In this document: positions 1 to 64,000 of the stretch, piece after piece | Layout of the letters: every line of letters begins with the position of its first letter | Position numbering within the stretch: the first letter of the stretch is position 1 | Source: Bombiscardovia coagulans | Lineage (GTDB): Bacteria > Actinomycetota > Actinomycetes > Actinomycetales > Bifidobacteriaceae | Length of the DNA: 64,000 nt | Assembly (NCBI RefSeq): GCF_002259585.1 | Contig: NZ_MWWS01000004.1 | Coordinates: forward strand, 1-64,000 | Reading direction: 5' to 3' | The notes under the pieces: model-generated | The model's database searches: none | The model's input: only the letters and a program-made list of their open reading frames with translations | What the model was told of the DNA's origin: nothing | Program-made: the position numbers and the translations under genes

Positions 1-190
1 GATTGATGATTGTTTCAAAATCAGGAGCGTACTTAGTTTTAGCATTAGCGTCTCTCTGGTTTGTGTTTGTTGGTGTTTGAGTAGCTTCTGCTAGAGATGG
101 TAAGTCTTGTCCTTTTCCACCAGGTTTAGTATCGTATTGTCCTCCTGTGGAACCAGGAGAGTTTTTTGGTTTACGCGCATCATTGCTCAT
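1..190 (-). CDS. Tag-bearing protein, partial (runs off window start)
   Basis: Minus-strand start of a protein whose 3' part lies outside the window; ATG at 190 with a GAAAGGA ribosome site. The first ~30 residues contain RKPKNSPGSTGGQYD followed by KPGGKGQDLPSL, the N-terminal module shared with the proteins at 30469-30834, 35673-36350, 54486-55748 and 62431-63486. From about residue 48 it departs from the 30469-30834 copy: the sequence becomes ANAKTKYAPDFETIIN, showing that the same tag is joined to another body. The DNA from 49 upward is the left part of the 545-bp direct repeat. Function unknown; the module could be a secretion, conjugative-transfer or docking signal (inference). Confidence 0.75.
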   Translation of the reverse strand, partial: MSNDARKPKNSPGSTGGQYDTKPGGKGQDLPSLAEATQTPTNTNQRDANAKTKYAPDFETIIN

Positions 191-321
191 GCGTTTTATC
201 CTTTCAGCACTAGATTATATGGTACAAGCACACCTATGCGCTTATCGTCAACCGTTTTCCATACACCATCATCTGGTAAAAGACACTCGTATTCACCGTT
301 GAATACTTGCTGCTTATTTTT

Positions 322-334
322 GGACGCATATAGA
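322..334 (+). promoter_or_regulatory. Element promoter motif TGGACGCATATAG
   Basis: GGACGCATATAG lies about 45 bases upstream of the 53-aa gene at 380. It matches the motif found before most backbone transcription units (see 45338, 52909, 59370). The same sequence recurs at 30966 in repeat copy B. Confidence 0.55.
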
Positions 335-379
335 TAAGTGAGGGGTTGTACAGGAATGACTAGTAGAAAGGTGACTCGC

Positions 380-541
380 ATGAATGAACTCACCAGAAGA
401 CAAAACAAGGATTGCAGTATTACTGTCATGTCCTTAATGAGAGTGTTAAGGGATAGACAGGATATTCGTAATCGTATTATTGGCTTTCCCGCGAGAAAAC
501 GTGACCGTTACACGTTTAAAAACATTGTCAGTTCACTGTGA
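380..541 (+). CDS. Small conserved protein with QDIR-R..FP motif (53 aa)
   Basis: Start chosen at ATG 380, eight bases after GAAAGG. The protein has the core LRDRQDIRNRIIGFPARKRDRY, which resembles residues ~13-40 of the 328-aa protein at 8867-9853 (LYDMQDIRDRVVSFPMTLRDDEY), so it looks like a free-standing version of that N-terminal module. An identical second gene lies at 31024-31185. The stop overlaps a GTG of the next ORF, and the next gene's own ribosome site (GAGGA) covers the stop, so the two are probably co-translated. Function unknown; no membrane segment or known domain seen. Confidence 0.6.
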   Translation: MNELTRRQNKDCSITVMSLMRVLRDRQDIRNRIIGFPARKRDRYTFKNIVSSL

Positions 542-552
542 GGACGGACATC

Positions 553-1782
553 ATGCAATATTATCGTAAGTCTAAAACTCTGGTAAATGACACTGTGATT
601 AAACGGTTACTACTGTTTGAACAAATAAAACCATGGTCTAAACCTAATACGACGACAGAACGCTACTATTTCACGTTTGATGCTGTCGTAAAACTGTTAG
701 ATATTGATGTGGCTTACTACAAGAGCGGTAATTGTCGTAAATGTTATCTCGGTGAGGAGCGCATTGCCAATGGGAGAGCCATTTACCCGGGCATGAAATT
801 CTTTATTGAACATCATAAGGTGTTCAGTGCATGGAATCCTTATGAATACAATACTGCCGAAATGATAGCCACAGCCTTACAAGTAAAAGAGAATACGATG
901 AAAGAATCATTACCCCAGTCACTGATTGACGACTTCTTCGCAGCCGGTTATGCTCCTAGAACAGTGAAACGCTATACTAGTGCTATCACTCTTTGGCAAG
1001 CTTGGTGCCAGCAGGAGCAATTACAGCCGTTATCCGCGCAAAGAACCGATATTGAACATTTCAGTGTTTGGTTGAAAGACACGAATCATAGTGTTAATTC
1101 GATTCGATCTACTTTAGCTGCTATCGCTAGCTTATACCGGTTCGCTTATCAAGAGCATTATATAGATGCTAATCCTGCTGCTCATTTACGCCGACCTAAG
1201 CGTGAGACACATTCACAAGGCAGCTGGTTAAATAAAGAAGAAGCCGAGCAAGTAGGACAGCAAGCTCAACGTGAAAATGATCCGAGAATCGCTGCCTTGT
1301 ATTGGTTGTTGTTAACCACGGGCATACGAATAAGCGAAGCACTTAATGCTGATACTAGTAGTATAGAAACCACGGATGCTGGTACGGTACTACGAGTAAC
1401 ACGTAAAACCACATCACACGGTAAACTCTCACAACAAATACTCCTACATCCTACAACCGTAGAATGTATTCACAGAATGCTTGGGACCCGAAATGAAGGC
1501 CCCTTGTTCATATCGTCTACTGGTAAAAGACTAGATGATGATGCAGCTAACAGAATGCTCATGTATGTAACATATCGAGCTGGCATACACAAGCATATAA
1601 CTGCTCACAGTTTACGTCGCACATTCGCAACCCTTTGTCGTGATGCGGGTATCCCTGATCGTGACATCATGGCAAGCGGCGCTTGGAGCAGCCCCACTAT
1701 GATCGACTATTACGACATGGAACGGATAAGCACCGATCGGCATGCTGGCATACGGTTAACAGACTGGTTAATTCAATCATAA
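553..1782 (+). CDS. Tyrosine recombinase with in-frame 115-residue N-terminal extension
   Basis: Reading from ATG 553 (GAGGA 8 bases upstream) gives 409 residues. The last ~294 residues, from an internal ATG at 898, form a XerC/D-type tyrosine recombinase: SAM-like core-binding domain (APRTVKRYTSAI), then the catalytic domain with Arg in TTGIRISEAL, the HSLRRTFA box, GAWSSPTMID in the place of the usual H/W box, and the Tyr of IDYYDM. A length of 285-294 aa fits the paralogue at 5888-6745, so the recombinase may really start at 898, where only a weak AAGAGAA ribosome site is seen. The first 115 residues (FDAVVKLLDIDVAYYKSG, CRKCYLG) are not recognised; they may be a separate domain or the remains of an independent gene fused in frame. 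Likely role: integration, excision or multimer resolution of the element. Confidence 0.8.
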   Translation: MQYYRKSKTLVNDTVIKRLLLFEQIKPWSKPNTTTERYYFTFDAVVKLLDIDVAYYKSGNCRKCYLGEERIANGRAIYPGMKFFIEHHKVFSAWNPYEYNTAEMIATALQVKENTMKESLPQSLIDDFFAAGYAPRTVKRYTSAITLWQAWCQQEQLQPLSAQRTDIEHFSVWLKDTNHSVNSIRSTLAAIASLYRFAYQEHYIDANPAAHLRRPKRETHSQGSWLNKEEAEQVGQQAQRENDPRIAALYWLLLTTGIRISEALNADTSSIETTDAGTVLRVTRKTTSHGKLSQQILLHPTTVECIHRMLGTRNEGPLFISSTGKRLDDDAANRMLMYVTYRAGIHKHITAHSLRRTFATLCRDAGIPDRDIMASGAWSSPTMIDYYDMERISTDRHAGIRLTDWLIQS

Positions 1783-1848
1783 GATACGTGAATTGAAACA
1801 CAATACCACGATCCGTATGATGCAGTCGCGTTACATAAACATAAGATT

Positions 1849-1893
1849 TTTCCTGCTGGCGCGATAACTGGACAACTCTCTGCCAGCAGGAAA
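1849..1893. repeat. 12-bp inverted repeat after recombinase gene
   Basis: TTTCCTGCTGGC and its perfect complement GCCAGCAGGAAA are separated by 21 bases, 66 bases beyond the recombinase stop. No T-run follows, so it is a poor intrinsic terminator; a recombinase arm or core site is an alternative. Confidence 0.5.
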
Positions 1894-2012
1894 CCAGTTC
1901 TCATACTCATTCAATCCATCCATCCGTAATCACACTCAGTTCATGAGTATGCACTATACTGGAGATCTGATAGACGAAGGGTTGAATGTAAAAAACATGG
2001 GAAATAACTATA

Positions 2013-2618
2013 ATGAGCACTACTATGAGATCACGATGCACGCAAGGCAACACAGTGCATTATCAGTGGTTCGGACAACCAATCAATGTAAACAACAATG
2101 AACAATTTATTCACGTACTAGCACGCACGTACGCGCAAGAAGTAGCAAACGATGCACTACATGAAAGACAATTAAACTCACGCACATTCAATAAATTCGT
2201 AGCACGACTAACCGCTGACACAGAACAATTTCTCGAACGCATCAGCCTCGGTAAAATAAAACCAGGAAGTGAAGTCACACAAGTCGCCAGATGGAAAGAC
2301 AAACAGTGCCCTCTGACAGAACTACGCTGGCATCATTTTGACAATCTTTTACAAGGTAACAATAAAACCATAGAAACACGCCATTATGTCGCAGAACCAG
2401 CCATTCATCAAACCTGCGTCTACGGTCTCGTACTACACCGCAAACAAGTACATATTAATAACAACACTACGAATAACGAGACTCATGACGCGATCATCAA
2501 TAACCTACAAAACCAGCAAATCGACCGAGCAATAACCTTATGCAAACTCGGAATCGACTGCAAATGGAACATAGACCTATTTAAAGCAAAACTCCAAACA
2601 CAGCCTAATATTCCATAG
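2013..2618 (+). CDS. Hypothetical protein (201 aa)
   Basis: Not recognised. It begins MSTTMRSRCTQG; the body has a basic, Asn-rich stretch (HINNNTTNNETHDAIINN, near residue 150) and no membrane segment. Codons are A/C-rich, like the XRE gene that follows. It lies upstream of the XRE/SecB-like pair (78-bp gap, with a palindromic operator in between). A role in the same toxin/antitoxin-like locus is possible, but nothing in the sequence shows a toxin fold. Confidence 0.6.
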   Translation: MSTTMRSRCTQGNTVHYQWFGQPINVNNNEQFIHVLARTYAQEVANDALHERQLNSRTFNKFVARLTADTEQFLERISLGKIKPGSEVTQVARWKDKQCPLTELRWHHFDNLLQGNNKTIETRHYVAEPAIHQTCVYGLVLHRKQVHINNNTTNNETHDAIINNLQNQQIDRAITLCKLGIDCKWNIDLFKAKLQTQPNIP

Positions 2619-2639
2619 GGGAATACTCATGTGGTAATC

Positions 2640-2661
2640 TAATAATGCATATGCATTATTA
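2640..2661. promoter_or_regulatory. 22-bp perfect palindrome, probable operator
   Basis: Perfectly self-complementary site centred on GCATATGC (half site TAATAATGCAT), 36 bases upstream of the XRE regulator at 2697. The position and symmetry suit autoregulatory binding of a dimeric HTH protein. Confidence 0.65.
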
Positions 2662-2696
2662 TAAAACGCATTAAAGGGCAAAATAAAGGGGAAAGA

Positions 2697-3194
2697 ATGC
2701 GATCACCATACTCATATGAAGAACTCGCATACGACTTATATAAAGCCGAAAATGATGTCCTCAACAAACTCGTAACCATGCGCAAACAACGCAAAATGTC
2801 ACAACAAGACCTGGCAGACGAAATGGGAGTCAGCCAATCATACATCTCAAAAATAGAAAACGGTCAAATCAAACTCACTTCACTGCTAACCGAATACGCA
2901 TTAGAAGTAGGCGCTCGCATTGAATATGAAGTGGAAGATGCTGAACAGAAATCAGAAGGTAAACGATATTACTCACAGTACAGTATTGAACGTAATGGTA
3001 CCGCTCTGCGATCGTGGTCAGATAACAGTATGAGCTGTGATCGCATATCCTGGAGATTCATGGCTTCTTTGCCTAAATCAAAACAACCAGCTACAAGCAC
3101 TATTATTATTGACGCTATACCGCACCAAGATCAAGATAAAACAGAATTTCAAAGACCTGTTGTTGATAAGGAAGAGCTAATCCATGCACGTTGA
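2697..3194 (+). CDS. XRE-family HTH regulator (possible antitoxin)
   Basis: Residues ~26-60 form a Cro/C1 HTH: MSQQDLADEMGVSQSYISKIENGQ is the canonical helix-turn-helix signature. A ~100-residue C-terminal part without a recognised domain follows. The ribosome site AAGGGGAAAG precedes ATG 2697. The gene overlaps the SecB-like gene by 11 bp. The order HTH regulator then SecB-like chaperone recalls toxin-antitoxin-chaperone loci, in which a HigA-type antitoxin is stabilised by a dedicated SecB. No HigB-like RelE toxin is visible. The 22-bp palindrome upstream suggests autoregulation. Confidence 0.8.
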   Translation: MRSPYSYEELAYDLYKAENDVLNKLVTMRKQRKMSQQDLADEMGVSQSYISKIENGQIKLTSLLTEYALEVGARIEYEVEDAEQKSEGKRYYSQYSIERNGTALRSWSDNSMSCDRISWRFMASLPKSKQPATSTIIIDAIPHQDQDKTEFQRPVVDKEELIHAR

Positions 3195-3570
3195 ACAGAT
3201 AATGTTGTATAGTGATGCAGCAGAAAGTAAACTCGAATACGACGACACTGGCGTAAAAGATAATAATCTTCAGTTCTCGCTACAAATCGATCCATCTGAT
3301 AATAAGCCCTGGCCATATGAGATAACTTTTTATACTCAGTATAAGAGTAAAGACACAGATACGGTTCTTTTTGACTCGACACTCGAATATGCTGTTAGTT
3401 TTTCTGAACCACTCCCAGATCCGTCTAATGCTCTTGTTTTAATACCAGTAGTGTGGCCGTTTGTTAGACCTGATTTAATCAGTCAAATGCGTAGATACGG
3501 TGTAGGAGCTAACTCAGTACTTCCACTGTATTTACCTTCAGATGTTGTGGAAAAACGGTTAGACAGTTGA
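3184..3570 (+). CDS. SecB-like chaperone (128 aa)
   Basis: The C-terminal stretch VVWPFVRPDLISQMRRYG followed by VLPLYLP matches the way SecB-family proteins end (a ..WP..R..I..L...G.....LP.. pattern), and the first half alternates like the SecB beta sheet (FSLQIDP, YEITFYTQYKS). The size suits a SecB-like protein. SecB proteins hold unfolded clients; in TAC modules they guard the antitoxin. The gene overlaps the XRE gene, so they are co-translated. The call is by pattern only; a lone beta-rich hypothetical protein is the alternative. Confidence 0.45.
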   Translation: MHVEQIMLYSDAAESKLEYDDTGVKDNNLQFSLQIDPSDNKPWPYEITFYTQYKSKDTDTVLFDSTLEYAVSFSEPLPDPSNALVLIPVVWPFVRPDLISQMRRYGVGANSVLPLYLPSDVVEKRLDS

Positions 3571-3792
3571 ACAGACGAACAATACACACAATTAATTGTA
3601 CAAACTGCGAATCTAATACATGCATACTCATCTAAGAACTCATAGGGAGTATCGCATGGTAAACACTAATTATGATTCCGGTAATCCGATATTAGCCTTC
3701 TAATGATACCTGCTTCTAAAACGTTGTGAACACATAAAAATGCTTGTATTAGCGACAGTCAATAGCTTATCACAGTGGTAGAAGTAATGAAG

Positions 3793-4620
3793 TTACCGTG
3801 CTTGTAGTGACTGTAATGCATATACAACACTGGTGAAAAGCTTTTTCCTTCCTTGTTTGTTGTTCAAATAAGAGAAATATCTTATATGACGTATGTCAAA
3901 AGGCACTGGTGTATCGGATGTGCTCGTTACTAGAATCGTTGGTTTTTGAACACCAGCCGCATAACCAGCTTCAAATAGCACGTTAGCATTCAACTCACTA
4001 ATATCAGCGATGACATAAGCAGAACTGTTTATCAGTTCAATAATTTGCTCGGGTATGCTCGTTGGATCATAAAATTCATCAACTCGTTTAGCCTCATAAC
4101 CTTCCTGAGAGCAAGCTTGTTTTATAGTCTCATAGGTGTCATCATATTCTGCTTTGAACGACATCATAACAGCAACACGGTTTGAAACTATCTGTTCAAT
4201 AGGAAACTGGTTGATACGATTTTTACAATCTGGTCGCGACTCGAAAATATTGCCAAGTATTTGGAATAAATCACCTTCCTTAACTGCCCAATGAGTATGA
4301 GTATTTTCCCATTCAACCATAGAGAAAGCTGATAAATTATCTTGCAAAATCTCAGCTGTGAAAGAAGGAATGAAAAGTGATTGTTTAACATCATCTGAGA
4401 AGGGCGCTGTAAAATATCCAACTCGTACTGGAACCTTTACATCATCCTTAAACTCTTCCACTAAAAGAACAGGAAGTGTTTCAAGTTTCCTTCTATCAAT
4501 ATCACCATCCGCAGTGACAAATTGTCGTCGAATATGATCTTTCGTATAAAGGCGTTCCAGTATCCGATCTTTTGTAACTGAAGTAACATCACCCTTTGCA
4601 CTAACAATGAGGTTAAACAT
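3793..4620 (-). CDS. TIR/nucleoside-deoxyribosyltransferase-like protein (275 aa)
   Basis: Start taken at ATG 4620, seven bases after GGGAGG. Residues ~150-240 form a Rossmann-like domain with RVAVMMSF, then YVIADISELNANVLFEAGYA and KPTILVTS. This is the D-x-S...N-x-N-V-x-x-E-x-G signature of TIR-like and nucleoside 2-deoxyribosyltransferase-like (STIR) domains, with the acidic residue in FEAGYA as candidate catalytic Glu. The N-terminal ~145 residues are unrecognised (possible sensor). Such domains commonly hydrolyse NAD+ or nucleotides in antiviral effectors. It is monocistronic and convergent with the SecB-like gene, and no partner gene is obvious. Defence effector is an inference. Confidence 0.6.
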   Translation of the reverse strand: MFNLIVSAKGDVTSVTKDRILERLYTKDHIRRQFVTADGDIDRRKLETLPVLLVEEFKDDVKVPVRVGYFTAPFSDDVKQSLFIPSFTAEILQDNLSAFSMVEWENTHTHWAVKEGDLFQILGNIFESRPDCKNRINQFPIEQIVSNRVAVMMSFKAEYDDTYETIKQACSQEGYEAKRVDEFYDPTSIPEQIIELINSSAYVIADISELNANVLFEAGYAAGVQKPTILVTSTSDTPVPFDIRHIRYFSYLNNKQGRKKLFTSVVYALQSLQAR

Positions 4621-4758
4621 ACCCAGGCCTCCCATTTATTCTTACATGAGCCTACTTGAAAGTGTAACCCAAATTGTATTTCAAATTGTTACCGAGTGTA
4701 ATGTTTTACGTGTAGTACTACACTTTTAAAACTCAAAATGCCCTGGTGCAAACAGTAA

Positions 4759-4956
4759 TGGAATGAGAACATCAGTTTCATCTCCACTGCTGCTGGCATT
4801 CTAGCAGCGGGTTTTGGTGTAGATCATAACCCAATCAGAATGACAAGCGAGTCAACTTGTCACGGATCTGCGGCAATACATATCGCCTTCCCACTGCTTC
4901 GGCAGGGGAGGGCGATATGTATTGATTGCATCATGGTGCTGAGAAGTGGTTTCTAA
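4759..4956 (+). pseudogene. Orphan C-terminal reading-frame fragment
   Basis: A 65-codon open frame without a start reads ENISFISTAAGILAAGFG and then onward to a stop at 4954. The Ala/Gly-rich helix loosely resembles the end of a ThiF/E1-like fold, but the evidence is too slight for a family call. It overlaps the strong hairpin at 4875-4923, so it may equally be chance. Confidence 0.2.
4875..4923. ncRNA. Strong hairpin with TTCG tetraloop
   Basis: AATACATATCGCC at 4875 pairs with GGCGATATGTATT, and the inner arms CTGC/GCAG close a TTCG loop: about 21 base pairs with one wobble and one bulge. It lacks a T-run. Further TTC(G)-containing hairpins follow at ~4994-5012 and ~5018-5054, suggesting structured RNA rather than a simple terminator. 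Identity unknown. Confidence 0.45.
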
Positions 4957-5196
4957 GACCTAGAGATTCAGGTAGACTGGAGAAGTGAAAAAAGTTGGAC
5001 TTCGTCCAGCTCGCTTGAAGGCCATCATAAGTATTATGGTGGCCTTCGGTGCTTTTCAGACGATAGATCAGCAATTGGAGATTTTGCGTTCGAGAAAATT
5101 GGCAGTTGATGTTGACTCGAAACACTTCCTATGCCGCGAAAGGAACTACGACATCATCAACAGATATAATATTGGAATCAAACCTTGGAGGACTCT

Positions 5197-5618
5197 ATGG
5201 CGGAGACAATGACGGAGCTTCCTACGCTCCTTGGAAAGAGGTTAGATACTTCTTGGCAGGAACAGGAAAATATGGCTTTGGAAGCAAGGAATCTTGGAGC
5301 AAACTAAGCGAGGGGAAGCCGATCAGCTCCCAGAAGACTATTGGAAGGGTCTCCTTGTAGAAACTAGGGCACTTCTTTCAGGTCGGTATGAACGCCAGAA
5401 ATCTAATAGCGGTTGTAGATCAAATTACGAAGGGAAGATGACTGTTGAGCGGATCGGTAAATGCTGATTTGAAAAGTTCTTATGTTGCTGCATTGAAATC
5501 AGCAATGGGTGAAAGTGATCCTCTAGTACGGGATGGTTTGCTGGAATCATTACAAATGTCAACTCAAGGAAACCATGAACTTGATTCAATATTCCAACAG
5601 GCTACGTCACCTGCGTAA
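5197..5618 (+). pseudogene. Decayed gene pieces (frameshifted)
   Basis: ATG 5197 with TTGGAGGA upstream opens a frame (MAETMTELPTLLGKRL) that stops after 36 residues. Continuations occur in other frames: ADQLPEDYWKGLLVETRALL from ~5310, MNARNLIAVVDQITKGR from ~5388, and a last piece starting at TTG 5445 (SVNADLKSSYVAALKSAMGE) that ends at 5618. The order and hydrophilic nature suggest one or two small genes broken by several frameshifts. The intact 57-codon end piece could still be translated. Family unknown. Confidence 0.4.
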
Positions 5619-5660
5619 TTGCCCTAGCCTCCGGGAGACTTGAGAGCGGTGGCAATTTTT
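5617..5660 (+). terminator. Possible intrinsic terminator
   Basis: AATTGCC at 5617 pairs with GGCAATT and is followed by TTTT, immediately after the stop of the decayed gene; the loop is long (27 bases). Confidence 0.4.
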
Positions 5661-5887
5661 GCGTTTAGTGGATAGCTTACCGAGAATTGCTTTAATAAAG
5701 TCTCCCAGAGACTACACGCATGATATAGTTCTTGCATGCAAAATATGCATAACTGCAAAAAAGATGCAGATATTGTCTTAGTAGACAGCGCGTGTGGTGA
5801 TATCCCCACCAGATAAAAGATCAGTCTTGTAGTCTTATGAGGGTGAGTCCGAGGGACTCTGAGCTGTGTCGCGTCGGATGACAGCCA

Positions 5888-6745
5888 TCAGGACAGGTAA
5901 GCAGAAAGTGTGGTCGTGGCCGTGCCATTGAGTGCTCGACTGTGCATATCGTAGTAGTCGAGCATGTCAGAGCTGGTCCATCCTCCCGCTGCCATGATGT
6001 CTTTGTCGTCGACTCCGGCATCTCGTGACAGTGTCGCGAATGTACGACGTAGACTGTGCGGTGTGATGTGATCTAATCCTATACTCATACACAGTTTGAC
6101 TACTAAACGGCGAGCAGCACCGACCGGTAATTGCTCTCCATCACGCCTGAAAATGGGGGCTGTGTCTGGTGCAATCGATATTCGATCGAGAGCTTGACTA
6201 GTTTCTGCTGTGATAGCTACTTGCTGATGCCATTGACCTTTACGAGGTAGTCGCAGCCAAGGAGCATGTCCGGTGTGATGGTCACCGGTGGTAAGACTGA
6301 TTGCCTCAGTGATACGGCACCCGTTGAGGAGTAGTAGTCGTATGAGTGCATCTAGGCGCAGGTCCGGGCTGTGTTGTGCAGCTTGCAGTAAGTCTCTAGC
6401 TTGCTCACGGGTGAGATAACTGCCTTCGGAATGTAAGCTGACTCGAGGTCGTCTCACATACGGGCTTGGGTCTTGTCTTACTAGTCCTGCAATGGTGAGC
6501 TGTTTGTACAAATTGCAGATCACCGAGAGACTGACACTACGGTAGCGAGTAGAGTAGTCGAGATGCTCTTGGATATATCTGCCATACACCTCTATATGAC
6601 TGGCAGTGGCCATTAACGGATTTATAGCATTGTCATTACACCACACCAACCACGTATTGATAATACTTTTATATGATGAGCGAGTGGTGTGAGTGTGTGG
6701 CGCTAAATATCTTGCAATCACATCATCTAGAGTCACCTGCGCCAT
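5888..6745 (-). CDS. Tyrosine recombinase/integrase (285 aa)
   Basis: XerC/D-type integrase. Core-binding domain in the first ~90 residues (HTTRSSYKSIINTWLVWC); catalytic domain with Arg in LNGCRITEAISL, HSLRRTFATLSRDAG, the AGGWTSSDMLD box and nucleophile Tyr in LDYYDM. It is a close relative of the recombinase at 898-1782 (same HSLRRTFATL.RDAG and YYDM boxes). It is the last gene of a three-gene minus-strand operon, overlapping the 284-aa gene by 13 bp, with an HTH regulator in front. Integration of the element that left the tRNA-Gly fragment at 11038 is a plausible role but unproven. Confidence 0.88.
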   Translation of the reverse strand: MAQVTLDDVIARYLAPHTHTTRSSYKSIINTWLVWCNDNAINPLMATASHIEVYGRYIQEHLDYSTRYRSVSLSVICNLYKQLTIAGLVRQDPSPYVRRPRVSLHSEGSYLTREQARDLLQAAQHSPDLRLDALIRLLLLNGCRITEAISLTTGDHHTGHAPWLRLPRKGQWHQQVAITAETSQALDRISIAPDTAPIFRRDGEQLPVGAARRLVVKLCMSIGLDHITPHSLRRTFATLSRDAGVDDKDIMAAGGWTSSDMLDYYDMHSRALNGTATTTLSAYLS

Positions 6746-7587
6746 ATACGGACTGTCTCCTTATGGATTAGTGGCAAGTTTGCAGGGCCTTTCACAAAGG
6801 GTGGTATCCATTGTTTACGCCTTAAACTGTGGTCAGGCCCGAATGCCTGATTACGCCAAAAGCCTCTGACAATCCACCTATGGGTCCATACTCTCGGCTC
6901 GTTGGTATCTGAGTGCGATAAAGGATTACGGAGATTCTCACGCAATACCAACATTTTCACGTGATGCTGCTGTGGATCGTGGGCTACGGGCACTCGGTCT
7001 AGTGGCGATGATTGAGCTTGTCGAGTTTGACAGACACGTGGCTCTTGGCTTAACGCCCATACCGCTATCAAAATATCACCCAGCACTTGTGTTACAGCCG
7101 GGTGAAGAGCTTGTGGTATCTCAGCTAAGGGTAGCCCACCATGAGCTGTTCGTATATCCGGATCAGTGGTGTATAAGTGTGGTCGTATGATCCACACGCG
7201 ACCATGATTGCTAGGCTCACTACCATCAATGATCCAATAGATAGCGTTAATGCTGGGCACAGCTATCGGCATATCTGAGAAGTCAAGCGGTAAACCACCA
7301 TCAAAGACCATAAAGCCTGTAAGTGACGGCGGTTCTACGTCTGGCAAACCACCAGCTTGAGCGGTATCGACTGATAATGTAGTCATATCACGACTCACCC
7401 ACCACAAAGGAGCTACACGCAAAGCATCAGCCTCACTCCAAGCTTGAGCTAAGATACCCTCATACGATACTGATTGCAATACCTGTGATTGCTGAACAAG
7501 CCTGTCCTGCTGATATTGAGCGAGATGAGCGCGTATCCATGGTAGCCAAACTGGAGTCAAACGCGGTTTACTACGCTTGCGGCTCAT
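6733..7587 (-). CDS. Hypothetical protein with basic C-terminus (284 aa)
   Basis: Not recognised as a named family. The N-terminus is strongly basic (MSRKRSKPRLTPVW). The last ~55 residues carry HRWIVRGFWRNQAFGP then LRRKQWIPPFVKGPANLP and ETVRIWRR. This W-x-V-x-G-x-W-R-x-Q-x-x-G-P...KGP pattern is one I associate with uncharacterised actinobacterial plasmid and phage proteins. It overlaps the genes on both sides (16-17 bp and 13 bp), so it is translated with the HTH regulator and the integrase. It may be a nucleic-acid-binding accessory factor (inference). Confidence 0.65.
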   Translation of the reverse strand: MSRKRSKPRLTPVWLPWIRAHLAQYQQDRLVQQSQVLQSVSYEGILAQAWSEADALRVAPLWWVSRDMTTLSVDTAQAGGLPDVEPPSLTGFMVFDGGLPLDFSDMPIAVPSINAIYWIIDGSEPSNHGRVWIIRPHLYTTDPDIRTAHGGLPLAEIPQALHPAVTQVLGDILIAVWALSQEPRVCQTRQAQSSPLDRVPVAHDPQQHHVKMLVLRENLRNPLSHSDTNEPRVWTHRWIVRGFWRNQAFGPDHSLRRKQWIPPFVKGPANLPLIHKETVRIWRR

Positions 7588-7927
7588 GATCTACACGCAC
7601 ATCATCGCTATAATAAACAATCATCGCGTCTGTATCCTCGCGGACTCGATGAGCAATCGCTCTCCACCAAGCAGCAGGCTTACCTTCTAACGCTTCATCG
7701 TCAGTGCGCGGCACTAGAATCACATCAGCTCGTCGCTCAATCTCTCGCGCCACAATTTGATTAAACTCAACCTCTAAATCCGCTAAATCTTGTGCTAACG
7801 AGTCAGGTAATATACGGTTCCGTTCCCACCGTTGTACTGAGTAATCAGTCACTCCCCACCGGGCTGCTAGCCATTTAGCAGATAATCCCATATACTCACA
7901 CAAACATCTCATCTCTGCTGGAGACAC
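7571..7927 (-). CDS. HTH regulator, first gene of integrase operon
   Basis: Start placed at GTG 7927, nine bases after GAGGAG; an ATG six bases upstream sits too close to that site. Residues ~4-45 form an HTH (MGLSAKWLAARWGVTDYSVQRWERNRILPDSLAQDLADLE in two halves), and a ~60-residue C-terminal domain contains VPRTD...KPAAWWRAIAHRV. The protein at 9866-10195 has the same architecture (HTH, then VPRTD...GMPAAWHRMIA). The family is probably a plasmid/phage regulator that senses or represses its own operon. The operon order regulator - basic protein - integrase suggests control of excision. Confidence 0.75.
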   Translation of the reverse strand: MSPAEMRCLCEYMGLSAKWLAARWGVTDYSVQRWERNRILPDSLAQDLADLEVEFNQIVAREIERRADVILVPRTDDEALEGKPAAWWRAIAHRVREDTDAMIVYYSDDVRVDHEPQA

Positions 7928-7951
7928 AATCATCCCCTCCTCAATAAAAGA

Positions 7952-7979
7952 AACTGGCCTATGCAATCACAGGCCAGTT
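7952..7979 (-). terminator. Intrinsic terminator of the 71-aa gene
   Basis: On the minus strand AACTGGCCT pairs with AGGCCAGTT across a 10-base loop and runs into TTTCTTTTATT. It separates the 71-aa gene from the HTH/integrase operon. Confidence 0.65.
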
Positions 7980-7988
7980 AAAACGTAC

Positions 7989-8204
7989 TTACCAGACCGG
8001 GTTAGCTTTATCTAACTCCCATGTTTCACCGAATGTCTCTTCATGTGCTTTAGCGTAAGCCGAGAAGAATTCTTGCTCAGAACAAGGAGCAAGCTTATCA
8101 GCTAGCTTCTCGCGAATAGCCGCATCCATAGTATTTGTAATAGCATCCCACTGCTTGACATCAAACTCAGTACCTGCGGAGTTGATTATAGTATTAGTAG
8201 TCAT
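7989..8204 (-). CDS. Small acidic protein, free-standing LAPCSEQEF domain (71 aa)
   Basis: Residues ~15-71 (AIREKLADKLAPCSEQEF, then FSAYAKAHEETFGETWEL) are nearly identical to the C-terminal domain of the tag-bearing protein 30469-30834, but this copy lacks the N-terminal tag and begins MTTNTIINSAGTEFD. AAAGG precedes the ATG. The domain is short, acidic and helical and looks like a widespread plasmid/phage small domain of unknown function. Its occurrence with and without the tag shows the tag is a detachable module. Confidence 0.7.
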   Translation of the reverse strand: MTTNTIINSAGTEFDVKQWDAITNTMDAAIREKLADKLAPCSEQEFFSAYAKAHEETFGETWELDKANPVW

Positions 8205-8238
8205 GTTAGAGCCTTTCTGCTCATCTCGGGCTTGCCTT

Positions 8239-8265
8239 GTGCTTCCCGCTGATACCTATTACTAT
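8239..8265 (-). repeat. Shared 27-bp upstream element, copy 1
   Basis: GTGCTTCCCGCTGATA and 11 further bases recur at 10837-10863 with two differences. Both lie a few tens of bases upstream of a minus-strand start (8204 and 10803). Read on the minus strand, CATAGT or TATAGT (-10-like) precedes TATCAGCGGGAAGCAC. Probably a common promoter/operator, perhaps bound by the related HTH proteins at 7571 and 9866. Confidence 0.65.
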
Positions 8266-8360
8266 GGCACAAACGGTTTGATATGCAACATGAGATTATC
8301 ACAGCGTGTCGCACTGTATGGTAAATCATATGCTCATTTATGCTGGTATTCTATGGTCAT

Positions 8361-8633
8361 ATGTACATCGATGATCCCTCAGACGTAAGCCTGCGCCCTA
8401 CACGGCGAGAAAGCTATGACCAGACCACAGATAGACATGTACAAGTCAAAACACTTTTATACAAGCGACTCGATAGAGTCCTCGATCAGCTTCAGGACCC
8501 ACATCTCACTGTCTCACAGCAAAACCAACTTTTCCGAGAGAAAGAAGAGATTAAGGCTGATATAGCATCTATACGTGTCGACGGTAGCGAGCAGGACTAT
8601 CAAAGACTCCGTGATAAATACAGACACAAATAG
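8361..8633 (+). CDS. Hypothetical coiled-coil protein (90 aa)
   Basis: ATG 8361 begins MYIDDPSDVSLRPTRRES; the longer frame from 8340 adds an unlikely hydrophobic leader. The second half is a charged helix with heptad character (LYKRLDRVLDQLQD, QQNQLFREKEEIKADIASI) that probably forms a coiled coil. No Shine-Dalgarno is visible; TATTCTATGG just upstream may act as a -10 for a nearly leaderless message. Divergent from the 71-aa gene. Function unknown. Confidence 0.5.
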   Translation: MYIDDPSDVSLRPTRRESYDQTTDRHVQVKTLLYKRLDRVLDQLQDPHLTVSQQNQLFREKEEIKADIASIRVDGSEQDYQRLRDKYRHK

Positions 8634-8826
8634 TGGTGTGTGTATACTCACACCCCGCGGCAGGCAGAAGGTATATTGGTCGAGCTTACTTGTGCGTGTA
8701 GGTATAGTAAAGGCAAGCTTTCATGGAATATGAAGAAAATGTGAAGTTTGTCTCTGTATCATAGACCGTGCGCTCTTTGTGTACTATTGTAAGAATTAAA
8801 CATGGTATTGCTCCTTTAAGGAGAAT

Positions 8827-8868
8827 AGCTTAGGTTCGCATATCATATGCGGACCTAAGCTTCTTTTT
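8827..8868 (+). terminator. Strong intrinsic terminator
   Basis: AGCTTAGGT...CGCATAT pairs with ATATGCG...ACCTAAGCT and is followed by TCTTTTT on the plus strand. It lies between the plus-strand 90-aa gene and the convergent 328-aa gene, whose last bases it touches. Confidence 0.7.
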
Positions 8869-9853
8869 ATATGCTTTCTCTTTTATCTTTTGTCTGTGTA
8901 ATTGCTACCTCGGCCCGTAAAAGTGGATATAGGGACATTACTCGCTCTACTGATAGTCGCGAACTGATCGTCCATCGACGATCAAAGCAAGCTGCATCAT
9001 CACCGCCACCCGCACCAGCATAACTGTGGATCAGGGTATAATATTTCGTGTGAGTGAAGGATCCTTTAGTTCTTTTGGCCATGACGCACCATGCGTGCAT
9101 CCGGTCCTCATATATTCCATCAAAGATAGCGTATAAGCTGTCGCAAATCCGCCATACTTTCTCAATTGTGTATGTGACTCCGTCAGATGCTGGGAGCTCA
9201 GCTAGTATCTCTTGCTCAGACGGCATCTTCTCCGTCTGAGGCAGACTAGCGGCTCTCTCAAGCGCACGCTCGGCTTCAGAGACTAGTGATGTAGTCCTGT
9301 CGTCACTCATGTGATACCCACCTATCGTGAGCTGTAAGTACATCCTCATATCGTAGGTGTCATCCGCTCCACAGTCAGCATAGACCTTGTAGGAGTGATG
9401 CTCTTGTGGGTACGCGATGAGGTCTGGCAGTCCAAGAGCTACAAGAGAGATGCACGTAAATTCCATGTCACGCACTCCTGCATACTGATATGTGCCATCG
9501 AGTAGGGCAGTGATGATTTTTTGAATAGCTCCCTCTGGCCCGTATGCTCCTAGACTGTCTGGCGCACAGACCGTCTGAGCATCATGCTTGATTGTAAACA
9601 CTGTTTTTGGTGACTCTCCTTGTATGGGTAGGAGGGTGACCGTCACATCAGCTGGGTACAGTGGCACACCGGGCACATGCTCTATCGGCTCTTTGTCATG
9701 TCCGAGCTTGTCAGCATCCTCCACCGTGATATATGGGTACTCATCGTCGCGTAGTGTCATAGGGAAAGAGACGACTCGATCCCTGATATCCTGCATATCA
9801 TACAAGAGACGCAAAAATTCGTTAGTATTTACTGTGTCTTCTGTGGTAGTCAT
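8867..9853 (-). CDS. Hypothetical protein (328 aa) with QDIR-R..FP module
   Basis: Not recognised. Residues ~13-40 (LRLLYDMQDIRDRVVSFP, then DDEYPYITVEDA) resemble the stand-alone 53-aa proteins at 380 and 31024. The rest is a soluble alpha/beta protein without obvious catalytic motifs. It is the third gene of a minus-strand operon after the 203-aa protein and an HTH regulator (12-bp gap to the latter). The regulator resembles that of the integrase operon, so the two operons may be paralogous control units. Codons are more G/C-rich than the backbone. Confidence 0.6.
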   Translation of the reverse strand: MTTTEDTVNTNEFLRLLYDMQDIRDRVVSFPMTLRDDEYPYITVEDADKLGHDKEPIEHVPGVPLYPADVTVTLLPIQGESPKTVFTIKHDAQTVCAPDSLGAYGPEGAIQKIITALLDGTYQYAGVRDMEFTCISLVALGLPDLIAYPQEHHSYKVYADCGADDTYDMRMYLQLTIGGYHMSDDRTTSLVSEAERALERAASLPQTEKMPSEQEILAELPASDGVTYTIEKVWRICDSLYAIFDGIYEDRMHAWCVMAKRTKGSFTHTKYYTLIHSYAGAGGGDDAACFDRRWTISSRLSVERVMSLYPLLRAEVAITQTKDKRESI

Positions 9854-9865
9854 TGTGTCTTACTC

Positions 9866-10195
9866 CTATGTGAGATAGTGGAGCTTAGCTCCAGTGCTTG
9901 CCGCGATCTGTTTTGCGATCATGCGATGCCATGCCGCGGGCATACCGTCAGTATCCCATGCTGCATCAGTGCGAGGCACAAAAAGATCACTATCAGCTGT
10001 AGCGATACCCTCCTCGATGATGAGGTGTGCCTGCGCTTCAAGGGCTTGGAGGTCTTGGGCGATAGCGTCTGGTATGGTCCTATCGCCCTTTTCCCATCTT
10101 TGCACGCTTTGTCTATGTACTTTCCACCTGCTTGCTAGCCAGTCAAGGGAGAGGTGGAGCGATTCTCGTGTCGCTTTGAAATCTGCTGGAGTCAT
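9866..10195 (-). CDS. HTH regulator (109 aa)
   Basis: N-terminal HTH (LSLDWLASRWKVHRQSVQRWE) and C-terminal VPRTD...DGMPAAWHRMIAKQI: the same two-part architecture as 7571-7927. It overlaps the upstream 203-aa gene by 4 bp, so the two are translationally coupled. It probably represses its own operon; the shared 27-bp element at 10837 is a candidate target. Confident as a DNA-binding protein, not for its role. Confidence 0.75.
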   Translation of the reverse strand: MTPADFKATRESLHLSLDWLASRWKVHRQSVQRWEKGDRTIPDAIAQDLQALEAQAHLIIEEGIATADSDLFVPRTDAAWDTDGMPAAWHRMIAKQIAASTGAKLHYLT

Positions 10196-10803
10196 GCCAT
10201 CCTTTCTTCTGCTGTTACATATGGCTTGCGACGATACTGCCTTCTTACGTATGGTGGTCGATCAATTTTTGTGAAGCTGATAGCAGCCTCATCTATAGCT
10301 TCTCCGCCTACGATGCGACCAGAATCATCTTTTATCTCTTGGTCGAAGATGTCGGGGTAGTCTTGCATGGGCTTAGGTCCTCCCCAGTAAAGGGTGCCTT
10401 TTACCAGTGTGTACCGGTGGCCCTTTTGCACGCAGGGATCACTGCCGGTACTCCACACATCCACCGCTGTGACACCGTCAGCGCAAGTCTTTCCGTCAGC
10501 ACTCCATACCACCGTCCTTCCGACACGGGCAGACTTATCGGCGTCTTTCATATCTACCAGCGTGCGATATGAGTAAGCATCCATCGTAAAGTGATATACA
10601 TCCTCGATCAGCGCGAAAACTTTATCTTGATCGCTGATATCAAAGGACCAGTACCCACTGCTTCCGGTGAAGTAATCTTTAGGTGACCATGTACCTTTTA
10701 GCTTTTTTGCTTCTTTTACAAATGTCTCGTCATAATCGGACATGACCCTGATCTTGCCATTGAATGCGATTGCTTTTACTGGACTATAATCATGTGTCAT
10801 CAT
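10192..10803 (-). CDS. Hypothetical protein (203 aa), operon head
   Basis: Not recognised. It begins MMTHDYSPVKAIAFNGKI, with aromatic motifs (FTGSSGYWSFDISD, GTLYWGGPKPMQDYPDIFD) and a basic C-terminal tail (RPPYVRRQYRRKPYVTAEER). No signal peptide or membrane helix. First gene of the operon that continues with the HTH regulator (4-bp overlap) and the 328-aa protein. The conserved element at 10837-10863 lies upstream. Confidence 0.6.
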   Translation of the reverse strand: MMTHDYSPVKAIAFNGKIRVMSDYDETFVKEAKKLKGTWSPKDYFTGSSGYWSFDISDQDKVFALIEDVYHFTMDAYSYRTLVDMKDADKSARVGRTVVWSADGKTCADGVTAVDVWSTGSDPCVQKGHRYTLVKGTLYWGGPKPMQDYPDIFDQEIKDDSGRIVGGEAIDEAAISFTKIDRPPYVRRQYRRKPYVTAEERMA

Positions 10804-10836
10804 TTTTGAGCCTTACGCTACTCTGTGGGCTGCCAT

Positions 10837-10863
10837 GTGCTTCCCGCTGATATCTATCACTAT
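10837..10863 (-). repeat. Shared 27-bp upstream element, copy 2
   Basis: 25 of 27 bases match 8239-8265. On the minus strand the core TATCAGCGGGAAGCAC follows a TATAGT -10-like hexamer and precedes the 203-aa gene. Confidence 0.65.
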
Positions 10864-11409
10864 ATACCGATCGGATATAAAGTGCATCCGGATTAAATGC
10901 GGGCGTGTCGCACTCTCTCTTCACACTATCTGATGGTTACACCCCTCTCTATGTGAAGAAATTGTGGATAGGCTACACATAGGCTACTGTAATTTTACTG
11001 AGGCCATGCATATCAATATCTATAGCAGCAGAAGCCTCAGTCTTCCAAACTGATTACGCGGGTTCGATTCCCGTCATCCGCTCCACATATATAATCTTGT
11101 TCGTCTCAGCCATACTGTTTTTATTGTTGGACGGAGTATGTAATAGCAGTTATGGGTAGTCTTCTGTGTTTTTGCGCGGTAATAAGCACCCTTGTGTTGA
11201 TATGAGATTGAGAATTTCATATATTCTTCTACATCTACCTACTGTCTCAACAGGTATTATGGTTGGTTGTACTGATAGGATACATTTTAGTAAACTGATG
11301 GTTGAATATTAGGCGTGAACAACCAACGTACTGGTTCTGAGTAGCTAATGTTTTCATGATGGGTTATACCGAGTGAACGTTGATATGAGAAAAGGAGGCG
11401 ACTGCCAGG
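10864..11409. other. Gene-poor stretch around the tRNA fragment
   Basis: Apart from the tRNA-Gly fragment (11038-11085) I see no coding frame with a credible start, ribosome site and composition here. It is probably junction DNA from integration events. GAAAAGGAGG near 11390 is the ribosome site of the next gene. Confidence 0.5.
11038..11085 (+). tRNA. 3' fragment of tRNA-Gly(TCC), attachment-site remnant
   Basis: The last 48 bases of a tRNA-Gly gene: anticodon stem CAGT/ACTG enclosing CTTCCAA, T-arm GCGGG-TTCGATT-CCCGT, acceptor strand CATCCGC and TCCA. The 5' acceptor strand and D-arm are missing, so this is not functional tRNA but the displaced or element-borne copy created when an element integrates at a tRNA 3' end. 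The DNA changes texture here: A/T-rich element genes to the left, more G/C-rich cargo to the right. A scanner would report no full tRNA. Confidence 0.8.
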
Positions 11410-11616
11410 ATGACAATGAACACTCTTCAATCAATCTTCCGGGGGGTCTCACGAGGGGCAAAGATAGCGCAAACTCAACAGCCAACAACGCGCAGTATCC
11501 TAGCTCCTTTGACAGCCAGCCAGTTGCAGACCCAAGCTTGGAACAACGTAGGCAAAGCGATTCGACAGGCGATGGACACTCATCCTGCTGAGTACACTAA
11601 CTACTCAGAAGATTGA
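11410..11616 (+). CDS. Small hypothetical protein (68 aa)
   Basis: AAAGGAGG lies 11-12 bases before ATG 11410. The product MTMNTLQSIFRGVSRGAKI...NNVGKAIRQAMDTHP is basic and amphipathic at its N-terminus, followed by a helical region. A second ATG six bases on may be the true start. No family recognised. It sits alone at the head of the G/C-richer cargo block, with decayed sequence behind it. Confidence 0.5.
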   Translation: MTMNTLQSIFRGVSRGAKIAQTQQPTTRSILAPLTASQLQTQAWNNVGKAIRQAMDTHPAEYTNYSED

Positions 11617-12193
11617 ATATTAGGTTTCACGTTCTTACCCTGGGTTAGATTTTCTTCTCTCATTGTTTGTAGGATAATGTGAGAACATGCCGGAACTGTC
11701 ACATCCACGTTGATTGGAGCCGTGCCTGCGGGGCCGCACATTATCGATTCAATAATACGAAAACGCAAATAGGCACTAACGTCAGATGACTTTTTACGAT
11801 ACCTTACATACAACTACAAGAAAGTCGTGCCGAAGCCGGGCTATCATTTGTTACGTTAAGACAATTTGAACGCGAACACTATCGGACCACAGATAGAACG
11901 AGCGCAAGCAGGCCATGCTTAAACTCGACTCAGCACTCGGCATCGAATAAGCGGCCGGCTTGAATTGGGTAATGCGTCGCTGCTATTTTGCTTGCGAGTC
12001 AAGTTATTCATGCGGTTACCATAATGTGGATAAATCGGAATTATTGCCATTGTTTATGGGTTTTGCAACATTTACCTGTGTTTTCAAGCAAATGTGAACC
12101 GTTGTAGCGATGTTATAGTTTAATTGTCAGCAAAGAGGGCAGTGGAGGCTACATAATGCTATCTTGCTGAGAATCTAAGAGGCGGGAGGCGAG
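11617..12193. other. Gene-less stretch with duplicated 3' gene end
   Basis: No intact gene. Bases 11898-11951 repeat 13173-13226 almost exactly (ACGAGCGCAAGCAGGCC onward, ending GGCATCGA[A/G]TAAG), that is, the 3' end of the coiled-coil gene that follows. This remnant's frame is broken upstream. TTATAGT near 12114 is a plausible -10 for the metalloprotease gene at 12194. Confidence 0.6.
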
Positions 12194-12778
12194 ATGACAG
12201 ATACGTTGAGGAATGCTACCAAAGAATCAGTGGATGCTGTCGCCGGGGGGACTGTGATTCCTGTCAGTGATTCGACACAACCGGAGGATGCGGCGATCAA
12301 GACCTTGCTCGCGACGGTCACAGATAGCCAAAGGCACGTCAAGCTCCCTATCCGTGTGGGGGATATAGCCCATTCGCTTGGATTGATTGTGCAGTCGCTC
12401 CCACTTCCGACTGAGTTGGATGGCATGCTTATCAAGGATAAGCCCCAACAGCCATTCAAGGCGGTTTCGAACTGTTATCAGGCTGAAGTGCGCCAACGCT
12501 TCACCCTTGCCCATGAGTTGGGTCACTACATCAGACAATACCAGGAGTGGCCTTCGGATGAGATTACGGTGGAGCCTGAGCATCGTGACCGAAACTCGTC
12601 CAAGGGTTTCGACCCTAATGAGATTTGGTCTAATCGTTTCGCCGCGGCGCTGCTGATGCCCGCTGCCATTGTGCGGAAGTACTGGTCTGAAGGCAAGACC
12701 GATGAGCAGATGGCCAGAATATTCGATGTGTCGGAGAGTGACATGTCCTTCCGGCGCGTCAACCTCGGTTTGCGTTAA
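12194..12778 (+). CDS. ImmA/IrrE-type metalloprotease (194 aa)
   Basis: Good ribosome site GGCGGGAGGCG before ATG 12194. Residues ~100-110 read RFTLAHELGHYIR: the HExxH zinc motif of the COG2856 (ImmA/IrrE) peptidase family. The downstream SNRFAAALLMPAAIVRKYW and the final FDVSESDMSFRRVNLGL are also standard family features. Members cleave HTH repressors or act in toxin-antitoxin loci. The next gene (12819) is a frameshifted coiled-coil protein, the likely former partner. Compare the second family member at 15116. Confidence 0.88.
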   Translation: MTDTLRNATKESVDAVAGGTVIPVSDSTQPEDAAIKTLLATVTDSQRHVKLPIRVGDIAHSLGLIVQSLPLPTELDGMLIKDKPQQPFKAVSNCYQAEVRQRFTLAHELGHYIRQYQEWPSDEITVEPEHRDRNSSKGFDPNEIWSNRFAAALLMPAAIVRKYWSEGKTDEQMARIFDVSESDMSFRRVNLGLR

Positions 12779-12818
12779 CGGGTATTGATCGGCGCTGAAG
12801 GATATAAAAATCAGCGAG

Positions 12819-13225
12819 GTGGATCAGACCGTCATTGAAAAGGGCAAACAGGAAGTGCAGGCGTTGCTCTTGGATATGAGTCAGCGCAAAGAGAGGCTGC
12901 TGGGACTGGTTCTGTCGCCGGTGAGTTGTGGTCTGAACAATGTGCGGTGGGGGAGAGATCGGACACTACCGATACTGCCTCTTTGGATGACAGCGGTGAA
13001 GGTGCTGAAGAGCAAGGCGAGAAGACCGATGAGCAGAGGCGGGCACAGGAGCAGCGTAAAGAGGACGAAAAGATAAAGAGGCTTGAGCTGGAGAATGAGA
13101 GCCTACGCCAGCAGAACAATCTGAGAACCATATTGGGGTATGTTCTCGAACATTACCGGACCGCTGGACTAGACGAGCGCAAGCAGGCCATGCTTAAACT
13201 CGACTCAGCACACGGCATCGAGTAA
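12819..13225 (+). pseudogene. Frameshifted coiled-coil protein, metalloprotease partner
   Basis: GTG 12819 opens MDQTVIEKG, but the well-behaved frame from ~12839 onward is shifted at GAAAAGGG. That frame reads ESAQREAAGTGSVAGELW, an acidic Gln/Glu stretch, then a clear coiled coil (EDEKIKRLELENESLRQQNN) and ends at 13225. The shifted frame alone has only a late TTG start (12926). Either a recent slip at the A/G run killed the gene, or the slip is programmed. Its 3' 54 bases are duplicated at 11898-11951. Probable partner or substrate of the upstream protease; function unknown. Confidence 0.5.
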
Positions 13226-13510
13226 GGGTTCTCAGATACGAATATTTTCATGTGAAAGAGATACTGGGGAATAGATTGTGGTTTGCGTGTCTAAAAATTT
13301 ATGCCACTGTGCACAGAAAGAATCAGAAATGCAATATGGCTACGACTGAGTGGTGACCGTTTCTGCTGTTAAAAAATCACGTTACGATTGTCGCTGGTTC
13401 CTGTAGTATAAGAGATACCAGTTTATTATCAGATAAACGGCGTTAGGGAATATTAAAGAAAAGGGTGGCGCCGCGTGGATATGAATTGGTATCGAAAGGA
13501 AGAAAACAAA

Positions 13511-13687
13511 ATGGCGTTGCGTTCATTGACCCAACACTATGTTATCGATCCGGCCAAGGTGTCAGAGATTGATTTGGACGAGTCAAGAAGGAAGACCCAG
13601 GAGTTCATGTCAGGTTTTGTCTCCCATTACATTGGAGATGACGAGGAGCTGCGTCGTGAGGCCGGGTTTACTGCAAACAAGAAATAG
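13511..13687 (+). CDS. Small protein upstream of GNAT gene (58 aa)
   Basis: Start chosen at ATG 13511 after GAAAGGAAG; an upstream GTG at 13475 lacks a ribosome site. MALRSLTQHYVIDPAKVSEI... is acidic with predicted helices. Its length and its position directly before a GNAT-like gene fit an antitoxin-like partner, but there is no RHH or HTH signature. The stop is 24 bases before the next start, so the two are probably co-translated. Confidence 0.55.
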   Translation: MALRSLTQHYVIDPAKVSEIDLDESRRKTQEFMSGFVSHYIGDDEELRREAGFTANKK

Positions 13688-13710
13688 TTAACACGCCTGT
13701 TGAATATTAT

Positions 13711-14325
13711 GTGGTCGGGGTGAGCGAGTTGGATACTCACCCCGACCAAAACTTTGTTAAGTCCATCAAAGAGCAGATGGCGAATTTCACCCCCCATAAG
13801 GCAAGCAAGACAATCGTGGACTTTATGGCCACTGGTGAGGTGTACTGGAATGAGGATTGTGGCGAGTCCCGTACCTATCTCGTACTCGAGAAGGGCAGCA
13901 ATGATCTCCTTGGATTCTTCACTCTTGGTATCACAAGCCTCGAATGGACATCGGTCAAAAACAGTGAATTCTGGCAGGGGCTGTCTGGAAAGAAGCAAAA
14001 ACATCTGTCTCGACATATGCATAATAAAGATGGCTTCATTGGTGTATACACGATCGGAGAACTTGCCCGCAGGAATGATGTGGGGCGTGAAAGACTTCCC
14101 GGGGAGACGCTGCTGCAGGAGGCCTTGGCGAGAATCTTGGAGGCTAGGCAGATAGCAGGCGGACGGTTCGTGCTGGTGGACTCCAGGAAAAAACTGTATG
14201 AAAGGCTGTACAGTAAAGCCGGCTTCCAGAAGGTGGCCGAAAAAGAGTCGCCGAATGGTCCTGATGATGGGATCTTTTTCATCAGCATGCTGCCTATAGA
14301 GAATCTTTTGAAGTCGTCCGACTGA
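13711..14325 (+). CDS. GNAT-like acetyltransferase (204 aa)
   Basis: Start at GTG 13711; the frame is open back to ~13655, so coupling to the upstream gene is likely. The first third has a GNAT-like strand pair (TYLVLEKGSNDLLGFFTLGI). The C-terminal part shows the acetyl-CoA region ERLPGETLLQEALARI and the typical final GNAT pattern GRFVLVDSRKKLYERLYSKAG followed by FQKV. It pairs with a 58-aa gene, so a toxin-antitoxin arrangement of the TacAT kind is possible but unproven; substrate unknown. A hairpin terminator follows at 14367. Confidence 0.65.
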   Translation: MVGVSELDTHPDQNFVKSIKEQMANFTPHKASKTIVDFMATGEVYWNEDCGESRTYLVLEKGSNDLLGFFTLGITSLEWTSVKNSEFWQGLSGKKQKHLSRHMHNKDGFIGVYTIGELARRNDVGRERLPGETLLQEALARILEARQIAGGRFVLVDSRKKLYERLYSKAGFQKVAEKESPNGPDDGIFFISMLPIENLLKSSD

Positions 14326-14366
14326 CATCGGCAAGCGGGATGGATCATCTGTGTCTGTCCGAACCA

Positions 14367-14397
14367 GGTGGGGGGGGTGGCCCCCACCATCCCGTTT
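14367..14397 (+). terminator. Intrinsic terminator after GNAT gene
   Basis: GGTGGGGG pairs with CCCCCACC, followed by CCCGTTTTG. Confidence 0.55.
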
Positions 14398-14440
14398 TGA
14401 ACTATTGCGTTTTTGAAACAGTTGTCCGCTTATGCGAAGA

Positions 14441-14456
14441 CCCCGCCGAAGCGGGG
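14441..14456 (-). terminator. Intrinsic terminator of lipoprotein remnant
   Basis: CCCCGC-CGAA-GCGGGG stem just beyond the minus-strand stop at 14472. Confidence 0.5.
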
Positions 14457-14471
14457 CCAAGTGAGTGGTTC

Positions 14472-14795
14472 TTACTGCTTCTTCAGTCGGATGTTGGTCG
14501 TCGTGCCCATGGCGCTGGACTGATACGTTATCTCGCCGTTAGAATACTTGAAGTTCTTTGCTGGGTCTTGGGATCCCAGGAGGCTTGCCTTCATCTTCTC
14601 AGTGTCTCCGGTGCTGGTCCACGAAAAAGCACAGGCTTTTGTTGGAGCGGTGTAGCTGCCTGACCAATATAGGCTTTTAGTGTCCGGTGCTATCCTATTG
14701 ATTTCGATGCTATCAGCAGTAATGGTGGCTTCCTGATAGTGGTCTTTTTCGCCATTGACTTGTTTCCACGTTCCTGTAAGGTCTGCTGGTTGTTC
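14472..14795 (-). pseudogene. 3' remnant of a secreted/lipoprotein-like gene
   Basis: A minus-strand frame without a usable start (closed upstream by a stop at 14796) reads PADLTGTWKQVNGEKDHYQ, then EATITADSIEINRI, SLYWSGSY and ends AMGTTTNIRLKKQ. The GTW...ATIT...I.I beta-rich pattern is typical of small extracellular lipoproteins of actinobacteria. The signal-peptide half is missing, and upstream (to 14830) I see no continuation. It retains its own terminator, so it is a truncated chromosomal-type gene trapped in the cargo block. Confidence 0.6.
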
Positions 14796-14798
14796 TCA

Positions 14799-15115
14799 TT
14801 TTTGTTCCTTTAGGATTCACAGAACATCAATAAAAACTAGATGTACACCACGCAAAAGAAACAGTCAGTAAAAATAAAGAAAATAAGGGACGCGCAGTGA
14901 ATATGTTCCATACGGACAACATTATTCCCTAACGTTTTCGCCTTAAGAATTGACTAATCCAAGAATTACGACACGTAGCTAAGTTTTTACAAGGCTATGT
15001 AAAAAATTGTGGTATAGGCGCCGTTATTGTATTATTAATATTGCTATTAATAATTTAACAATTATGAGTAGCAATCAGTAGTCAAAATTGAAAAGATAGG
15101 AGGTGCTGCGAGAAT
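14799..15115. other. Intergenic, promoter region of metalloprotease operon
   Basis: No coding frame supported. An A/T-rich run (TATTATTAATATTGCTATTAATAAT region near 15030) and GATAGGAGG at 15097 prepare the five-gene operon starting at 15116. Confidence 0.5.
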
Positions 15116-15667
15116 ATGAATGAAAATAAAGTAATGACATACGGTGATGCCAGAAAAATAGCTAGGGAGCTCGCAGAGGACACGCTCCGTAATTATTGGA
15201 CACCCGGCAAATTTCCCGTCGACCCTATCAAGATTGCAACAGCGGCAGGTGTCGAAGTGTATGATTCGCAGCTTGGTACAGATCTCTGGGGAATGCTCGT
15301 CGGTGGAGACAACTCAGCGACCATGTATTTGGATATAGACCAGCCATCGAGCAGAAAGCGGTTCTCCGCAGCACATGAGCTTGGGCATTACATGACGCAC
15401 GCGTCCGCAGACAGCTTCGATGGGTTCACGGTCAAACCTATCGGATCTGGTGAGGGGTACATCGACGCGAGGTCTGACGAGAACCGTGGGAACGTATTCG
15501 AGGTTATAGCTAACGAATTCGCGGGAAGCCTCCTCATGCCAGAGAAGAAGTTCCGTGAGTTGAAAGAGAGTGGTAACTCGGATATCGACATAGCTAATTT
15601 TTTCAAGGTTTCCGTGGATGCGGTCTCCTATAGGTCGAAACTCCTAGGATTGACATGTACGCCATAA
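15116..15667 (+). CDS. ImmA/IrrE-type metalloprotease (183 aa), operon head
   Basis: Strong ribosome site ATAGGAGGTG. Residues ~83-97 RFSAAHELGHYMTH carry the HExxH zinc site. The N-terminal ARKIARELAEDTL...FPVDPIKIATAAGVEVY and the later NEFAGSLLMPEKKFRE and FKVSVDAVSYRSKLLGL are family hallmarks. It heads a tight operon (overlap 13 bp with the next gene, then +45, -7 and -20 bp) ending at the terminator 18236. In this family the protease typically cuts a repressor or antitoxin. No HTH partner is present in the operon, so the substrate is unknown and may be one of the four novel downstream proteins. Confidence 0.88.
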   Translation: MNENKVMTYGDARKIARELAEDTLRNYWTPGKFPVDPIKIATAAGVEVYDSQLGTDLWGMLVGGDNSATMYLDIDQPSSRKRFSAAHELGHYMTHASADSFDGFTVKPIGSGEGYIDARSDENRGNVFEVIANEFAGSLLMPEKKFRELKESGNSDIDIANFFKVSVDAVSYRSKLLGLTCTP

Positions 15668-16119
15668 CCGACAGCAACGGAAATGAAATCCTCGACAGCG
15701 ACGGAAATGTGCTATTCGGAGATGATCAGCCCGTCACGGGTGCTGAGCTTAAGGATTCCGTGAAGGAAGTAGGATTTCGACAACCAGTAGATGGTAGTCA
15801 GCGGCTTGAAATGGTTGAGGATATGAGTCCAGAAAAAGGACCTTTTGGAGGATCTTCTGAGGCTGCACCATTACTGGCGGCATCAGGATGGCATCCATTC
15901 TTGCATTTTTTTGTAAAAGTGGCAAACATGGTGCATGGGGAAGCTAATCCATGTGACAGGGTGAGAATGCTCAGTGCTGAACATCCCAAGTTCTTTTTGT
16001 TTTCATGGATCGCTGATGAGTTCTTAGAAACAATTGTAGTAGCTGGATCGGTTATGTTCATATGTATGGTAGTGGAAAAGACCATAGGTGTGAGCTTCCC
16101 GATTCCCTTTTCATGGTAG
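15655..16119 (+). CDS. Hypothetical membrane-tail protein (154 aa)
   Basis: Overlaps the metalloprotease gene by 13 bp. N-terminal acidic repeats (DSNGNEILDSDGNVLFGDD), a Gly/Pro-rich middle, and a C-terminal hydrophobic helix (ETIVVAGSVMFICMVVEKTI, residues ~125-145) that could be a membrane anchor. No family recognised. Its place second in the ImmA/IrrE operon suggests a substrate or membrane-tethered partner (inference). Confidence 0.65.
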   Translation: MYAITDSNGNEILDSDGNVLFGDDQPVTGAELKDSVKEVGFRQPVDGSQRLEMVEDMSPEKGPFGGSSEAAPLLAASGWHPFLHFFVKVANMVHGEANPCDRVRMLSAEHPKFFLFSWIADEFLETIVVAGSVMFICMVVEKTIGVSFPIPFSW

Positions 16120-16164
16120 TTCACATGCTCACATGTTGAGTGATGTACGGATGAGAGAAGATCA

Positions 16165-16959
16165 ATGGTTGCATATTGGATTCAAGGGCTAAGAAGTGAT
16201 GTCGATAAGTATTCCGATTCATGGATTCCATTGACATATGGCAGAATTCTAGGAACTACGAACAGTTTGCCATCTGGTACAAAAACGTCGCAAAGCGAGT
16301 CATTGCTAAACATAGGAGCTAATTCCTATTATTATGTCGGGTTCGAACATCCTTCCTTTGGTAGACAAGTATTTGCTTTCGAACCCGATTTTTCAGATAT
16401 GGGGAGGACGCTTTTCAAGGTATCTCCCTTTGATACAGGTGCTGTAGCCACTGGACGGATATCCACAGTCTCAGATGAATTTGCATTAAATACTCCAGAG
16501 CAAAAAAAGGCTTTAGTTTCTAAGTACTCTTTCGGTCGTTGCTATCAGGATCAGTTTTCAGAATGGACCAAAAGCGCGTATGATACTACATATGTTAGTG
16601 AATATGTTGGCGGCAAAGTTCCGAGTAAACATTATTGTGCAGAAATAGCTATACCCTCATCAGGAAGCGTGTCGGACGCGCGTTGCTGGGTATGGGAGGC
16701 GAGAACGTCCAAAGAAACTCTACCCGACACAACTTCCGAAAAAGAGGAAACGGTTAATCTAAAACTGTGTCACATCTGGATCACTGCTGATGATATGGAT
16801 TTTCTTAAAGGGGAAACAATCAGGAACTTGGAATACGCCATAGGAGATAGAAAACGAATTATCAACTTTCTCAACAATAATACGAAAGTCACACGTGTTG
16901 AAGGACTAGATGCATCAAGGGAAGCACGCCGATGGTTGGAGGTGAATCAGCAATGGTAA
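16165..16959 (+). CDS. Hypothetical protein of the ImmA/IrrE operon (264 aa)
   Basis: Begins MVAYWIQGLRSDVDKYSD. Notable stretches are YYVGFEHPSFGRQVFAFEP, FKVSPFDTGAVATGRI and KHYCAEIAIPSSGSVSDARC, the last with two cysteines and a conserved-looking His. A PFDTG-type loop next to a His/Cys-containing segment might be an active site, but no known fold is recognised. No membrane segment. The next gene overlaps its end by 7 bp. Function unknown. Confidence 0.65.
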   Translation: MVAYWIQGLRSDVDKYSDSWIPLTYGRILGTTNSLPSGTKTSQSESLLNIGANSYYYVGFEHPSFGRQVFAFEPDFSDMGRTLFKVSPFDTGAVATGRISTVSDEFALNTPEQKKALVSKYSFGRCYQDQFSEWTKSAYDTTYVSEYVGGKVPSKHYCAEIAIPSSGSVSDARCWVWEARTSKETLPDTTSEKEETVNLKLCHIWITADDMDFLKGETIRNLEYAIGDRKRIINFLNNNTKVTRVEGLDASREARRWLEVNQQW

Positions 16960-17807
16960 GAACAGAATCGAATTTGAAGTTGTGGGGGTTTGTTGGTAGC
17001 TGCGATACAGAAGCGGGAGGCTTCTTAGCGTATCATCCTGCCTTCAAATTGGGGTCCGACTTGTATGTTGCGATGAAAGATGAATGGGGCTTGGCTGATA
17101 AAGAAAGCTATAATTCTGTTCCTGAAGGAGAAGCACACTATCTTACTCCGGTACCAGAGGGTATGATTATCCAATCTGGCGACCTGGTATGGCTTTCGTC
17201 GGCTAAGTTCTTCAGGAATGTCCTAACTGTAGGTGGTAGACTTCATCAGGTCTTGACGGATATGGTTTCATGGAAATCGTTGCAGGGTGCTAGATTCAGA
17301 TTAGGAAATTTGAACGATTTTATTAAGTATAGAAATGAAATCTATAATAATGCTGTCATATGCTTAGATAACCAGCTGTTCGATGATATGGCAAAACGTT
17401 CTAATTTGATTGAAAAAACCTTTAACATTGTTGACAGTATAGCGTATCGCGAGATAAATGCACCATATGCTCCTGTCTTGCACCAGCACATAGAGCGTGC
17501 CCTTTATTATTATGAGATGAAACAGATTGACAGCTATGAGTTGTTGAAGCTGGATGCCATACAAACATTCGAAGAGTTGCATGGAGATGGAGCAGTATTC
17601 GATGAAATGGTTCATAATCGCGAGGAGAATTTAAGAGGTCAACGACTATCCGATAGAGAGTCACCACAGTCGGATTACTCATCCGCAGCCTTAGAACAAG
17701 ACTTAGACGACCTAAGCGATATTTATAAAGATTACAAACAATCTTTGCAAAATCTTTTGCTAAAGTTTGGATCCCTGAAAGGTGTGAATGATGGAATCAG
17801 ACGATAA
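16953..17807 (+). CDS. Hypothetical protein of the ImmA/IrrE operon (284 aa)
   Basis: Start chosen at ATG 16953, after GGAGGTG; the frame opens 21 bases earlier. The N-terminal half is alpha/beta (KLWGFVGSCDTEAGGFLAYH) with a segment MIIQSGDLVWLSSAKFFRN. The C-terminal half is helical and charged (QHIERALYYYEMKQIDSYEL) and ends in a likely coiled coil (LEQDLDDLSDIYKDYKQSLQ). Not recognised. It overlaps both neighbours (7 and 20 bp), so it is produced in step with them and probably acts in a complex. Confidence 0.65.
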   Translation: MVRTESNLKLWGFVGSCDTEAGGFLAYHPAFKLGSDLYVAMKDEWGLADKESYNSVPEGEAHYLTPVPEGMIIQSGDLVWLSSAKFFRNVLTVGGRLHQVLTDMVSWKSLQGARFRLGNLNDFIKYRNEIYNNAVICLDNQLFDDMAKRSNLIEKTFNIVDSIAYREINAPYAPVLHQHIERALYYYEMKQIDSYELLKLDAIQTFEELHGDGAVFDEMVHNREENLRGQRLSDRESPQSDYSSAALEQDLDDLSDIYKDYKQSLQNLLLKFGSLKGVNDGIRR

Positions 17808-18192
17808 AGAAAAAACCGATAACGTCAGAATGGACAACGATGTTAGATTAGTACAGTTGGAAAAGTACCAAGAGATAGTTGCTCAGCCGGATTACGTAGA
17901 TAAACTAAAAGCAGCTCAGCATAATTATGTGACTCCCATACCATTTAAGGTTGGTGACATTGTAGAGTGGAAACCAAACATGAAGATGCTGCCATACCCA
18001 ACATATAGTGCACCGGTAATCGTTGTTCGTATGCTAGGTGAACAGAAGTATGAGTCATCGAGCATCTTCCCGACACCCGTACTGCGAAGGTATGACATGC
18101 TTATAGGCTTCATAGATGGTGATGGTGATTTCACAGTGCTAAAGGCTGATAGTTCCTGCTTCCAGCCTTGGCGTATGGATTCATCGGAATGA
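17788..18192 (+). CDS. Hypothetical SH3-like protein, last gene of operon (134 aa)
   Basis: The central part IPFKVGDIVEWKPNMK...PYPTYSAPVIVVRML and YDMLIGFIDGDGDFTVLKAD looks like a small beta-barrel (SH3-like) of the type found in uncharacterised phage and defence-island proteins. The N-terminal 40 residues are a charged helix. It overlaps the upstream gene by 20 bp. The terminator 18236 closes the operon. Confidence 0.65.
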   Translation: MMESDDKEKTDNVRMDNDVRLVQLEKYQEIVAQPDYVDKLKAAQHNYVTPIPFKVGDIVEWKPNMKMLPYPTYSAPVIVVRMLGEQKYESSSIFPTPVLRRYDMLIGFIDGDGDFTVLKADSSCFQPWRMDSSE

Positions 18193-18235
18193 TTCTTAGA
18201 CTTGCACTGTGAGTGTCAACAACGAGTGCTTATGG

Positions 18236-18267
18236 AACAGGCGGGGGGGTACTCCCGCCTGTTTTTT
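18236..18267 (+). terminator. Intrinsic terminator of the five-gene operon
   Basis: AACAGGCGGG pairs with CCCGCCTGTT, followed by TTTT; 44 bases after the last stop. Confidence 0.8.
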
Positions 18268-18609
18268 ACTACTAACGTGCAGGAAAAGAGCCTATTATGT
18301 TAAGACTACACTTCATGTGAGCCCATGTTTTAGGAACATTTTCCGCTCTCCTTGGCGAGGCCATCTAATTCGTATAAGTGGGTACTGGAAATTTGCTGGG
18401 ACTGGCCGCCTGAAATCGTTCGTTTCCGGTGGTCTGGTGTCCAATTGACAAAGTAAGAGTTTGCATAGTATGACACTTATGTTCACGAAGTAGGCGTATT
18501 ACCGTTGATATAGCACAACAATCGATGGGGTGTTAGCTTACTGGTATGGTCTGTCTTGAAGAAAGTTCCATGTTCCAATGATTCTGAGATATGAGAAGGT
18601 GGTGAAAAC
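18268..18609. other. Intergenic before Panacea gene
   Basis: No supported gene. GAGAAGGTGGTG at 18591 is the ribosome site for 18610. Confidence 0.5.
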
Positions 18610-19167
18610 ATGGCGAAGGCAAGAGATGTTGCTCGGTATATTCTGAGTCAAAGGCATGCACAAGGTCACATGACCACGACATTAACACTACAGAATTTAC
18701 TTTATTACTGCCAGGCATGGATGCTTGTGGCAAAGGACAGAGAACTGTTCAGCGAGCTGATAGAGGCAGGGGAGCATGGCCCAGTAGTACAGGATAGTTT
18801 TACCTCATATTGCGGGAGTCATAAGTACATTTTCCCACGAGAGATTCTTGATAGTGATGCCAATCAGTTGACTATCGAGGAACGGTCTCTCATCGAACAT
18901 GTCATGGAATCATACAACGAAGTGGAGGACGGTGACCTCGACGACAAGCTCGAGGAGATAAGTCATGCTGAGAATCCATGGTCTGATGCCAGGGAAACCG
19001 ACGATAAGATCATAACACGAGAGAGCATGCTGGATTATTATTCCGCATTGCAGGCCGACCCCTCCAAGAGCCATGCGGCACCGATACCGAACTTGACTGA
19101 CGTGTCTGACCGAACGTTCATTTCCCAAGAAGATGGCGACTGGATGAGTTCCCTGCTGGCCGAGTGA
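18610..19167 (+). CDS. Panacea/SocA-type (DUF4065-like) protein (185 aa)
   Basis: The N-terminal AKARDVARYILSQRH, LTLQNLLYYCQAWMLV and ELIEAGEHGPVVQDSF, followed by LTIEERSLIEHVMESYNEVE and ISHAENPWSDAR, match the SocA/Panacea domain (L.LQKLLYY.QA.....F.e.i.Aw.hGPVV......TH...PW). These domains occur in proteolysis adaptors (SocA), phage GepA proteins and as hyperpromiscuous antitoxins. No neighbouring toxin ORF is visible within 400 bp on either side. A C-terminal fragment of a second family member lies at 27733-27879. Confidence 0.85.
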   Translation: MAKARDVARYILSQRHAQGHMTTTLTLQNLLYYCQAWMLVAKDRELFSELIEAGEHGPVVQDSFTSYCGSHKYIFPREILDSDANQLTIEERSLIEHVMESYNEVEDGDLDDKLEEISHAENPWSDARETDDKIITRESMLDYYSALQADPSKSHAAPIPNLTDVSDRTFISQEDGDWMSSLLAE

Positions 19168-19620
19168 CACATGATGCGAATGCATAGAAGCCACACTATA
19201 GGACAAAATAGTCAAACGTGACGAAACCCATAGTCTTGGACGAGTTTCTTTACAGAGAGCCTGAACCACGGAATGCGTGTGCGAGGCAAGACTACCCCTG
19301 CCAATCTCCTCCAAGTCCAAGGTTTAACGAAGCAATAGCACCTTAAAAGCAAGTAAGGGTTGCACTAGCATGAACCAAAACTGATAAACAGCTTCGGGCA
19401 GTAATGTAGCATCGTTGGCGTTTACAAGGCTTGTGTAACTAGATTAGCTGGTGACAGTGTCTGGTATCAGGTATGAGTTATTCGATATTTCATGTTGTTA
19501 AACTAGTGCTTGTTGGTTCATATTAGAGATTGTCGTTTATGATGATGTATAACGATAGTGACAGTGGTAGGGAATTGTTAGAGGGGGGATTTCCTGTCTT
19601 ATGGGTCTGTTTTCTTTTTT
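19168..19620. other. Intergenic, junction of cargo and backbone-like DNA
   Basis: No supported gene. Codon texture changes across this stretch from G/C-ending to T/A-ending. The element promoter motif at 19621 lies at its right end. Confidence 0.45.
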
Positions 19621-19675
19621 GGACGCATATTCATAGTGTCACTAGTTTACGTGTTTGTTACCAGTACACTGGTAA
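19621..19675 (+). promoter_or_regulatory. Element promoter motif plus palindrome
   Basis: GGACGCATATTC at 19621, preceded by a T-run as at 322, then a palindrome TTACCAG-TACA-CTGGTAA at 19658-19675, upstream of the gene at 19704. The palindrome may be an operator. Confidence 0.5.
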
Positions 19676-19703
19676 TAGAAACAACTGTTATGAAGGGGCG
19701 ACT

Positions 19704-20735
19704 ATGAACGTTGCAAACCAGTCGAACGATGAGGTTAATGAAACCAGTAAGCCATTACCATCTAAGACACCAGGAAAGAAAACTATCAATATTCAACGCT
19801 TGTGGGTGTTGGTGGTTGCTGTCAGTGTTGTTGTGGTGATGGTGGTTGTGGGTGTTTTCTGGTATCAGCATGCTCAGCAGCAAGCTCACCAGAAAGCGTT
19901 TAGCGCTTGCACGAACGCGGGTACTCGTGCTGAGCAAACCAGTAAGCGGCTTACTCAGAGTGTGCAGGATGCTCGTACTCTGGTCTCAGGTGGTGAACAA
20001 CAGGTAGCAGATCCTACTACAGTGAAAACACTTGCTGATACGTTGCACACGGTGAAAGAAGATGAGCTGAGTGTTTCATGTGACCCGGGTATGAGTACTC
20101 GTGAGTTGGAACATAGTGAGCAAGCGGCTAACACGTGGAATACACGGCATGCGCAACTGCTCACAACTCTGGACCATCAACGTACTGTTGTGAATGCTTC
20201 TCGAGTGAAGAAAACTCTCGTTGATGCTCAAACCCAGTTGCATGCTAAGAAGGAAGAAGCTCGTAAACTGTTAGCTGATTCTGAGCATAAGGTAGCGGAT
20301 AATACGTGTCGTGAAGCGTTACAGCAGGCTATAGGTGAAGCTGATCAACTTTCTTCAACTCAAGCAGATGATTATGTGAAAGCTGGAGCTAATCTTGATC
20401 GTACGATGAGTTCCGTCACCCAGAACATGAACGCTACTATGCTTGTTGCTCAACAACCAGTAGCTACTACTCCTAATAATCCTGCTGCTGTGAATGCTCC
20501 CATGGGTACTCCGGGTCAAGGTTCTTCCCAGCCGCAAACCGGTAGTAAACCAATAACACCCGCACCGGTAACACCGCGAGCGCCAGCCCAACCACAACCA
20601 GCACCCGCACCAGCGCCTCGAGTTCCAGTTCCCGCACCACAGCAACCAGCACCAAGCGGTAATGATGATTGGGCATTATTCCCGGGAGGAGATCATCACT
20701 TAATTTGCAACAATGGCAATTGTGTTGGTAATTGA
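19704..20735 (+). CDS. Membrane-anchored proline-rich protein (343 aa)
   Basis: Start at ATG 19704 (GAAGGGG upstream); the frame opens at 19530 but the leader is not credible. Short cytoplasmic N-terminus, one membrane helix (LWVLVVAVSVVVVMVVVGVFW, about residues 33-53), an extracellular helical region with Gln/Ala-rich segments, then a Pro/Ala/Gln linker (~residues 265-320) and a small Cys-containing end DDWALFPGGDHH...CNNGNC. Same plan as 45887-47254. It lies in front of the adhesin gene and is separated from it by a terminator. Possibly a cell-surface or mating-channel accessory. Confidence 0.7.
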   Translation: MNVANQSNDEVNETSKPLPSKTPGKKTINIQRLWVLVVAVSVVVVMVVVGVFWYQHAQQQAHQKAFSACTNAGTRAEQTSKRLTQSVQDARTLVSGGEQQVADPTTVKTLADTLHTVKEDELSVSCDPGMSTRELEHSEQAANTWNTRHAQLLTTLDHQRTVVNASRVKKTLVDAQTQLHAKKEEARKLLADSEHKVADNTCREALQQAIGEADQLSSTQADDYVKAGANLDRTMSSVTQNMNATMLVAQQPVATTPNNPAAVNAPMGTPGQGSSQPQTGSKPITPAPVTPRAPAQPQPAPAPAPRVPVPAPQQPAPSGNDDWALFPGGDHHLICNNGNCVGN

Positions 20736-20753
20736 ACCCATAAATAACTAACT

Positions 20754-20792
20754 AAATCCCCGGTTGTAACTGTCTATGACTGGGGATTTTTT
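20754..20792 (+). terminator. Intrinsic terminator
   Basis: AAATCCCC pairs with GGGGATTT, followed by TTT; between the anchored protein and the adhesin. Confidence 0.7.
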
Positions 20793-20804
20793 ATGCGCAT
20801 AGGT
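20793..20804 (+). promoter_or_regulatory. Element promoter motif, GCGCATAG form
   Basis: ATGCGCATAGG lies directly behind the terminator and 30 bases before the adhesin start. It matches the GCGCATAG variant at 43677, 59427 and 63496. Confidence 0.5.
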
Positions 20805-20831
20805 ATGGGTAACTCTATGAAAGGAGTACCT

Positions 20832-23800
20832 ATGCGACAAACGTTGCGTAAATTTGGTATGGCGTTGATAGCGTTTATTGTTGGCGCTGCCACGCTTATA
20901 GGCGGTACTGTAACCGCTCAAGCTGCCACTAACTCGGGACCAGGCTACTGGTTTAACCCGTTTAGAGAAGGACCAGTATTCGCTGGTAAACACGGTGTAG
21001 GACTAGGTGTATTAGGTATGAAAGACGGTTTACCTGTCTACTGCATCGAATCCGGTATACCTGCTGGTAGTTTAGATGGCAACTGGCAGCTAGCCGATGA
21101 CATGAATTCAAGAATAGGCGCAACTCTAGTAGACCGAAATAAAGGCGATATGAGTGATATGACTCAAGCCGCCGTCCAATACGCTATCCATGATCATTTA
21201 GACCAAGGATCATCAGCTTGGAGTGTCTACAAACGACAAAGCCTTGAGGGTGCCAACATGGCAGACGTAGCCAACAGAGCAACACAACTATGGAATGATG
21301 CAGCACAAAATGTCCCAGACAGTGGTGCGATAGACTATCGATACACACAAGCTCAACGCGAAGGAGATATACGAGTTTTTATAAAAAACTCTGCTGGGAA
21401 CTACGTGCAAGGGATACCTTGGCGTATTGAAGTTTCTGGTCCAGTGAATGTAACAGGACCGACTTCTGGGGTGACTGGTCAAACAGAGACTGTTATCCAT
21501 TGGAAGGCAACCGGTAACGGAGATGTCAGAATTCGTCCTTTCTATAAAGTTTCGACTGCCAAAAAGTTAGCGTCATCCTCTCAAGATGTATTCATGGCGG
21601 GCGACCCTCTAACGAAAAGTGGCAATGAGGTTCAGTTTAGGGTGCAGTTGAGTTTCCAGCCTACTGTTAGTACTCAGGTGAGTTCGAAACAATTAGCGCG
21701 TGGTGAGCCTGTAAAAGATAAAGTTACTTCTGGTCTTAGTGGAGATGCGCCATGGGTGCCAGGCACCAGTGTTCCAGCGCATGGTTATTATTTCCAAAGT
21801 AAAGCTCCTATTGATTCGATACCGCAAACTGGTGGTATTGAAAATCCTGAAAACGTGGACTCGTATTTAGCAAGAGTGAAACAACGTTATGGTGAGCCAG
21901 TAGCTACAGCAGATACTGTGTTTACTGGGCCGAATCAAACTAATGAGGTAACAGGACAAGCACGTGGTAGGCAGTATGTGAATCCTGAAGACGGTTTGTT
22001 TGGTAACTGGGTTTGGATTATACGTAAGAGTGATGCAGGAGCTGCTCAAGGTAATATTAAAGCCGATTATATTCACACAGCAGGTCAAGTACCTGAGTCT
22101 AGTGTTCATCATATTCAAACATCCGTTTGGTCTGAAGTTGCTGAACCTCATGCTATGACGGGTGCTGATATTCGAGATGTGATACATGTGACTGGGTTGC
22201 CTAAAGATTTGGGTGATTTCAAGGGTGGTAATGGTTTTGGTGCTGATGAGCGTAATGCGACAGTACAAGTATGGTGGTCAGGTGCTACCGGAGCGGATGA
22301 AGGTGTTAAAGAAGCAGACATGCGTTTCATGCCTTCCACACCACAAGCCCCGACACCTGATGCGAATCATAAGCTCTTACAAACACTGACGTATGATTTA
22401 CGTAAGCTTATTGATTTAGAAGGTAACACGTATCATCAGCGTTTAGATATTCGGGTTGCTGGTGGTAATGCTGGTAGTCCTTTAGCTGATGGTTCTCACG
22501 TGTCGATACCGGGGACGAAAACCGGGTATTACACGTTTGTTTTCTCGTATCCTGGTTGTGATCGTGTAGCGAAATATACAAGCGCTTATAATGATCAGTT
22601 CGAATCAACGTTCGTGACGAAAGAAAAGGCAACGATTGATTTGACTTCGAACACTAACCCGGATTCGGTGCTTGTGGGGGAAAGTTTCTTTGATGTTGCG
22701 CATATTGTTGGTGATTTGAATATTACTCAAGGCGCGTATGTTACGTTTGATGCGTATCAGCCGGTTGTTGGTAAACCTGATCCTAGTGTGGGTAAGATTC
22801 TTGACCAGGATAAGCATGTGTTGTCTGCTGACCAGTTAACTACGCTTCATCAAGGTCATTCCGTGGATGTTCAATCATCATCGATTCAAGCTCAGTCAAG
22901 TGGTACGGTGTACTGGCAGGCTGCTTTACATGATGCTAATGGCACTATTGTAGCTACTCATGAGCTTGGTATTAAAAGCGAAAGCACGGTGATTAAGGGT
23001 GGTGGAACGATTAGCTCCATCGCTCAAACTCAGGGTGCTGTGGGTGGTCCTGCCTGGGATATTATCACTGTTGCTGATAAAACGAATGGTGTAGGTCGAG
23101 GTAATATTCCTGCTGGTTCGATAGTGCGTGTATCCTACTATAAGCATGAAGGGCAAGCCCAACCTGTTAAGGGACAGCTGGTAGGTACGAAAGAGTTTCC
23201 TGTAGATATAGCTAAGCTTGGTGCTCGCCCTGGATCATATAGTTTCCAAGCGAATGTTGGTACGTATCCAGCTGCTGGCCAATATTATTGGGTGCATCAA
23301 CTCATCGGACCTGATGGCGCTGTGATTGATGAAGGCCATTATGGTGATGATAGTGAGCGTACACCAGTACAAGAGTATGCTACGGATACTGCTAAGAAAT
23401 GGTTGTCCACTAATGATGAGCAGTATAGTACGAAAACTATTGAAACCTATGATGCATTAACCCAGAAATATTATGCTCAATGGGGTTCAGACATGGAATC
23501 AAAGACTCGTGAGGGTCAAACCATGCCTGGTACGCAAGCACAATTTAGTATCTGGTCTCACACTGGTGATGTGACTCAAGACGCGAAGATTGTAGATGGT
23601 AAGCCTATTGATCTGCCGAAAGTTCCTACGAATAAGCAGGAGCATTTCGAACAGAAAATCAGGTCTGAAACCTTCTCGCTACCTTCTTCCATTACTCCTG
23701 GAACCTATTATTATCGGGCGCGTGTCACGAATAGTGTTGATGCGCAGCATTTACGTGATATAGGTGTCGCTTCAGATGGTCTTGTCTGGGAAGCTCCGCA

Positions 23801-26345
23801 ACGAGTAGAGCGTGAAAGCTTTGATGTGATTCGCGTTACCTCTCGTGCTAGCGAAACCGCGTGGACCACAGACCAGCAGCATGTGGAAGAACAATTGATC
23901 GTGGATGGTAATCTACCTGCTGATAGTAAGTATGAAGTGGAATTATGGTCTCGTGATGCTAATGGTATAGCCGTGAAGAAAATCAGTTCCACTGGTGTTC
24001 AACCTATTCCTGCTGCTATTACAGGTCATGGTGTGATACCAGTGAGTATGAACGCGCCTACAGAACCGGGAGGCTACCAGTTCCGTCATAAGATTTGGAC
24101 TCCAGACCAGCAAGGCGGGCCAGTAGAAGCTAGTACTGCTGGCATCATATTGCCTCCTGATTGGGCTCCCGCACCAGATAAGCATGCTGGATATCAGCAC
24201 AGTGAACTCATCGCTAACACGGATCACGATGCTAGTGAACAATTCGAAATGATTCGTATCACTACTGATGTCACTGGTATGACAGGTATTCATACCACAG
24301 CGAACGGTGAGCATTATTTGAATGTCACTAAAGGTGCTCAAACCAATGATCACGCTAAGATTGAAGGTCATGTGCCAGCCGGGTATAAGCTTGGATTCCG
24401 CTTGTATAAGCAGGCTCCTGGTGATGATCCCACACAAGACAAGCAGATAGCTTCTATCGCGGCCACTGATGTAGCTGAAGCAACGACCGTATTACAATCC
24501 GCGCTCACTGATATCACTGATCCTGGTGACTATTACTGGCAGTATGTGTTCACTAAAGCTGACGGTAAGCCTTGGAGTCCAGACGGTGAACGTGAAGTGG
24601 TTAGTGATAAACGAATTAAAGCTGAAAGCTTCCATGCGGTGAGAGTCACTACCGCCACCTACCAGTGGAGCAGTAAACATGGTAAAGCCACAGACACTGC
24701 TATTATCGACGGCTGTCTACCAGTAGACGCGACGATCGGGTTTGAATTACATGAGTATGAGTCTAAAACTCAAGCAGGGTCTCTATCTCCCGTGAAACTA
24801 TCCGACCTGGGTTATAAGCCATGCACGAATGGTGATAGCACACAACAGGTTGTTTCCCGCGAGGTAAGCGTGCCGCAAGCTATCGACTATTATTGGGTGG
24901 AACATGTGCGCCTGCCTGGTGATGATACTGATTTCCATCGAGGTGATGAGCGAGTACCTCACGAGTCAACTCGTGCTATCGATGCCACTACACAAGTGAC
25001 ACCACAAATCATGCTAGGTATGGCCATTCACGATGACACTGACCTACAGCATATTCAATATGCTCAAGATGAGGATATTCGAGATGATCTCAAACCAAGT
25101 TTGAAAGCCTCATGGGAATTATGGAAGCAGGACACCACTAGTGATGATAGTGCTAAGGATAAGCTGGTAACCACGATCGATAAGGAGGGTGTGCCTCTCA
25201 GTGACGGGCAAGCAAACGCTTCCTCGAGTGACATTATCCCTACCGATGTGGGCATGTATTATTGGCGTATCCGTATCAGCGGGCCTGACGGTAAGCTCAT
25301 CAAGTATGGATCTGCTCGTGATCTAGCGGAAACCTTCCGTGTGATTACAGCAGTCAGTCATACGCAACGGCTCATCCAGTCTGGTACACCCGCTACCGAC
25401 CAGGTCACGATTACCGGTCCTGTAGCACCTGGCACGATGGTGTCCTGGAAAGCATGGCGTCAACAGCCTGGTGACGGGTCAGCAGATGAGCAAGTCTTAG
25501 ACTATTATGATCCCGCTCATGGTGCTGCCATTGTTGAGGGTGCTCAAGCTCGTGGTGCTCTCACCACAGGTAAAACAGTGATTACAACACCTCACGCTTA
25601 TAAGGAAACAAAACCTGGGGATAGTATTTACTGGCAGTTCAGTATCACCAGCCCACGGCGAGATGATAAGAATATGCTAATGACTCCAACCCTAGGTAAA
25701 GATGGTGCATACACTACGCATCATTTAACCCAGGCATGCCCGACCACATTACAAGCTCCTCTTCCAGGACAACAGGAAGAAGCTAGTACACCTGATAGTA
25801 AGTCGTGTGTTTTACAGCCTCTATTCACGGATAAAGCCCGGGTTGAGGATGAAACCTTTAACGTTATCAAGGTTACGACTAAAACTAAAGGCGAAGCCAT
25901 GGTAGGTGACATGATCCATGACACAGCATTGATTGAAGGTACTGTACCGTCAAGCACGAAGTATTGCATCGCGTTTGAATACTGGAAGCAAGACAAGGGT
26001 TCTGATGTGAGCTTGGATAAGCTGGAAACCACTACTGATTGTGTGCCTGTACCTGCTGGCGCACATGAAGTACAAGGACCTGAGCATAAAGCGGTACATG
26101 CTGGTCTTCACTATTATAGGGAACGCTTGCTGCCATCAGAGCATCGGGACGGACCTCCGATAGTGTACGGTCAACCACGTGTCCCAGGTGAAAGCGTGAA
26201 TGTGAAACAACCGCCATTACCAGTAACGGGTACACGGTTAGCGGGTATTCTAGTGGTTGCCGTGCTTATGGTTCTTGTTCTCATTGGTATACATGCCAAT
26301 GCTAAGCGCAGTAACCGTATAGCACACCATAGGAAGCAAGCATAA
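20832..26345 (+). CDS. Giant LPVTG-anchored thioester-type surface adhesin (1837 aa)
   Basis: Start at ATG 20832 after AAAGGAG; earlier ATGs would precede the signal peptide. Signal peptide residues ~1-31, cut near VTAQA|AT. A thioester-domain-like head has Cys71 in VYCIES and Gln112 in TQAAVQYAI, the Cys/Gln pair expected for an internal thioester that binds host surfaces covalently. About seven or eight tandem extracellular repeats of ~120-150 residues follow, each with a pattern E-S/T-F-x-V-I-R-V-T...I-x-G-x-x-P...YYW. Sortase motif LPVTG near residue 1796, membrane helix and a basic tail (NAKRSNRIAHHRKQA). It probably mediates adhesion or mating-pair aggregation. The first ~200 codons are A/C-rich and later ones T/G-rich. 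Confidence 0.88.
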   Translation: MRQTLRKFGMALIAFIVGAATLIGGTVTAQAATNSGPGYWFNPFREGPVFAGKHGVGLGVLGMKDGLPVYCIESGIPAGSLDGNWQLADDMNSRIGATLVDRNKGDMSDMTQAAVQYAIHDHLDQGSSAWSVYKRQSLEGANMADVANRATQLWNDAAQNVPDSGAIDYRYTQAQREGDIRVFIKNSAGNYVQGIPWRIEVSGPVNVTGPTSGVTGQTETVIHWKATGNGDVRIRPFYKVSTAKKLASSSQDVFMAGDPLTKSGNEVQFRVQLSFQPTVSTQVSSKQLARGEPVKDKVTSGLSGDAPWVPGTSVPAHGYYFQSKAPIDSIPQTGGIENPENVDSYLARVKQRYGEPVATADTVFTGPNQTNEVTGQARGRQYVNPEDGLFGNWVWIIRKSDAGAAQGNIKADYIHTAGQVPESSVHHIQTSVWSEVAEPHAMTGADIRDVIHVTGLPKDLGDFKGGNGFGADERNATVQVWWSGATGADEGVKEADMRFMPSTPQAPTPDANHKLLQTLTYDLRKLIDLEGNTYHQRLDIRVAGGNAGSPLADGSHVSIPGTKTGYYTFVFSYPGCDRVAKYTSAYNDQFESTFVTKEKATIDLTSNTNPDSVLVGESFFDVAHIVGDLNITQGAYVTFDAYQPVVGKPDPSVGKILDQDKHVLSADQLTTLHQGHSVDVQSSSIQAQSSGTVYWQAALHDANGTIVATHELGIKSESTVIKGGGTISSIAQTQGAVGGPAWDIITVADKTNGVGRGNIPAGSIVRVSYYKHEGQAQPVKGQLVGTKEFPVDIAKLGARPGSYSFQANVGTYPAAGQYYWVHQLIGPDGAVIDEGHYGDDSERTPVQEYATDTAKKWLSTNDEQYSTKTIETYDALTQKYYAQWGSDMESKTREGQTMPGTQAQFSIWSHTGDVTQDAKIVDGKPIDLPKVPTNKQEHFEQKIRSETFSLPSSITPGTYYYRARVTNSVDAQHLRDIGVASDGLVWEAPQRVERESFDVIRVTSRASETAWTTDQQHVEEQLIVDGNLPADSKYEVELWSRDANGIAVKKISSTGVQPIPAAITGHGVIPVSMNAPTEPGGYQFRHKIWTPDQQGGPVEASTAGIILPPDWAPAPDKHAGYQHSELIANTDHDASEQFEMIRITTDVTGMTGIHTTANGEHYLNVTKGAQTNDHAKIEGHVPAGYKLGFRLYKQAPGDDPTQDKQIASIAATDVAEATTVLQSALTDITDPGDYYWQYVFTKADGKPWSPDGEREVVSDKRIKAESFHAVRVTTATYQWSSKHGKATDTAIIDGCLPVDATIGFELHEYESKTQAGSLSPVKLSDLGYKPCTNGDSTQQVVSREVSVPQAIDYYWVEHVRLPGDDTDFHRGDERVPHESTRAIDATTQVTPQIMLGMAIHDDTDLQHIQYAQDEDIRDDLKPSLKASWELWKQDTTSDDSAKDKLVTTIDKEGVPLSDGQANASSSDIIPTDVGMYYWRIRISGPDGKLIKYGSARDLAETFRVITAVSHTQRLIQSGTPATDQVTITGPVAPGTMVSWKAWRQQPGDGSADEQVLDYYDPAHGAAIVEGAQARGALTTGKTVITTPHAYKETKPGDSIYWQFSITSPRRDDKNMLMTPTLGKDGAYTTHHLTQACPTTLQAPLPGQQEEASTPDSKSCVLQPLFTDKARVEDETFNVIKVTTKTKGEAMVGDMIHDTALIEGTVPSSTKYCIAFEYWKQDKGSDVSLDKLETTTDCVPVPAGAHEVQGPEHKAVHAGLHYYRERLLPSEHRDGPPIVYGQPRVPGESVNVKQPPLPVTGTRLAGILVVAVLMVLVLIGIHANAKRSNRIAHHRKQA

Positions 26346-26364
26346 CTGCTGAATGCTAACTATA

Positions 26365-26406
26365 GGGGAGGGTGAATACTGTTATAGTGTTCACTCTCCT
26401 TTCTTA
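26365..26406 (+). terminator. Intrinsic terminator of adhesin gene
   Basis: GAGGGTGAA pairs with TTCACTCTC, followed by CTTTCTT. Confidence 0.65.
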
Positions 26407-26604
26407 CTGAATCTGACAAACAATGCTCTGGTAATTAATTTCAGTACGAATAGACGCAAGATACAATGGGATAATTATGTGCTTACCAATATCGTTGCAA
26501 TTTGAGGGCAAACAAAGTTGGACTTGGTTCATCATTATTGAAGATTTATCTAAATAAACGTATAAGCGTGATAATCCGCGCATAAATGCGTATTCTTAGT
26601 AAGT

Positions 26605-26835
26605 ATGGGACAAAAGACAATCAAAGTTAGTGACTTCAATCGGAAAATAAGTAAATCAATCAGATCAGGAATGGGCGTACGTCGACTTTCAGGCAGAGCA
26701 CTAAGTAGGCAAATTGGTCGAAGTGAGACCTATATAAGGGCACGCATAAAAGATGAAGCAGAATGGGCACTTTCAGACATTGAGCTTATCTGCCAAGCGT
26801 GGGACATCAGCCCAGAAAAGCTGTTTACTGAGTAG
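26605..26835 (+). CDS. Small HTH protein (76 aa)
   Basis: VRRLSGRALSRQIGRSETYI is a Cro/C1-like helix-turn-helix, with a C-terminal LSDIELICQAWDISPEKLF that is typical of such domains. ATG 26605 with no clear ribosome site; ATGCGTATTCTTAGTAAGT upstream may contain a -10, so the message may be nearly leaderless. Monocistronic. It resembles 27116-27367 in size and in the W-x-(L/I)-(S/D)-D-I-E motif, so the two may be distant duplicates. Confidence 0.7.
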   Translation: MGQKTIKVSDFNRKISKSIRSGMGVRRLSGRALSRQIGRSETYIRARIKDEAEWALSDIELICQAWDISPEKLFTE

Positions 26836-27115
26836 TTTTTCTGGAATCCTCATATCTTTTGCAAAACTCAAGATTTGCCCCATCGTAAATCGACTAGGGT
26901 TTCGCTTAAGCATCCTTTGTTGTAGTTCTCGCCACAGTGAGAATACGTGCCATAACAGCAGTCTTATCACACCGTCTCATTACGATGTGAGCTTCTTTTA
27001 CAGTGTACTGGTTACTCCCAATTGCGTGAAATCTATCTATCTGTCTGCTTGTCTTGAGCGCACTTGCATAATGCGATAGTGTCTTGAACTTATTCGTCTT
27101 TTTTCAAGAACTAAT

Positions 27116-27367
27116 ATGGTGAACATGAGAGATAAAAAATATAGATCTAACGATGCCGTTTCTTCTTATATGAGAGATGTCATGAAACGTAAAGGCATCA
27201 CACAAGACGACATGGCAAGAGCAAGCGGTCGCGCTCAGTCATATATAGCCAAGCACCTTATGGAACACTCCACATGGAAGATAGACGACATCGAGGCAAT
27301 AGCACCACTCTTCGGGTACCCCAATGCGTTATCTCTTATGTCAGCTGCTTTTGACTATAAAAATTAA
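27116..27367 (+). CDS. Small XRE-like HTH protein (83 aa)
   Basis: KRKGITQDDMARASGRAQSYIAKHL is a helix-turn-helix, followed by TWKIDDIEAIAPLFGY. An ATG at 27125 is an alternative start. No ribosome site; the start is preceded by A/T-rich DNA. Likely a small repressor of the cargo region. Confidence 0.7.
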   Translation: MVNMRDKKYRSNDAVSSYMRDVMKRKGITQDDMARASGRAQSYIAKHLMEHSTWKIDDIEAIAPLFGYPNALSLMSAAFDYKN

Positions 27368-27732
27368 TCTTACCTATAGTGAACACTTTGCCACGAACAT
27401 CATAATTGCGCGATTCGCACGTATACGAAGTACAACATAGCGAACAAACTCAGTCCTCCCGCCCCAATAATTCCTAACTTACGAACTCGTTTCCTTGTCA
27501 TTGATAACAAGGTGGTAGCTTAAGCGGTAGGGTACACCTCATTTCGAGTACAGCGAGGTTGTAATTGATATATTTTGAACCATACTATTTTTACGTTTGT
27601 ATAGGATGCGAGAAAACAAGCATGCAGCTTGTATAGTGCTGTTTCAAGGATACAACTTGCAGTGTGCTTCGAATGACTGAGATTGCTCAAACAAAGTATG
27701 AGAATACAATCCTGTAGTGTTTTCGAGTGAGT

Positions 27733-27879
27733 GTGACCCAGAGCTTAGTGTTTTTTAATGATGATGATGATAAGTACATTCTTAATCGCATTGTTAAAGA
27801 GTATGGTAATGCGACTGGGAGGGATCTTGAGTGCAAGAGTCACAATGAGGTCCCGTGGTTGGGTGTTGTCGATAATTGA
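27733..27879 (+). pseudogene. C-terminal fragment of a Panacea/SocA-type gene
   Basis: From GTG 27733 the frame reads LVFFNDDDDKYILNRIVKEY, then GNATGRDLECKSHNEVPW and ends soon after. This is the end of a SocA/Panacea domain (..KYILN.IVK.YG..TGRDLE..SH.E.PW), comparable to the ISHAENPW region of 18610-19167. The N-terminal two thirds are absent, so it is a deletion remnant. Confidence 0.6.
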
Positions 27880-28051
27880 GCGCATCCCTTATGAATTGGC
27901 TTTTTACCATGGGACTTTTACTTAAATACGTGACTTGAACTACTGCAAAGTTTCTGGAAGCTGCTACGTAAAAACTATTCTGGTTGAGAAGAAGCTATGC
28001 CACGAATACGGCACTTGAAGCATCCAAACGTTCTTACGGTATATTCACTCT

Positions 28052-28105
28052 GTTGCGGACAATTGGTGCGTACTACGATGGAAGTACGCACCAATTGTCC
28101 GCAAC
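28052..28105. repeat. 23-bp perfect inverted repeat (hairpin)
   Basis: The 23-base arm starting GTTGCGGACAATTGG at 28052 is perfectly complementary to the arm at 28083, with an 8-base loop. No T-run follows on either strand. It lies 56 bp beyond the stop of the ATPase/nuclease gene. Could be a bidirectional transcription barrier, a structured RNA, or a binding site. Confidence 0.7.
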
Positions 28106-28160
28106 TATTGAAGGGTAAAACTGTGTGCTAACCATGCTCTTCGTTGGTATTACCTTTATT

Positions 28161-30284
28161 TCAGCTATTGACTGTTGTTGGCAGACCGAGCTTTTCAAAG
28201 AACGCTTTGTTCCGTTCTTCTGCTGATTTGAGCAGTCCATCAAAAGAAATAACCTGGATTGTTGTCCCATAATTCTCGTTATAACCAAAATAACTTAAAT
28301 GGTCCTGAGCTAGTTTAAGTCCGCTCATTTCGCATTGGTCTTTCAACGTTGGTGTGAGATCAGCGATAACATAACATTGCGCAGGTGCGTCTTTCACGGC
28401 CGTTATTGGTCTTCCTTTCGCAGTACGTGCACTGCCATCGCGGATTTTCTTAAGGTAACCCAGCACCTGAGCAATAGGGTTCTTGTCTTCCGTCGTCGCG
28501 TCATTCCTCATAGGACGCTTGAACTCTATCACCGTGACTGACGCGAGGGACGGGGTTGCCCTGTCCGCTGTCAAAGTCGGGTTACTGAGAGTCTGTGTTG
28601 CCAGAATATCTGGACGATCTACGGATTGAGAATCGGTAATTGGCATCTTGTCCAGAGGAATGTCGGAGGCTAGATAGTCATGGAAAGCTAAACGTTCATC
28701 GATGACCCATAAGTTCGATTGGTCTGACTCCAAGTCATCTGAATTAATTTGCATCGGCATAAGCAGTTGATGAACAACCGACTCCTTACAGTATTTTCCG
28801 TCATCATTACGCTCAATTGCTTTGGATAACAGATCGAGAATAACCTTTCTTCTCGAAACATAAGCTGCGAGGTCGGACTTGTTAAGATCGCTAACATCTT
28901 CCAGATAATTTTTGAGCCTTGATTCAAATGCTTCATCTAGTTCCTGGTTATGAACATCCGCGAAAATTTGTTGCCCTTTTTCGTATACCTTAAGCTGTTC
29001 AGCGAGGAGCAGTTTATGCATTTCAAGGTCAAGTTCCCGGTCGGACACTGTCGGGTCTACAGTAATACCATCCTGTTTCATTCTCTTTATTAATGGCCTG
29101 TATCTCGGTTCCTTGTGAGCAGTGAAATTTTCAAGGCGTTCTTCCCCAGATTTTTTTATTTTCTCAAGCGATTTCCTTAAAAACCGTTCACTACATGTAA
29201 GTGCTTGTTCTCTAATCGTAGTCATAGTAAGAGGGTCGTTTTCAAATAGGCCATCGTCTTGTATATCGAATGCTGTTCTATCCGATCTGACATTTCGATT
29301 AAGGTAATCAGACGATAAAAAGCAAATATAAGAGAATTTGGATTCTTCATCTTCTAGTTCACCGAACAAACCAGGGAGTTTACCGGTCAGATTCTCTTCG
29401 AAGACGGTTCTGTCACCCGCACACCAATAGAGTGTTGGTTTACGCTTAGCATGAGTTGAACGCAATTTATACTGCACAAAGTCAAATGTCTCCGATTCGA
29501 TCTTAAAACTATCACAAGCGTAATCCGATGCATCAGAATCATTGAACAAGTCATCCAGAGAACTGTTACCGTCAATATCACGTACCGTAATTTTGGGAGC
29601 ACCACCAGGTCTGAGGAAAAACCAGAGACAATGCTCCAAAAGTGCTTGAGCAATGGAACTTCTTGTTTTTAATGCAGCTTCACGATACTCTTTTTTGAAA
29701 TCATTGAGCATAACCTTAGTGCCTGGAGAGTGAAACGTATGGTTTAGACTGTCGGTTTTTTCTACTTCATTAGTGATGGAAAAATCTATCGAAACTTCCT
29801 GAAGTTTCTGAATATCATCAACATAGGCACTTTCAATATGAACTTCTTCGAACGCCTTAAGCCATAGTAACCTGCCCATGCCTCTACAACCCTTTGAAAC
29901 TTTATAATCACTATCCAAAGTCTCGAATGATAGCTGATTCTCGGGCGTGAAACCGATACCATTATCCCTGATCACGAAACCAGTAATAGGTAATCCAGAA
30001 ACATCCGATGCGTCGTTTTTAAACAGCGCACCCTGTTCTGGTCGATTGATATAGATATCAATTTCCCCATGGTCTTGATCCGTTGGGAACCGTTCATCAA
30101 TCGCCTGAATACTGTTGACAACAGCCTCAAATAATGGAAGAAGTGCATGGGTTTTAGGAAGACTCGTATTGGTTAGCCTTCCTTTCAATGAAGTAGTCAT
30201 CGGCATATCAGGCATCTCCTCTTCGATACGGTCACGTTCAACGTTATCATAAGACACAAGGAAACTTGTCTCATTATTTGTCAT
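28161..30284 (-). CDS. GHKL ATPase with PD-(D/E)XK-like nuclease domain (707 aa)
   Basis: The N-terminal GHKL fold shows the N-box EAVVNSIQAI (Glu53, Asn57), the G1 box IRDNGIGF (Asp107), and the glycine lid KGCRGMGRLLW (~131-142), as in MutL/Hsp90/MORC ATPases. A long helical and charged middle follows. The C-terminus has RPDIL near residue 555 and VIEFKRP near residue 588, spaced like the Asp and E-x-K of a PD-(D/E)XK nuclease, then PIAQVLGYL, as in REase-like folds. Ribosome site AAAGGA before ATG 30284. Monocistronic in a cargo region. ATPase-nuclease fusions of this size are common in anti-phage systems; that role is inferred. Confidence 0.75.
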   Translation of the reverse strand: MTNNETSFLVSYDNVERDRIEEEMPDMPMTTSLKGRLTNTSLPKTHALLPLFEAVVNSIQAIDERFPTDQDHGEIDIYINRPEQGALFKNDASDVSGLPITGFVIRDNGIGFTPENQLSFETLDSDYKVSKGCRGMGRLLWLKAFEEVHIESAYVDDIQKLQEVSIDFSITNEVEKTDSLNHTFHSPGTKVMLNDFKKEYREAALKTRSSIAQALLEHCLWFFLRPGGAPKITVRDIDGNSSLDDLFNDSDASDYACDSFKIESETFDFVQYKLRSTHAKRKPTLYWCAGDRTVFEENLTGKLPGLFGELEDEESKFSYICFLSSDYLNRNVRSDRTAFDIQDDGLFENDPLTMTTIREQALTCSERFLRKSLEKIKKSGEERLENFTAHKEPRYRPLIKRMKQDGITVDPTVSDRELDLEMHKLLLAEQLKVYEKGQQIFADVHNQELDEAFESRLKNYLEDVSDLNKSDLAAYVSRRKVILDLLSKAIERNDDGKYCKESVVHQLLMPMQINSDDLESDQSNLWVIDERLAFHDYLASDIPLDKMPITDSQSVDRPDILATQTLSNPTLTADRATPSLASVTVIEFKRPMRNDATTEDKNPIAQVLGYLKKIRDGSARTAKGRPITAVKDAPAQCYVIADLTPTLKDQCEMSGLKLAQDHLSYFGYNENYGTTIQVISFDGLLKSAEERNKAFFEKLGLPTTVNS

Positions 30285-30431
30285 AACATATGTCCTTTAA
30301 CAGCCTGAATGCTTAACATAGTTTCACTACTTTGTTTACGTAGTTGAAGCATCATCCAAGTAAAATAGCAATATCAGCATTGTGCATACTGTAGTTTTAC
30401 TGCTTACATGGTATTACTCTACTCATTGAAA

Positions 30432-30462
30432 CGGCTGACCTGTATACAAGCAAGTCAGCCGA
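30432..30462 (-). terminator. Hairpin terminator of tag-protein gene
   Basis: CGGCTGAC pairs with GTCAGCCG, 7 bases beyond the minus-strand stop at 30469. Confidence 0.5.
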
Positions 30463-30468
30463 ATGGTT

Positions 30469-30834
30469 TTACCAGACTGGTTGTTCGCTGTCTAACTCCC
30501 ATGTTTCACCGAATGTCTCTTCATGTGCTTTAGCGTAAGCCGAGAAGAATTCTTGCTCAGAACAAGGAGCAAGCTTATTATGCAGCTTTTCACGAAGATC
30601 AGTATCCATGAGATTTACAATCGCATCCCACTGATTGGCATCAAATTCGGTGCCATTACTGTTAATAATAGTGTTATTGGTTGTTTGAGAATCGTCTCTC
30701 TGGTTTGTGTTTGTTGGTGTTTGAGTAGCTTCTGCTAGAGATGGTAAGTCTTGTCCTTTTCCACCAGGTTTAGTATCGTATTGTCCTCCTGTGGAACCAG
30801 GAGAGTTTTTTGGTTTACGCGCATCATTGCTCAT
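30469..30834 (-). CDS. Tag-bearing small protein with LAPCSEQEF domain (121 aa)
   Basis: Residues 1-31 are the shared tag (RKPKNSPGSTGGQYD...KGQDLPSL), then a Thr/Asn-rich linker (TQTPTNTNQRDDSQTT), then the acidic helical domain REKLHNKLAPCSEQEF... that also stands alone at 7989-8204. The upstream DNA from 30693 is direct repeat copy B, so promoter, ribosome site and tag are identical to those of the truncated gene at 1-190, while the body differs. Function unknown; domain shuffling behind a common N-terminus is clear. Confidence 0.8.
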   Translation of the reverse strand: MSNDARKPKNSPGSTGGQYDTKPGGKGQDLPSLAEATQTPTNTNQRDDSQTTNNTIINSNGTEFDANQWDAIVNLMDTDLREKLHNKLAPCSEQEFFSAYAKAHEETFGETWELDSEQPVW

Positions 30835-30965
30835 GCGTTTTATCCTTTCAGCACTAGATTATATGGTACAAGCACACCTATGCGCTTATCGTCAACCGTT
30901 TTCCATACACCATCATCTGGTAAAAGACACTCGTATTCACCGTTGAATACTTGCTGCTTATTTTT

Positions 30966-30978
30966 GGACGCATATAGA
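30966..30978 (+). promoter_or_regulatory. Element promoter motif TGGACGCATATAG (copy B)
   Basis: Identical to 322-334; upstream of the 53-aa gene and of the cas5e fusion. Confidence 0.55.
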
Positions 30979-31023
30979 TAAGTGAGGGGTTGTACAGGAA
31001 TGACTAGTAGAAAGGTGACTCGC

Positions 31024-31185
31024 ATGAATGAACTCACCAGAAGACAAAACAAGGATTGCAGTATTACTGTCATGTCCTTAATGAGAGTGTTAAGGGATAG
31101 ACAGGATATTCGTAATCGTATTATTGGCTTTCCCGCGAGAAAACGTGACCGTTACACGTTTAAAAACATTGTCAGTTCACTGTGA
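31024..31185 (+). CDS. Small conserved protein, second copy (53 aa)
   Basis: Identical to 380-541, within repeat copy B. Same GAAAGG ribosome site and ATG. The stop overlaps the leader of the cas5e fusion, so both are probably on one transcript. The product carries the QDIR-x-R-x-x-x-F-P motif also seen at the start of the 328-aa protein 8867-9853. Function unknown. Confidence 0.6.
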   Translation: MNELTRRQNKDCSITVMSLMRVLRDRQDIRNRIIGFPARKRDRYTFKNIVSSL

Positions 31186-31196
31186 GGACGGACATC

Positions 31197-31898
31197 ATGC
31201 AATATTATCGTAAGTCTAAAACTCTGGTAAATGACACACGACGTGAACCCACAAAAAGTGGTGTTATTGGTTTGTTGGCGTCTGCTCAAGGGCGTAGCCG
31301 TGAAGATGAGATCGAAGATCTTGTTGAATTGGAATTTGGTGTTCGAGTTGAGCAACGAGGTCGCATCATCAGGGATTTTCAAACTGAGAAGACTGAAAAG
31401 GGCAAGTCTATGCCGCTTACAAACCGGTATTATTTAGCTGACGCGGCCTTCCTTGTTGCTCTATCGGGGAATGATGAATTACTGATTAGTCTAGATAGTG
31501 CTTTGCGATCTCCCAAGTGGCCCTTGTTCTTGGGTAGAAGGTCTTGTCCAGCTACGCTACCGATTACTCTTGGCATTCATGATGAGTATGAGGATGTACG
31601 AGATGCTTTGTGTCGTGAGTCCTGGCATGCTGCCTCTTGGTATAAGAGACGGTATCATTTACCTGACCTAGATGTTGCATGCGACGCACATGAAGGCGAA
31701 ATATCCCAGAATCAAGCTGACACGCCCTTGAGCTTCAGCATGAAGCAGAGACGGTATGCCAACCGTGCTGTCCATCATTTCCGGGTACCTAATCCTGACT
31801 CTGTTCATTCAGAGGAAGTGAAATCCAGTGATTCCATGGGTTTTCCTGATGTGACAGAAGAAAGTAGTGTCGATTTCATGTTCTTCGAGGAGATGTAA
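31197..31898 (+). pseudogene. cas5e: 5'-truncated cas5e fused to repeat-derived leader
   Basis: From ATG 31197 the first ~14 residues (MQYYRKSKTLVND) come from the direct repeat. The rest is Cas5e: TRREPTKSGVIGLLASAQGR, FGVRVEQRGRIIRDFQTEK, YYLADAAFLVALSG and PLFLGRRSCPATLPI are hallmark segments of the Cascade backbone subunit. The native first ~30 residues (first RRM strand) are missing, so the subunit is unlikely to work, although the frame is intact and supplied with a ribosome site. Its stop overlaps cas6e by one base, as in native operons. cas3, cas8e, cas11 and cas7e are absent from the window. Confidence 0.88.
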
Positions 31899-32587
31899 TG
31901 TATCTTTCACGTATTCCTTTGAATATGGCCAGGGCTGGAGCCAAGCAGTTGGTCCAGTCTCCATACAAGATGCACTCTGCTGTTGAGCATGCTTTTCCTC
32001 CAGGGGCACCTCGAGTGAGTGACGAAGGTAGGCTATTGTGGCGGCTTGATTTTTCTGAACGCAATCACAGTGTTTTCCTCTATGTGGTAAGTGTAGAAAA
32101 GCCTGACTTTACACACATAGTGGAGCAAGCTGGATGGCCCGCCTATGCAGAATGGGAAACAAAAGATTACCATACTCTTTTGAATAAAATAGCGGTAGGT
32201 CAGCAGTGGCATTTTCGGTTACGAGCAAACCCTGTTCGACGAGCAGCAGACAAGAGCAGGTATGGAATAGAAGACCCGCTCATAGGAAAAATTGAAGGTC
32301 ATGTCACTGTTGGTCAGCAGGAGCAGTGGCTTCTTAAGCGTTCCCTCAAAAATGGTTTTCGGATTTTAGGCTCTGACGAAGGACTTCACCTCACTGTTCG
32401 AGAACAGCAGAAGCAACAATTTCGCAGACAAGGGGCAACAGTTACTCTTTATACAGCTCTCTTTGATGGTGGTTTGGAAGTAACAGATGCCGATGCTTTT
32501 CGAAAGATGCTCTCTTTTGGATTAGGTAAAGCTAAGGGATTTGGTTGTGGTCTCCTTACTATTGAGCCTTTCATGCAGCAGAAGTGA
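31898..32587 (+). CDS. cas6e: Type I-E CRISPR RNA endonuclease Cas6e (229 aa)
   Basis: Begins MYLSRIPLNMARAGAKQL, with the N-terminal catalytic-type His in the SPYKMHSAVEHAFP region, the RLRANPVRRAAD strand, and the C-terminal glycine-rich loop FRKMLSFGLGKAKGFGCGLL: all characteristic of Cas6e (CasE), which cuts pre-crRNA at repeat hairpins and stays in Cascade. Full length and apparently intact. It follows the truncated cas5e with TAATG overlap. With no array or other Cascade genes here, it may be a relic, or could process crRNA for a host system. Confidence 0.9.
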   Translation: MYLSRIPLNMARAGAKQLVQSPYKMHSAVEHAFPPGAPRVSDEGRLLWRLDFSERNHSVFLYVVSVEKPDFTHIVEQAGWPAYAEWETKDYHTLLNKIAVGQQWHFRLRANPVRRAADKSRYGIEDPLIGKIEGHVTVGQQEQWLLKRSLKNGFRILGSDEGLHLTVREQQKQQFRRQGATVTLYTALFDGGLEVTDADAFRKMLSFGLGKAKGFGCGLLTIEPFMQQK

Positions 32588-32623
32588 CTGTTTTCAGCTA
32601 GTTTACAGTGGAGTTTCCATACT

Positions 32624-32833
32624 ATGGGTGTACCTAAGCATGCTGATCCAACTCATCAAGACCAGTCGTCACAATCAGTTGCTGGGGTTAAATGTGAAGA
32701 ATACGATGCACAAAAACAGCATCATCGTGCTTCCACAAGCAATTTGATGGGAACTCCTCCGCCAGAATTAGCGGTTCATTTCCACTTCTGGCCAGCGCAT
32801 AGGAAAAGACCGCATGAAGCAAGCAACCCTTGA
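32624..32833 (+). pseudogene. Possible cas1 5' remnant
   Basis: MGVPKHADPTHQDQ... and, 40 residues on, MGTPPPELA resemble the start of actinobacterial type I-E Cas1 proteins, and the position directly after cas6e is where cas1 is expected. After PELA the frame degenerates to HFHFWPAHRKRPHEASNP and stops; none of the Cas1 core follows. Identification is tentative because the N-terminus of Cas1 is poorly conserved. Confidence 0.35.
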
Positions 32834-32851
32834 AAGAGGAAGTCATTACTG

Positions 32852-33511
32852 ATGAGCAAGAACGAACGAAGCACCACTCACGAAGCACAGTTTACCGAGT
32901 TGGAACAAGAGCAAATTGCTAATATTCAACTATTTTGTCTTCTAGAACCAGGTACCCAGTTACAATGTTTTGATAAGTTGAGACCTTCGCAACAGCGATA
33001 CACTATTGCTCGCAGTACACTGTTTTTACGAATACCAGCAAACACTGATTTACGGGTATTTACAGGTTATTTTAATTCGCAGAACCAGCAAGTATTCATC
33101 AATGTTGGACAGCAAATACCTGATGACGTAGCATATGCTCGATGTGGTGTAACGAATGCACAGGGAGCAAGAATCATATGGCATTTCGACTTTGTACCTG
33201 AGCTAACAGAAAATGATACTGACAGTAATAAGCTTCCCTCTATATATAATCTTTCTGATTTACAATACGTGCGAGCTTACATACAAACACCTATTACAGA
33301 ATTTAACCCATTGCAAGATGGTCAATGGGATACACCCGTCGGATGCTCTGTCCGTATTGAACATCTACCTCAAGGATGGACGGTAAACAAACGCGTTCAA
33401 CCAGGCAGCTCAATATACCAGATCATGAGTGCTGATAACACTATTACCAGAGAATGGAAGTTTAGTGCTCAACATGCTCAACCACCACACCCGTTAGGTT
33501 ATACTTCATGA
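32852..33511 (+). CDS. Hypothetical protein (219 aa)
   Basis: Ribosome site GAAAGAGGAAG before ATG 32852. Soluble, beta-rich looking (YTIARSTLFLRIPANTDLRV), Gln-rich, no known motif. It lies just beyond the cas relics and is T/A-ending in codon use like the backbone, so it probably belongs to the conjugative region. Function unknown. Confidence 0.65.
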   Translation: MSKNERSTTHEAQFTELEQEQIANIQLFCLLEPGTQLQCFDKLRPSQQRYTIARSTLFLRIPANTDLRVFTGYFNSQNQQVFINVGQQIPDDVAYARCGVTNAQGARIIWHFDFVPELTENDTDSNKLPSIYNLSDLQYVRAYIQTPITEFNPLQDGQWDTPVGCSVRIEHLPQGWTVNKRVQPGSSIYQIMSADNTITREWKFSAQHAQPPHPLGYTS

Positions 33512-33578
33512 TCGTTAGTGTGAATAAGGTTATACTGTTATCAAGGAACACTTAAGCAAATGAGATTAACGAATCTTA

Positions 33579-35519
33579 TTATCCTTGGCTTAACAGTTTA
33601 GCTAATTGTTCTGCATCCATGAGTTGGGCACCACTGCCTGCATCCTGTACAGGCACTGAATCATTTTCATGGTTACTAGTATCATTTTCGCTCGTTGATG
33701 AGTTAGCAGAAAAAGTGGTTTGTGATTCGTATAATGCTTCACGTAATAATGCTAGTATCCCATCTGAAGCCAATGCTTGTTCATAAGGAAGGCTGATTCG
33801 TTCGGTTAAATATCGCATGTATTCGCCGTCTGGAGGGTTATCAGGACCGTGATGACGTAACGTGTCTAGGTAGCGGGTTTCATTAATATCTTCAGGTAAA
33901 CCGATAAGATTAGTGAGAGTGCGTCCGTAGATTTCTGTATCTGATTGTGTATTGGTTCCAGCCCAATAGGTTTTGAAGACTTGTCCACGTTCTCCTGCGA
34001 GTTCTGCTCTACCAACGCCTTTCGAGACACCTTCATCGAGAATGTTCGCCGGAACATTAGGCATGTGTTTAGGATCATGGAAGACACCGTTGACGAGACT
34101 ATCACTAGGGTTTGGTCCCATGACGATTCGATGTCCAAATAAGTCGCGTGTGGTGGGACCGAGTCCTGATCGATCGTTTACGGTTTGTGAGGCGAGTATG
34201 AGTCGATATCCTTGTGCTCGAGCTGTGCGAAGTAATCGTAAGGTTTTAGTTTTAATATCATATTCAGCTTGCCCAGTAAAAGTTTGTTCTATGACTGCTG
34301 GCGGTGTTTTTTCTGAGTTTGGGATGCTTTTACAAACGCTGGCTGTGTCTACCAGACTACTAAACTCGTCTATTACTACTACATGTATCGGGTATTGTTG
34401 TTTAGCCCAGTCTGGAATCATGTACCAGCTTTGCCAACCATTTTCTTTCCATACTTTAGCTCGTTCACCATGCTCAATTTCTTCTACGAGTAGGTTAAGT
34501 ACGCCTGCTGCCTGGACTATGGATTCACAGCCCCAATGATGTGGAGTCACCCAAGGACGCAGCCAGTAAAAGTCAGTACTTTTGTTGTCCAAGTCAATGA
34601 CACTTAAATCAACATGTTGTGCAATTAAACCTGCTAGTATCGCATTCAACGCTACTGTTTTACCTGTTCCTCCTTCGCCACCAAGAAGGAGAAAACTGCT
34701 TTCTTGCCAGTCAATGACAGCTGGCTTATATTCTAGCCCTCCAGCCTGGGGGAGGAGCACTCCGAATGGGGTGAGTGCTTGTTGTTGAGCAGTACCTAAT
34801 TGAGATAGCGGATATTCGTGTGCAGGTTGGAATGAGGCAGGTTCGCCAGGATGGATGATAATAACACCTGTTTTAGCGTTAGCTTCGAACCACCAGCCTA
34901 AATGACCTATCTGCTGGCAGGCTTCCTGTACTTTCTCATCATACTTACTGGGAGTGTATATGATAGTGTGATCCAGCACGCATTCCCATCCGCCTTCTAA
35001 GGTTTCTTTTACGCTTACCTGCCAAGGATCAATGTTTAATGCGTTGGCAAGTAGTCCTCTTGCAGTTGATTGTGCTGGTGATAGTTTCTCAATAACTGCA
35101 CGTCCTTCATAGGGGTGAAATTGTGTGAGTTTAAATCCAGGGTATTTCTGCTCATACATTGCTTGTACTTTTGCTCCAGCACTAGGTGTGCTTTGTGAGG
35201 CGGAAAGTCGAATCTCACGACGATTTCCTGACCCTTCTACCGAGCTGACACTGCGATCAACTAACACAGCTACATGCCTATCCTGGTCAATAAAATCAAG
35301 TACAGCGTCAGCAGCATCTGGATTACCGGTTTTAAATTCTTTAATTTTATGATCTAGTAAACGTCTATGACTGGCATTATTAGCTGGATCGAAAATAATA
35401 TTATTTCCCTGACGGTCTTTTACTTGCGCCGGGAATACACATTCAAACTGTTTCATGGTATTTTCTATGCGACTTTGCACAATACTTCTAGTGATCTGTC
35501 TTCTTATTCGCTTATTCAA
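33579..35519 (-). CDS. FtsK/TcpA-like DNA translocase ATPase (646 aa)
   Basis: Ribosome site AAAAGGAG before ATG 35519. The ATPase domain carries Walker A GGEGGTGKTVALN (~residue 280), LSVIDLDNKSTDF and Walker B HVVVIDEFSSLVD (~380), followed by RTARAQGYRLILASQ and NDRSGLGPTTRDLFGHRIVMG, the sensor/arginine region of FtsK/SpoIIIE-HerA translocases such as TcpA. No membrane helix is seen at the N-terminus, unlike the usual TcpA. The Ser/Asn-rich C-terminus is probably disordered. It likely couples the transfer complex to the secretion channel. Minus strand, alone. Confidence 0.82.
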   Translation of the reverse strand: MNKRIRRQITRSIVQSRIENTMKQFECVFPAQVKDRQGNNIIFDPANNASHRRLLDHKIKEFKTGNPDAADAVLDFIDQDRHVAVLVDRSVSSVEGSGNRREIRLSASQSTPSAGAKVQAMYEQKYPGFKLTQFHPYEGRAVIEKLSPAQSTARGLLANALNIDPWQVSVKETLEGGWECVLDHTIIYTPSKYDEKVQEACQQIGHLGWWFEANAKTGVIIIHPGEPASFQPAHEYPLSQLGTAQQQALTPFGVLLPQAGGLEYKPAVIDWQESSFLLLGGEGGTGKTVALNAILAGLIAQHVDLSVIDLDNKSTDFYWLRPWVTPHHWGCESIVQAAGVLNLLVEEIEHGERAKVWKENGWQSWYMIPDWAKQQYPIHVVVIDEFSSLVDTASVCKSIPNSEKTPPAVIEQTFTGQAEYDIKTKTLRLLRTARAQGYRLILASQTVNDRSGLGPTTRDLFGHRIVMGPNPSDSLVNGVFHDPKHMPNVPANILDEGVSKGVGRAELAGERGQVFKTYWAGTNTQSDTEIYGRTLTNLIGLPEDINETRYLDTLRHHGPDNPPDGEYMRYLTERISLPYEQALASDGILALLREALYESQTTFSANSSTSENDTSNHENDSVPVQDAGSGAQLMDAEQLAKLLSQG

Positions 35520-35612
35520 GCTCCTTTTGAGAGTACTTTAACGTTGAATAACAAGCTGACTCGCTCGTAAAACAACATATATGGGTTTTGCGCGAGTGCT
35601 CTCAACACAGAC

Positions 35613-35654
35613 TATGTCCTTCCAAGATCAACTACACTGACTATGGAAGGACAT
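35613..35654. repeat. 11-bp inverted repeat
   Basis: ATGTCCTTCCA and TGGAAGGACAT with a 20-base spacer, between the 3' end of the tag gene and the 5' end of the TcpA-like gene. Terminator or operator. Confidence 0.45.
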
Positions 35655-35672
35655 GTTAAGGGGAATCAAAGC

Positions 35673-36350
35673 TCAACGATTAGCGAAATAGGGTGCAAGA
35701 TGAATCTTATCGGAATGAGACTTCCAGTATAATTCAAGTCGTTGTTGGTATTTCTCTTTTAATTGGTCACTAGCCGCTAGCACCTGATTCATCTCTTCGT
35801 CAGTTAAATAAATTCGCTTCTCGCCTTTAGACTGGAATGGATCCTTTTGTCCGATCTTATGATATTTATCAAAACTAATATCATCGCTCAAATTCTGGTC
35901 TTCATTTGGTGCTGTAATATATGGGTCTCCTTTAGTTCGACCATATTTCTTCCAATAAGCTGCACTCATATCTTCGAAATGACTTAGATTATATTCAACA
36001 AATACATCATGTAAGGATTGTTGTTTGTCAGGTCGTTCTTCCATGTCATCATATGGGATGGCTGTTTGAATAGTTGGTTTAAAGAAAGCTATAACTGGTC
36101 CACGCATTCCTAGTGTCACATAATCATAGTTACGCTCATAATAAGACCTCCATTGTTTAGCATCGTTTTTCACGTCTGGTAATGCGTTTATGAATGCGGT
36201 TTTTTCCTTAGCATTGAATATACGAGCTTCAAGTGGGTGTTGTATGGCAGTTAAATTGGGAAGATCATCACCTTTTCCACCTGGTTTAGTATCGTATTGT
36301 CCTCCTGTGGAACCAGGAGAGTTTTTTGGTTTACGCGCATCATTGCTCAT
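35673..36350 (-). CDS. Tag-bearing protein (225 aa)
   Basis: The N-terminal ~30 residues (RKPKNSPGSTGGQYD...KGDDLPNL) are almost identical, even at the DNA level (36269-36350 versus 109-190, about one change), to the tags at 1-190 and 30469-30834. The body is unrelated: a soluble, charged domain (EKTAFINALPDVKNDAKQW, SYYERNYDYVTLGMRGPVI, LTDEEMNQVLAASDQLKEKY) not recognised. Divergent from the 36413 operon over a near-palindromic promoter. The cargo-like architecture suggests a shared destination. Confidence 0.75.
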   Translation of the reverse strand: MSNDARKPKNSPGSTGGQYDTKPGGKGDDLPNLTAIQHPLEARIFNAKEKTAFINALPDVKNDAKQWRSYYERNYDYVTLGMRGPVIAFFKPTIQTAIPYDDMEERPDKQQSLHDVFVEYNLSHFEDMSAAYWKKYGRTKGDPYITAPNEDQNLSDDISFDKYHKIGQKDPFQSKGEKRIYLTDEEMNQVLAASDQLKEKYQQRLELYWKSHSDKIHLAPYFANR

Positions 36351-36390
36351 TAAATACTCCTTTAATCTTTGTCTGTGTTGGCACTAACAC

Positions 36391-36403
36391 CTATGCCGCA
36401 TAG
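36391..36403. promoter_or_regulatory. Bidirectional element promoter CTATGCCGCATAG
   Basis: Near-palindrome giving GCATAG on both strands. Plus: 9 bases before ATG 36413; minus: upstream of ATG 36350. Same layout as at 55791. Confidence 0.55.
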
Positions 36404-36412
36404 CTCAGGAGT

Positions 36413-36715
36413 ATGAGTATTACCGATATTATGGCTACTGCATGGAAAGCTTTCTGGTCGAATGTAACCTCACCAGGATTTCTTAGTGTTTTCGTAGCTC
36501 TAGTTGTATGTTGTTTATTGTTAGGGTTTGCTTTACGTCGAACTTTACGTGCTATTGATTTCGCACTACGTGCAGGCGCGTTCCTGTTAGCAGTCACTTT
36601 TATCGTCGGAATCTTAGGTGTTCTAGGTATTCAATTTACCTGGCTTAACCCATTAATTAATTGGTTTCTTGAAATAGTTCATGCTCCCATCTATGTAGGA
36701 GTTCAGATTATATGA
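36413..36715 (+). CDS. Small membrane protein (100 aa)
   Basis: Two or three hydrophobic helices (FLSVFVALVVCCLLLGFAL, GAFLLAVTFIVGILGVLGI) and a weakly polar C-terminus. ATG 36413 follows GCATAG by 9 bases, with AGGAG in between. Overlaps the nuclease gene by 4 bp. Possibly a small subunit of the transfer channel (VirB2/VirB3-like in size), unproven. Confidence 0.65.
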   Translation: MSITDIMATAWKAFWSNVTSPGFLSVFVALVVCCLLLGFALRRTLRAIDFALRAGAFLLAVTFIVGILGVLGIQFTWLNPLINWFLEIVHAPIYVGVQII

Positions 36716-37638
36716 GTAAACGTAAAAGTCTTTTATCAACCGTTCTTGACAAGATTGTAGCGATTTTCTTAGTCTGCGTGCTTGTTGTTATTCTTATCGC
36801 TTCCGGGGGATGGAAGGCTATCAGTAATGCGTTTGGTATTGGTGATGCTGATGCTAACATACACCAGTTAACACAATCACATGAGCAACCTTCTCGCGAA
36901 AGTGATGTGCAAAGTCTTAATCAATGGTTAGGTAAAATCACTAACCCAGATCGAAAACAACCATCACATGCAAGTCAACCATCTTCATCAAACAAACGTC
37001 CTCATAGTAGCCAGTGGGGAACCAATCCTGCACTCTGGCAGGAGGCGTTAACCACTGTAGCTAGTATTCCGATAGCTCAACCACATATCGCTGGATATAA
37101 TCGCCAACAACAGTTCGGGGGATGGGCTCCAGCCGCTAGCATGTGCGGTTCAGCTACAACACGAGATGTCATTCTACAACGCGATCTTACGAATACTCAT
37201 CAAAATAAACGCTGTCAGATAGAAACAGGTGTTTTACAAGATCCTTATACGAATAAAACAATAATGTTTACGAGAGGGAAAACCACCAGCAGTAGTGTAC
37301 AAATTGACCATGTAGTCGCTTTACTGGATGCGTACGCTTCAGGGGCTCGAACCTGGGATCAGCAAAAACGTGTTCAATATGCTAACAGTCCTGATGTGTT
37401 GCTTGCAGTCGATGGGTCTGCAAATACGGCAAAAGGAGCTGGATTAGATTTTAACAATACATCGCAGTGGAGAGCCCAAAATAGTGGTGCTCCAAATATT
37501 TGGATGCCAGATAATCCTCAATATCGTTGTGATTATATTTCTAAAAGAGTCTCTATTAAACACACATGGGGGTTGACTATGAGCGCGAAAGAGAAACAAG
37601 AAACTATTCATGTGCTCAGTGGGTGCATAGCTAAATAA
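36712..37638 (+). CDS. Membrane-anchored/secreted HNH nuclease (DUF1524-like, 308 aa)
   Basis: N-terminal hydrophobic helix (IVAIFLVCVLVVILIASGGW, ~residues 13-32), a Ser/Gln-rich linker, then from ~residue 140 the domain CGSATTRDVILQRDL, VQIDHVVALLDAYASGA, VQYANSPDVLLAVDG, NTAKGAGLDF and a terminal L..GC, the conserved pattern of actinobacterial secreted HNH nucleases with the GmrSD-C fold. It acts outside the membrane. Translated together with the 100-aa membrane protein. A surface nuclease in a conjugation region could trim DNA, act against competitors or prevent DNA clumping (inference). Confidence 0.82.
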   Translation: MSKRKSLLSTVLDKIVAIFLVCVLVVILIASGGWKAISNAFGIGDADANIHQLTQSHEQPSRESDVQSLNQWLGKITNPDRKQPSHASQPSSSNKRPHSSQWGTNPALWQEALTTVASIPIAQPHIAGYNRQQQFGGWAPAASMCGSATTRDVILQRDLTNTHQNKRCQIETGVLQDPYTNKTIMFTRGKTTSSSVQIDHVVALLDAYASGARTWDQQKRVQYANSPDVLLAVDGSANTAKGAGLDFNNTSQWRAQNSGAPNIWMPDNPQYRCDYISKRVSIKHTWGLTMSAKEKQETIHVLSGCIAK

Positions 37639-37749
37639 AGCTGATAACAATACTGGTTACGGCTTGTATGACGGTACGAACAATGGTCGTATACGTGTAA
37701 ACAATTTGAATAATCTGTGGATTTTACAGTTCATTGAAGGAGGAGTGTT

Positions 37750-38322
37750 ATGTCTATTGCCTTGTTTGCAAAACAACATCGACGAGTTGAATTGATGAAG
37801 GGATATGATGCTATGCCAGATGCTACTTTGCAGGAATGCTGGCAGAGGCCTTTTTATCTGTTTGCTCGAGGTAAAGGGCGTGCCTGTCGTAAAGAGCTAT
37901 GGATGTTTGGTGTATTCGTAGCTATTATGTCTCAAGGCTTGTCAAGATTGTTTGATTCTGGTGCTCTGATTATTATTCCTACACTGTTTTCCATAGTATG
38001 TTGTATTCCTCATTATGCTCTCATGGTTCGCCGTTCGCATGATCTGATGCTGTCAGGCTGGCTGGCATTGCTACCGGTAGGTTTAACGTTTTTAGCATCT
38101 GTTATTGTCACATGCGAAAACATGCATGTTGGAGATGAAAGTCTGTTCGGTGGGTTAGCAATAGTGGCCATAGTGTTGGCTGTTCTTTCGCAGGTTCCGC
38201 TTTTGTGTTTTCCTTCCCGTTATCCTAAAACAGTAGAGGATACAGTAAATGATGAAGAACGAGATAATAGTTGGAATGCTGTTAACAGTATTCAAGTAGG
38301 TGATACTACTAGAACGTATTAA
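37750..38322 (+). CDS. DUF805-like membrane protein (190 aa)
   Basis: AGGAGGAG before ATG 37750. The YLFARGKGRACRKELWMFGVF segment, three or four hydrophobic helices and ALMVRRSHDLMLSGWLALLP (R-R-x-H-D) are the hallmarks of DUF805 inner-membrane proteins (YhaH-like). The family is of unknown function. It follows the nuclease by 111 bp and is followed by a terminator. Confidence 0.75.
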   Translation: MSIALFAKQHRRVELMKGYDAMPDATLQECWQRPFYLFARGKGRACRKELWMFGVFVAIMSQGLSRLFDSGALIIIPTLFSIVCCIPHYALMVRRSHDLMLSGWLALLPVGLTFLASVIVTCENMHVGDESLFGGLAIVAIVLAVLSQVPLLCFPSRYPKTVEDTVNDEERDNSWNAVNSIQVGDTTRTY

Positions 38323-38344
38323 CGTATAAGCTGTTGAGCGAATA

Positions 38345-38388
38345 TAGTGTCCCTCATCAATATTACAAGGTGGGGGACACTATTTTTC
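38345..38388 (+). terminator. Intrinsic terminator between convergent genes
   Basis: AGTGTCCC pairs with GGGGACACT, followed by ATTTTT; lies after the DUF805 gene and overlaps the end of 38380. Confidence 0.7.
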
Positions 38389-38685
38389 TGGTAATTCCAC
38401 TTGGTAAATGTTGCTACTGATTCGCCATACTGATGATAATAATGGGCGATGAAATAAGATAATCGTACGTTTAACGAGTTGACGGCGCATAAATCCACCT
38501 AAAGTGGAGTACTGGGCTATTATTTTACGTTGTCCTATCTTACTTATTGTTGCATCTACTGGTCTGACAACATTCTTGTCTGTCGTGTTTTCTCCTTGAG
38601 GTAAGTAAACGAAAGATACTCTACTTCCTACTTGCATGTTAAAGGTTATTGGATGTCCATCAGCATACACTTGTATTACACTCAT
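38380..38685 (-). CDS. Hypothetical protein (101 aa), downstream of TcpC-like gene
   Basis: Overlaps the TcpC-like gene by 4 bp (ATGA). Mainly beta strands (ITFNMQVGSRVSFVYLPQG, RLVKRTIILFHRPLL); no membrane helix. Probably a small cytoplasmic or periplasmic accessory of the transfer channel. Not recognised. Confidence 0.6.
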   Translation of the reverse strand: MSVIQVYADGHPITFNMQVGSRVSFVYLPQGENTTDKNVVRPVDATISKIGQRKIIAQYSTLGGFMRRQLVKRTIILFHRPLLSSVWRISSNIYQVELPEK

Positions 38686-39647
38686 GATTTATCCTTTCCG
38701 TCTTCGTTAATATTGAGCGCATTAGCATCCATAAGAGCATCATGCCAGCGGTTTGCGTACTCGGGTAGTGTAGGTCCTTGCCCTGGTGCCCCCCATGCAA
38801 GTACATGAGGTGTTCCATCAGGATTAGATACTAGTAAATCGTAAACGAATTTAGTGGGCGCTTGAGTTTCGGCTTTTTCGTGTAGAGTGACGCTTACTCG
38901 TAATACTGCGGTGTCTGATGTGTTGCCTTCGCGATTAATTTTTCCGCGCTTCAAATATGCACCATGATCAATCGTGGTGGATTGTGCTGAACCTAGCATG
39001 AGTGGCTGATATGTTGCATTCGCATCAGGGTCGGATACCACGACTTTTAAACGGTCGGGGTCGGTACTCATCCATGCTTGCCCCCATTGGGTTACTAACG
39101 TTTGTAGCGCAGCTGATGGTTGTAAATCATTTAATGTGTCAGCCCAGCTTAATGTGGTGTCTGGTTGGCTTTGTGATATAGGAGGTAACGGGTTTGCACT
39201 CACTCCTGCTACGGGTATACCGTTATCTGTGACGGTAACATGTACTTTCCACCATCTGTTTTTCTTGTTTTCAACAGTTAAATTATGGGTTCGTACGTTT
39301 GCTTGCGTATGACCATCACTCAGCGTATAAGGTTGTGAACCATCCCAGCTGACAATATGCGCGCCTTCTCCTAATGGATCACCATGTGTCAGCCAGGTTT
39401 CTACGCTTGCGTAAGCTGCTTGTTTACCTGTTGGATTGAAATCTGGGACGATTGGTTTCGGCGCTGTTGGCTGGTTGACGATTGCGCCAACAAGATAGAT
39501 AACCAGTATGAATTCGATAATTCGGATAACACGCCACCATTTAGTGCGTGCAGCCACTAGTTTTACGAATTGTTTATCCGGGTTTTCTTCTGGTTTCTGA
39601 TGGGCTCGTTGCCAACCATAGTCTGTTTGCGTTCGTTTTTTCCACAT
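38682..39647 (-). CDS. TcpC/VirB8-like conjugation protein (321 aa)
   Basis: Cytoplasmic N-terminus (~35 residues), one membrane helix (IRIIEFILVIYLVGAIVNQ, ~residues 39-57), and two external NTF2-like domains: YASVETWLTHGDPLGE...IVSW is typical of the first, and LQTLVTQWGQAWMSTDPDRL with FVYDLLVSNPDGT of the second. This matches the TcpC family of Gram-positive conjugation systems, which assemble the wall-side channel. ATG 39647 lies 8 bases behind the TCGCATAG element with no ribosome site, so the message looks leaderless. Followed by the 101-aa gene. Confidence 0.75.
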   Translation of the reverse strand: MWKKRTQTDYGWQRAHQKPEENPDKQFVKLVAARTKWWRVIRIIEFILVIYLVGAIVNQPTAPKPIVPDFNPTGKQAAYASVETWLTHGDPLGEGAHIVSWDGSQPYTLSDGHTQANVRTHNLTVENKKNRWWKVHVTVTDNGIPVAGVSANPLPPISQSQPDTTLSWADTLNDLQPSAALQTLVTQWGQAWMSTDPDRLKVVVSDPDANATYQPLMLGSAQSTTIDHGAYLKRGKINREGNTSDTAVLRVSVTLHEKAETQAPTKFVYDLLVSNPDGTPHVLAWGAPGQGPTLPEYANRWHDALMDANALNINEDGKDKS

Positions 39648-39657
39648 GTTCTCTAAC

Positions 39658-39681
39658 TATGCGAACGATAAAGCTGCATAG
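39658..39681. promoter_or_regulatory. Divergent element promoters
   Basis: On the minus strand TTCGCATAGTT stands 8 bases before ATG 39647. On the plus strand CTGCATAGAAAG (39676-39681) stands 35 bases before ATG 39716. Confidence 0.5.
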
Positions 39682-39715
39682 AAAGTAAAGACAATTCTTA
39701 GAGAAAGGTATCATA

Positions 39716-40078
39716 ATGCGTAATTATGGTGGGTTTATAGCTGCCCCGCAAATTGTTGGTCCGTTGCGTGATGGTGTCCAAAAGTTTGTTTCCACTATCT
39801 CCAGTAATAGTGGACTCATGACATTACTTATGGTAATTGGCGGTATTGTTATCGCAGTTTGTATTGCATTGTTACTGCTGAGAAAGTTTTGGCCACAAAC
39901 CCCTATAGGAAGACAAATGAATGAAGGTAACAGCAGTGTCGTATGGTGTATCGTAGCTATTTTACTGGGTACTGTACTTATTTTACCTGGTCAAATTCTA
40001 CCCTTCCTCACAGCAATTATCGCTAGTTTAGTACAGTGGGTTATTCTAAACCCTTTGAGTATGATTTTCGGTATTTAA
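39716..40078 (+). CDS. Small polytopic membrane protein (120 aa)
   Basis: AGAAAGG before ATG 39716. Two long hydrophobic helices (LMTLLMVIGGIVIAVCIALLLL, VVWCIVAILLGTVLILPGQIL) plus a third at the end. Size and position in front of PrgI/TcpE-like and VirB6-like genes suit a VirB2/TcpD-like channel subunit; family call not certain. Confidence 0.6.
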   Translation: MRNYGGFIAAPQIVGPLRDGVQKFVSTISSNSGLMTLLMVIGGIVIAVCIALLLLRKFWPQTPIGRQMNEGNSSVVWCIVAILLGTVLILPGQILPFLTAIIASLVQWVILNPLSMIFGI

Positions 40079-40080
40079 TC

Positions 40081-40482
40081 ATGCTGTTTGATTTAACGCG
40101 AATTTCAGGCGAGCGCGTCAGCCAGGTTGATGAGTTGAAAGTGGCAGGACGTATTTGGTTGCGTTCTACTGATTTATTGCTCATCGGTGGTGGTGCTGTG
40201 GTGGGTGTGATGATAGCTCAGAGTATTCGTATGCTTACGGTGAGTTGGATTCCCTATTTATTGATACCTGTGTGTGCTTGTGTGTCGTATGTGTTGTTTT
40301 CGCGTAAGCGTTCTGTTGCTGGTGAAGTGCATGCTCGCCGTTTTGATCGGTGGCGTGATAAACGGCGTGCACTTGATGGAGAGTTTATTTTACCTGGTTC
40401 TAGTCGAGCGTTTAGTCCGAATGGGTATCGGTTGATTATGCAGCATGCTCATCCTGTGTATGCGCCTCGTTCGTATTCGTAA
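40081..40482 (+). CDS. TcpE/PrgI-like membrane protein (133 aa)
   Basis: ATG 40081, two bases after the previous stop. The N-terminal ~35 residues are polar, then two adjacent hydrophobic helices (LLLIGGGAVVGVMIAQSI, IPYLLIPVCACVSYVLF), then a basic cytoplasmic tail (FDRWRDKRRALDGEFI). This two-helix hairpin arrangement is that of TcpE/PrgI proteins, which partner VirB4. Immediately upstream of the VirB6-like gene. Confidence 0.6.
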   Translation: MLFDLTRISGERVSQVDELKVAGRIWLRSTDLLLIGGGAVVGVMIAQSIRMLTVSWIPYLLIPVCACVSYVLFSRKRSVAGEVHARRFDRWRDKRRALDGEFILPGSSRAFSPNGYRLIMQHAHPVYAPRSYS

Positions 40483-43400
40483 GTGTTGGCTGTTAGGAAG
40501 CTGTGGTGTTTTGTGAGTAGTGTGACAGTGGCTATTGATTCGTTGCCTGTTTTGCGCTGGTCTGATGTGACGGGAGCGTTGACTAATCGTACTGATGGCA
40601 TGATTGAGATGATTACCAGTTCGTTTACGTCGATTCCTTCTAATCTTGAGGGCGTGTTTTTGTCTGTTGGCAATAACTTGTGGGGGTCGGCAGCTCAACT
40701 GGTTAAATTGTCGAGTGGTGTTGATTTGACAGCTACGTTTGGTCCTGTTGCTAACCGTTTTGCTGGCACTATTTATACGAGTTTGACGGGCGACTGGATG
40801 ATTTTGTCGCTTATGATTGTGTTTGTTTTGGTTGCAAGTTTGATAGCCGTATATCGTGGTCAGGGTGTTCGAGTGTTGGGTAAACGGTTGTCGGCTCTCA
40901 TCTTGGGATTAGGTTTATTTGTGTTTATGGGAGCCTCTTCAGCTGCTCATCCTACAACTGCTGCTGCTGGTACACCATGGTGGATTACCAGCACTGTTAC
41001 TTCTGTGGTTGGGCAGGCTGGAGGTGGTGTTGGCTCAGCTTTATCGCATGGTATGGATGCTTCCAATTCTTTCCTTGCGACTGATAATTCTGGTAAGAAT
41101 GCGCCTGATCAACTGTCATGTCGTAGATATTTAGCTCAATTACGTAAAGATGCGGCACAGGAAATGAAAGATCCGGTGATTGATTCGTTGAGTCGCATGT
41201 GGGAAGAAACCGGATTACGCATGTGGACGCGCGCCCAATATGGTTCTGGTGATAATGGGACGCAAGTGTTTTGTCGTGTTTTAGAAACGCGAGCTGGTGT
41301 TCCTTCAGAACAGCAAGCGCAGATATCTAATAAAGCTCTTGGGGTGGCGAAAGATAAAATCACTTTAGATCAAAATGCTGTGGCCTGGTATCCGCGGCTT
41401 ATGATTATTACGAGTGAAAAACCTGATTCTGATAAAAGTGGTGAGCAAGTTGCTGACGCGAAAATGATTGATCGTATGGTCACTATGTTTGACACGTGTG
41501 GAGTTACCAGTAAAGGTGAAGTGTATGTTCGTCCTGGATTCCAGTTTATTAATGCGATCCAGGGTAAAGACCGTGGGATAGGTAAAACTGAGGATTCTGC
41601 GCGTGATTTGAGGGCGAATTGTTCAGCTGTTTTAACTGGTGTTACTGGTCGTTCTGATGCTCCAGAAAATTATCGGATGATTCTTCCTGGTACGCATACT
41701 CCGAAAGTAGGTTTTATTAATAAGGATGGTGATTTCGAAGATATTAAAGACGGGCACGGTCCTGACGAGGATACGAGTAGACAGTATGCGAATGATGCTG
41801 GTGGCGCTCAAATCCGACAGTTAGTTGGCAAGTTTGATGTGACCGGTAAATCCAGTTGGACTACGCTTGCTGACAGTGATAAAACGAATCCGGGTACATC
41901 TGCTCAACGACAAAATGCGATCAGTACGTTCAGTCAACAACGTAGTCCTGGTAATTTAAGTGATGTTGGTGGCTCGCTAGTGTTTGTAGTCTCAGGTTTA
42001 GTGAACCTACTGATTTGGGGGATTCTTTTCGGTGTAATGCGTATGGTTGCTACGATTATGAGTTTTCTGATGAGCGCTGGTGGCTTGTATTTCGGTTTGC
42101 TAGTATACGCGATTATTCCTGATAAAGGTGGTAAAGCGTTAACCAATGCTGCTAAACAGTTGACAGGCATGTGTGCTGGAGTTTCCATTCTTGGTATTAT
42201 TGCATCACTGGTCAGTATTATCGCTAATGCTCTCATGATGGGCTTAGGGTTTTTCACATCTAATGGTAATACGTCCTCTACGGTAATGCTCATGAGTATA
42301 TCTTCATTAGTGGCTGCTCCTATATCATTGTGGACGTTGAAATACTTGTGCGAACATGTGTTTAACATTGGTAACCCGTTTAGTTTGCAAGCATTAGCTA
42401 AAATCATGGGTGGAGCCACTATTTTTAATGGTATGAAAGCTGCTGTTGGAGGACTTGCTAGTGGTGCGGCAACACTGGTAGCTGGGGGAGGAGCTATGTC
42501 CGCGGTTGCTGCTGCTACTCGAGCTTCTCAAGCTGGAATGCGTGGCGGTTCAATACTACCAACATTAGCTAATGCAACCAGTAGTGGATGGGGTTCAAAT
42601 AAACGCAACCAGGGTAAGAATAGTAACCATCAGCATCTCAACACGCATGGTAGTCTTGCTGATCAGTCCACGATTCCTATGAAAAGCAATCAGAAGATAG
42701 GAAAACCACAAGTCAAGCAAGTGCCGCAAGACACACACTCTGTGCAGCATACTCGACAAGAGCTTCAACAAGCGAATCAAATCATGAAAAACAGCTTGTA
42801 TGAGCAGGCTTCTCGTGAAGGTCTTTCTGGTAGCGAAGCAGATGAGCGTGTCAACCAGCTTATGCGAACACGACGCTCCGCTGATACTATCGGACAGATT
42901 GCCGATGATATTCATCAGGCTCATGCTCAACAATCAGTATCACATCACAGGCAACGAAACCGGTTGACCCGTCCTACACCTATGGTTCCACCACAACGAA
43001 TAAGTAAACCAACTCATACACCATTACGGCAGGCAGCGAAAATTGCTACGCAACCGTATCAAGCTTTCGCCTGGGCTGCGAAACAGCATCCAATAACCAG
43101 TTCACTGATGGTGGCAGGATTAGCACCCAACCTGCTACCTATCATGGCTGGAAGCATGCTCCTAGGTCATTCAGCTCTACACGAGCGTGGTCTCATCCAT
43201 CGCGCAACTGTTACCATGGGAACACGATTAAAGCAGCCACTCAGTCAAGCGGAACAAAGTTTACGCCACACTGCTACTAATCTTCCACCGGTGCGACCAC
43301 CATTTAGGCCAGCCCATGACTGGACCATTCCCTTGGAACGTTCACGTGCTTACCAGCAAGTGGAACAAGCACACCAAACATACAAGCAACAACAGCCCCC

Positions 43401-43584
43401 TGAACCAAAGGCTCACCAACCATCATCACACAGGATGCTGCAAGCACAACAACCCTTACAAACAGCAAGGAAACCATTAAAAGAACATCAACAGCAAACA
43501 ATACGAACAGTAGACGTTAAACAAGCAAACACAGGACAACCTAAACGTGACGCGCCAACACAATCCGAACACACACCACAGTAA
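40483..43584 (+). CDS. VirB6/TcpH-like polytopic channel protein (1033 aa)
   Basis: GTG 40483 follows the previous stop directly, so translation is probably coupled. Two helices near residues 105-155 (MILSLMIVFVLVASLIAVYR, LILGLGLFVFMGASSAAH), a large external domain (~160-480), a cluster of helices at ~490-650 (VFVVSGLVNLLIWGILFGVM, CAGVSILGIIASLVSIIANAL), then a long Gln/His/Pro-rich cytoplasmic tail (~680-1033). This is the architecture of VirB6/TrbL/TcpH inner-membrane channel proteins. Codons move from T/G-rich at the start to A/C-rich in the tail. A hairpin terminator follows. Confidence 0.75.
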   Translation: MLAVRKLWCFVSSVTVAIDSLPVLRWSDVTGALTNRTDGMIEMITSSFTSIPSNLEGVFLSVGNNLWGSAAQLVKLSSGVDLTATFGPVANRFAGTIYTSLTGDWMILSLMIVFVLVASLIAVYRGQGVRVLGKRLSALILGLGLFVFMGASSAAHPTTAAAGTPWWITSTVTSVVGQAGGGVGSALSHGMDASNSFLATDNSGKNAPDQLSCRRYLAQLRKDAAQEMKDPVIDSLSRMWEETGLRMWTRAQYGSGDNGTQVFCRVLETRAGVPSEQQAQISNKALGVAKDKITLDQNAVAWYPRLMIITSEKPDSDKSGEQVADAKMIDRMVTMFDTCGVTSKGEVYVRPGFQFINAIQGKDRGIGKTEDSARDLRANCSAVLTGVTGRSDAPENYRMILPGTHTPKVGFINKDGDFEDIKDGHGPDEDTSRQYANDAGGAQIRQLVGKFDVTGKSSWTTLADSDKTNPGTSAQRQNAISTFSQQRSPGNLSDVGGSLVFVVSGLVNLLIWGILFGVMRMVATIMSFLMSAGGLYFGLLVYAIIPDKGGKALTNAAKQLTGMCAGVSILGIIASLVSIIANALMMGLGFFTSNGNTSSTVMLMSISSLVAAPISLWTLKYLCEHVFNIGNPFSLQALAKIMGGATIFNGMKAAVGGLASGAATLVAGGGAMSAVAAATRASQAGMRGGSILPTLANATSSGWGSNKRNQGKNSNHQHLNTHGSLADQSTIPMKSNQKIGKPQVKQVPQDTHSVQHTRQELQQANQIMKNSLYEQASREGLSGSEADERVNQLMRTRRSADTIGQIADDIHQAHAQQSVSHHRQRNRLTRPTPMVPPQRISKPTHTPLRQAAKIATQPYQAFAWAAKQHPITSSLMVAGLAPNLLPIMAGSMLLGHSALHERGLIHRATVTMGTRLKQPLSQAEQSLRHTATNLPPVRPPFRPAHDWTIPLERSRAYQQVEQAHQTYKQQQPPEPKAHQPSSHRMLQAQQPLQTARKPLKEHQQQTIRTVDVKQANTGQPKRDAPTQSEHTPQ

Positions 43585-43608
43585 GAACAAATGAGCACAT
43601 GCCATTAA

Positions 43609-43658
43609 CCAGTGGGAGAAGACGACTCTCGAACACTCCCATCCTCTCCCACTGGCGT
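43609..43658 (+). terminator. Hairpin after VirB6-like gene
   Basis: CCAGTGGGAGA and TCTCCCACTGG face each other across ~28 bases, beginning 25 bases after the stop at 43584. Supports starting the next gene later, at 43693. Confidence 0.5.
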
Positions 43659-43676
43659 ACCTAGTTCACAAGCTGA

Positions 43677-43684
43677 GCGCATAG
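43677..43684 (+). promoter_or_regulatory. Element promoter motif GAGCGCATAG
   Basis: TGAGCGCATAGA lies 8 bases before ATG 43693 with no Shine-Dalgarno between, suggesting a leaderless message. Confidence 0.6.
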
Positions 43685-43692
43685 AAACAGGC

Positions 43693-44493
43693 ATGGATAT
43701 TCTCACAGATAACATTTCACCCTATTGGCTAGCAGACCCTCTCATAGCACAAGCCAATAGGAAGACCGTAACACGTATGGTTTACGGAAACCAACAAGTA
43801 CCCCTATCATACATAACTGGATTACCTTCTTGCCCACTACCGGTACTAACCGTGGAAGGCGCTACTCCAGAACACAACATGTTCAACGGCTTATACGCTT
43901 TACCCTTCATATATTTACCTGAAGAAATATGGTTACGCCGCCCAGGAGAACTCCTCGCTGTCTATCACATGCGAATCATAATCGCTCTGGATATGCTCAA
44001 CCTACTTACCGTAGAAGACGGCTTATGGTTTACGCCCATCCCAGAAGCCCCTAACACACCAGAGCAAGTAAATCGCTTTACCCGATGCTACACACGACAG
44101 CACACGAGCAATGAGTTCAATACGATACGCAATCGCATCGCAGAACAAATGACACAAACCTGGCCTGAAGGTTACTCATTCGAACAAGAATGGCAGTTTG
44201 CTGACAGTCTGGCTGACTTATCAATGCGAGGTTCAGCTGTACTCATGGCACAACGAGCGCTCGCATTAAGTATGGAAGGAGGACAAACTGCTGAATATGC
44301 TGTCTCCTTGCTGCGTGAAGCACAAGCGTGTTACGGAGCATATTTCAATCCCACAAGCATGGATCCGCATAGTGTGCGTGAGTGGATGACAGCACACCGT
44401 GACGATGCTTATAACCTGTTTGATCAACTAGTAACCGTTGGTTTAGAACGACAGGAAGTTGCTAATACAGTCCGGGAGGTGCTTGATGACTAA
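43693..44493 (+). CDS. Hypothetical conjugation-region protein (266 aa)
   Basis: Start chosen at ATG 43693, directly behind the GCGCATAG motif; a GTG at 43612 would lie inside the hairpin. The product MDILTDNISPYWLADPL is soluble and largely helical, with aromatic-rich segments (LYALPFIYLPEEIWLRRPGEL) and no recognised motif. First of three overlapping genes (next overlap 8 bp). A/C-rich codons. Function unknown. Confidence 0.65.
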   Translation: MDILTDNISPYWLADPLIAQANRKTVTRMVYGNQQVPLSYITGLPSCPLPVLTVEGATPEHNMFNGLYALPFIYLPEEIWLRRPGELLAVYHMRIIIALDMLNLLTVEDGLWFTPIPEAPNTPEQVNRFTRCYTRQHTSNEFNTIRNRIAEQMTQTWPEGYSFEQEWQFADSLADLSMRGSAVLMAQRALALSMEGGQTAEYAVSLLREAQACYGAYFNPTSMDPHSVREWMTAHRDDAYNLFDQLVTVGLERQEVANTVREVLDD

Positions 44494-44632
44494 TGAAATA
44501 CGAAATAAGCAGAATGAGCGTGAAAAAAATAAGTTTGTTTCTGAGAGCTCACAACACAAGTGGGGTTTATGGATTGGTATACTCGCCCTGTTCATACTGC
44601 CAATTGAACTGTTACTCAGGATATTAGGATGA
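44486..44632 (+). CDS. Very small membrane protein (48 aa)
   Basis: ATG 44486 overlaps the previous stop, and the stop overlaps the next ATG (ATGA at 44629). MTNEIRNKQNEREKNKF... is a charged cytoplasmic head, followed by one hydrophobic helix (WGLWIGILALFILPIELLL). The tight coupling on both sides argues it is real. Possibly a small membrane adaptor of the HNH nuclease that follows. Confidence 0.7.
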   Translation: MTNEIRNKQNEREKNKFVSESSQHKWGLWIGILALFILPIELLLRILG

Positions 44633-45324
44633 GAGTAAAACGGTTTATCTTTCGATTATGGTCAAACTATAAGGCTATCAGATATACCACTATCATGCTG
44701 TCGACAGTAGGTTCCACTGGGGGATTCGCATGGCTGGTGAACCGGTTGTCCGCATGGCGCAACCGATTAGAAACAAGCATCGATAGTCCGGAGTTTATAA
44801 CCAATGAAATCATTGATGAACAACATTCGCGTTGGCCAACCATATCATTTGATTGGCGTTTAGCGAGCGCATACTGGTGGGTGGTAGCACTGATAATAAT
44901 TTTTATTATCGTGTGGATAGTTGCTCATATTCGTGTTGCATCTCCTCATAATGGGTTTACTCGTGATCCTCGTCGTGAGTTTACTGTTGCCGACCGTCAA
45001 TGGATTGACCAGTGTACGGCGCGTCAGTGTGAGTATCGGATTGGTTTAGGATTGTTGAGATGTAATCGTCGGGCTGAACAGTTAGATCATTGGTATCCGT
45101 GGTCTAAAGGTGGAGCGACAGACCGTCATAATCTGGTGAACTTGTGTGCGCATCATAATCGTAGGAAAAGCGATAAAATTCCTACTGTATGGTCAACGAA
45201 ACTGTTATATCATGCTCGACTGCATTATTTCCCACCACAATATCGTGGTTTTACTAAGCCTGATGGTATTGATTATCGTATGCTAGATACCGATACTAGT
45301 ATCATTGATGAAGATTACGTGTAA
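44629..45324 (+). CDS. Membrane-anchored HNH endonuclease (231 aa)
   Basis: Two hydrophobic helices (TTIMLSTVGSTGGFAWLV near 20-38; WWVVALIIIFIIVWIVAHI near 84-102), then a cytoplasmic HNH domain: CTARQCEYRIGLGLLRCN, AEQLDHWYPWSKGGATDRHN, LVNLCAHHNRRKSDK, with the LDHWYPWSKGG...NLVNLC.HHN.RKS pattern of HNH_5-like nucleases. ATGA overlap with the 48-aa gene. A nuclease tethered to the membrane in a conjugation operon may nick or degrade DNA entering or leaving the cell (inference). It differs in family from the nuclease at 36712. Confidence 0.82.
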   Translation: MRVKRFIFRLWSNYKAIRYTTIMLSTVGSTGGFAWLVNRLSAWRNRLETSIDSPEFITNEIIDEQHSRWPTISFDWRLASAYWWVVALIIIFIIVWIVAHIRVASPHNGFTRDPRREFTVADRQWIDQCTARQCEYRIGLGLLRCNRRAEQLDHWYPWSKGGATDRHNLVNLCAHHNRRKSDKIPTVWSTKLLYHARLHYFPPQYRGFTKPDGIDYRMLDTDTSIIDEDYV

Positions 45325-45337
45325 TGCAACGAACTTT

Positions 45338-45347
45338 GGACGCATAT
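45338..45347 (+). promoter_or_regulatory. Element promoter motif TTTGGACGCATATT
   Basis: GGACGCATAT, 63 bases upstream of ATG 45410; identical core to 19621. Confidence 0.55.
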
Positions 45348-45409
45348 TAAGAAGTAGTTACCGCAAGGTAATCAACCTATATATTCATGAGAATGAAGGG
45401 ACAACATAA

Positions 45410-45826
45410 ATGACAGCATATACACTAGTGGTGGATTCTAACGAGAGTCTACCGCTACCTATAAGTGTTCAAGAATATCAGAAGAGGACGGAACATGTTG
45501 TTAGTGAGTTAGCCGATATTAATCCAGATTGGAGCGCTCAAGCAGCAGAACGTCTCGCTGATTTTGATGATTATGGTGGTACGGTCCACGATTTTGATGG
45601 AGCTATGCTCCACGTATATGAATTATGGTCTCTTGAACATACCGGCTTTCCTGCTTCATTCGGGTCAGGATGGTATTCTCCTGACGGCATGCTCAACGTG
45701 TGCATGGAGGACATAGACCTTGAATCAGCTATTGACTATGCTCATATGCTCAACCGTACCATAATTCGCATATGGTATTGCACTGAAGGACAAATACCGG
45801 GTCGATTCCAGTTGTTTACTTTGTAA
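45410..45826 (+). CDS. Acidic hypothetical protein (138 aa)
   Basis: Ribosome site GAAGGGAC before ATG 45410. Strongly acidic, with LADFDDYGGTVHDFDGAMLH and DIDLESAIDYAHMLNRTIIR. Small acidic proteins of conjugative elements are often DNA mimics such as antirestriction factors, but there is no ArdA signature that I can point to. Monocistronic. Confidence 0.6.
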   Translation: MTAYTLVVDSNESLPLPISVQEYQKRTEHVVSELADINPDWSAQAAERLADFDDYGGTVHDFDGAMLHVYELWSLEHTGFPASFGSGWYSPDGMLNVCMEDIDLESAIDYAHMLNRTIIRIWYCTEGQIPGRFQLFTL

Positions 45827-45870
45827 GTATTATTGCTTCTGCTGTTTTAAAGCATACTGTAAACTACTGC

Positions 45871-45878
45871 TCGCATAG
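45871..45878 (+). promoter_or_regulatory. Element promoter motif CTCGCATAGG
   Basis: CGCATAGG stands 8 bases before ATG 45887; no Shine-Dalgarno between. Confidence 0.55.
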
Positions 45879-45886
45879 GTTCGAGC

Positions 45887-47254
45887 ATGCCTTTTAATCC
45901 GTTTGCAGATACGAGCACTGCTTCCTCGAACGATTCTCCTGTAAGAGACTCATGTTCTGAGGCTACACCACAACTTTCAACCGCACCATCGTTACCAATG
46001 CAGGAGCGTGAACTGTCTGATGTGCCTGAGGCTTTTAATGATGGTCTCATAGTTGAGCAAGATGGTGATCCTGTTGAGCCTATGAGCGACGAGGAAGCTT
46101 GGGAAGCTGCTTGGGCTCCTGTTGAGCCTATTCGTTCTGACACGAATATGAGTGCTGATGATACACCTACATTCTGTGACGAACTGAATACTCTTAGTGA
46201 TGATGACCTTATGAACCGGCATCACAATGATGATAGTGATAGTACGAGTGTTCACGGATCATGGGTAGAACAGCTTGATACACAAGGAGAAGAACCGCTT
46301 GATTTAGACTGGCGGCAAGCCGACGATGATGAGCCTACAGGACCTATTGATCTTGAAAGCGATATTGATGCTATCAGCAATGAGGAAGACGACTGTAGTA
46401 GTGAGGAACAATCTGCTGTCGACTGGAATGAGTTCATAGATGATTCTCACGAATGGTCAGATGAAACTGAAGAAGAGAATACTCCTAAGCACCATTGGTT
46501 AGAACAGGTCAAAGCATGGTTCTCACGATCATGGAAACCAGTTGTTCTCATCGTTATACTGCTTGCTCTCATTATCGGCTCTGGTGTTGGCGTTCGATCA
46601 TGGACTGCTCATCGCTCACATCAAGCTGCTCTGAGAAAACAAGATTCGATTTGTCAACAATTATTGGATTTACGAAAAACGTGGACGCGCTTAGAACATG
46701 ATGCTCAGTCTCTCACTATTCAAACGGGATCTACTCCTAGTTTTTCCTGTTCGGCTGATTATGAGACTATGAGCCGACAGGTGCAACAAGCAAACCAACA
46801 GATTACACGCACCCAAACACTCATACAACAAACTATTGCTCAACGATGGCAAACATGGAAACCTCGATTGCAACAAGTTTCCAACCAGTTTCCTCAATCC
46901 AGCGATACAACCAAACATGATGCGCAACATTTAGCAGTTCAACAGCCTCATACGATCGGTGAGCTGACTAGCATGGAACATCAAGCTCAAGCACTCATAG
47001 TCAAGGCTGAACACGAGCATAAGAGTGCAGAACAAGCAGCTCAAGCTCAACGCCAACAGGAAGAAGCACAACGCTTACAAGCCCAACAACAGTCTTCTCA
47101 ACCCGCACCTTCACCAGTCAAGCCAGCACCTCAACCACGATACATGCCATCACATGCTCAACCTAAAAACCCAATCCAACCAGCTCCCGCACCACAACCA
47201 GCACCACCAGTTATGCCTGTTCCTCCACAAGGCAATAGTGATGTTGACATGTAA
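45887..47254 (+). CDS. Membrane-anchored protein with acidic head and proline-rich tail (455 aa)
   Basis: Very acidic, probably disordered cytoplasmic N-terminus (~residues 1-205), one membrane helix (PVVLIVILLALIIGSGVGVR, ~210-230), an external helical region with Gln/Thr-rich stretches (LEHDAQSLTIQTGSTPSFSC), and a Pro/Gln/Ala tail ending in DVDM. The architecture parallels 19704-20735. Such proteins may span the wall during mating. ATG 45887 lies 8 bases after CGCATAGG, so the message is probably leaderless. A hairpin terminator follows at 47297. Confidence 0.7.
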   Translation: MPFNPFADTSTASSNDSPVRDSCSEATPQLSTAPSLPMQERELSDVPEAFNDGLIVEQDGDPVEPMSDEEAWEAAWAPVEPIRSDTNMSADDTPTFCDELNTLSDDDLMNRHHNDDSDSTSVHGSWVEQLDTQGEEPLDLDWRQADDDEPTGPIDLESDIDAISNEEDDCSSEEQSAVDWNEFIDDSHEWSDETEEENTPKHHWLEQVKAWFSRSWKPVVLIVILLALIIGSGVGVRSWTAHRSHQAALRKQDSICQQLLDLRKTWTRLEHDAQSLTIQTGSTPSFSCSADYETMSRQVQQANQQITRTQTLIQQTIAQRWQTWKPRLQQVSNQFPQSSDTTKHDAQHLAVQQPHTIGELTSMEHQAQALIVKAEHEHKSAEQAAQAQRQQEEAQRLQAQQQSSQPAPSPVKPAPQPRYMPSHAQPKNPIQPAPAPQPAPPVMPVPPQGNSDVDM

Positions 47255-47296
47255 ATAATAGCGGTACTCGTTTGGTCCACAGCTCTACTATCACAT

Positions 47297-47335
47297 ATGA
47301 TGCCGTTCGTGTTTTCCTGGCACGAACAGCATCAT
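47297..47335. terminator. Bidirectional hairpin terminator
   Basis: ATGATGC.GTTCGTG pairs with CACGAAC.GCATCAT around a 9-base loop, between convergent 45887-47254 and the sliding-clamp gene. Confidence 0.75.
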
Positions 47336-47362
47336 ACGTGTATCTTTTGCGACTATATGGTT

Positions 47363-48442
47363 TTACAATCGCATTGGCATTATAATTTGTACTGGATCGT
47401 CTTCAGAACCTTTTATTTGAATCGGCTGTTTCGGGTTTTGTACTCGTATACAGACTGTATCGTTTTCGAGTGCGCTGAGCGCATCAATAAGATAAGAAGC
47501 GTTTAATCGCAAGGGTTGTGAACCACCCTCTACGCTAGCAGCCAACTGCTCATCGCCTTGCAAATCAGCGCCATTCAACGCTATCGTAAGACCATCACGT
47601 GTTGAAGACAACTTCACAGGCGTATCCTTTTGGAACATATCAATCGTTTTTAATCGTTTAACAGCCCCTAACAATGAACTACGATCTGTTTGTATAATCC
47701 ATGAAGCATCGGTCGTGGGATGAAGCTTCGACTCAAGATTCGGATATGTGCCTGCTATCAATGGGAACACATCAACAGTACGTTCGCCAACAATTTCGAT
47801 AACTCGATCGGTAACACCGAATTGTACAGCTTGAACACTGACCCTTTTCAACCATTCGGCACTGACCAGAACATCTCCCTGCCACTCACAGTTGTTAATA
47901 CTATTTTGTGCCATCCTATATCGGTCTGTGGTTTGAACAGTCAATTTTGATCCATCACCCAACAAATGAATTGCTGTTAACACGGGGGGCGTATCTTTTC
48001 CGGGATGACCAGCTGCGTGCACAACACCTGAGACCAGTCGAGATAAACTCCCAGCTGTTAACGGATACAGTCGCTCAGGCAGTACAGGCCATGGCATTAT
48101 ATCTGCTTCTCTCATTACAGCCATACTGAGTTTAGTGTTGCCGGCACTTAACAACAGTTGATGTTCTTTTGCGTTAAAATCCACATCTACTTCACCAGCA
48201 GAAAGCACACTAGTAAGAGCCGATAACCATAATCCATTAACCACGATTTGACCAGCTGAGAGAACATCACCATTTACCATGGTCTTACTCCACCCCGAAA
48301 CACCACCAGTGGTCAACACCAATTGATCAGGAGGATTAAAGTCCATGCGCAGCATTTTGTTTGCTGATTGTTTTCTATCAATTACCCCTGTTACATGTTG
48401 TGTAGCGTTCGCTAACTCTTCAGCATCAACTAATGCTCTCAT
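47363..48442 (-). CDS. dnaN: DNA polymerase III beta-clamp homologue (359 aa)
   Basis: Start at ATG 48442 (GAAAGGAAC upstream); longer frames lack support. The three-domain clamp pattern is visible: MRALVDAEELANATQHV; VNGLWLSALTSVLSAGEVDV; ALTSIHLLGD-type TAIHLLGDGSKLTVQTTDRYRMA; FPLIAGTYPNLESKL; LNASYLIDALSALENDTVCIRV; and the C-terminal IIMPMRL, the usual last residues of DnaN. It rings DNA and holds polymerase. A second clamp on a mobile element could support its own replication or recruit host polymerase after transfer. Divergent from the TraG-like gene, with TGACGCATATATA in its promoter. Confidence 0.9.
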   Translation of the reverse strand: MRALVDAEELANATQHVTGVIDRKQSANKMLRMDFNPPDQLVLTTGGVSGWSKTMVNGDVLSAGQIVVNGLWLSALTSVLSAGEVDVDFNAKEHQLLLSAGNTKLSMAVMREADIMPWPVLPERLYPLTAGSLSRLVSGVVHAAGHPGKDTPPVLTAIHLLGDGSKLTVQTTDRYRMAQNSINNCEWQGDVLVSAEWLKRVSVQAVQFGVTDRVIEIVGERTVDVFPLIAGTYPNLESKLHPTTDASWIIQTDRSSLLGAVKRLKTIDMFQKDTPVKLSSTRDGLTIALNGADLQGDEQLAASVEGGSQPLRLNASYLIDALSALENDTVCIRVQNPKQPIQIKGSEDDPVQIIMPMRL

Positions 48443-48483
48443 ATTTGTTCCTTTCATATTTTGATGAAAAAATTTCTTACTAT

Positions 48484-48505
48484 ATATATGCGTCATATGG
48501 CATAG
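48484..48505. promoter_or_regulatory. Divergent element promoters (clamp / TraG-like)
   Basis: Minus strand: TGACGCATATATATAG upstream of the clamp gene. Plus strand: TATGGCATAG abutting ATG 48506. Confidence 0.6.
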
Positions 48506-50842
48506 ATGCGTAGCATGTGGTTTCAACTTGTACCTATTCCTAAAAGTCAGCCCGATGATCAGCAAGCTTTCCTCAAACGAGCAAGACGTGCTGCTGAAGC
48601 ACTTGGATTGACCACTAGACCAACCTTCGATACTTTTATGGACGCGGCTCACCATAGTGATGGGATGATAGTGGTTGCTTCCGGCTCCTACCGGTGGATA
48701 CATGTTTGTGACAGTATGGATGAACAAGCGGTTCAAGCAGTGGCAAAAGCATGCGATAGTACAGCTATCGCGTGTGATAAACCCGTCATTCTTAATGAAC
48801 ATCTCGTGTGGGCTCATGCGGTTGTGCCGGCTTCTGCTACCTTGTCTCGAACCGCGCGCGATGAACTCGATACTGGAGAAGAAGTACGCGTAGATCCACC
48901 TGCTAACGGGCTTGTATACTTACAAGTTCGACGGCAAGGGTTCATAGAAACTCGCCGCGCTAAAAACTGGTTGGCAGACGAGTTTAATATGAGTCCTGAC
49001 ACGTCTAAACTCCAAGAAGCAGGAGTAGGAGTCAGCCGTATTGGTGCCGCGATGCCAAACCGTAAAGATGCGTTAACCCTAGCGGCATCTACGGCTAGCG
49101 CACTAGATTTAGGCTTAACTGGTTCTGGTGCTCATGTAAGCCGACCAGGGGTAGGACTGTTAGTTTCGAGCGCACTTATCTTGGCTTGCTCCCTGCTTTG
49201 TATCATGGTTTGCGGCATCATTTGGCCAGCTTTTTTCAGTATCACCTGTTTTGGTATAGCTCTCATACGGCGTATGCGCATGCATGCTGATGCGGATTTG
49301 TATCAACGACCCCGTCACCGTTGGCTACCATGGCCACGCATGCGCCGATCGCAAGCAGCTGATCTTAAAACACGTTCTGCTGGCGATGACCAGAACTGGC
49401 AAAGTAAAAAACGTGTTCATGCTTATGCGTATCAGCGCAGCACGTTGCCTATTCCAAGTGGAACCTTATTAGCGTTATGTCGTCCAGCTGACCGAGAGGG
49501 CAGTCAAACACGACTCAGTTTTTGCCCCCAGAATCTCATCCATGCCGACGGACCACGAGTTGGTGTCGATGCAGTTCAGCGGGATGTGCGTATACCATCT
49601 ACCGCAGTATGGGCAGGTATCAGCTTGTTTGGTGGTCCCGGTGGCGGAAAATCGAATACGATGCACGGTCTTGAACGATGGGCAGTGGAACATTGTACCA
49701 GCTCAGATGCAACCATCATATTCGAATCCAAAGGCTCAGATTCTGTACCTATTTTAAACCAATTACTTCAATCTCCACGATTAGTGGACTTAAATAATCC
49801 AGCAACTCCCATGATCTCATTACTAGGAGAAGGAACAACTGCACGCCAAGCAGACAGGTTTGCCTCACACATGAAAACCGCTTTAGGCGAACAACAAATA
49901 GGCCCAGCATCACGCCTTTACCTCCGCGACGCCGTATGGCTAGCATTAGAAACACTTAACAAACCATCATTACAACAAGCCTGCACAGCAGCAGGACTCA
50001 TCCAAGCCCCCAACACATGGATAGACTATGCGATGATCATCCTCGCAGGACAAGGAGCACAACAAGCAAGGGCACTCGCACATGCCACTACTATGGCAAT
50101 TCCCCATACCCCTGCCATTCTCCAAGCACTAGAACGCTTACACGGTGCAGTCAATCCACAAACAGGACGGCCTTCAATATCAGACAGTGAGCTTATTAAA
50201 CGATTAAATGCCCCTATGAACAAAATGAGTTTACTCGCTCAAACACCAGCCATTAACAGTACACACAGAAAACTAGTCACATGGCGTCAAATCATACAAC
50301 AACATACAACGCTCATTATCAACATGGGCGGCAGCGTACAACCCATAAACGATAGTCATGAATCACTACCTGATGACGTAAAAACATTGATAGGAGCCCT
50401 CCTCTTATCTGGCCTAAGAGAGGAAACAGAACGCACATGCGCCGGCTGGCAAGATGATAACAAACACGTACGAATCTTCATAGACGAACTCACCGAAGTA
50501 CTTGGCCCACATTCCAATAGAACCTCAAACACTGAAGTATTAGAATGGCTACGCAGTAAAGGACGCGCCTTTGGCGTTGAACTTACCACCGGAACACAAT
50601 ACCCAGAACAAGTAGACCAACAAACTCTCAACCTACTCCTCGGATTCGATACGGTTATCTGTTTCACTCTTAGAGACATGCAATCAGCAACTACTTTGGC
50701 TCAAACTCTGAGCATAGAACCTGAACAAATCCTACAGCTAGCAAAACATAATGCTCTTATCAAAACTGTCTCTAATCAAGCAGTCACCCTCCCAACAATG
50801 GCATTAGCCATACCACATTTTGATGCAGGAGCACCAGCATGA
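48506..50842 (+). CDS. TraG/VirD4-like coupling ATPase (778 aa)
   Basis: N-terminal soluble region, two helices near residues 215-255 (LLVSSALILACSLLCIMV, IIWPAFFSITCFGIALI), then a P-loop ATPase: Walker A SLFGGPGGGKSNTMHG (~375), DATIIFESKGSDSVPIL, Walker B HVRIFIDELTEVLGP (~655), EWLRSKGRAFGVELTTGTQ and TVICFTLRDMQSATTLAQTL, as in TraG/TraD coupling proteins. It would bring relaxase-bound DNA to the channel; no relaxase gene is in the window. No ribosome site; the ATG directly follows GCATAG. Codons become strongly A/C-rich after ~49700. Confidence 0.82.
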   Translation: MRSMWFQLVPIPKSQPDDQQAFLKRARRAAEALGLTTRPTFDTFMDAAHHSDGMIVVASGSYRWIHVCDSMDEQAVQAVAKACDSTAIACDKPVILNEHLVWAHAVVPASATLSRTARDELDTGEEVRVDPPANGLVYLQVRRQGFIETRRAKNWLADEFNMSPDTSKLQEAGVGVSRIGAAMPNRKDALTLAASTASALDLGLTGSGAHVSRPGVGLLVSSALILACSLLCIMVCGIIWPAFFSITCFGIALIRRMRMHADADLYQRPRHRWLPWPRMRRSQAADLKTRSAGDDQNWQSKKRVHAYAYQRSTLPIPSGTLLALCRPADREGSQTRLSFCPQNLIHADGPRVGVDAVQRDVRIPSTAVWAGISLFGGPGGGKSNTMHGLERWAVEHCTSSDATIIFESKGSDSVPILNQLLQSPRLVDLNNPATPMISLLGEGTTARQADRFASHMKTALGEQQIGPASRLYLRDAVWLALETLNKPSLQQACTAAGLIQAPNTWIDYAMIILAGQGAQQARALAHATTMAIPHTPAILQALERLHGAVNPQTGRPSISDSELIKRLNAPMNKMSLLAQTPAINSTHRKLVTWRQIIQQHTTLIINMGGSVQPINDSHESLPDDVKTLIGALLLSGLREETERTCAGWQDDNKHVRIFIDELTEVLGPHSNRTSNTEVLEWLRSKGRAFGVELTTGTQYPEQVDQQTLNLLLGFDTVICFTLRDMQSATTLAQTLSIEPEQILQLAKHNALIKTVSNQAVTLPTMALAIPHFDAGAPA

Positions 50843-50850
50843 AGTAACGT

Positions 50851-50862
50851 GACGCATATAGT
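50851..50862 (+). promoter_or_regulatory. Element promoter motif TGACGCATATAGT
   Basis: GACGCATATAGT ends 4 bases before ATG 50867, too close for a Shine-Dalgarno; suggests a leaderless message and, if the product is a sigma factor, autoregulation. Confidence 0.6.
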
Positions 50863-50866
50863 ATGT

Positions 50867-51739
50867 ATGAAAACATTATCATTTGAAGACAGAAACAAGT
50901 TAGACAAAAAAGTCAGCTCTTTATCATGGACACAAGAAGCGCTCGCATTCGGTTCAGATCAGCGCAGACTCGTTGCTTCATGGGTTGTTGACACGGATTT
51001 AGTGGATTCAATTATTAGAGATTTGTTCCCGCAACCTAACCAGTGTGAGCAGATGATTGAGTTTACTAAGCCCCGCATCATTGAGAAAATCATTGGTGTT
51101 GAGCTTATTTCAAAAAGTGACATGTGGAATTGGAATAATCTGTGGGATCCTACGCGAACGACTAGTTTTTGTGCTTGGGTTCGTCGTACTAGTCGTGTTA
51201 TTGCTCTTCGCAATGCTCGCCGAGAGCTACATAAGCGTACGATTGATGACACGACATTTGAGAACGAGGAGGGTTATAACAGAGTTTGGGATGATGCTAA
51301 GAGTACTAATATATTTGAATCTCATGTGGAAAGTATTTTCGATACCGTACCGTCTTTAAAGGTTCCGCGTCCAGTAGGTGAACAACGCAAGCAATTGTTG
51401 AGTCTGCTTTCTCAAACGTCTGCATACCATACTGTTCGTTATGCGCAGCGTTTAGGATGGTGGGATTGTTCATTGGACGAGGTAGACGATGAAGTAAGTG
51501 CAGCACTATTACTTACTCCAATCAACTATAAGCAGATGGAGATACTACCCAAGATGCTACCTTCACATTGGCAGTCTTTAGGCCATTTATATGCGCCAAC
51601 CCAAGCTAAAGGTCGAGTAAGTGTAGATGAAGCCGGATTACGGCGAATGGTTTCAGAGATAGCTCAACAAGACCATTTATTAGAATGGAATGTTTGGTTA
51701 CGATTAGGTACTGCTGCCGCTCAATTAGCTGTGGGTTAA
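50867..51739 (+). CDS. Hypothetical protein with possible sigma region-2-like stretch (290 aa)
   Basis: ATG 50867 lies in frame just behind the promoter motif. Residues ~75-120 read IEKIIGVELISKSDMWNWNN, LWDPTRTTSFCAWVRRTSRV and IALRNARRELHKR, which resembles sigma-70 region 2 (F-D-P-x-R-x-x-S-F-x-x-W-x-x-x-x-x-R-x-x-A-x-x-x-x-R). A clear region-4 HTH is not visible; the C-terminal third (INYKQMEILPKMLPSHWQSL) might be a divergent one. If real, it is the obvious candidate to read the element's promoter motif. Otherwise an unknown soluble protein. The gene is T/G-rich, unlike the preceding one. Confidence 0.45.
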   Translation: MKTLSFEDRNKLDKKVSSLSWTQEALAFGSDQRRLVASWVVDTDLVDSIIRDLFPQPNQCEQMIEFTKPRIIEKIIGVELISKSDMWNWNNLWDPTRTTSFCAWVRRTSRVIALRNARRELHKRTIDDTTFENEEGYNRVWDDAKSTNIFESHVESIFDTVPSLKVPRPVGEQRKQLLSLLSQTSAYHTVRYAQRLGWWDCSLDEVDDEVSAALLLTPINYKQMEILPKMLPSHWQSLGHLYAPTQAKGRVSVDEAGLRRMVSEIAQQDHLLEWNVWLRLGTAAAQLAVG

Positions 51740-52125
51740 CAGTAAGGGTTCGGACCTTCAAGCTGGAAACCTAAGTCTAATGCCATGGCAATCAGCCATG
51801 CGCTCCATCGAGCGCCTTTCGTACGTGCATCTAATATCCATCCTAGGTCGACTCGAGCGTATGATGATACTGTGCTTCCCGTCCATTGCACTGCTTGTTT
51901 AACGTGACGAATGGCTTTACTTCGCGTGGTATCGAAAATAGCTTGGTCTACCAACCATGCATGTATACTCAGCATGCGGCTATCAGTTTCACAGGCTTGA
52001 ATTAACCAGGGCAAACACTGTGTACCATCAGTTTGAGCTAACTGTCGTAAGTGTACAAGTAGTGCTGCTCGTTGACGACTTGCTTGCTGATTTGCTTTAC
52101 ATCCTACTGACGCGTCCACGGCCAA
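51736..52125 (-). CDS. Hypothetical protein (129 aa), follows ParA-like gene
   Basis: Overlaps the ParA/MinD-like gene by 22 bp, so it is co-translated. Helical, with Leu/Ala-rich segments (LVHLRQLAQTDGTQCLPWLI, WSAWLIAMALDLGFQLEG). No recognised motif. Possibly the partner of the ATPase. Its stop overlaps that of the convergent gene 50867-51739 by 4 bp. Confidence 0.6.
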   Translation of the reverse strand: MAVDASVGCKANQQASRQRAALLVHLRQLAQTDGTQCLPWLIQACETDSRMLSIHAWLVDQAIFDTTRSKAIRHVKQAVQWTGSTVSSYARVDLGWILDARTKGARWSAWLIAMALDLGFQLEGPNPYC

Positions 52126-52886
52126 TGATTTCTCCTTTGTGTTGAAAAACTATCAGGTTTAGCACCTGCCCATATGGCTGCATGCTGCAACCATGGTGGT
52201 TCATTACCATGCTTCCAACCTGGTTGACGTTGATCAATCATGCGAGCGCTTTGTTCGGTCCATTCGTCTGTGCCTCCCCATTGTGCGAGTCCTTGCAAGA
52301 GTTGGCGCCATTCTTTGTTTTTTCGGGCTTTCAGGTGAGTGGATACTGGTGAGACAGCTAGTATTTGTTCGGGTTTATTGATTTCGTGTAGCGCATCTAG
52401 TCCGTCGTCGAGTTGTGAGCCTGTTTGTCCGATTCTGAAGAGTATGCGTGCTGCTCCGTGTTCGATGAATGGTCGTATTACACCTCCTGCGAATTGAGAT
52501 GTGTCTTGCCACATGGTTCGGTCTATTCGGTCCGCGTCCACGATGATACTGTCGCATGATTGGCGTAATGCGACTAGTGCTGAACCGTATAAATCGGTAA
52601 TGGTGTCTGCTTGTGCTTGAACTGGTCCTGGTAAGAAAGCGAATGCTGTTCCTGTTTGTCGGGGCATGAGTAGTGCGTGTGATAGTCCGAGGAGTTCGGC
52701 GCGCTCTAATCCTATCCCTCTGTCAATTTGTAGGAAGGCTCTTTGTGATTGCTGTCCTGGATTACCGTCTACTAGTACAGTACGGCAGCCCGATAGTCCT
52801 AATGCTTGTGCTAGTGCTCTGGCAGCTGAGCTTTTGCCCAAACCTCCTGATCCGCCGGTGACAAAAGTTACAGGTGCGTTAGTCAT
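52104..52886 (-). CDS. ParA/MinD-like ATPase (260 aa)
   Basis: Starts MTNAPVTFVTGGSGGLGKSS: a P-loop at the very N-terminus, as in ParA/MinD/TadZ proteins, though the signature lysine of the deviant Walker A is replaced. It continues with GCRTVLVDGNPGQQSQRAFL and SCDSIIVDADRIDRTMW in the Walker B position. It probably positions the plasmid or the conjugation machinery in the cell. The downstream 129-aa gene overlaps. ATG 52886 lies 8 bases after TCTCGCATAGA with no ribosome site. Confidence 0.7.
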   Translation of the reverse strand: MTNAPVTFVTGGSGGLGKSSAARALAQALGLSGCRTVLVDGNPGQQSQRAFLQIDRGIGLERAELLGLSHALLMPRQTGTAFAFLPGPVQAQADTITDLYGSALVALRQSCDSIIVDADRIDRTMWQDTSQFAGGVIRPFIEHGAARILFRIGQTGSQLDDGLDALHEINKPEQILAVSPVSTHLKARKNKEWRQLLQGLAQWGGTDEWTEQSARMIDQRQPGWKHGNEPPWLQHAAIWAGAKPDSFSTQRRNHWPWTRQ

Positions 52887-52894
52887 ATTGTCTT

Positions 52895-52924
52895 CTATGC
52901 GAGAGCGTGACGCATATATATAGT
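52895..52924. promoter_or_regulatory. Divergent element promoters
   Basis: Minus: CTCGCATAGAAG before ATG 52886. Plus: TGACGCATATATATAGTG (52908-52925) upstream of 52963. The two motif forms lie back to back. Confidence 0.6.
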
Positions 52925-52962
52925 GTAAACATTTTCGGAATATAGACAGGAGGAAATAGCTT

Positions 52963-53490
52963 ATGGAAACGAATGTAGTGTTGGGGCAGTCGATTCCTCA
53001 AGGGAAGGTAAACCAACCGGTATTCGATTCTAAGGAGGAGAAGGTACCAGTTCAGACTCATTCTGTTCGTAATGGTAGGCATGTGCGCGCCAGTACTGTT
53101 CGGATTGCTAAGAAAGATATTGAACGGGTGTTGCAAGCTCAAGCTATGTTGAGCAAGTCGTTAGTGAAAACCACTGCTCGCGTTTTACAGCCAACAGGTG
53201 ACCAAGCTGATCTAGTGGCTGTTGTTTTATCTGATAGGTATGTTAATGCGGTTCGTGTCGTAATAGCAGCACATGATCAGAAGAATGATATTCAGCGGGT
53301 GATTGATTTGGTTACCGTTTTAGGTAAGCATGCTGAGCAAGTGAAAGATGCTGCAAAATTGTGTATTGCGATCAACCCAAGTCTTAAGGAACGGCTTACT
53401 GTCAAGGGTAAAGACATGGAGTTAGCTCAACATATAGCGCAGGCTGCTCCTTCATTATCTGTTGATGAGCTTCGGGGAGTCATCAGATGA
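52963..53490 (+). CDS. Hypothetical protein (175 aa), possible ParA partner
   Basis: Ribosome site AGGAGGAAAT before ATG 52963. Charged helical protein; the N-terminal 45 residues look disordered, followed by KKDIERVLQAQAMLSKSLVK and VIDLVTVLGKHAEQVKDAAK. Divergent from the ParA-like gene, where a ParB-like or adaptor protein might be expected, but no ParB motif is seen. Overlaps the HTH gene by 4 bp. Confidence 0.6.
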   Translation: METNVVLGQSIPQGKVNQPVFDSKEEKVPVQTHSVRNGRHVRASTVRIAKKDIERVLQAQAMLSKSLVKTTARVLQPTGDQADLVAVVLSDRYVNAVRVVIAAHDQKNDIQRVIDLVTVLGKHAEQVKDAAKLCIAINPSLKERLTVKGKDMELAQHIAQAAPSLSVDELRGVIR

Positions 53491-53813
53491 AAGCGCAAAC
53501 GTTAAGCCTTACTCAAGTGTCGAATTTGCTGCACTGTCCGCCTCGGATTATATCGATTTTGGAGGCATGTAAGTGGTTTCCTGTGCGCCAAGAGGATGGT
53601 TCGTATTCTGTAGCCGATGTGAAAACAAGCATGAGACAGCATCCGTGGTTACGGCAGTTGAATATCCCCATGTGTGAGCGTGAGCTTGCCCAGTTGAATC
53701 CAACACTGAGGATACCTAGAAAACGTGGTGTGATCGCTGCTGGGCGAACTTACTGTCGGTTATGGGAAATACTGGATGCTTCTTTCCATGATTTGAATAC
53801 CCGCGAAGAGTGA
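53487..53813 (+). CDS. Small MerR/excisionase-like HTH protein (108 aa)
   Basis: LSLTQVSNLLHCPPRIISILEACKWFPVR shows the N-terminal winged-helix pattern of MerR/Xis-type DNA-binding domains (written in two parts: LSLTQVSNLLHCPPRI, then EACKWFPVR). Basic C-terminus (LRIPRKRGVIAAGRTYCRL). ATGA overlap with the preceding gene. Could be an accessory DNA-binding protein for partition or transfer-region control. Confidence 0.55.
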   Translation: MKAQTLSLTQVSNLLHCPPRIISILEACKWFPVRQEDGSYSVADVKTSMRQHPWLRQLNIPMCERELAQLNPTLRIPRKRGVIAAGRTYCRLWEILDASFHDLNTREE

Positions 53814-53823
53814 GGATAGGTTT

Positions 53824-54018
53824 ATGTTCAGGCTACGGATTGAAGTATTCAAGTCAATAGGGTTTTTACACTGGAACCGTTACTGGTGCCCGTTTGTGTT
53901 GGAAGGAGGAGCAACTGTAGGTGAGTTTACCTGCGGATGGATTCGACTGTCAGCTGGTACATGGGTTCAAACCTGTAATACTCGTTTAATTTCGTGGCTT
54001 GAACGAATATGCCAGTAA
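53824..54018 (+). CDS. Small hypothetical protein (64 aa)
   Basis: ATG 53824 follows the HTH gene by 10 bp, with GAGTGAGGATAGG as ribosome site. Aromatic-rich (SIGFLHWNRYWCPFVLEGG) with two later Cys residues; no family recognised. Same operon as 52963-53813 by spacing. Confidence 0.45.
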   Translation: MFRLRIEVFKSIGFLHWNRYWCPFVLEGGATVGEFTCGWIRLSAGTWVQTCNTRLISWLERICQ

Positions 54019-54082
54019 CCAACGTACAATAACGGTGAAAATATCATAATGATCATAAAGAACAACTAATGAAGGAGAAACA

Positions 54083-54382
54083 ATGATGAAAACAAGTGAG
54101 CAAGGTGGAATAGATTACGGTATTCAACGAATCGAAGACGGTGCTTATCTAGCAGATGATAACGCTGACGGTAGCGCTCCCGAATGGGTGTATGAGCCAG
54201 CTGATGCAACAATGTTCAGCACAAAAGAAGAAGCGTTAAGCTTTGCGGCTTTGTGTGGGGTAGCAGATGATCCTGATGAAGGGCTACCAACATTAGAGCA
54301 AGCGTATACGGTAACACAGATTGCTTGGCAGAGTGAGGAAGATTTACAGCCAGACGATATCGATCAACAATTATCAGATTAA
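54083..54382 (+). CDS. Acidic small protein (99 aa)
   Basis: Strong ribosome site GAAGGAGAAAC before ATG 54083. Very acidic (DDNADGSAPEWVYEPADAT, EEDLQPDDIDQQLSD). Small acidic proteins on mobile elements can be DNA mimics or antirestriction factors, but no motif proves this here. Followed by a perfect 14-bp terminator stem. Confidence 0.6.
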   Translation: MMKTSEQGGIDYGIQRIEDGAYLADDNADGSAPEWVYEPADATMFSTKEEALSFAALCGVADDPDEGLPTLEQAYTVTQIAWQSEEDLQPDDIDQQLSD

Positions 54383-54401
54383 ACGGTATACCGAAATTAC
54401 G

Positions 54402-54444
54402 TTGAGGCCATATGCTGACACTATATGCCTGCATATGGCCTCAA
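54402..54444. terminator. Bidirectional terminator hairpin
   Basis: TTGAGGCCATATGC is perfectly complementary to GCATATGGCCTCAA across a 15-base loop, between convergent 54083-54382 and 54486-55748. Confidence 0.7.
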
Positions 54445-54485
54445 CTGATGCAACAGCGTATGAGAACGCGTAGCAAAGAACATTA

Positions 54486-55748
54486 CTACAGGTCAGTATA
54501 TACAGCTTTAATCCAGGAACGCATTTCTGTCAGTCTTTTAGGTGTAACCGTTTCCATTTTCCCAGTTTGCTTATTATATGTTCGCCGCGTCCAAATAGTG
54601 TGTGCTAAACGTTTGTCTCCTGGTTCTAGTTCAAGAAAACATTTAGCTGCTTCAGGAGTTAATGCCCTATGGTAGGCCACCATCCGTGCCACATTGCCTT
54701 GTCCGGAACCTGAAGAGTATGCTTCCAGCTTGGTTATACCACGGTCTTTACTAGTGAACGCACGTGAGTTTACCAGGCTCTTAGCATACTTAGTATTACC
54801 AGTACGATTTCGGACTGTACCGTTACCATAACATAATTCCCAGAATGCTTGCGCTTGTATGTGCGGCTCATTATCTAACTCATGTAATGCTTCCGTGATT
54901 TGCCGTGTAGTTTTCCTGTCGGGAACACCATTTGTTGGCTGGTATAGCATACGAAGATACGAGCGTGCAGCCGCACCCTTGGATTCACGTTTCGCTAAGG
55001 TTTTAACAACAGGTATTTTCTGTCCTGTTGAATCTCGTAGGAACCGTCCCTTTTGATCACGCTTGTATACTTTCCTGCGTTCTGTGATTACATGTCCGGC
55101 AGCATCACGAGCATCTTTCGTATAGTTGATAAACGCCCACGCACTATCAGCAGTATTCGGATAGCCTGCTCGAATAACATTTTGTGCAGCTTCAGCATCC
55201 TCATAAAATAAATCTTTGAGAATTGTAACCGCCTGATCCTGGTTTTTACGGTGTCGTAAACTATTAACTATATGAGAAGCAGGAATATAACGTCGATTAG
55301 GACTTGATTCAATTGCGTTGCGCCGCTGATATGGTGAAGCTAACCTGAAGGCTTGTTTCACTATTCTTTGCCGATACGCTTCCGATGGTATGCCAGTCAA
55401 ATCAGCATTCAACGTGTCACGTACTGCCATTCTCACGTTTTTGTCAGCACGTAAAACCTGAGCATTTAATCTAGGATAACCCTGTGCTTCAACATACAAG
55501 ATTTGCCCATTTTCATCTACCAATTCGAGCCCAGTGCCTCGAATAATCACAGACTGAGTGCCTTTAAGAAGCTCCAAAGTCTCTTGTGCAGAAAGTTGAA
55601 CCTCTGGTTCCTGAATTCGTGCACGCGTATTTACTTCATCCAATACTGGTAAATCAGCACAATGCTTTCCTACCATCACATCGAATTGGCCACCAACACC
55701 ACCGGGACTGCCAGCTGGCTTACGAGCAGGTTCACGCATCTTACTCAT
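54486..55748 (-). CDS. Tag-bearing protein (420 aa)
   Basis: Start at ATG 55748, nine bases after AAAGGAG (an ATG 6 bases earlier is too close). Residues ~8-40 carry the tag in variant form (RKPAGSPGGVGGQFDVMVG...CADLPVLD). The body is a basic, largely helical protein with KRDQKGRFLRDSTGQKIPV (a D-x-x-G-R-F-x segment), TLAKRESKGAAARSYLRML and KLEAYSSGSGQGNVARMVAY, none recognised. Large and basic, it could bind nucleic acid. Divergent from the FtsK-like gene over a palindromic promoter. Confidence 0.75.
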   Translation of the reverse strand: MSKMREPARKPAGSPGGVGGQFDVMVGKHCADLPVLDEVNTRARIQEPEVQLSAQETLELLKGTQSVIIRGTGLELVDENGQILYVEAQGYPRLNAQVLRADKNVRMAVRDTLNADLTGIPSEAYRQRIVKQAFRLASPYQRRNAIESSPNRRYIPASHIVNSLRHRKNQDQAVTILKDLFYEDAEAAQNVIRAGYPNTADSAWAFINYTKDARDAAGHVITERRKVYKRDQKGRFLRDSTGQKIPVVKTLAKRESKGAAARSYLRMLYQPTNGVPDRKTTRQITEALHELDNEPHIQAQAFWELCYGNGTVRNRTGNTKYAKSLVNSRAFTSKDRGITKLEAYSSGSGQGNVARMVAYHRALTPEAAKCFLELEPGDKRLAHTIWTRRTYNKQTGKMETVTPKRLTEMRSWIKAVYTDL

Positions 55749-55790
55749 CCTCATATACTCCTTTAGACAAGAACATATTTACAGGAGTAT

Positions 55791-55802
55791 CTATGTGCAT
55801 AG
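55791..55802. promoter_or_regulatory. Bidirectional element promoter CTATGTGCATAG
   Basis: Near-palindrome yielding CATAG on both strands. Plus: 9 bases before ATG 55812. Minus: upstream of 55748. Confidence 0.5.
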
Positions 55803-55811
55803 CAGCAAAGC

Positions 55812-58800
55812 ATGGGTAGAACGTACAAACGTCAAGCAAACCGTCGGACAAAACAACAAACACCAGTAGTCGTGTCATACCACACGCCTATTAGAATAAT
55901 TACCATCATAGTGTCCATATTGCTCATCATGTTCGGACTACCAGGCATGCTACTAAACAGCATTGGTTTCTGGTTCGCATCTGTCATGGCACGAAAACCA
56001 GAATTAACCGGATTTGATGCATGGCGTCAACCTGAACCATCAAGTCCACGCGAACAACGTGCTCTACACAGTTACCGAAAAGCTAAAGCATGGTTCGCTC
56101 GATGGCAAGATTTTGACCCACGTTCACCAATATTCATGTGGACAGTAGGCGTGGGTGCCACATTCGCTAGCCTCCAATACCTGTTTGCATGGTATACCAA
56201 CACAACTAACACACTATGGATGACCTGGTGGTCATTAACTGGAACAATGATTGGCACAAGCTTATTTCTCGCAGCATGGATAGGTGCCAAACATACGTCT
56301 ATGACACGAACACACTGTACTTTCAGACCAGTAAAGTGGACCAAAAGCCGATCAACTCAATGCTTAGGTTTTGCACTCGCTGGCATACTAGCCAGTTTAC
56401 TGGTATGGGCATTAACCGGCTGCTGGCCTTTCCTCGTCGGATTACCATGCTTGTTAACTCCTATACCAATAACACATAGTTGGAAAGCTGCTCGCAGTCA
56501 ATTTACTGCTGATATAGAGTCAGCAACCATGTTAGATCGTTGGATACAACAAGTGAAGAAACCATCGTTCCGCTCGCGTCCCATGATGGTAACACAAACA
56601 CAAACAAGCCCCTCAGGTGAGCGAATGTTTCTCATATCAGTCTCCCATCCCAATGAGTGGGTTAACCAGGCAACAAGAGATGATTTACGCCCATATGCCA
56701 ACAGTGAAAACCTGGATTTAGCTTTCGTTTTCCATGGTGACGATAAGCTTCATGCGCTTGCGAACATTGCTCCCTTACAAACCCCAGATCCGATAGCACT
56801 AACAAGCAATAAGGTGAGTTTAATGGTACGCTGCAACATGGAAACAGCGCGCCTTGGATTCAATTACGCCACTTGGCCAGGCTCTTCAATATTACTACCC
56901 GTTGGTTATAGTGACAGCAAGGCAGCTGCTTTCGTATGGAAAATAAAAGGCCCACAACCTGATTGGATGCAAGTACAAAGCAGTTGGTTACGCGGCTCAA
57001 CGGACGGCGAACTAGGGGATTGGGGTTCACTCATTGGATTACACATGATAGTGGATCCTAGTTACACTCATGGTTGGGTATATCGGGGAGAAATAGAAAA
57101 CATCAGTTTTGATGATGATAAAGCTGCTCGCTACAGGTTCCAGCAGTTCAGCACCACTACTGATACAAAACATTATCTATCACTCATAAGCAACCATGAA
57201 CGCGATCTTGACACCTGGGATAATGCGTTAAAAACAGTGAAACTACCACCGCCTGTAGCTATCCTTTATGACAATGCTGAACGCTTTGAAACACAAGATT
57301 GGGCTCTACAAGTTACTCCTATGGGTATCAGTCAACAAGGTGGTTTCCAGGCGACGGATTATATGAGTATTGATTTACGTCCTGCCATGGGAGACAGTAC
57401 AATAGCAGACGTACTTGGAATGCCAAACGCGACTGTTCGAGACTCATGGTATACACGTTACTTTCGTTTTGTGCAATCAGTGCCAGCAGTTAATCCACGT
57501 ATACCAACAGTATTGCGATCCGTAAGGGGATCTTCAGCCGCTCATGCTCTGTTAGCACAAGTAATAGCTTCTCGCGCGTTTGCATCTATTCTTAAACGAC
57601 CTGCGCTCGTAGGTAAACCTGAACAAATGTCCAACACTGACGAATGGACATTATGGAGAATACCTGTTGAACTCACTGGGGGAGTAACCCCAGCTGATGC
57701 AAGACGCGCACAGCCCAGACTCAAATCTATGATGGGTGCTGATATCGCGTTATGGCAATGGCTTGATGCCAGTCACGTTATTCTATGGGCAGGCAACCAA
57801 TGTCCCACACAAACTAACCAATGGCGCTATCCACAGTGCGCAAAACAAGCAGTGAAACTATTACTTGATGATGCTTGGGCTCAAGCCGGTGCTACTACTA
57901 AAGATGGGCGCAGCATCACCACCATCTCATATGCTCCAGCTAAAGGAACACTCAAAAAAGCTGTGTTCACGATACCAGCGGGATTACCTCCCGATAAAGT
58001 TGAATCATGTGTAGACGGTTTCTGCTCAAACGCAGGATTCTCTTATTCTAAAACCCTTCCATCCGCGCAAGCAGGACAATCCATCATGCTTGTTAGCGAG
58101 CGCATGCCGTTACCGGAGTATGTTGAAGCCAATTGGAATACTATTACTGGTGAAAGCTTACAATTACCGTTTGGAGTGTTAGATGACGGTAGTACAGCTG
58201 TTTGGAATCCTCATGATACTCCTCATCTGCTTGCTTCCGGTACTACTGGTTCTGGTAAAAGTTCTGTGTCTCTCACCTTGGTTCAAGCGGCTTTACGGCA
58301 AGGTATACAAGTAGCAGTAACAGACCCAAATAAAGGAGCTAACGATTTTAGGCCTATCCGCGATAAACTGATAGCGTTTGAAGATACATTAGAAGGTTGT
58401 TGTGCGCTCACCTCATGGGCTGTTTCACAGATGCGTTATCGCGTACAATTAATAACAGAACATGGTGGGGGAGACTATGATTCTCTGCCAGAAGCTATTA
58501 AGCCACCTAGATTGTTAATTCAAATAGACGAGTTTAATTCGCTGCTAGTTAAAGATAAGTCTAAAACCGCCAACCCTTTGGGAGATCCGGAAATTGATAA
58601 TCAAAATACGTTGACAGACTGGTCTAATGGGATTCGTACCAAAATTGGTTTCAACGTATCAACTTTACTAACCCAAGCTCGTTCAGCAGGAATCATGCTC
58701 TTATTAGGCGCTCAACAATTAAATGCTGGAGATTTAGATCTGCTACCACAAGCATCTACAGCGAAAAGTATGTTAGGACGCATTTTCTTAGGTAATGGGA

Positions 58801-59123
58801 ATACGGCTGGTAACGTGAGTCAAAACAATGTTAGAGAAGCAAACCGTCTTTTACGTCAAAGCGCAAGAAATGGTGGTATGCCTAAGGGACGCGGCCTATA
58901 TGAACGTATGGGCAGATCAGTAGATATGGTGCAATGCTGGTATTCTGGGCAAGGAGAAGCGTTAGCTCACTCATGCAGCCAGCTGCCGGACGCGAAACCG
59001 GTTGATCTGAGCTCATATATGCCCGCTAAACCAGAATTAGTAGGAGTTGTTACACCTGCCGATAATGATCGCGTGCAAGTCAGTTTAACTTCCACTACTG
59101 ATGATTGGATTCTAGATGATTAA
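55812..59123 (+). CDS. Membrane FtsK/SpoIIIE-like conjugation ATPase (1103 aa)
   Basis: Four N-terminal helices (IITIIVSILLIMFGLPGMLL; FMWTVGVGATFASLQYLFAW; LTGTMIGTSLFLAAWIGA; FALAGILASLLVWALTG), a ~550-residue middle, and a C-terminal FtsK-type ATPase: Walker A SGTTGSGKSSVSLTL (~810), AVTDPNKGANDFRPI, Walker B RLLIQIDEFNSLL (~900), TLLTQARSAGIMLLLGAQQ and MLGRIFLGNG. It probably drives DNA or protein through the channel; with the TcpA-like and TraG-like proteins it makes three coupling-type ATPases in one element. ATG 55812 lies 9 bases after GCATAG without a ribosome site. Confidence 0.82.
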   Translation: MGRTYKRQANRRTKQQTPVVVSYHTPIRIITIIVSILLIMFGLPGMLLNSIGFWFASVMARKPELTGFDAWRQPEPSSPREQRALHSYRKAKAWFARWQDFDPRSPIFMWTVGVGATFASLQYLFAWYTNTTNTLWMTWWSLTGTMIGTSLFLAAWIGAKHTSMTRTHCTFRPVKWTKSRSTQCLGFALAGILASLLVWALTGCWPFLVGLPCLLTPIPITHSWKAARSQFTADIESATMLDRWIQQVKKPSFRSRPMMVTQTQTSPSGERMFLISVSHPNEWVNQATRDDLRPYANSENLDLAFVFHGDDKLHALANIAPLQTPDPIALTSNKVSLMVRCNMETARLGFNYATWPGSSILLPVGYSDSKAAAFVWKIKGPQPDWMQVQSSWLRGSTDGELGDWGSLIGLHMIVDPSYTHGWVYRGEIENISFDDDKAARYRFQQFSTTTDTKHYLSLISNHERDLDTWDNALKTVKLPPPVAILYDNAERFETQDWALQVTPMGISQQGGFQATDYMSIDLRPAMGDSTIADVLGMPNATVRDSWYTRYFRFVQSVPAVNPRIPTVLRSVRGSSAAHALLAQVIASRAFASILKRPALVGKPEQMSNTDEWTLWRIPVELTGGVTPADARRAQPRLKSMMGADIALWQWLDASHVILWAGNQCPTQTNQWRYPQCAKQAVKLLLDDAWAQAGATTKDGRSITTISYAPAKGTLKKAVFTIPAGLPPDKVESCVDGFCSNAGFSYSKTLPSAQAGQSIMLVSERMPLPEYVEANWNTITGESLQLPFGVLDDGSTAVWNPHDTPHLLASGTTGSGKSSVSLTLVQAALRQGIQVAVTDPNKGANDFRPIRDKLIAFEDTLEGCCALTSWAVSQMRYRVQLITEHGGGDYDSLPEAIKPPRLLIQIDEFNSLLVKDKSKTANPLGDPEIDNQNTLTDWSNGIRTKIGFNVSTLLTQARSAGIMLLLGAQQLNAGDLDLLPQASTAKSMLGRIFLGNGNTAGNVSQNNVREANRLLRQSARNGGMPKGRGLYERMGRSVDMVQCWYSGQGEALAHSCSQLPDAKPVDLSSYMPAKPELVGVVTPADNDRVQVSLTSTTDDWILDD

Positions 59124-59155
59124 CACTCTTACCTAGCATCCAATAAACAATCAGA

Positions 59156-59365
59156 TTAGCGTTGCGAAAACAAGCGAGTCAAACGATTACCCCACACTCG
59201 CATAATCCACCAAGGACCAATAAACAGGGCACCAGTAAAGAACAAGCTTGACCATAAACGAGATGAACTGCCAATAGCTAAAACAATCAACCCACTGGCA
59301 ACCACCCCTAAGAGAAGAGTAAACCAACGCGAACAACCTTGTTGTTTTTCATTAATTTTGTGCAT
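59156..59365 (-). CDS. Small two-helix membrane protein (69 aa)
   Basis: Helices WFTLLLGVVASGLIVLAIGS and LFFTGALFIGPWWIMRVW, with basic ends. ATG 59365 follows GGACGCATATATAAAGT directly, so the message starts at or next to the ATG. Located between FtsK-like and VirB4-like genes; probably a minor channel subunit. Confidence 0.65.
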   Translation of the reverse strand: MHKINEKQQGCSRWFTLLLGVVASGLIVLAIGSSSRLWSSLFFTGALFIGPWWIMRVWGNRLTRLFSQR

Positions 59366-59369
59366 ACTT

Positions 59370-59382
59370 TATATATGCGTCC
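59370..59382 (-). promoter_or_regulatory. Element promoter motif TTGGACGCATATATA
   Basis: Minus strand: TTGGACGCATATATAAAG ends one base before ATG 59365, leaving no room for a ribosome site. Confidence 0.65.
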
Positions 59383-59426
59383 AATTTGCATGCCCAACTA
59401 TCGAAAGGTGAAACACTATCACTTTC

Positions 59427-59434
59427 ACGCATAG
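59427..59434 (+). promoter_or_regulatory. Element promoter motif TCACGCATAGTT
   Basis: CACGCATAGT stands 7-8 bases before ATG 59443 of the VirB4-like gene, supporting that start over upstream codons. Confidence 0.6.
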
Positions 59435-59442
59435 TTTCCAGC

Positions 59443-61998
59443 ATGACAGCTATAGAAACAGCAGGCACATTTGCTAGACATCAAGGACAAGGATTCGTAC
59501 GTACCATCGACGGGTCCGCATGGCTCTATTGGACACTACCTTCACAACCCAGCGTCAGAGACGCAGGATCATGGTCCGATAAACTCAAAGCTGCCCGCCC
59601 AATCCAAGTAATCCTCCCTGCACTAGCAGCATTAGCACCACGAGTTCCACTCATGGGACGTAAAGTCGCCAAAAGTTTCTACCGGCACATCCACATCCTA
59701 GCTATAGCCACACCACAACCATACAAACCCAGCGACAATCTAGACACCGAAAGCCGAATACGACTACAACGAATATACGCAAACACCCCAGAACACGACC
59801 GCTTCACACTCGTCGGCGTTCGACTAAACAGCGGCGGTGAAAAACACCAAGGATTTTGGAGCAAAGTAGCATCCTGGATCAACCAAGCCGAAACAGACGA
59901 AGACGGAACAGGCATACCAGACGAAGCCTTCAACACCGACCGAACACGTATCCAACACATATTCCAAGACGCAGGATGCAGACCACCAACTGAACACGAA
60001 ATGCGCCGCGCACTAGCCTGGTGGCAAACCAACCGAATGCCAGAAACCGTACCAATCATGGTAGAACACGAACACATGCACACCTTCCCCAACATCCAAT
60101 CATGCCGACTAGGAGAAGACCTAAGAAATACCCGCATCGACTGCACCACCTGGAGCAAACGAATACAAGGCTCATACCCAATGACCATCGTATCCTTAGG
60201 ATCCCTACCATTCCAAGGCCAAGATGAACGCAACGAACCAGACGCAGACTGGGCAGCCACACTACTCGCAAGCGCTCGCGGTTCTGGGCAGGGTGCTTTA
60301 GCATTATCTATTAGGGGTTTAGTTGAACCCGGTGAAGCTAGTAGAGAGCAAATTGATAAAGATAAGCAGAATGTGCTTGATAAAACATTGAAGCAGCTAG
60401 AAGATAATCATAAAACTAATGTTAGTGTTGCTAATGATTTATCTGAAGTTGATGACATTTACCAAGTGAATGGTCGCCCGTGGCCAACATTGATTGATGC
60501 TCATGTGCATGTAGCTATTCCTGATGTGATAGATCAGCCTAATAAAGTCATGTATCCGGGAGAGGTTCGTTTAAATCCAGATCGGCAGGAAGCTGCGTTT
60601 CAAGATATGATGATAGGAAGTAGCATTTCATATAATCCTTCTCCTGTTTATTGGCCAACCCCGATTTTAGCGTTTGCTGGCCTGTCTGGAAGGTCTGTTG
60701 CAGGCGAGGATATGGGACGGGTGCGTAAAAAGGTTAAAGGTCGTTCGATACCTCTTCCAGGTGCTCTTCCTGGCGCTCTGCTAGGTTTTTCCGAGTCTGA
60801 TCGCCTTCCTGTGTACTGTTCGCCGTTCGCATCTAGGTTTTTGCATTGTCCACCAGGGTTACTTGTGTTATCACGAACCGGTGGTGGTAAAACACGTGTT
60901 ATGCTTCATTTAGCTTCTCAATGGTCACTATTACGCAATCCTGATAATCCATCACAAGGTATTCCTGGAGTGTTTTTTGATCCGAAACCGAATTCTGATG
61001 ATTTTGAACCATTCGTACATAGTCAAAACGGTAATATTTACAGGCTTGACGATCCTAAATCTGAAGCGTTACTCGACCCGCTACGTTGCATGCCTGCCAC
61101 CATGGGAGAAGAACGGGTACAAACAGCAGTGGAACTGTTGGGACAAATTCTAGGTGGCGAATACGGTGACAGACAGCTTGAACTCGCGTTAACCTCTATT
61201 ATTGGGTATGGAATACGACATGGGGCAGACTGCACAGGTATAGCCGTACAACTAGCCTATGAAGCGTACGAAAATAAAGCGACAGATTACGAAACAATTA
61301 GTCCGAAAGTCGCTACCATTTATCCTGAGCTCAAACGTTTTGCTTTAAACCAGCCGATGTTTCGACTCATATACGGCACAAAACCCGGTGGAATGCAGTT
61401 AAGTATTTCTAATGGTTTGACACTCATTTCTGCTGGCACTATGAACATTATTGGAGAGGGAACACAATCAGTTCCAAACGCAGTACAACGATGGGTAGTG
61501 CGTATGGCAGCTTTAGGTGGTGCCGCATCCATTATCGGACGGAATGGATATATTGCCATGGATGAAGCTTGGTCACTACTCGGGGACCCGTATGGAGTTT
61601 CTGTAGCCAACCGCATGGGACGACTTGCCCGCGCTCAACATTACATGTTCATGATGGCATCCCAAAAGGTTGACGAATTCGCAGATGCAGGATTAGAAGA
61701 TTTCGTCGGACGTTTCATTGTTCTCGGTATGGGGTCAAAAAATGAGTTAGCAGGGCGTAAATCTCAAGCTGAATCAGTGCTGATGCTTACCAACCAACAA
61801 CATAATGATCGCATGAGAGAACGTATCACTCATGATCAAGTTACAGATACAGATTCTAATACTCCTGATTGGGATAGCTTGTTTGCCTTGTTTGACCCAG
61901 ACACTGGTCAACTCTTACGAGGCTCTATCGGATACTATATAGGCGTTGACCGGTCAGCTATTCCTGTAGAAATTAACGTGTCTAACACTCTGGTATGA
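59443..61998 (+). CDS. VirB4-like conjugation ATPase (851 aa)
   Basis: Start at ATG 59443 behind the promoter motif. N-terminal ~450 residues are soluble; the C-terminal ATPase has Walker A VLSRTGGGKTRVML (~480), GVFFDPKPNSDDF, Walker B NGYIAMDEAWSLLG (~705), then RAQHYMFMMASQKVDEF. The MDEAW...LL box with the following helix is diagnostic of VirB4/TraC energisers. It powers channel assembly and substrate transfer, partnered by the TcpE-like protein. Odd: codon use switches sharply near 60275, from A/C-rich to T/G-rich, inside one uninterrupted gene. Confidence 0.88.
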   Translation: MTAIETAGTFARHQGQGFVRTIDGSAWLYWTLPSQPSVRDAGSWSDKLKAARPIQVILPALAALAPRVPLMGRKVAKSFYRHIHILAIATPQPYKPSDNLDTESRIRLQRIYANTPEHDRFTLVGVRLNSGGEKHQGFWSKVASWINQAETDEDGTGIPDEAFNTDRTRIQHIFQDAGCRPPTEHEMRRALAWWQTNRMPETVPIMVEHEHMHTFPNIQSCRLGEDLRNTRIDCTTWSKRIQGSYPMTIVSLGSLPFQGQDERNEPDADWAATLLASARGSGQGALALSIRGLVEPGEASREQIDKDKQNVLDKTLKQLEDNHKTNVSVANDLSEVDDIYQVNGRPWPTLIDAHVHVAIPDVIDQPNKVMYPGEVRLNPDRQEAAFQDMMIGSSISYNPSPVYWPTPILAFAGLSGRSVAGEDMGRVRKKVKGRSIPLPGALPGALLGFSESDRLPVYCSPFASRFLHCPPGLLVLSRTGGGKTRVMLHLASQWSLLRNPDNPSQGIPGVFFDPKPNSDDFEPFVHSQNGNIYRLDDPKSEALLDPLRCMPATMGEERVQTAVELLGQILGGEYGDRQLELALTSIIGYGIRHGADCTGIAVQLAYEAYENKATDYETISPKVATIYPELKRFALNQPMFRLIYGTKPGGMQLSISNGLTLISAGTMNIIGEGTQSVPNAVQRWVVRMAALGGAASIIGRNGYIAMDEAWSLLGDPYGVSVANRMGRLARAQHYMFMMASQKVDEFADAGLEDFVGRFIVLGMGSKNELAGRKSQAESVLMLTNQQHNDRMRERITHDQVTDTDSNTPDWDSLFALFDPDTGQLLRGSIGYYIGVDRSAIPVEINVSNTLV

Positions 61999-62010
61999 CG
62001 CATATATAAT
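61997..62010 (+). promoter_or_regulatory. Element promoter motif GACGCATATATAAT
   Basis: GACGCATATATAAT ends 3 bases before ATG 62014; the best -10 match (TATAAT) in the set. It overlaps the stop codon of the VirB4-like gene. Confidence 0.7.
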
Positions 62011-62013
62011 GGT

Positions 62014-62268
62014 ATGGCAAATATTACGACATTAACAACAGCACAAGCTGTCAGTTTAGAGCACATCATCCAAATTATGCGTTCATATGGTTTTGACCAT
62101 GAAGGACAGGGAATACGTTCTTCGAACGTTCATATCGAAAATCATGAGTCATATATTGTTTTTTGGCTGGAAAGTGAACAATCAATAGCCAATGGAACAT
62201 TAAATAGGAACGGCAAAGGCTTGTGGTGGCTTCGAGAAGAAGCACAACAAACTATTCACGTCCAGTAA
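62014..62268 (+). CDS. Small hypothetical protein (84 aa)
   Basis: ATG 62014 with TATAAT only 3 bases upstream, hence a leaderless start. Residues HIIQIMRSYGFDHEGQGIRS and YIVFWLESEQSIANGTLN; soluble, alpha/beta, unrecognised. Independently promoted although only 15 bp after the VirB4-like gene. Converges with 62252-62404. Confidence 0.6.
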   Translation: MANITTLTTAQAVSLEHIIQIMRSYGFDHEGQGIRSSNVHIENHESYIVFWLESEQSIANGTLNRNGKGLWWLREEAQQTIHVQ

Positions 62269-62404
62269 TAATATGGTACAAGCCTATAATGATACCGAGG
62301 ATGTAACCAATAACATTGATTATAAAATTGAATGCCCACTTGAAAACAACCAAAAAAATCAATCCAATAATGGCACCGATAATGAACGCTATAGTGAAAA
62401 CCAT
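62252..62404 (-). CDS. Small hydrophobic membrane protein (50 aa)
   Basis: Start at ATG 62404, after GAAAGGAAGG; the longer frame to 62458 would run through the promoter motif. The product MVFTIAFIIGAIIGLIFLVV... is almost entirely hydrophobic with one or two helices. Probably a minor membrane subunit of the transfer region. Confidence 0.6.
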   Translation of the reverse strand: MVFTIAFIIGAIIGLIFLVVFKWAFNFIINVIGYILGIIIGLYHIITGRE

Positions 62405-62430
62405 AATGAACACCTTCCTTTCACTATTTA

Positions 62431-62440
62431 TTATGCGTCC
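62431..62440 (-). promoter_or_regulatory. Element promoter motif TCGGACGCATAATA
   Basis: GGACGCATAA on the minus strand, 26 bases before ATG 62404. The preceding bases ATGCAAAATT resemble those before 59370 (ATGCAAATT). Confidence 0.55.
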
Positions 62441-63486
62441 GAATTTTGCATCATCCATTCATTATGCCACTGTTCAACCATTTTCGGATTCAAATGAAGG
62501 CTTTTTGCAACTTTCTTCCTATCAAGATCCTTCGCGAATACTTCATTAAACAAAGCCTGTAAATCCAGTTTTGCTTCAGCACTAGGTTCAACACCGATAG
62601 ACGGTATATCCTCTTGTACCTCTACTTTTTGTTCAACACCAGCAGATAAGAGATCATTAACTCTCTCTCCACGAAGAACTTGCTGCCCCCTTTTAAACAT
62701 GACTTCAAAATCTTTACGACCGTTATATACTCTTCCATCAGGAAGCCGTTTTACACTGTCAGGACGCTTTGTATGAGGATTAGCGTTACGCCCATCTGAT
62801 AGTCTCATACCTCCACCAAAAGAAACTCCTCGAACAATTTTATCGTTGATAAATTCCATCATATTCTCATCCCATAGTTGATCACGTATATGCGATGGAG
62901 GCAAACCTCGTGTATGATGATCAATTTGCCATTGTTGAACACGTTGTTGGTATCGTAAACCAACTCTCATTTTATGCTCAGTCAGATTCCATGGTGGTAG
63001 TCGTAACACTCGTTGTATTTTCACTGGTGCTTTAACTGCGCTTGCAACGAGCTGAGGACTATAACAACGAGTCGGATCTATCGCTATCGCCTGACGTAAC
63101 CCAGCTAATCTTTCAAATAAATATCGTTCAGCTTCGCGTTGAGCATCAGAAACATTCAGCAAAAACTTGTTTAATTCACGAACCAATGGGCCAGGTTGAT
63201 CATTACTCCCTAATGCTTGTTCAACTAGCGCCATTTCTTGCTCTGGAGTACAAACCGGCTGATCGCGATAATCTGCGCTCAACCCAGGTTGAGTAGCCCG
63301 CAAATTAGATGCTAGCCACCGCCATTGTTTGTCATGACTGTCTAACTCGTTATACAAGCTGATTCTATTGCGTTTTGACTTCGGATTGTTTAAAACAGGC
63401 AAATCGCTTATATCATGCGACTTATAGTCATACTGTCCACCAGTGCCACCAGGGCTATGTTTTGGTTTTCGTGATGTGTTGCTCAT
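62431..63486 (-). CDS. Tag-bearing protein with C-terminal HTH-like end (351 aa)
   Basis: Start at ATG 63486, 9 bases after GAGCGCATAG. The tag is RKPKHSPGGTGGQYDYKS...SDLPVLNN. The body is helical and charged, with LDSHDKQWRWLASNLRATQP, PWNLTEHKMRVGLRYQQRVQ, and near residue 230-270 LSDGRNANPHTKRPDSVKRL, RVYNGRKDFEVMFKRG. The last ~25 residues (DRKKVAKSLHLNPKMVEQWH) look like a helix-turn-helix. Not recognised as a family. Another example of the common tag on a distinct body. Confidence 0.75.
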   Translation of the reverse strand: MSNTSRKPKHSPGGTGGQYDYKSHDISDLPVLNNPKSKRNRISLYNELDSHDKQWRWLASNLRATQPGLSADYRDQPVCTPEQEMALVEQALGSNDQPGPLVRELNKFLLNVSDAQREAERYLFERLAGLRQAIAIDPTRCYSPQLVASAVKAPVKIQRVLRLPPWNLTEHKMRVGLRYQQRVQQWQIDHHTRGLPPSHIRDQLWDENMMEFINDKIVRGVSFGGGMRLSDGRNANPHTKRPDSVKRLPDGRVYNGRKDFEVMFKRGQQVLRGERVNDLLSAGVEQKVEVQEDIPSIGVEPSAEAKLDLQALFNEVFAKDLDRKKVAKSLHLNPKMVEQWHNEWMMQNSDA

Positions 63487-63494
63487 GACAAGCA

Positions 63495-63504
63495 ACTATG
63501 CGCT
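63495..63504 (-). promoter_or_regulatory. Element promoter motif GAGCGCATAGTT
   Basis: Minus strand, 9 bases before ATG 63486. Almost the same as the element at 43677. Confidence 0.6.
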
Positions 63505-64000
63505 CATTCATCTTGAATGATGATCGCTCGTATAGTCGCTACTAGTTGATTCGCCTGATCCCGATACTTTTGATAACCTTTCGATCCTACTTGTGCTCCT
63601 CGAGGGCGAGTTTTCAGGTTCAACCGTTGGCATTCCTGATCCCAGACACTTTGCGATTCCACTCCGGGATATTGAAAAAGCTTTTGCTCGTATGCAAGTC
63701 CTGTACGAGCGTTTCTGAGAGTCATTCCTTCGCGGTTGAGAATGGCGTCAGCACGTAGATTCGGATGTTTTGCTACCAGATAGTCAGCAACCTGATGATC
63801 TAGAACTACAAGTTCTATGCTTTGTCTTAGATTTGGTTTAGGCCGTACTGATGCAAACAATGTTTTCAACTCTTGAGGATCGACCCCTGGTTGTATGATC
63901 TCTCCGTCAATTATACGTTTCAACATAGCTTGAGCTTGTTTGTATGTTACATCATGCTCATATAGCCATTGCATATTTGGTTTAAATTCTGTTAAACATG
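63504..64000 (-). CDS. Hypothetical protein, 5' end outside window
   Basis: The frame is open to the window edge, reading LTEFKPNMQWLYEHDVTYKQ before and through the first in-window ATG (63974), so the true start is probably beyond 64000. Charged alpha/beta protein (SIELVVLDHQVADYLVAKHP, LNREGMTLRNARTGLAYEQK) with a basic C-terminal half (TRPRGAQVGSKGYQKYRDQA). Its stop is just upstream of the next tag-protein promoter. Unrecognised. Confidence 0.65.
   Translation of the reverse strand, partial: CLTEFKPNMQWLYEHDVTYKQAQAMLKRIIDGEIIQPGVDPQELKTLFASVRPKPNLRQSIELVVLDHQVADYLVAKHPNLRADAILNREGMTLRNARTGLAYEQKLFQYPGVESQSVWDQECQRLNLKTRPRGAQVGSKGYQKYRDQANQLVATIRAIIIQDE

Follow-up and report, generated by a model that had tools for sequence, protein, structure and literature searches.

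Upstream of many genes of a conjugative module in Bombiscardovia coagulans (GCF_002259585.1, contig NZ_MWWS01000004.1, positions 1-64,000; "the window" denotes this whole stretch of 64,000 nucleotides) lies a short recurring motif, which raises the question of whether the module has promoters of its own and, if so, what reads them. The surrounding element is best read, from its sequence, as large conjugative mobile DNA with its own transcription-start signal on many genes, a signal common to related elements. As in integrative conjugative elements, an integrase (C10:80970-82253, minus strand) adjoins a tRNA-Pro (C10:82608-82682) at one element end, and the element may be capable of excision and transfer.

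The motif is enriched in the window, as the sequence-only reading had proposed: ACGCATAT occurs 9 times (2.58 expected), GCGCATAG 6 times (1.68 expected) and CGCATA 51 times (30.1 expected), and none of 100 shuffled windows reached any of these counts. We then counted CGCATA at 14-16 nt before the ATG of ORFs of at least 60 aa. In the element of this genome (G000) there are 14 such sites versus 0.74 expected (p 8.5e-14, rank 1 of 1,472 hexamers), and in the element of G057 there are 26 versus 2.84 (p 9.7e-17, rank 1 of 2,334). The peak recurs in G040C1 (9 versus 2.0), G040C10 (10 versus 2.1) and G031 (9 versus 1.6), where CGCATA ranks 4-5, behind Shine-Dalgarno-like hexamers and GCATAG. It is absent from 120 kb sampled from the G000 host chromosome (0 versus 0.62 expected), from the G057 chromosome sample (1 versus 0.72) and from plasmid pMP7017 (3 versus 2.5). 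The core is identical in elements at 45% and 66% G+C. A weight matrix trained solely on 45 G057 and G040 sites, chosen by their CGCATA core, placed all 11 of its top-scoring hits on the G000 element at most 68 nt ahead of an ORF that begins with ATG. Accepting NGCATA, orthologs kept the motif in 12 of 23 cases in G057, 8 of 23 in G040 and 5 of 8 in G031. The motif is genuine, and a property of the element rather than of the sampled host DNA. A dedicated element-wide promoter set is thus well supported by the positional peak, by its recurrence in related elements and by the lack of a peak in sampled host DNA and pMP7017.

The best reading of the motif is a -10-type promoter with a predicted transcription start 14-16 nt downstream, such that many mRNAs would be leaderless. 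The base preceding ATG is a pyrimidine in 14 of 14 leaderless-type sites of this element, and the counts across elements are 14/14, 25/26, 9/9 and 10/10, compared with 61-64% of all ATG starts. At leadered GACGCATA sites, which have no ATG at this spacing, RGT-R (the hyphen marks the proposed start step) lies at 14/15 nt in all 11 cases against a background of 0.034 (3.4%); these counts cover the element parts of this genome, and three of the eleven sites are copies of one repeat. The same pattern is found at 5 of 8 leaderless GACGCATA sites. A Shine-Dalgarno-like stretch precedes the later ATG in 9 of the 11 leadered sites. Two sub-classes of promoter appear (Table 1). Class A, GACGCATA[T/C], precedes both sigma-like genes, the DnaN clamp, the integrase and the RecT/SSB region, and class B, NGCATAG, precedes most of the motif-bearing transfer-type genes. 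The fixed spacing to ATG, the initiator and the sub-classes were absent from the sequence-only reading.

No -35 element was found. The canonical bifidobacterial promoter has TTGACA ~17 nt upstream, and mean best matches to TTGACA at sites versus random positions were 2.77/2.89, 2.73/2.62, 2.56/2.71 and 2.80/2.70 in four elements. The earlier claim that no -35 box recurs therefore stands, with the reservation of a small excess of sites with five or six TTGACA matches (4 of 71 versus about 1.4 expected). Nor do the sites as a set carry a TATAAT/TANNNT -10 box, TANNNT being in place at 6 of 71 (3/26, 2/26, 1/9 and 0/10). Together with the random-level mean TTGACA matching, this disfavours the suggestion that GCATAG hits are ordinary -10 boxes.

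Table 1. Putative promoter sites and associated genes of the element
Feature	Position	Strand	Basis
Sigma-like protein 1 (P0002, 290 aa), own motif upstream, predicted leaderless	50867..51739	+	AF2 model, Foldseek/VIA, hhalign
Sigma-like protein 2 (P0001, 370 aa), region-2-like N-terminus	63504..64000 in window, to 64616 beyond (L009:3504-4616)	-	Pfam, hhalign
DnaN-like sliding clamp of element	47363..48442	-	sequence searches
Class A, GGACGCATATAGATAAGT-G, inside 300-bp repeat	324..331	+	
Class A, leadered, ahead of 19704	19623..19630	+	
Class A, repeat copy of 324 site	30968..30975	+	
Class A, leadered, ahead of 45410	45340..45347	+	
Class A, leadered, ahead of DnaN-like clamp gene (start 48442-)	48486..48493	-	
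Class A, 14 nt from ATG of sigma-like protein 1	50852..50859	+	
Class A, leadered, ahead of 52963	52910..52917	+	
Class A, 14 nt from ATG 59365- (69-aa ORF)	59373..59380	-	
Class A, 15 nt from ATG 62014	61998..62005	+	
Class A (GGACGCATAA), leadered, ahead of 62404-	62432..62437	-	
Class A, 14 nt from ATG of sigma-like protein 2	contig C10:64630	-	
Class B, CGCATAG, 15 nt from ATG 35456- of FtsK-like gene	35466..35471	-	
Class B variant GGCATAG, leadered, ahead of 36350-; overlaps divergent 36397 site	36391..36397	-	
Class B, 16 nt from ATG 36413	36397..36402	+	
Class B, 16 nt from ATG 39647-	39658..39663	-	
Class B, 15 nt from ATG 43693	43678..43683	+	
Class B, 15 nt from ATG 45887	45872..45877	+	
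Class B variant GGCATAG, 16 nt from ATG 48515 of P-loop ATPase gene, which we take to be VirD4-like	48499..48505	+	
Class B, 15 nt from ATG 52886- of ParA-like gene	52896..52901	-	
Class B variant TGCATAG, 16 nt from ATG 55812 of FtsK-like gene	55796..55802	+	
Mixed class CACGCATAG, 15 nt from ATG 59443 of VirB4-like gene	59428..59433	+	
Class B, 16 nt from ATG 63486-	63497..63502	-	

The motif had been listed at 23 starts, of which 18 have exact CGCATA upstream: 36413, 43693, 45410, 45887, 50867, 52963, 59443, 62014, 380, 31024, 19704 and 20832 on the plus strand (the site of 20832 is doubtful), and 39647, 48442, 52886, 59365, 62404 and 63486 on the minus strand. Three others have a GCATAG variant, namely 48506 (for which ATG 48515 is the better start), 55812 and, on the minus strand, 36350, where AGT-G follows at 15 nt. 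The remaining two were not upheld: 39716 has TGCATAG with no RGT-R at 14/15 nt, and 55748 (minus strand) also failed. The back-to-back arrangements described at 36391, 48484, 52895 and 55791 are present in the sequence. The proposal that genes overlapping an upstream gene lack the motif is correct for 36712, 40036, 40483, 51736 and 53487, which overlap or abut such a gene, but 39716, 44629, 54083 and 55748 lack it with no upstream overlap; by the script rule, 10 of 26 backbone genes examined are without a motif, including 36350 with its variant site. Sites that had gone unlisted include the one at 35471 (minus strand), whose in-frame ATG belongs to the FtsK-like ORF 33579-35519, and others beyond the window.

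A single dedicated regulator or sigma factor had been suggested. This is supported in kind, given a predicted sigma-like product at 50867-51739 and a weaker candidate at 63504-64616, but there seem to be two sub-classes and two sigma-like proteins. The AF2 model of P0002, built from three sequences (mean pLDDT 62.5), is region-2-like at residues 8-122 and weakly region-4-like at residues ~220-290; ten-residue blocks of residues 1-120 have pLDDT 52-93, with 8 of 12 at 80 or more. In the Foldseek PDB search, the eight top-ranked hits are either sigma factors or chains from complexes that contain sigma (best E 0.16), and ranks 2-7 in a viral structure library are annotated sigma factors. Each of the 50 VIA rows is a sigma factor or an initiation-complex (RNAP) chain; many titles name the complex alone, and by our own reading we take the chain to be sigma. 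VIA aligned residues 8-122 to sigma-S region 2 (Z 8.1, 3.1 A, 92 residues), a Z within the range (below about 13) where it warns that a match can reflect a common arrangement in helical proteins, and matched the SigE N-terminal domain over 77/77 residues at 2.5 A. For the C-terminal part, the two leading VIA rows both correspond to domain 4 of sigma-A (Z 3.3 over 62/62 residues, and 2.8); the first Foldseek hits are not sigma, and sigma domain 4 appears at ranks 4, 5 and 21 with E of at least 5.4. No sigma family was hit in Pfam, NCBIfam or PDB sequences, and hhalign probabilities to sigma sets were 1.4-8.2%, and a region-2 match was absent when the sigma-70-type set was used alone. The profile nevertheless scored above 60 of 60 column shuffles against both the ECF set and the mixed sigma set. 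The product is predicted to have a sigma-70-family region 2 fold, and may have region 4.

Of 189 family genomes, 4 contain a P0002 homolog together with motif-bearing DNA; an evenly drawn sample of the class gave one genome in 394, the source genome itself. In an 80 kb stretch of G140, four of five leaderless-type sites (ORF of at least 50 aa) are clustered in 3.5 kb around the homolog, one of the four opening an ORF of just 50 aa. The CGCATA peak over these 80 kb is weak (4 versus 1.07, p 0.024), and the sole other match to proteins of this element is an integrase at 27%. G031 has the motif and no detected homolog of 50867; the 48506 homolog is also absent, so that half of the element may be missing. 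By the ortholog-comparison rule the orthologs in G057 and G040 have no promoter; G040 has CGCATC at 15 nt.

Our favoured reading, which we consider probable, is that the promoter family is private to this group of conjugative elements and read by an element-encoded divergent sigma factor, the 50867-51739 product being the first candidate. The core, [T/G]GACGCATA[T/C] or NGCATAG, would act as a -10-type element with no -35, and transcription would begin 14-16 nt after its first base, at a Y-R step. Where this step falls on ATG the mRNA would be leaderless; elsewhere its leader would be some tens of bases long, and adjacent inverted copies would serve divergent genes. RNA polymerase carrying the very divergent sigma factor would read these promoters, the one upstream of the 290-aa candidate would permit self-activation, and the second sigma-like protein may read one sub-class. 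From these patterns we infer the true transcription starts, sigma activity in the 50867 or the 63504 product as reader of the motif, and any assignment of protein to class. Given a private start signal and two sigma-resembling proteins, the element may run its own gene-expression programme.

The second protein, P0001, could instead be the sole cognate factor, with 50867 in another role, which we regard as distinctly unlikely. Its family occurs in four of 189 family genomes (G000, G031, G040 and G057), each with the motif peak and transfer genes, and in each a GACGCATA promoter lies 14-15 nt before the start. Its hhalign probability against the ECF set (39.6%, above 60 of 60 column shuffles) is better than that of P0002; against the mixed sigma set it is 14.7%, and the sigma-70-type set gave no region-2 match. 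However, its Pfam Sigma70_r2 hit is under the cut-off (E=0.088), its G057 homolog partly matches the 62431-63495 product, which itself has no Pfam hit, and G140, whose 50867 homolog is surrounded by motif sites, gave no P0001 match. Overall, the sigma region-2 similarity of 63504-64616 appears weaker than that of 50867-51739. Both proteins would have a role in a two-step cascade, possible though unlikely, in which self-activating 50867-51739 reads class A and 63504-64616, made from class A, reads the class B transfer promoters. This would resemble early/late phage transcription, with the clamp (which has homologs in the elements of G057 and G040 but in none of five comparison stretches) possibly coupling late promoters to replication, and both proteins would then be sigma families unrecognised by Pfam models.

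It is also unlikely that the host housekeeping sigma factor reads these as unusual -10 boxes while an element activator or repressor binds the GACGC/CGCATA part. Bifidobacteria do make leaderless transcripts, which account for 15% of the start sites reported for B. pseudolongum (PMC4782308), the near-palindromic double sites could be operators, and the related pMP7017 is described as carrying a 34-bp motif of its own that overlaps the -10 at several genes (PMC10832533). Against this stand the -35 and -10 results above, the constancy of the core across G+C contents, the sampled chromosome with no peak, and the canonical TTGACA-n17-TATAAT promoters described for pMP7017, of the same family (PMC10832533). 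A translation-level signal, such as an unusual ribosome or start-codon cue, would account for the constant spacing before the ATG of many genes, but is highly improbable: all 11 leadered sites retain both core and initiator in the absence of an ATG at that spacing, most have their Shine-Dalgarno-like stretch before the later ATG, and head-to-head copies serve divergent genes. If the private sigma reading is true, a family of Bifidobacteriaceae conjugative elements carries its own sigma factor(s) and a promoter code constant across very different G+C, and the sigma family reaches past detection by the sequence models used. It would suggest how such an element could remain quiet before switching on an entire module, and offer a private promoter tool for bifidobacteria; with two promoter classes, the idea that an integrated element follows a temporal programme can be tested directly.

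Among the closest known systems is SigN (ZpdN) of Bacillus subtilis plasmid pBS32, whose activity was demonstrated in vitro and for which the authors detected no promoters on the host chromosome (PMC6751061). Homology of SigN to ECF factors is weak yet discernible, and its promoter consensus comprises a -35 and a -10 (PMC6751061), whereas the element has no detected -35, many apparently leaderless genes, two sub-classes and possibly two sigma-like proteins, with putative sigma activity. Like phage T4, the element encodes a sliding clamp (DnaN-like) and has promoters with no -35, the small TTGACA excess aside. The core sequence of T4 late promoters differs from that of the element. T4 late transcription (gp55/gp33/gp45) is described as using promoters with no upstream/-35 element and a phage-encoded recognition protein (PMC2988020, PMC7892883); the late polymerase lacks region 4 (PMC2988020), which the 50867 product may have. 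pMP7017 and the element have VirB4-, FtsK- and 48506-like genes in common at 26-30% identity, while neither sigma-like protein has a homolog on the plasmid at E 1e-3, and the plasmid's promoters (TTGACA-n17-TATAAT) and 34-bp motif differ in sequence from the element core (PMC10832533). In bifidobacterial leaderless promoters the start codon is the transcription start, as proposed for the element, and a -35 and TATAAT-type sequence bias is reported in all four species analysed (PMC4782308); the element differs in its private core with no -35. An element-encoded sigma factor with an element-wide regulon is known in kind, and the variant proposed here would be new.

The window contains 51 copies of the hexamer CGCATA, core of the proposed -10-type promoter motif, where 30.1 would be expected, and the longer forms ACGCATAT and GCGCATAG are enriched 3-4 fold. 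None of 100 shuffles reached these counts. The sequence-only reading had placed the motif before 23 gene starts. An exact CGCATA precedes 18 of them and the GCATAG variant is in place at three; the claim failed for 39716 and for the minus-strand start at 55748. Across the 1.74 Mb genome, GACGCATATA occurs 17 times, with 11 copies in the element on contig C10, two within 12.6 kb of the beginning of contig C8, one on contig C14 (about 0.7 kb from a tRNA-Lys) and three elsewhere. The reversed control pattern of GACGCATATA has no occurrence in the genome. The C8 stretch is motif-bearing DNA that has a repeat in common with the C10 element. Among the backbone genes, 16 of 26 carry the motif.

The window corresponds to C10:1-64000 of a genome placed in the Bifidobacteriaceae, and it contains the larger part of a conjugative element, which extends to about C10:82,600; on its left side, the contig starts close to a repeat. 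Gene 48506 may be VirD4-like on a reading of its P-loop, and its PHROGs matches are weak. Homologs of the DnaN-like clamp are present in the motif-bearing elements of two other genomes, G057 and G040, and none were found in the comparison stretches of the Bifidobacterium megaplasmid pMP7017 or of genomes G154, G173, G174 and G029. A tRNA-Pro (ggg) lies at one end of both the G057 region (L031:13993-14068) and the element studied here (L010:2608-2682), next to the same conserved 476-aa ORF (71% identity), which suggests that the two have the same integration site. Twenty-one predicted tRNA genes also form an array in or beside the G057 element (L076:580-9037, from G057:C1:1120001-1140000), and one of them has the anticodon CTA.

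Coordinates of features in and around the element (contig C10 unless indicated)
Feature	Position	Strand	Remark
FtsK-like gene	33579		FtsK_SpoIIIE match
DnaN-like clamp	47363-48442	-	DnaN domains (match at 47366-48442)
Sigma-like, 290 aa	50867-51739	+	
ParA-like gene	52104		CbiA match
FtsK-like gene	55812		FtsK_SpoIIIE match just below cut-off
VirB4-like gene	59386		AAA_10 match, weak TIGR VirB4 match
Sigma-like, 370 aa	63504-64616	-	runs past the window
Sortase gene	64705-65805		outside the window
SSB and RecT-like genes			outside the window
Integrase gene	80970-82253	-	adjoins tRNA-Pro at element end
tRNA-Pro	82608-82682	-	beside integrase, element end
476-aa ORF	82848-84278		conserved neighbour
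300-bp repeat	26-325; 30670-30969; C8:1-830 (L011)		carries promoter GGACGCATATAGATAAGTG
Integrase-like ORF	538-1782		behind 300-bp repeat
Cas5-like ORF	31182-31898		behind 300-bp repeat; cargo
Cas6-like gene	31898-32587		cargo
1850-aa protein	20793-26345		signal-peptide-like start by eye
Proteins with RKPKxSPGGTGGQYD-like N-terminus	30469-30834; 35673-36350; 54486-55754; 62431-63495	-	

The two ORFs behind the 300-bp repeat have the first 19 codons in common and differ from there on, as would result from an exchange of promoter and 5' end between genes. Besides the Cas5- and Cas6-like genes in the cargo here, type I-E genes are present on pMP7017, which also encodes a stretch with 41% identity to the 1850-aa protein over 1,265 residues. 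The RKPKxSPGGTGGQYD-like N-terminal module is common to four proteins with otherwise different bodies, and similar N-termini occur in genomes G031 and G040 and on C8; the module might direct transfer or localisation.

The position of the motif relative to start codons is narrow. We measured the distance between the first CGCATA base and the A of the start ATG of ORFs of at least 60 aa. At 14, 15 and 16 nt there were four, seven and three sites in the element, respectively, and there were none at 11-13 or 17-20 nt. At 14-16 nt CGCATA ranks first of all hexamers (14 vs 0.74 expected, p 8.5e-14). ORFs and expected counts come from purpose-written scripts, and the p-values are approximate because of nested ATGs and overlapping frames. 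Since by eye most of these sites have no Shine-Dalgarno between motif and ATG (36397 is an exception), their mRNAs are predicted to be leaderless. The base before the leaderless ATG is a pyrimidine in 14/14 cases in the genome studied here (G000), 25/26 in G057 and 9/9 and 10/10 in G040, compared with 61-64% of all ATG starts.

A motif placed in this way might instead be a translation-level signal rather than a promoter. What argues against this is the set of sites that are not followed by a start codon. At 11 of the 19 GACGCATA sites in the C10 and C8 element parts, the ATG at this spacing is missing; one repeat accounts for three of these 11. All 11 such leadered sites have the predicted transcription-start step, RGT|R, at precisely 14 or 15 nt from the core, against a background of 0.034, as do 5 of the 8 sites with an ATG in place, and 9 of the 11 have a Shine-Dalgarno-like stretch ahead of a later ATG. 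Sites with and without a start codon thus give the same predicted +1, and this favours a promoter.

The sequence-only reading reported no -35 box at a fixed distance, and this held up: positional information and 5-mers in the -32 to -8 interval gave no convincing box beyond inverted motif copies, of which the 5-mers recurring upstream of the core in several elements (ATGCG, TATGC) are pieces. In four elements the mean match to TTGACA at canonical spacing was about that expected by chance, with the reservation of a small excess of sites with at least five matches (4/71 vs about 1.4 expected). Head-to-head motif copies are common in the elements. In the tightest pairs (23760/23766 in G057; 20548/20554 and 31098/31104 on contig C1 of G040, in joined-stretch coordinates) the cores abut, so that a -35 box of one gene would coincide with the other gene's start codon.

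Backbone-gene homologs were identified in a single G057 region of about 100 kb (element G+C 66%), on two contigs of G040 and in G031. The comparison elements were viewed as stretches, some of them partial, and G031 and G140 (which has a homolog of gene 50867) are partial or unusual cases. The CGCATA peak recurs, with 26 sites vs 2.84 expected in G057, 9 vs 2.0 and 10 vs 2.1 in G040 and 9 vs 1.6 in G031. Host-chromosome samples contained no such site in G000 (886 ATG starts, 120 kb; one site once ORFs of 50-59 aa were admitted) and one in G057 (1,008 ATG starts, 80 kb), and pMP7017 has 3 vs 2.5 expected. Around more distant VirB4 homologs the counts at 14-16 nt were 0 in G154, 1 in G174 and 0 in G029; the absence there is not clean, because six sites were counted in the G173 stretch where 1.6 were expected (p 0.006), five of them before ORFs of 62-128 aa. 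Homolog searches also gave matches in G175, G181 and G143. The motif precedes 12/23 orthologs of backbone genes in G057, 8/23 in G040 and 5/8 in G031, and the VirB4-, 48506- and ParA-like genes retain it wherever these elements have an identified ortholog. A weight matrix was trained on 45 G057 and G040 sites picked by the same core, and so tests placement and flanks rather than the core itself; its 11 top-scoring matches in G000 all precede an ORF by 68 nt or less, the twelfth (41693) is inside a gene and lower-scoring ones are mixed. The pattern CGCATAGN8ATG is not useful as a stand-alone family-wide marker, as 180 of 189 family genomes have it at low counts (in G000, 9 occurrences and 3 of the reversed pattern); some genomes of the same genus exceed the control (G141, 12 vs 4).

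The pooled 61 leaderless sites split into two classes (p 8.3e-7). Where A precedes the core the base following the core is mostly not G (10 G, 27 other), and where it does not that following base is mostly G (22 G, 2 other); 12 of the 61 are mixed sites that fit neither class. Spacing is longer at the G sites (mean 15.66 vs 14.76 nt, p 1.6e-6). By element, the split reaches significance in G000 (p 0.0047) and G057 (p 0.00018) and not in G040 alone (contig C1, p 0.52; contig C10, p 1.0). The non-leaderless control leans the same way in G000 (p 0.084; G057, p 0.26), perhaps owing to the leadered class A sites it includes. Class A sites (GACGCATA[T/C]) are those of both sigma-like genes, DnaN, the integrase, 62014 and the RecT/SSB region. 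Class B (NGCATAG) stands before ParA, 63486 and most of the transfer-type genes that have a motif; the VirB4 promoter in G000 is mixed. Orthologs of class B genes carry NGCATAG wherever a motif was found, and those of DnaN and 62014 in G057 are still class A. The gene for the 370-aa sigma-like protein has a class A promoter in G000 and G057; in G040 and G031 its promoter is mixed (GACGCATAG).

Two products are candidates for reading these promoters. The 370-aa protein, with a sigma region 2-like stretch by eye, was the first putative sigma factor. It was demoted because its Pfam Sigma70_r2 match was sub-threshold (E 0.088) and its homologs diverge, and was then partly restored by hhalign (39.6% against ECF region 2, above 60/60 shuffles). 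The 290-aa product has no curated-family match; its LWDPT..TSFC.WVRR stretch resembles sigma region 2 by eye. Its model, built from a shallow alignment of three sequences, has a mean pLDDT of 62.5 (blocks in residues 1-120 range from 52 to 93). Sigma factors or sigma-containing complexes took ranks 1-8 in Foldseek against the PDB (best E 0.16) and all 50 VIA rows, many of whose titles name only the polymerase complex. In a viral structure library, ranks 2-7 are annotated sigma factors and rank 1 is unnamed. Folded alone, the C-terminal 133 residues reached a pLDDT of 80.8; the two best VIA rows for this part are sigma-A domain 4 (62/62 and 62/65 residues, Z 3.3 and 2.8), and Foldseek puts unrelated chains first. 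Against sigma factors of relatives (17 of 18 picked loci, L114 being dropped for a wrong reading frame), hhalign gave the region 2 stretch probabilities of 8.2% (mixed set) and 1.4% (ECF set) and no match to the sigma-70-type set; the profile comparison was above 60/60 column shuffles.

Each protein family occurs in 4 of the 189 family genomes, with motif-bearing DNA around it. In the 80 kb stretch of G140, four of five leaderless-type sites lie within 3.5 kb around the 50867 homolog (whole stretch, 4 vs 1.07 expected, p 0.024). No relatives of the 290-aa protein were found in plasmids, nor of the 370-aa protein in a single-sequence search of viral and genome contigs, and PDB sequence searches with both alignments returned weak unrelated matches only. 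Alignment searches with the sigma-like proteins retrieved L045 (Bifidobacterium cuniculi LMG 10738) and L088 and L089, both from one IMG/VR contig close to G057. Pfam recognises two sigma factors in G000 at E 0.001.

The best reading of this anatomy is that an element-encoded sigma factor reads the motif promoters. It would bring the host's core RNA polymerase to promoters lacking a -35 box, many of which would give leaderless mRNAs. As the candidate gene itself carries such a promoter, the factor could switch itself on and then the module. Either or both of the sigma-like proteins may act in this way, on one promoter class or both.

Among the matches listed, literature searches returned no publication on the GACGCATA/CGCATA motif and, by title, none on a Bifidobacterium sigma factor on a conjugative mobile element. 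In T4 late transcription, gp55 recognises late promoters without a -35 and a clamp activates (PMC2988020); the co-occurring clamp gene here makes this likeness a lead. By its transfer genes, pMP7017 is a distant relative; it is described as having canonical promoters and a different motif of 34 bp that overlies the -10 of several genes (PMC10832533). The nearest known kind is SigN of pBS32, a plasmid-encoded sigma factor with a plasmid regulon (PMC6751061). In contrast to that system, the proteins here escape the curated models used, and the element combines a missing -35, a putative leaderless design and two promoter sub-classes.
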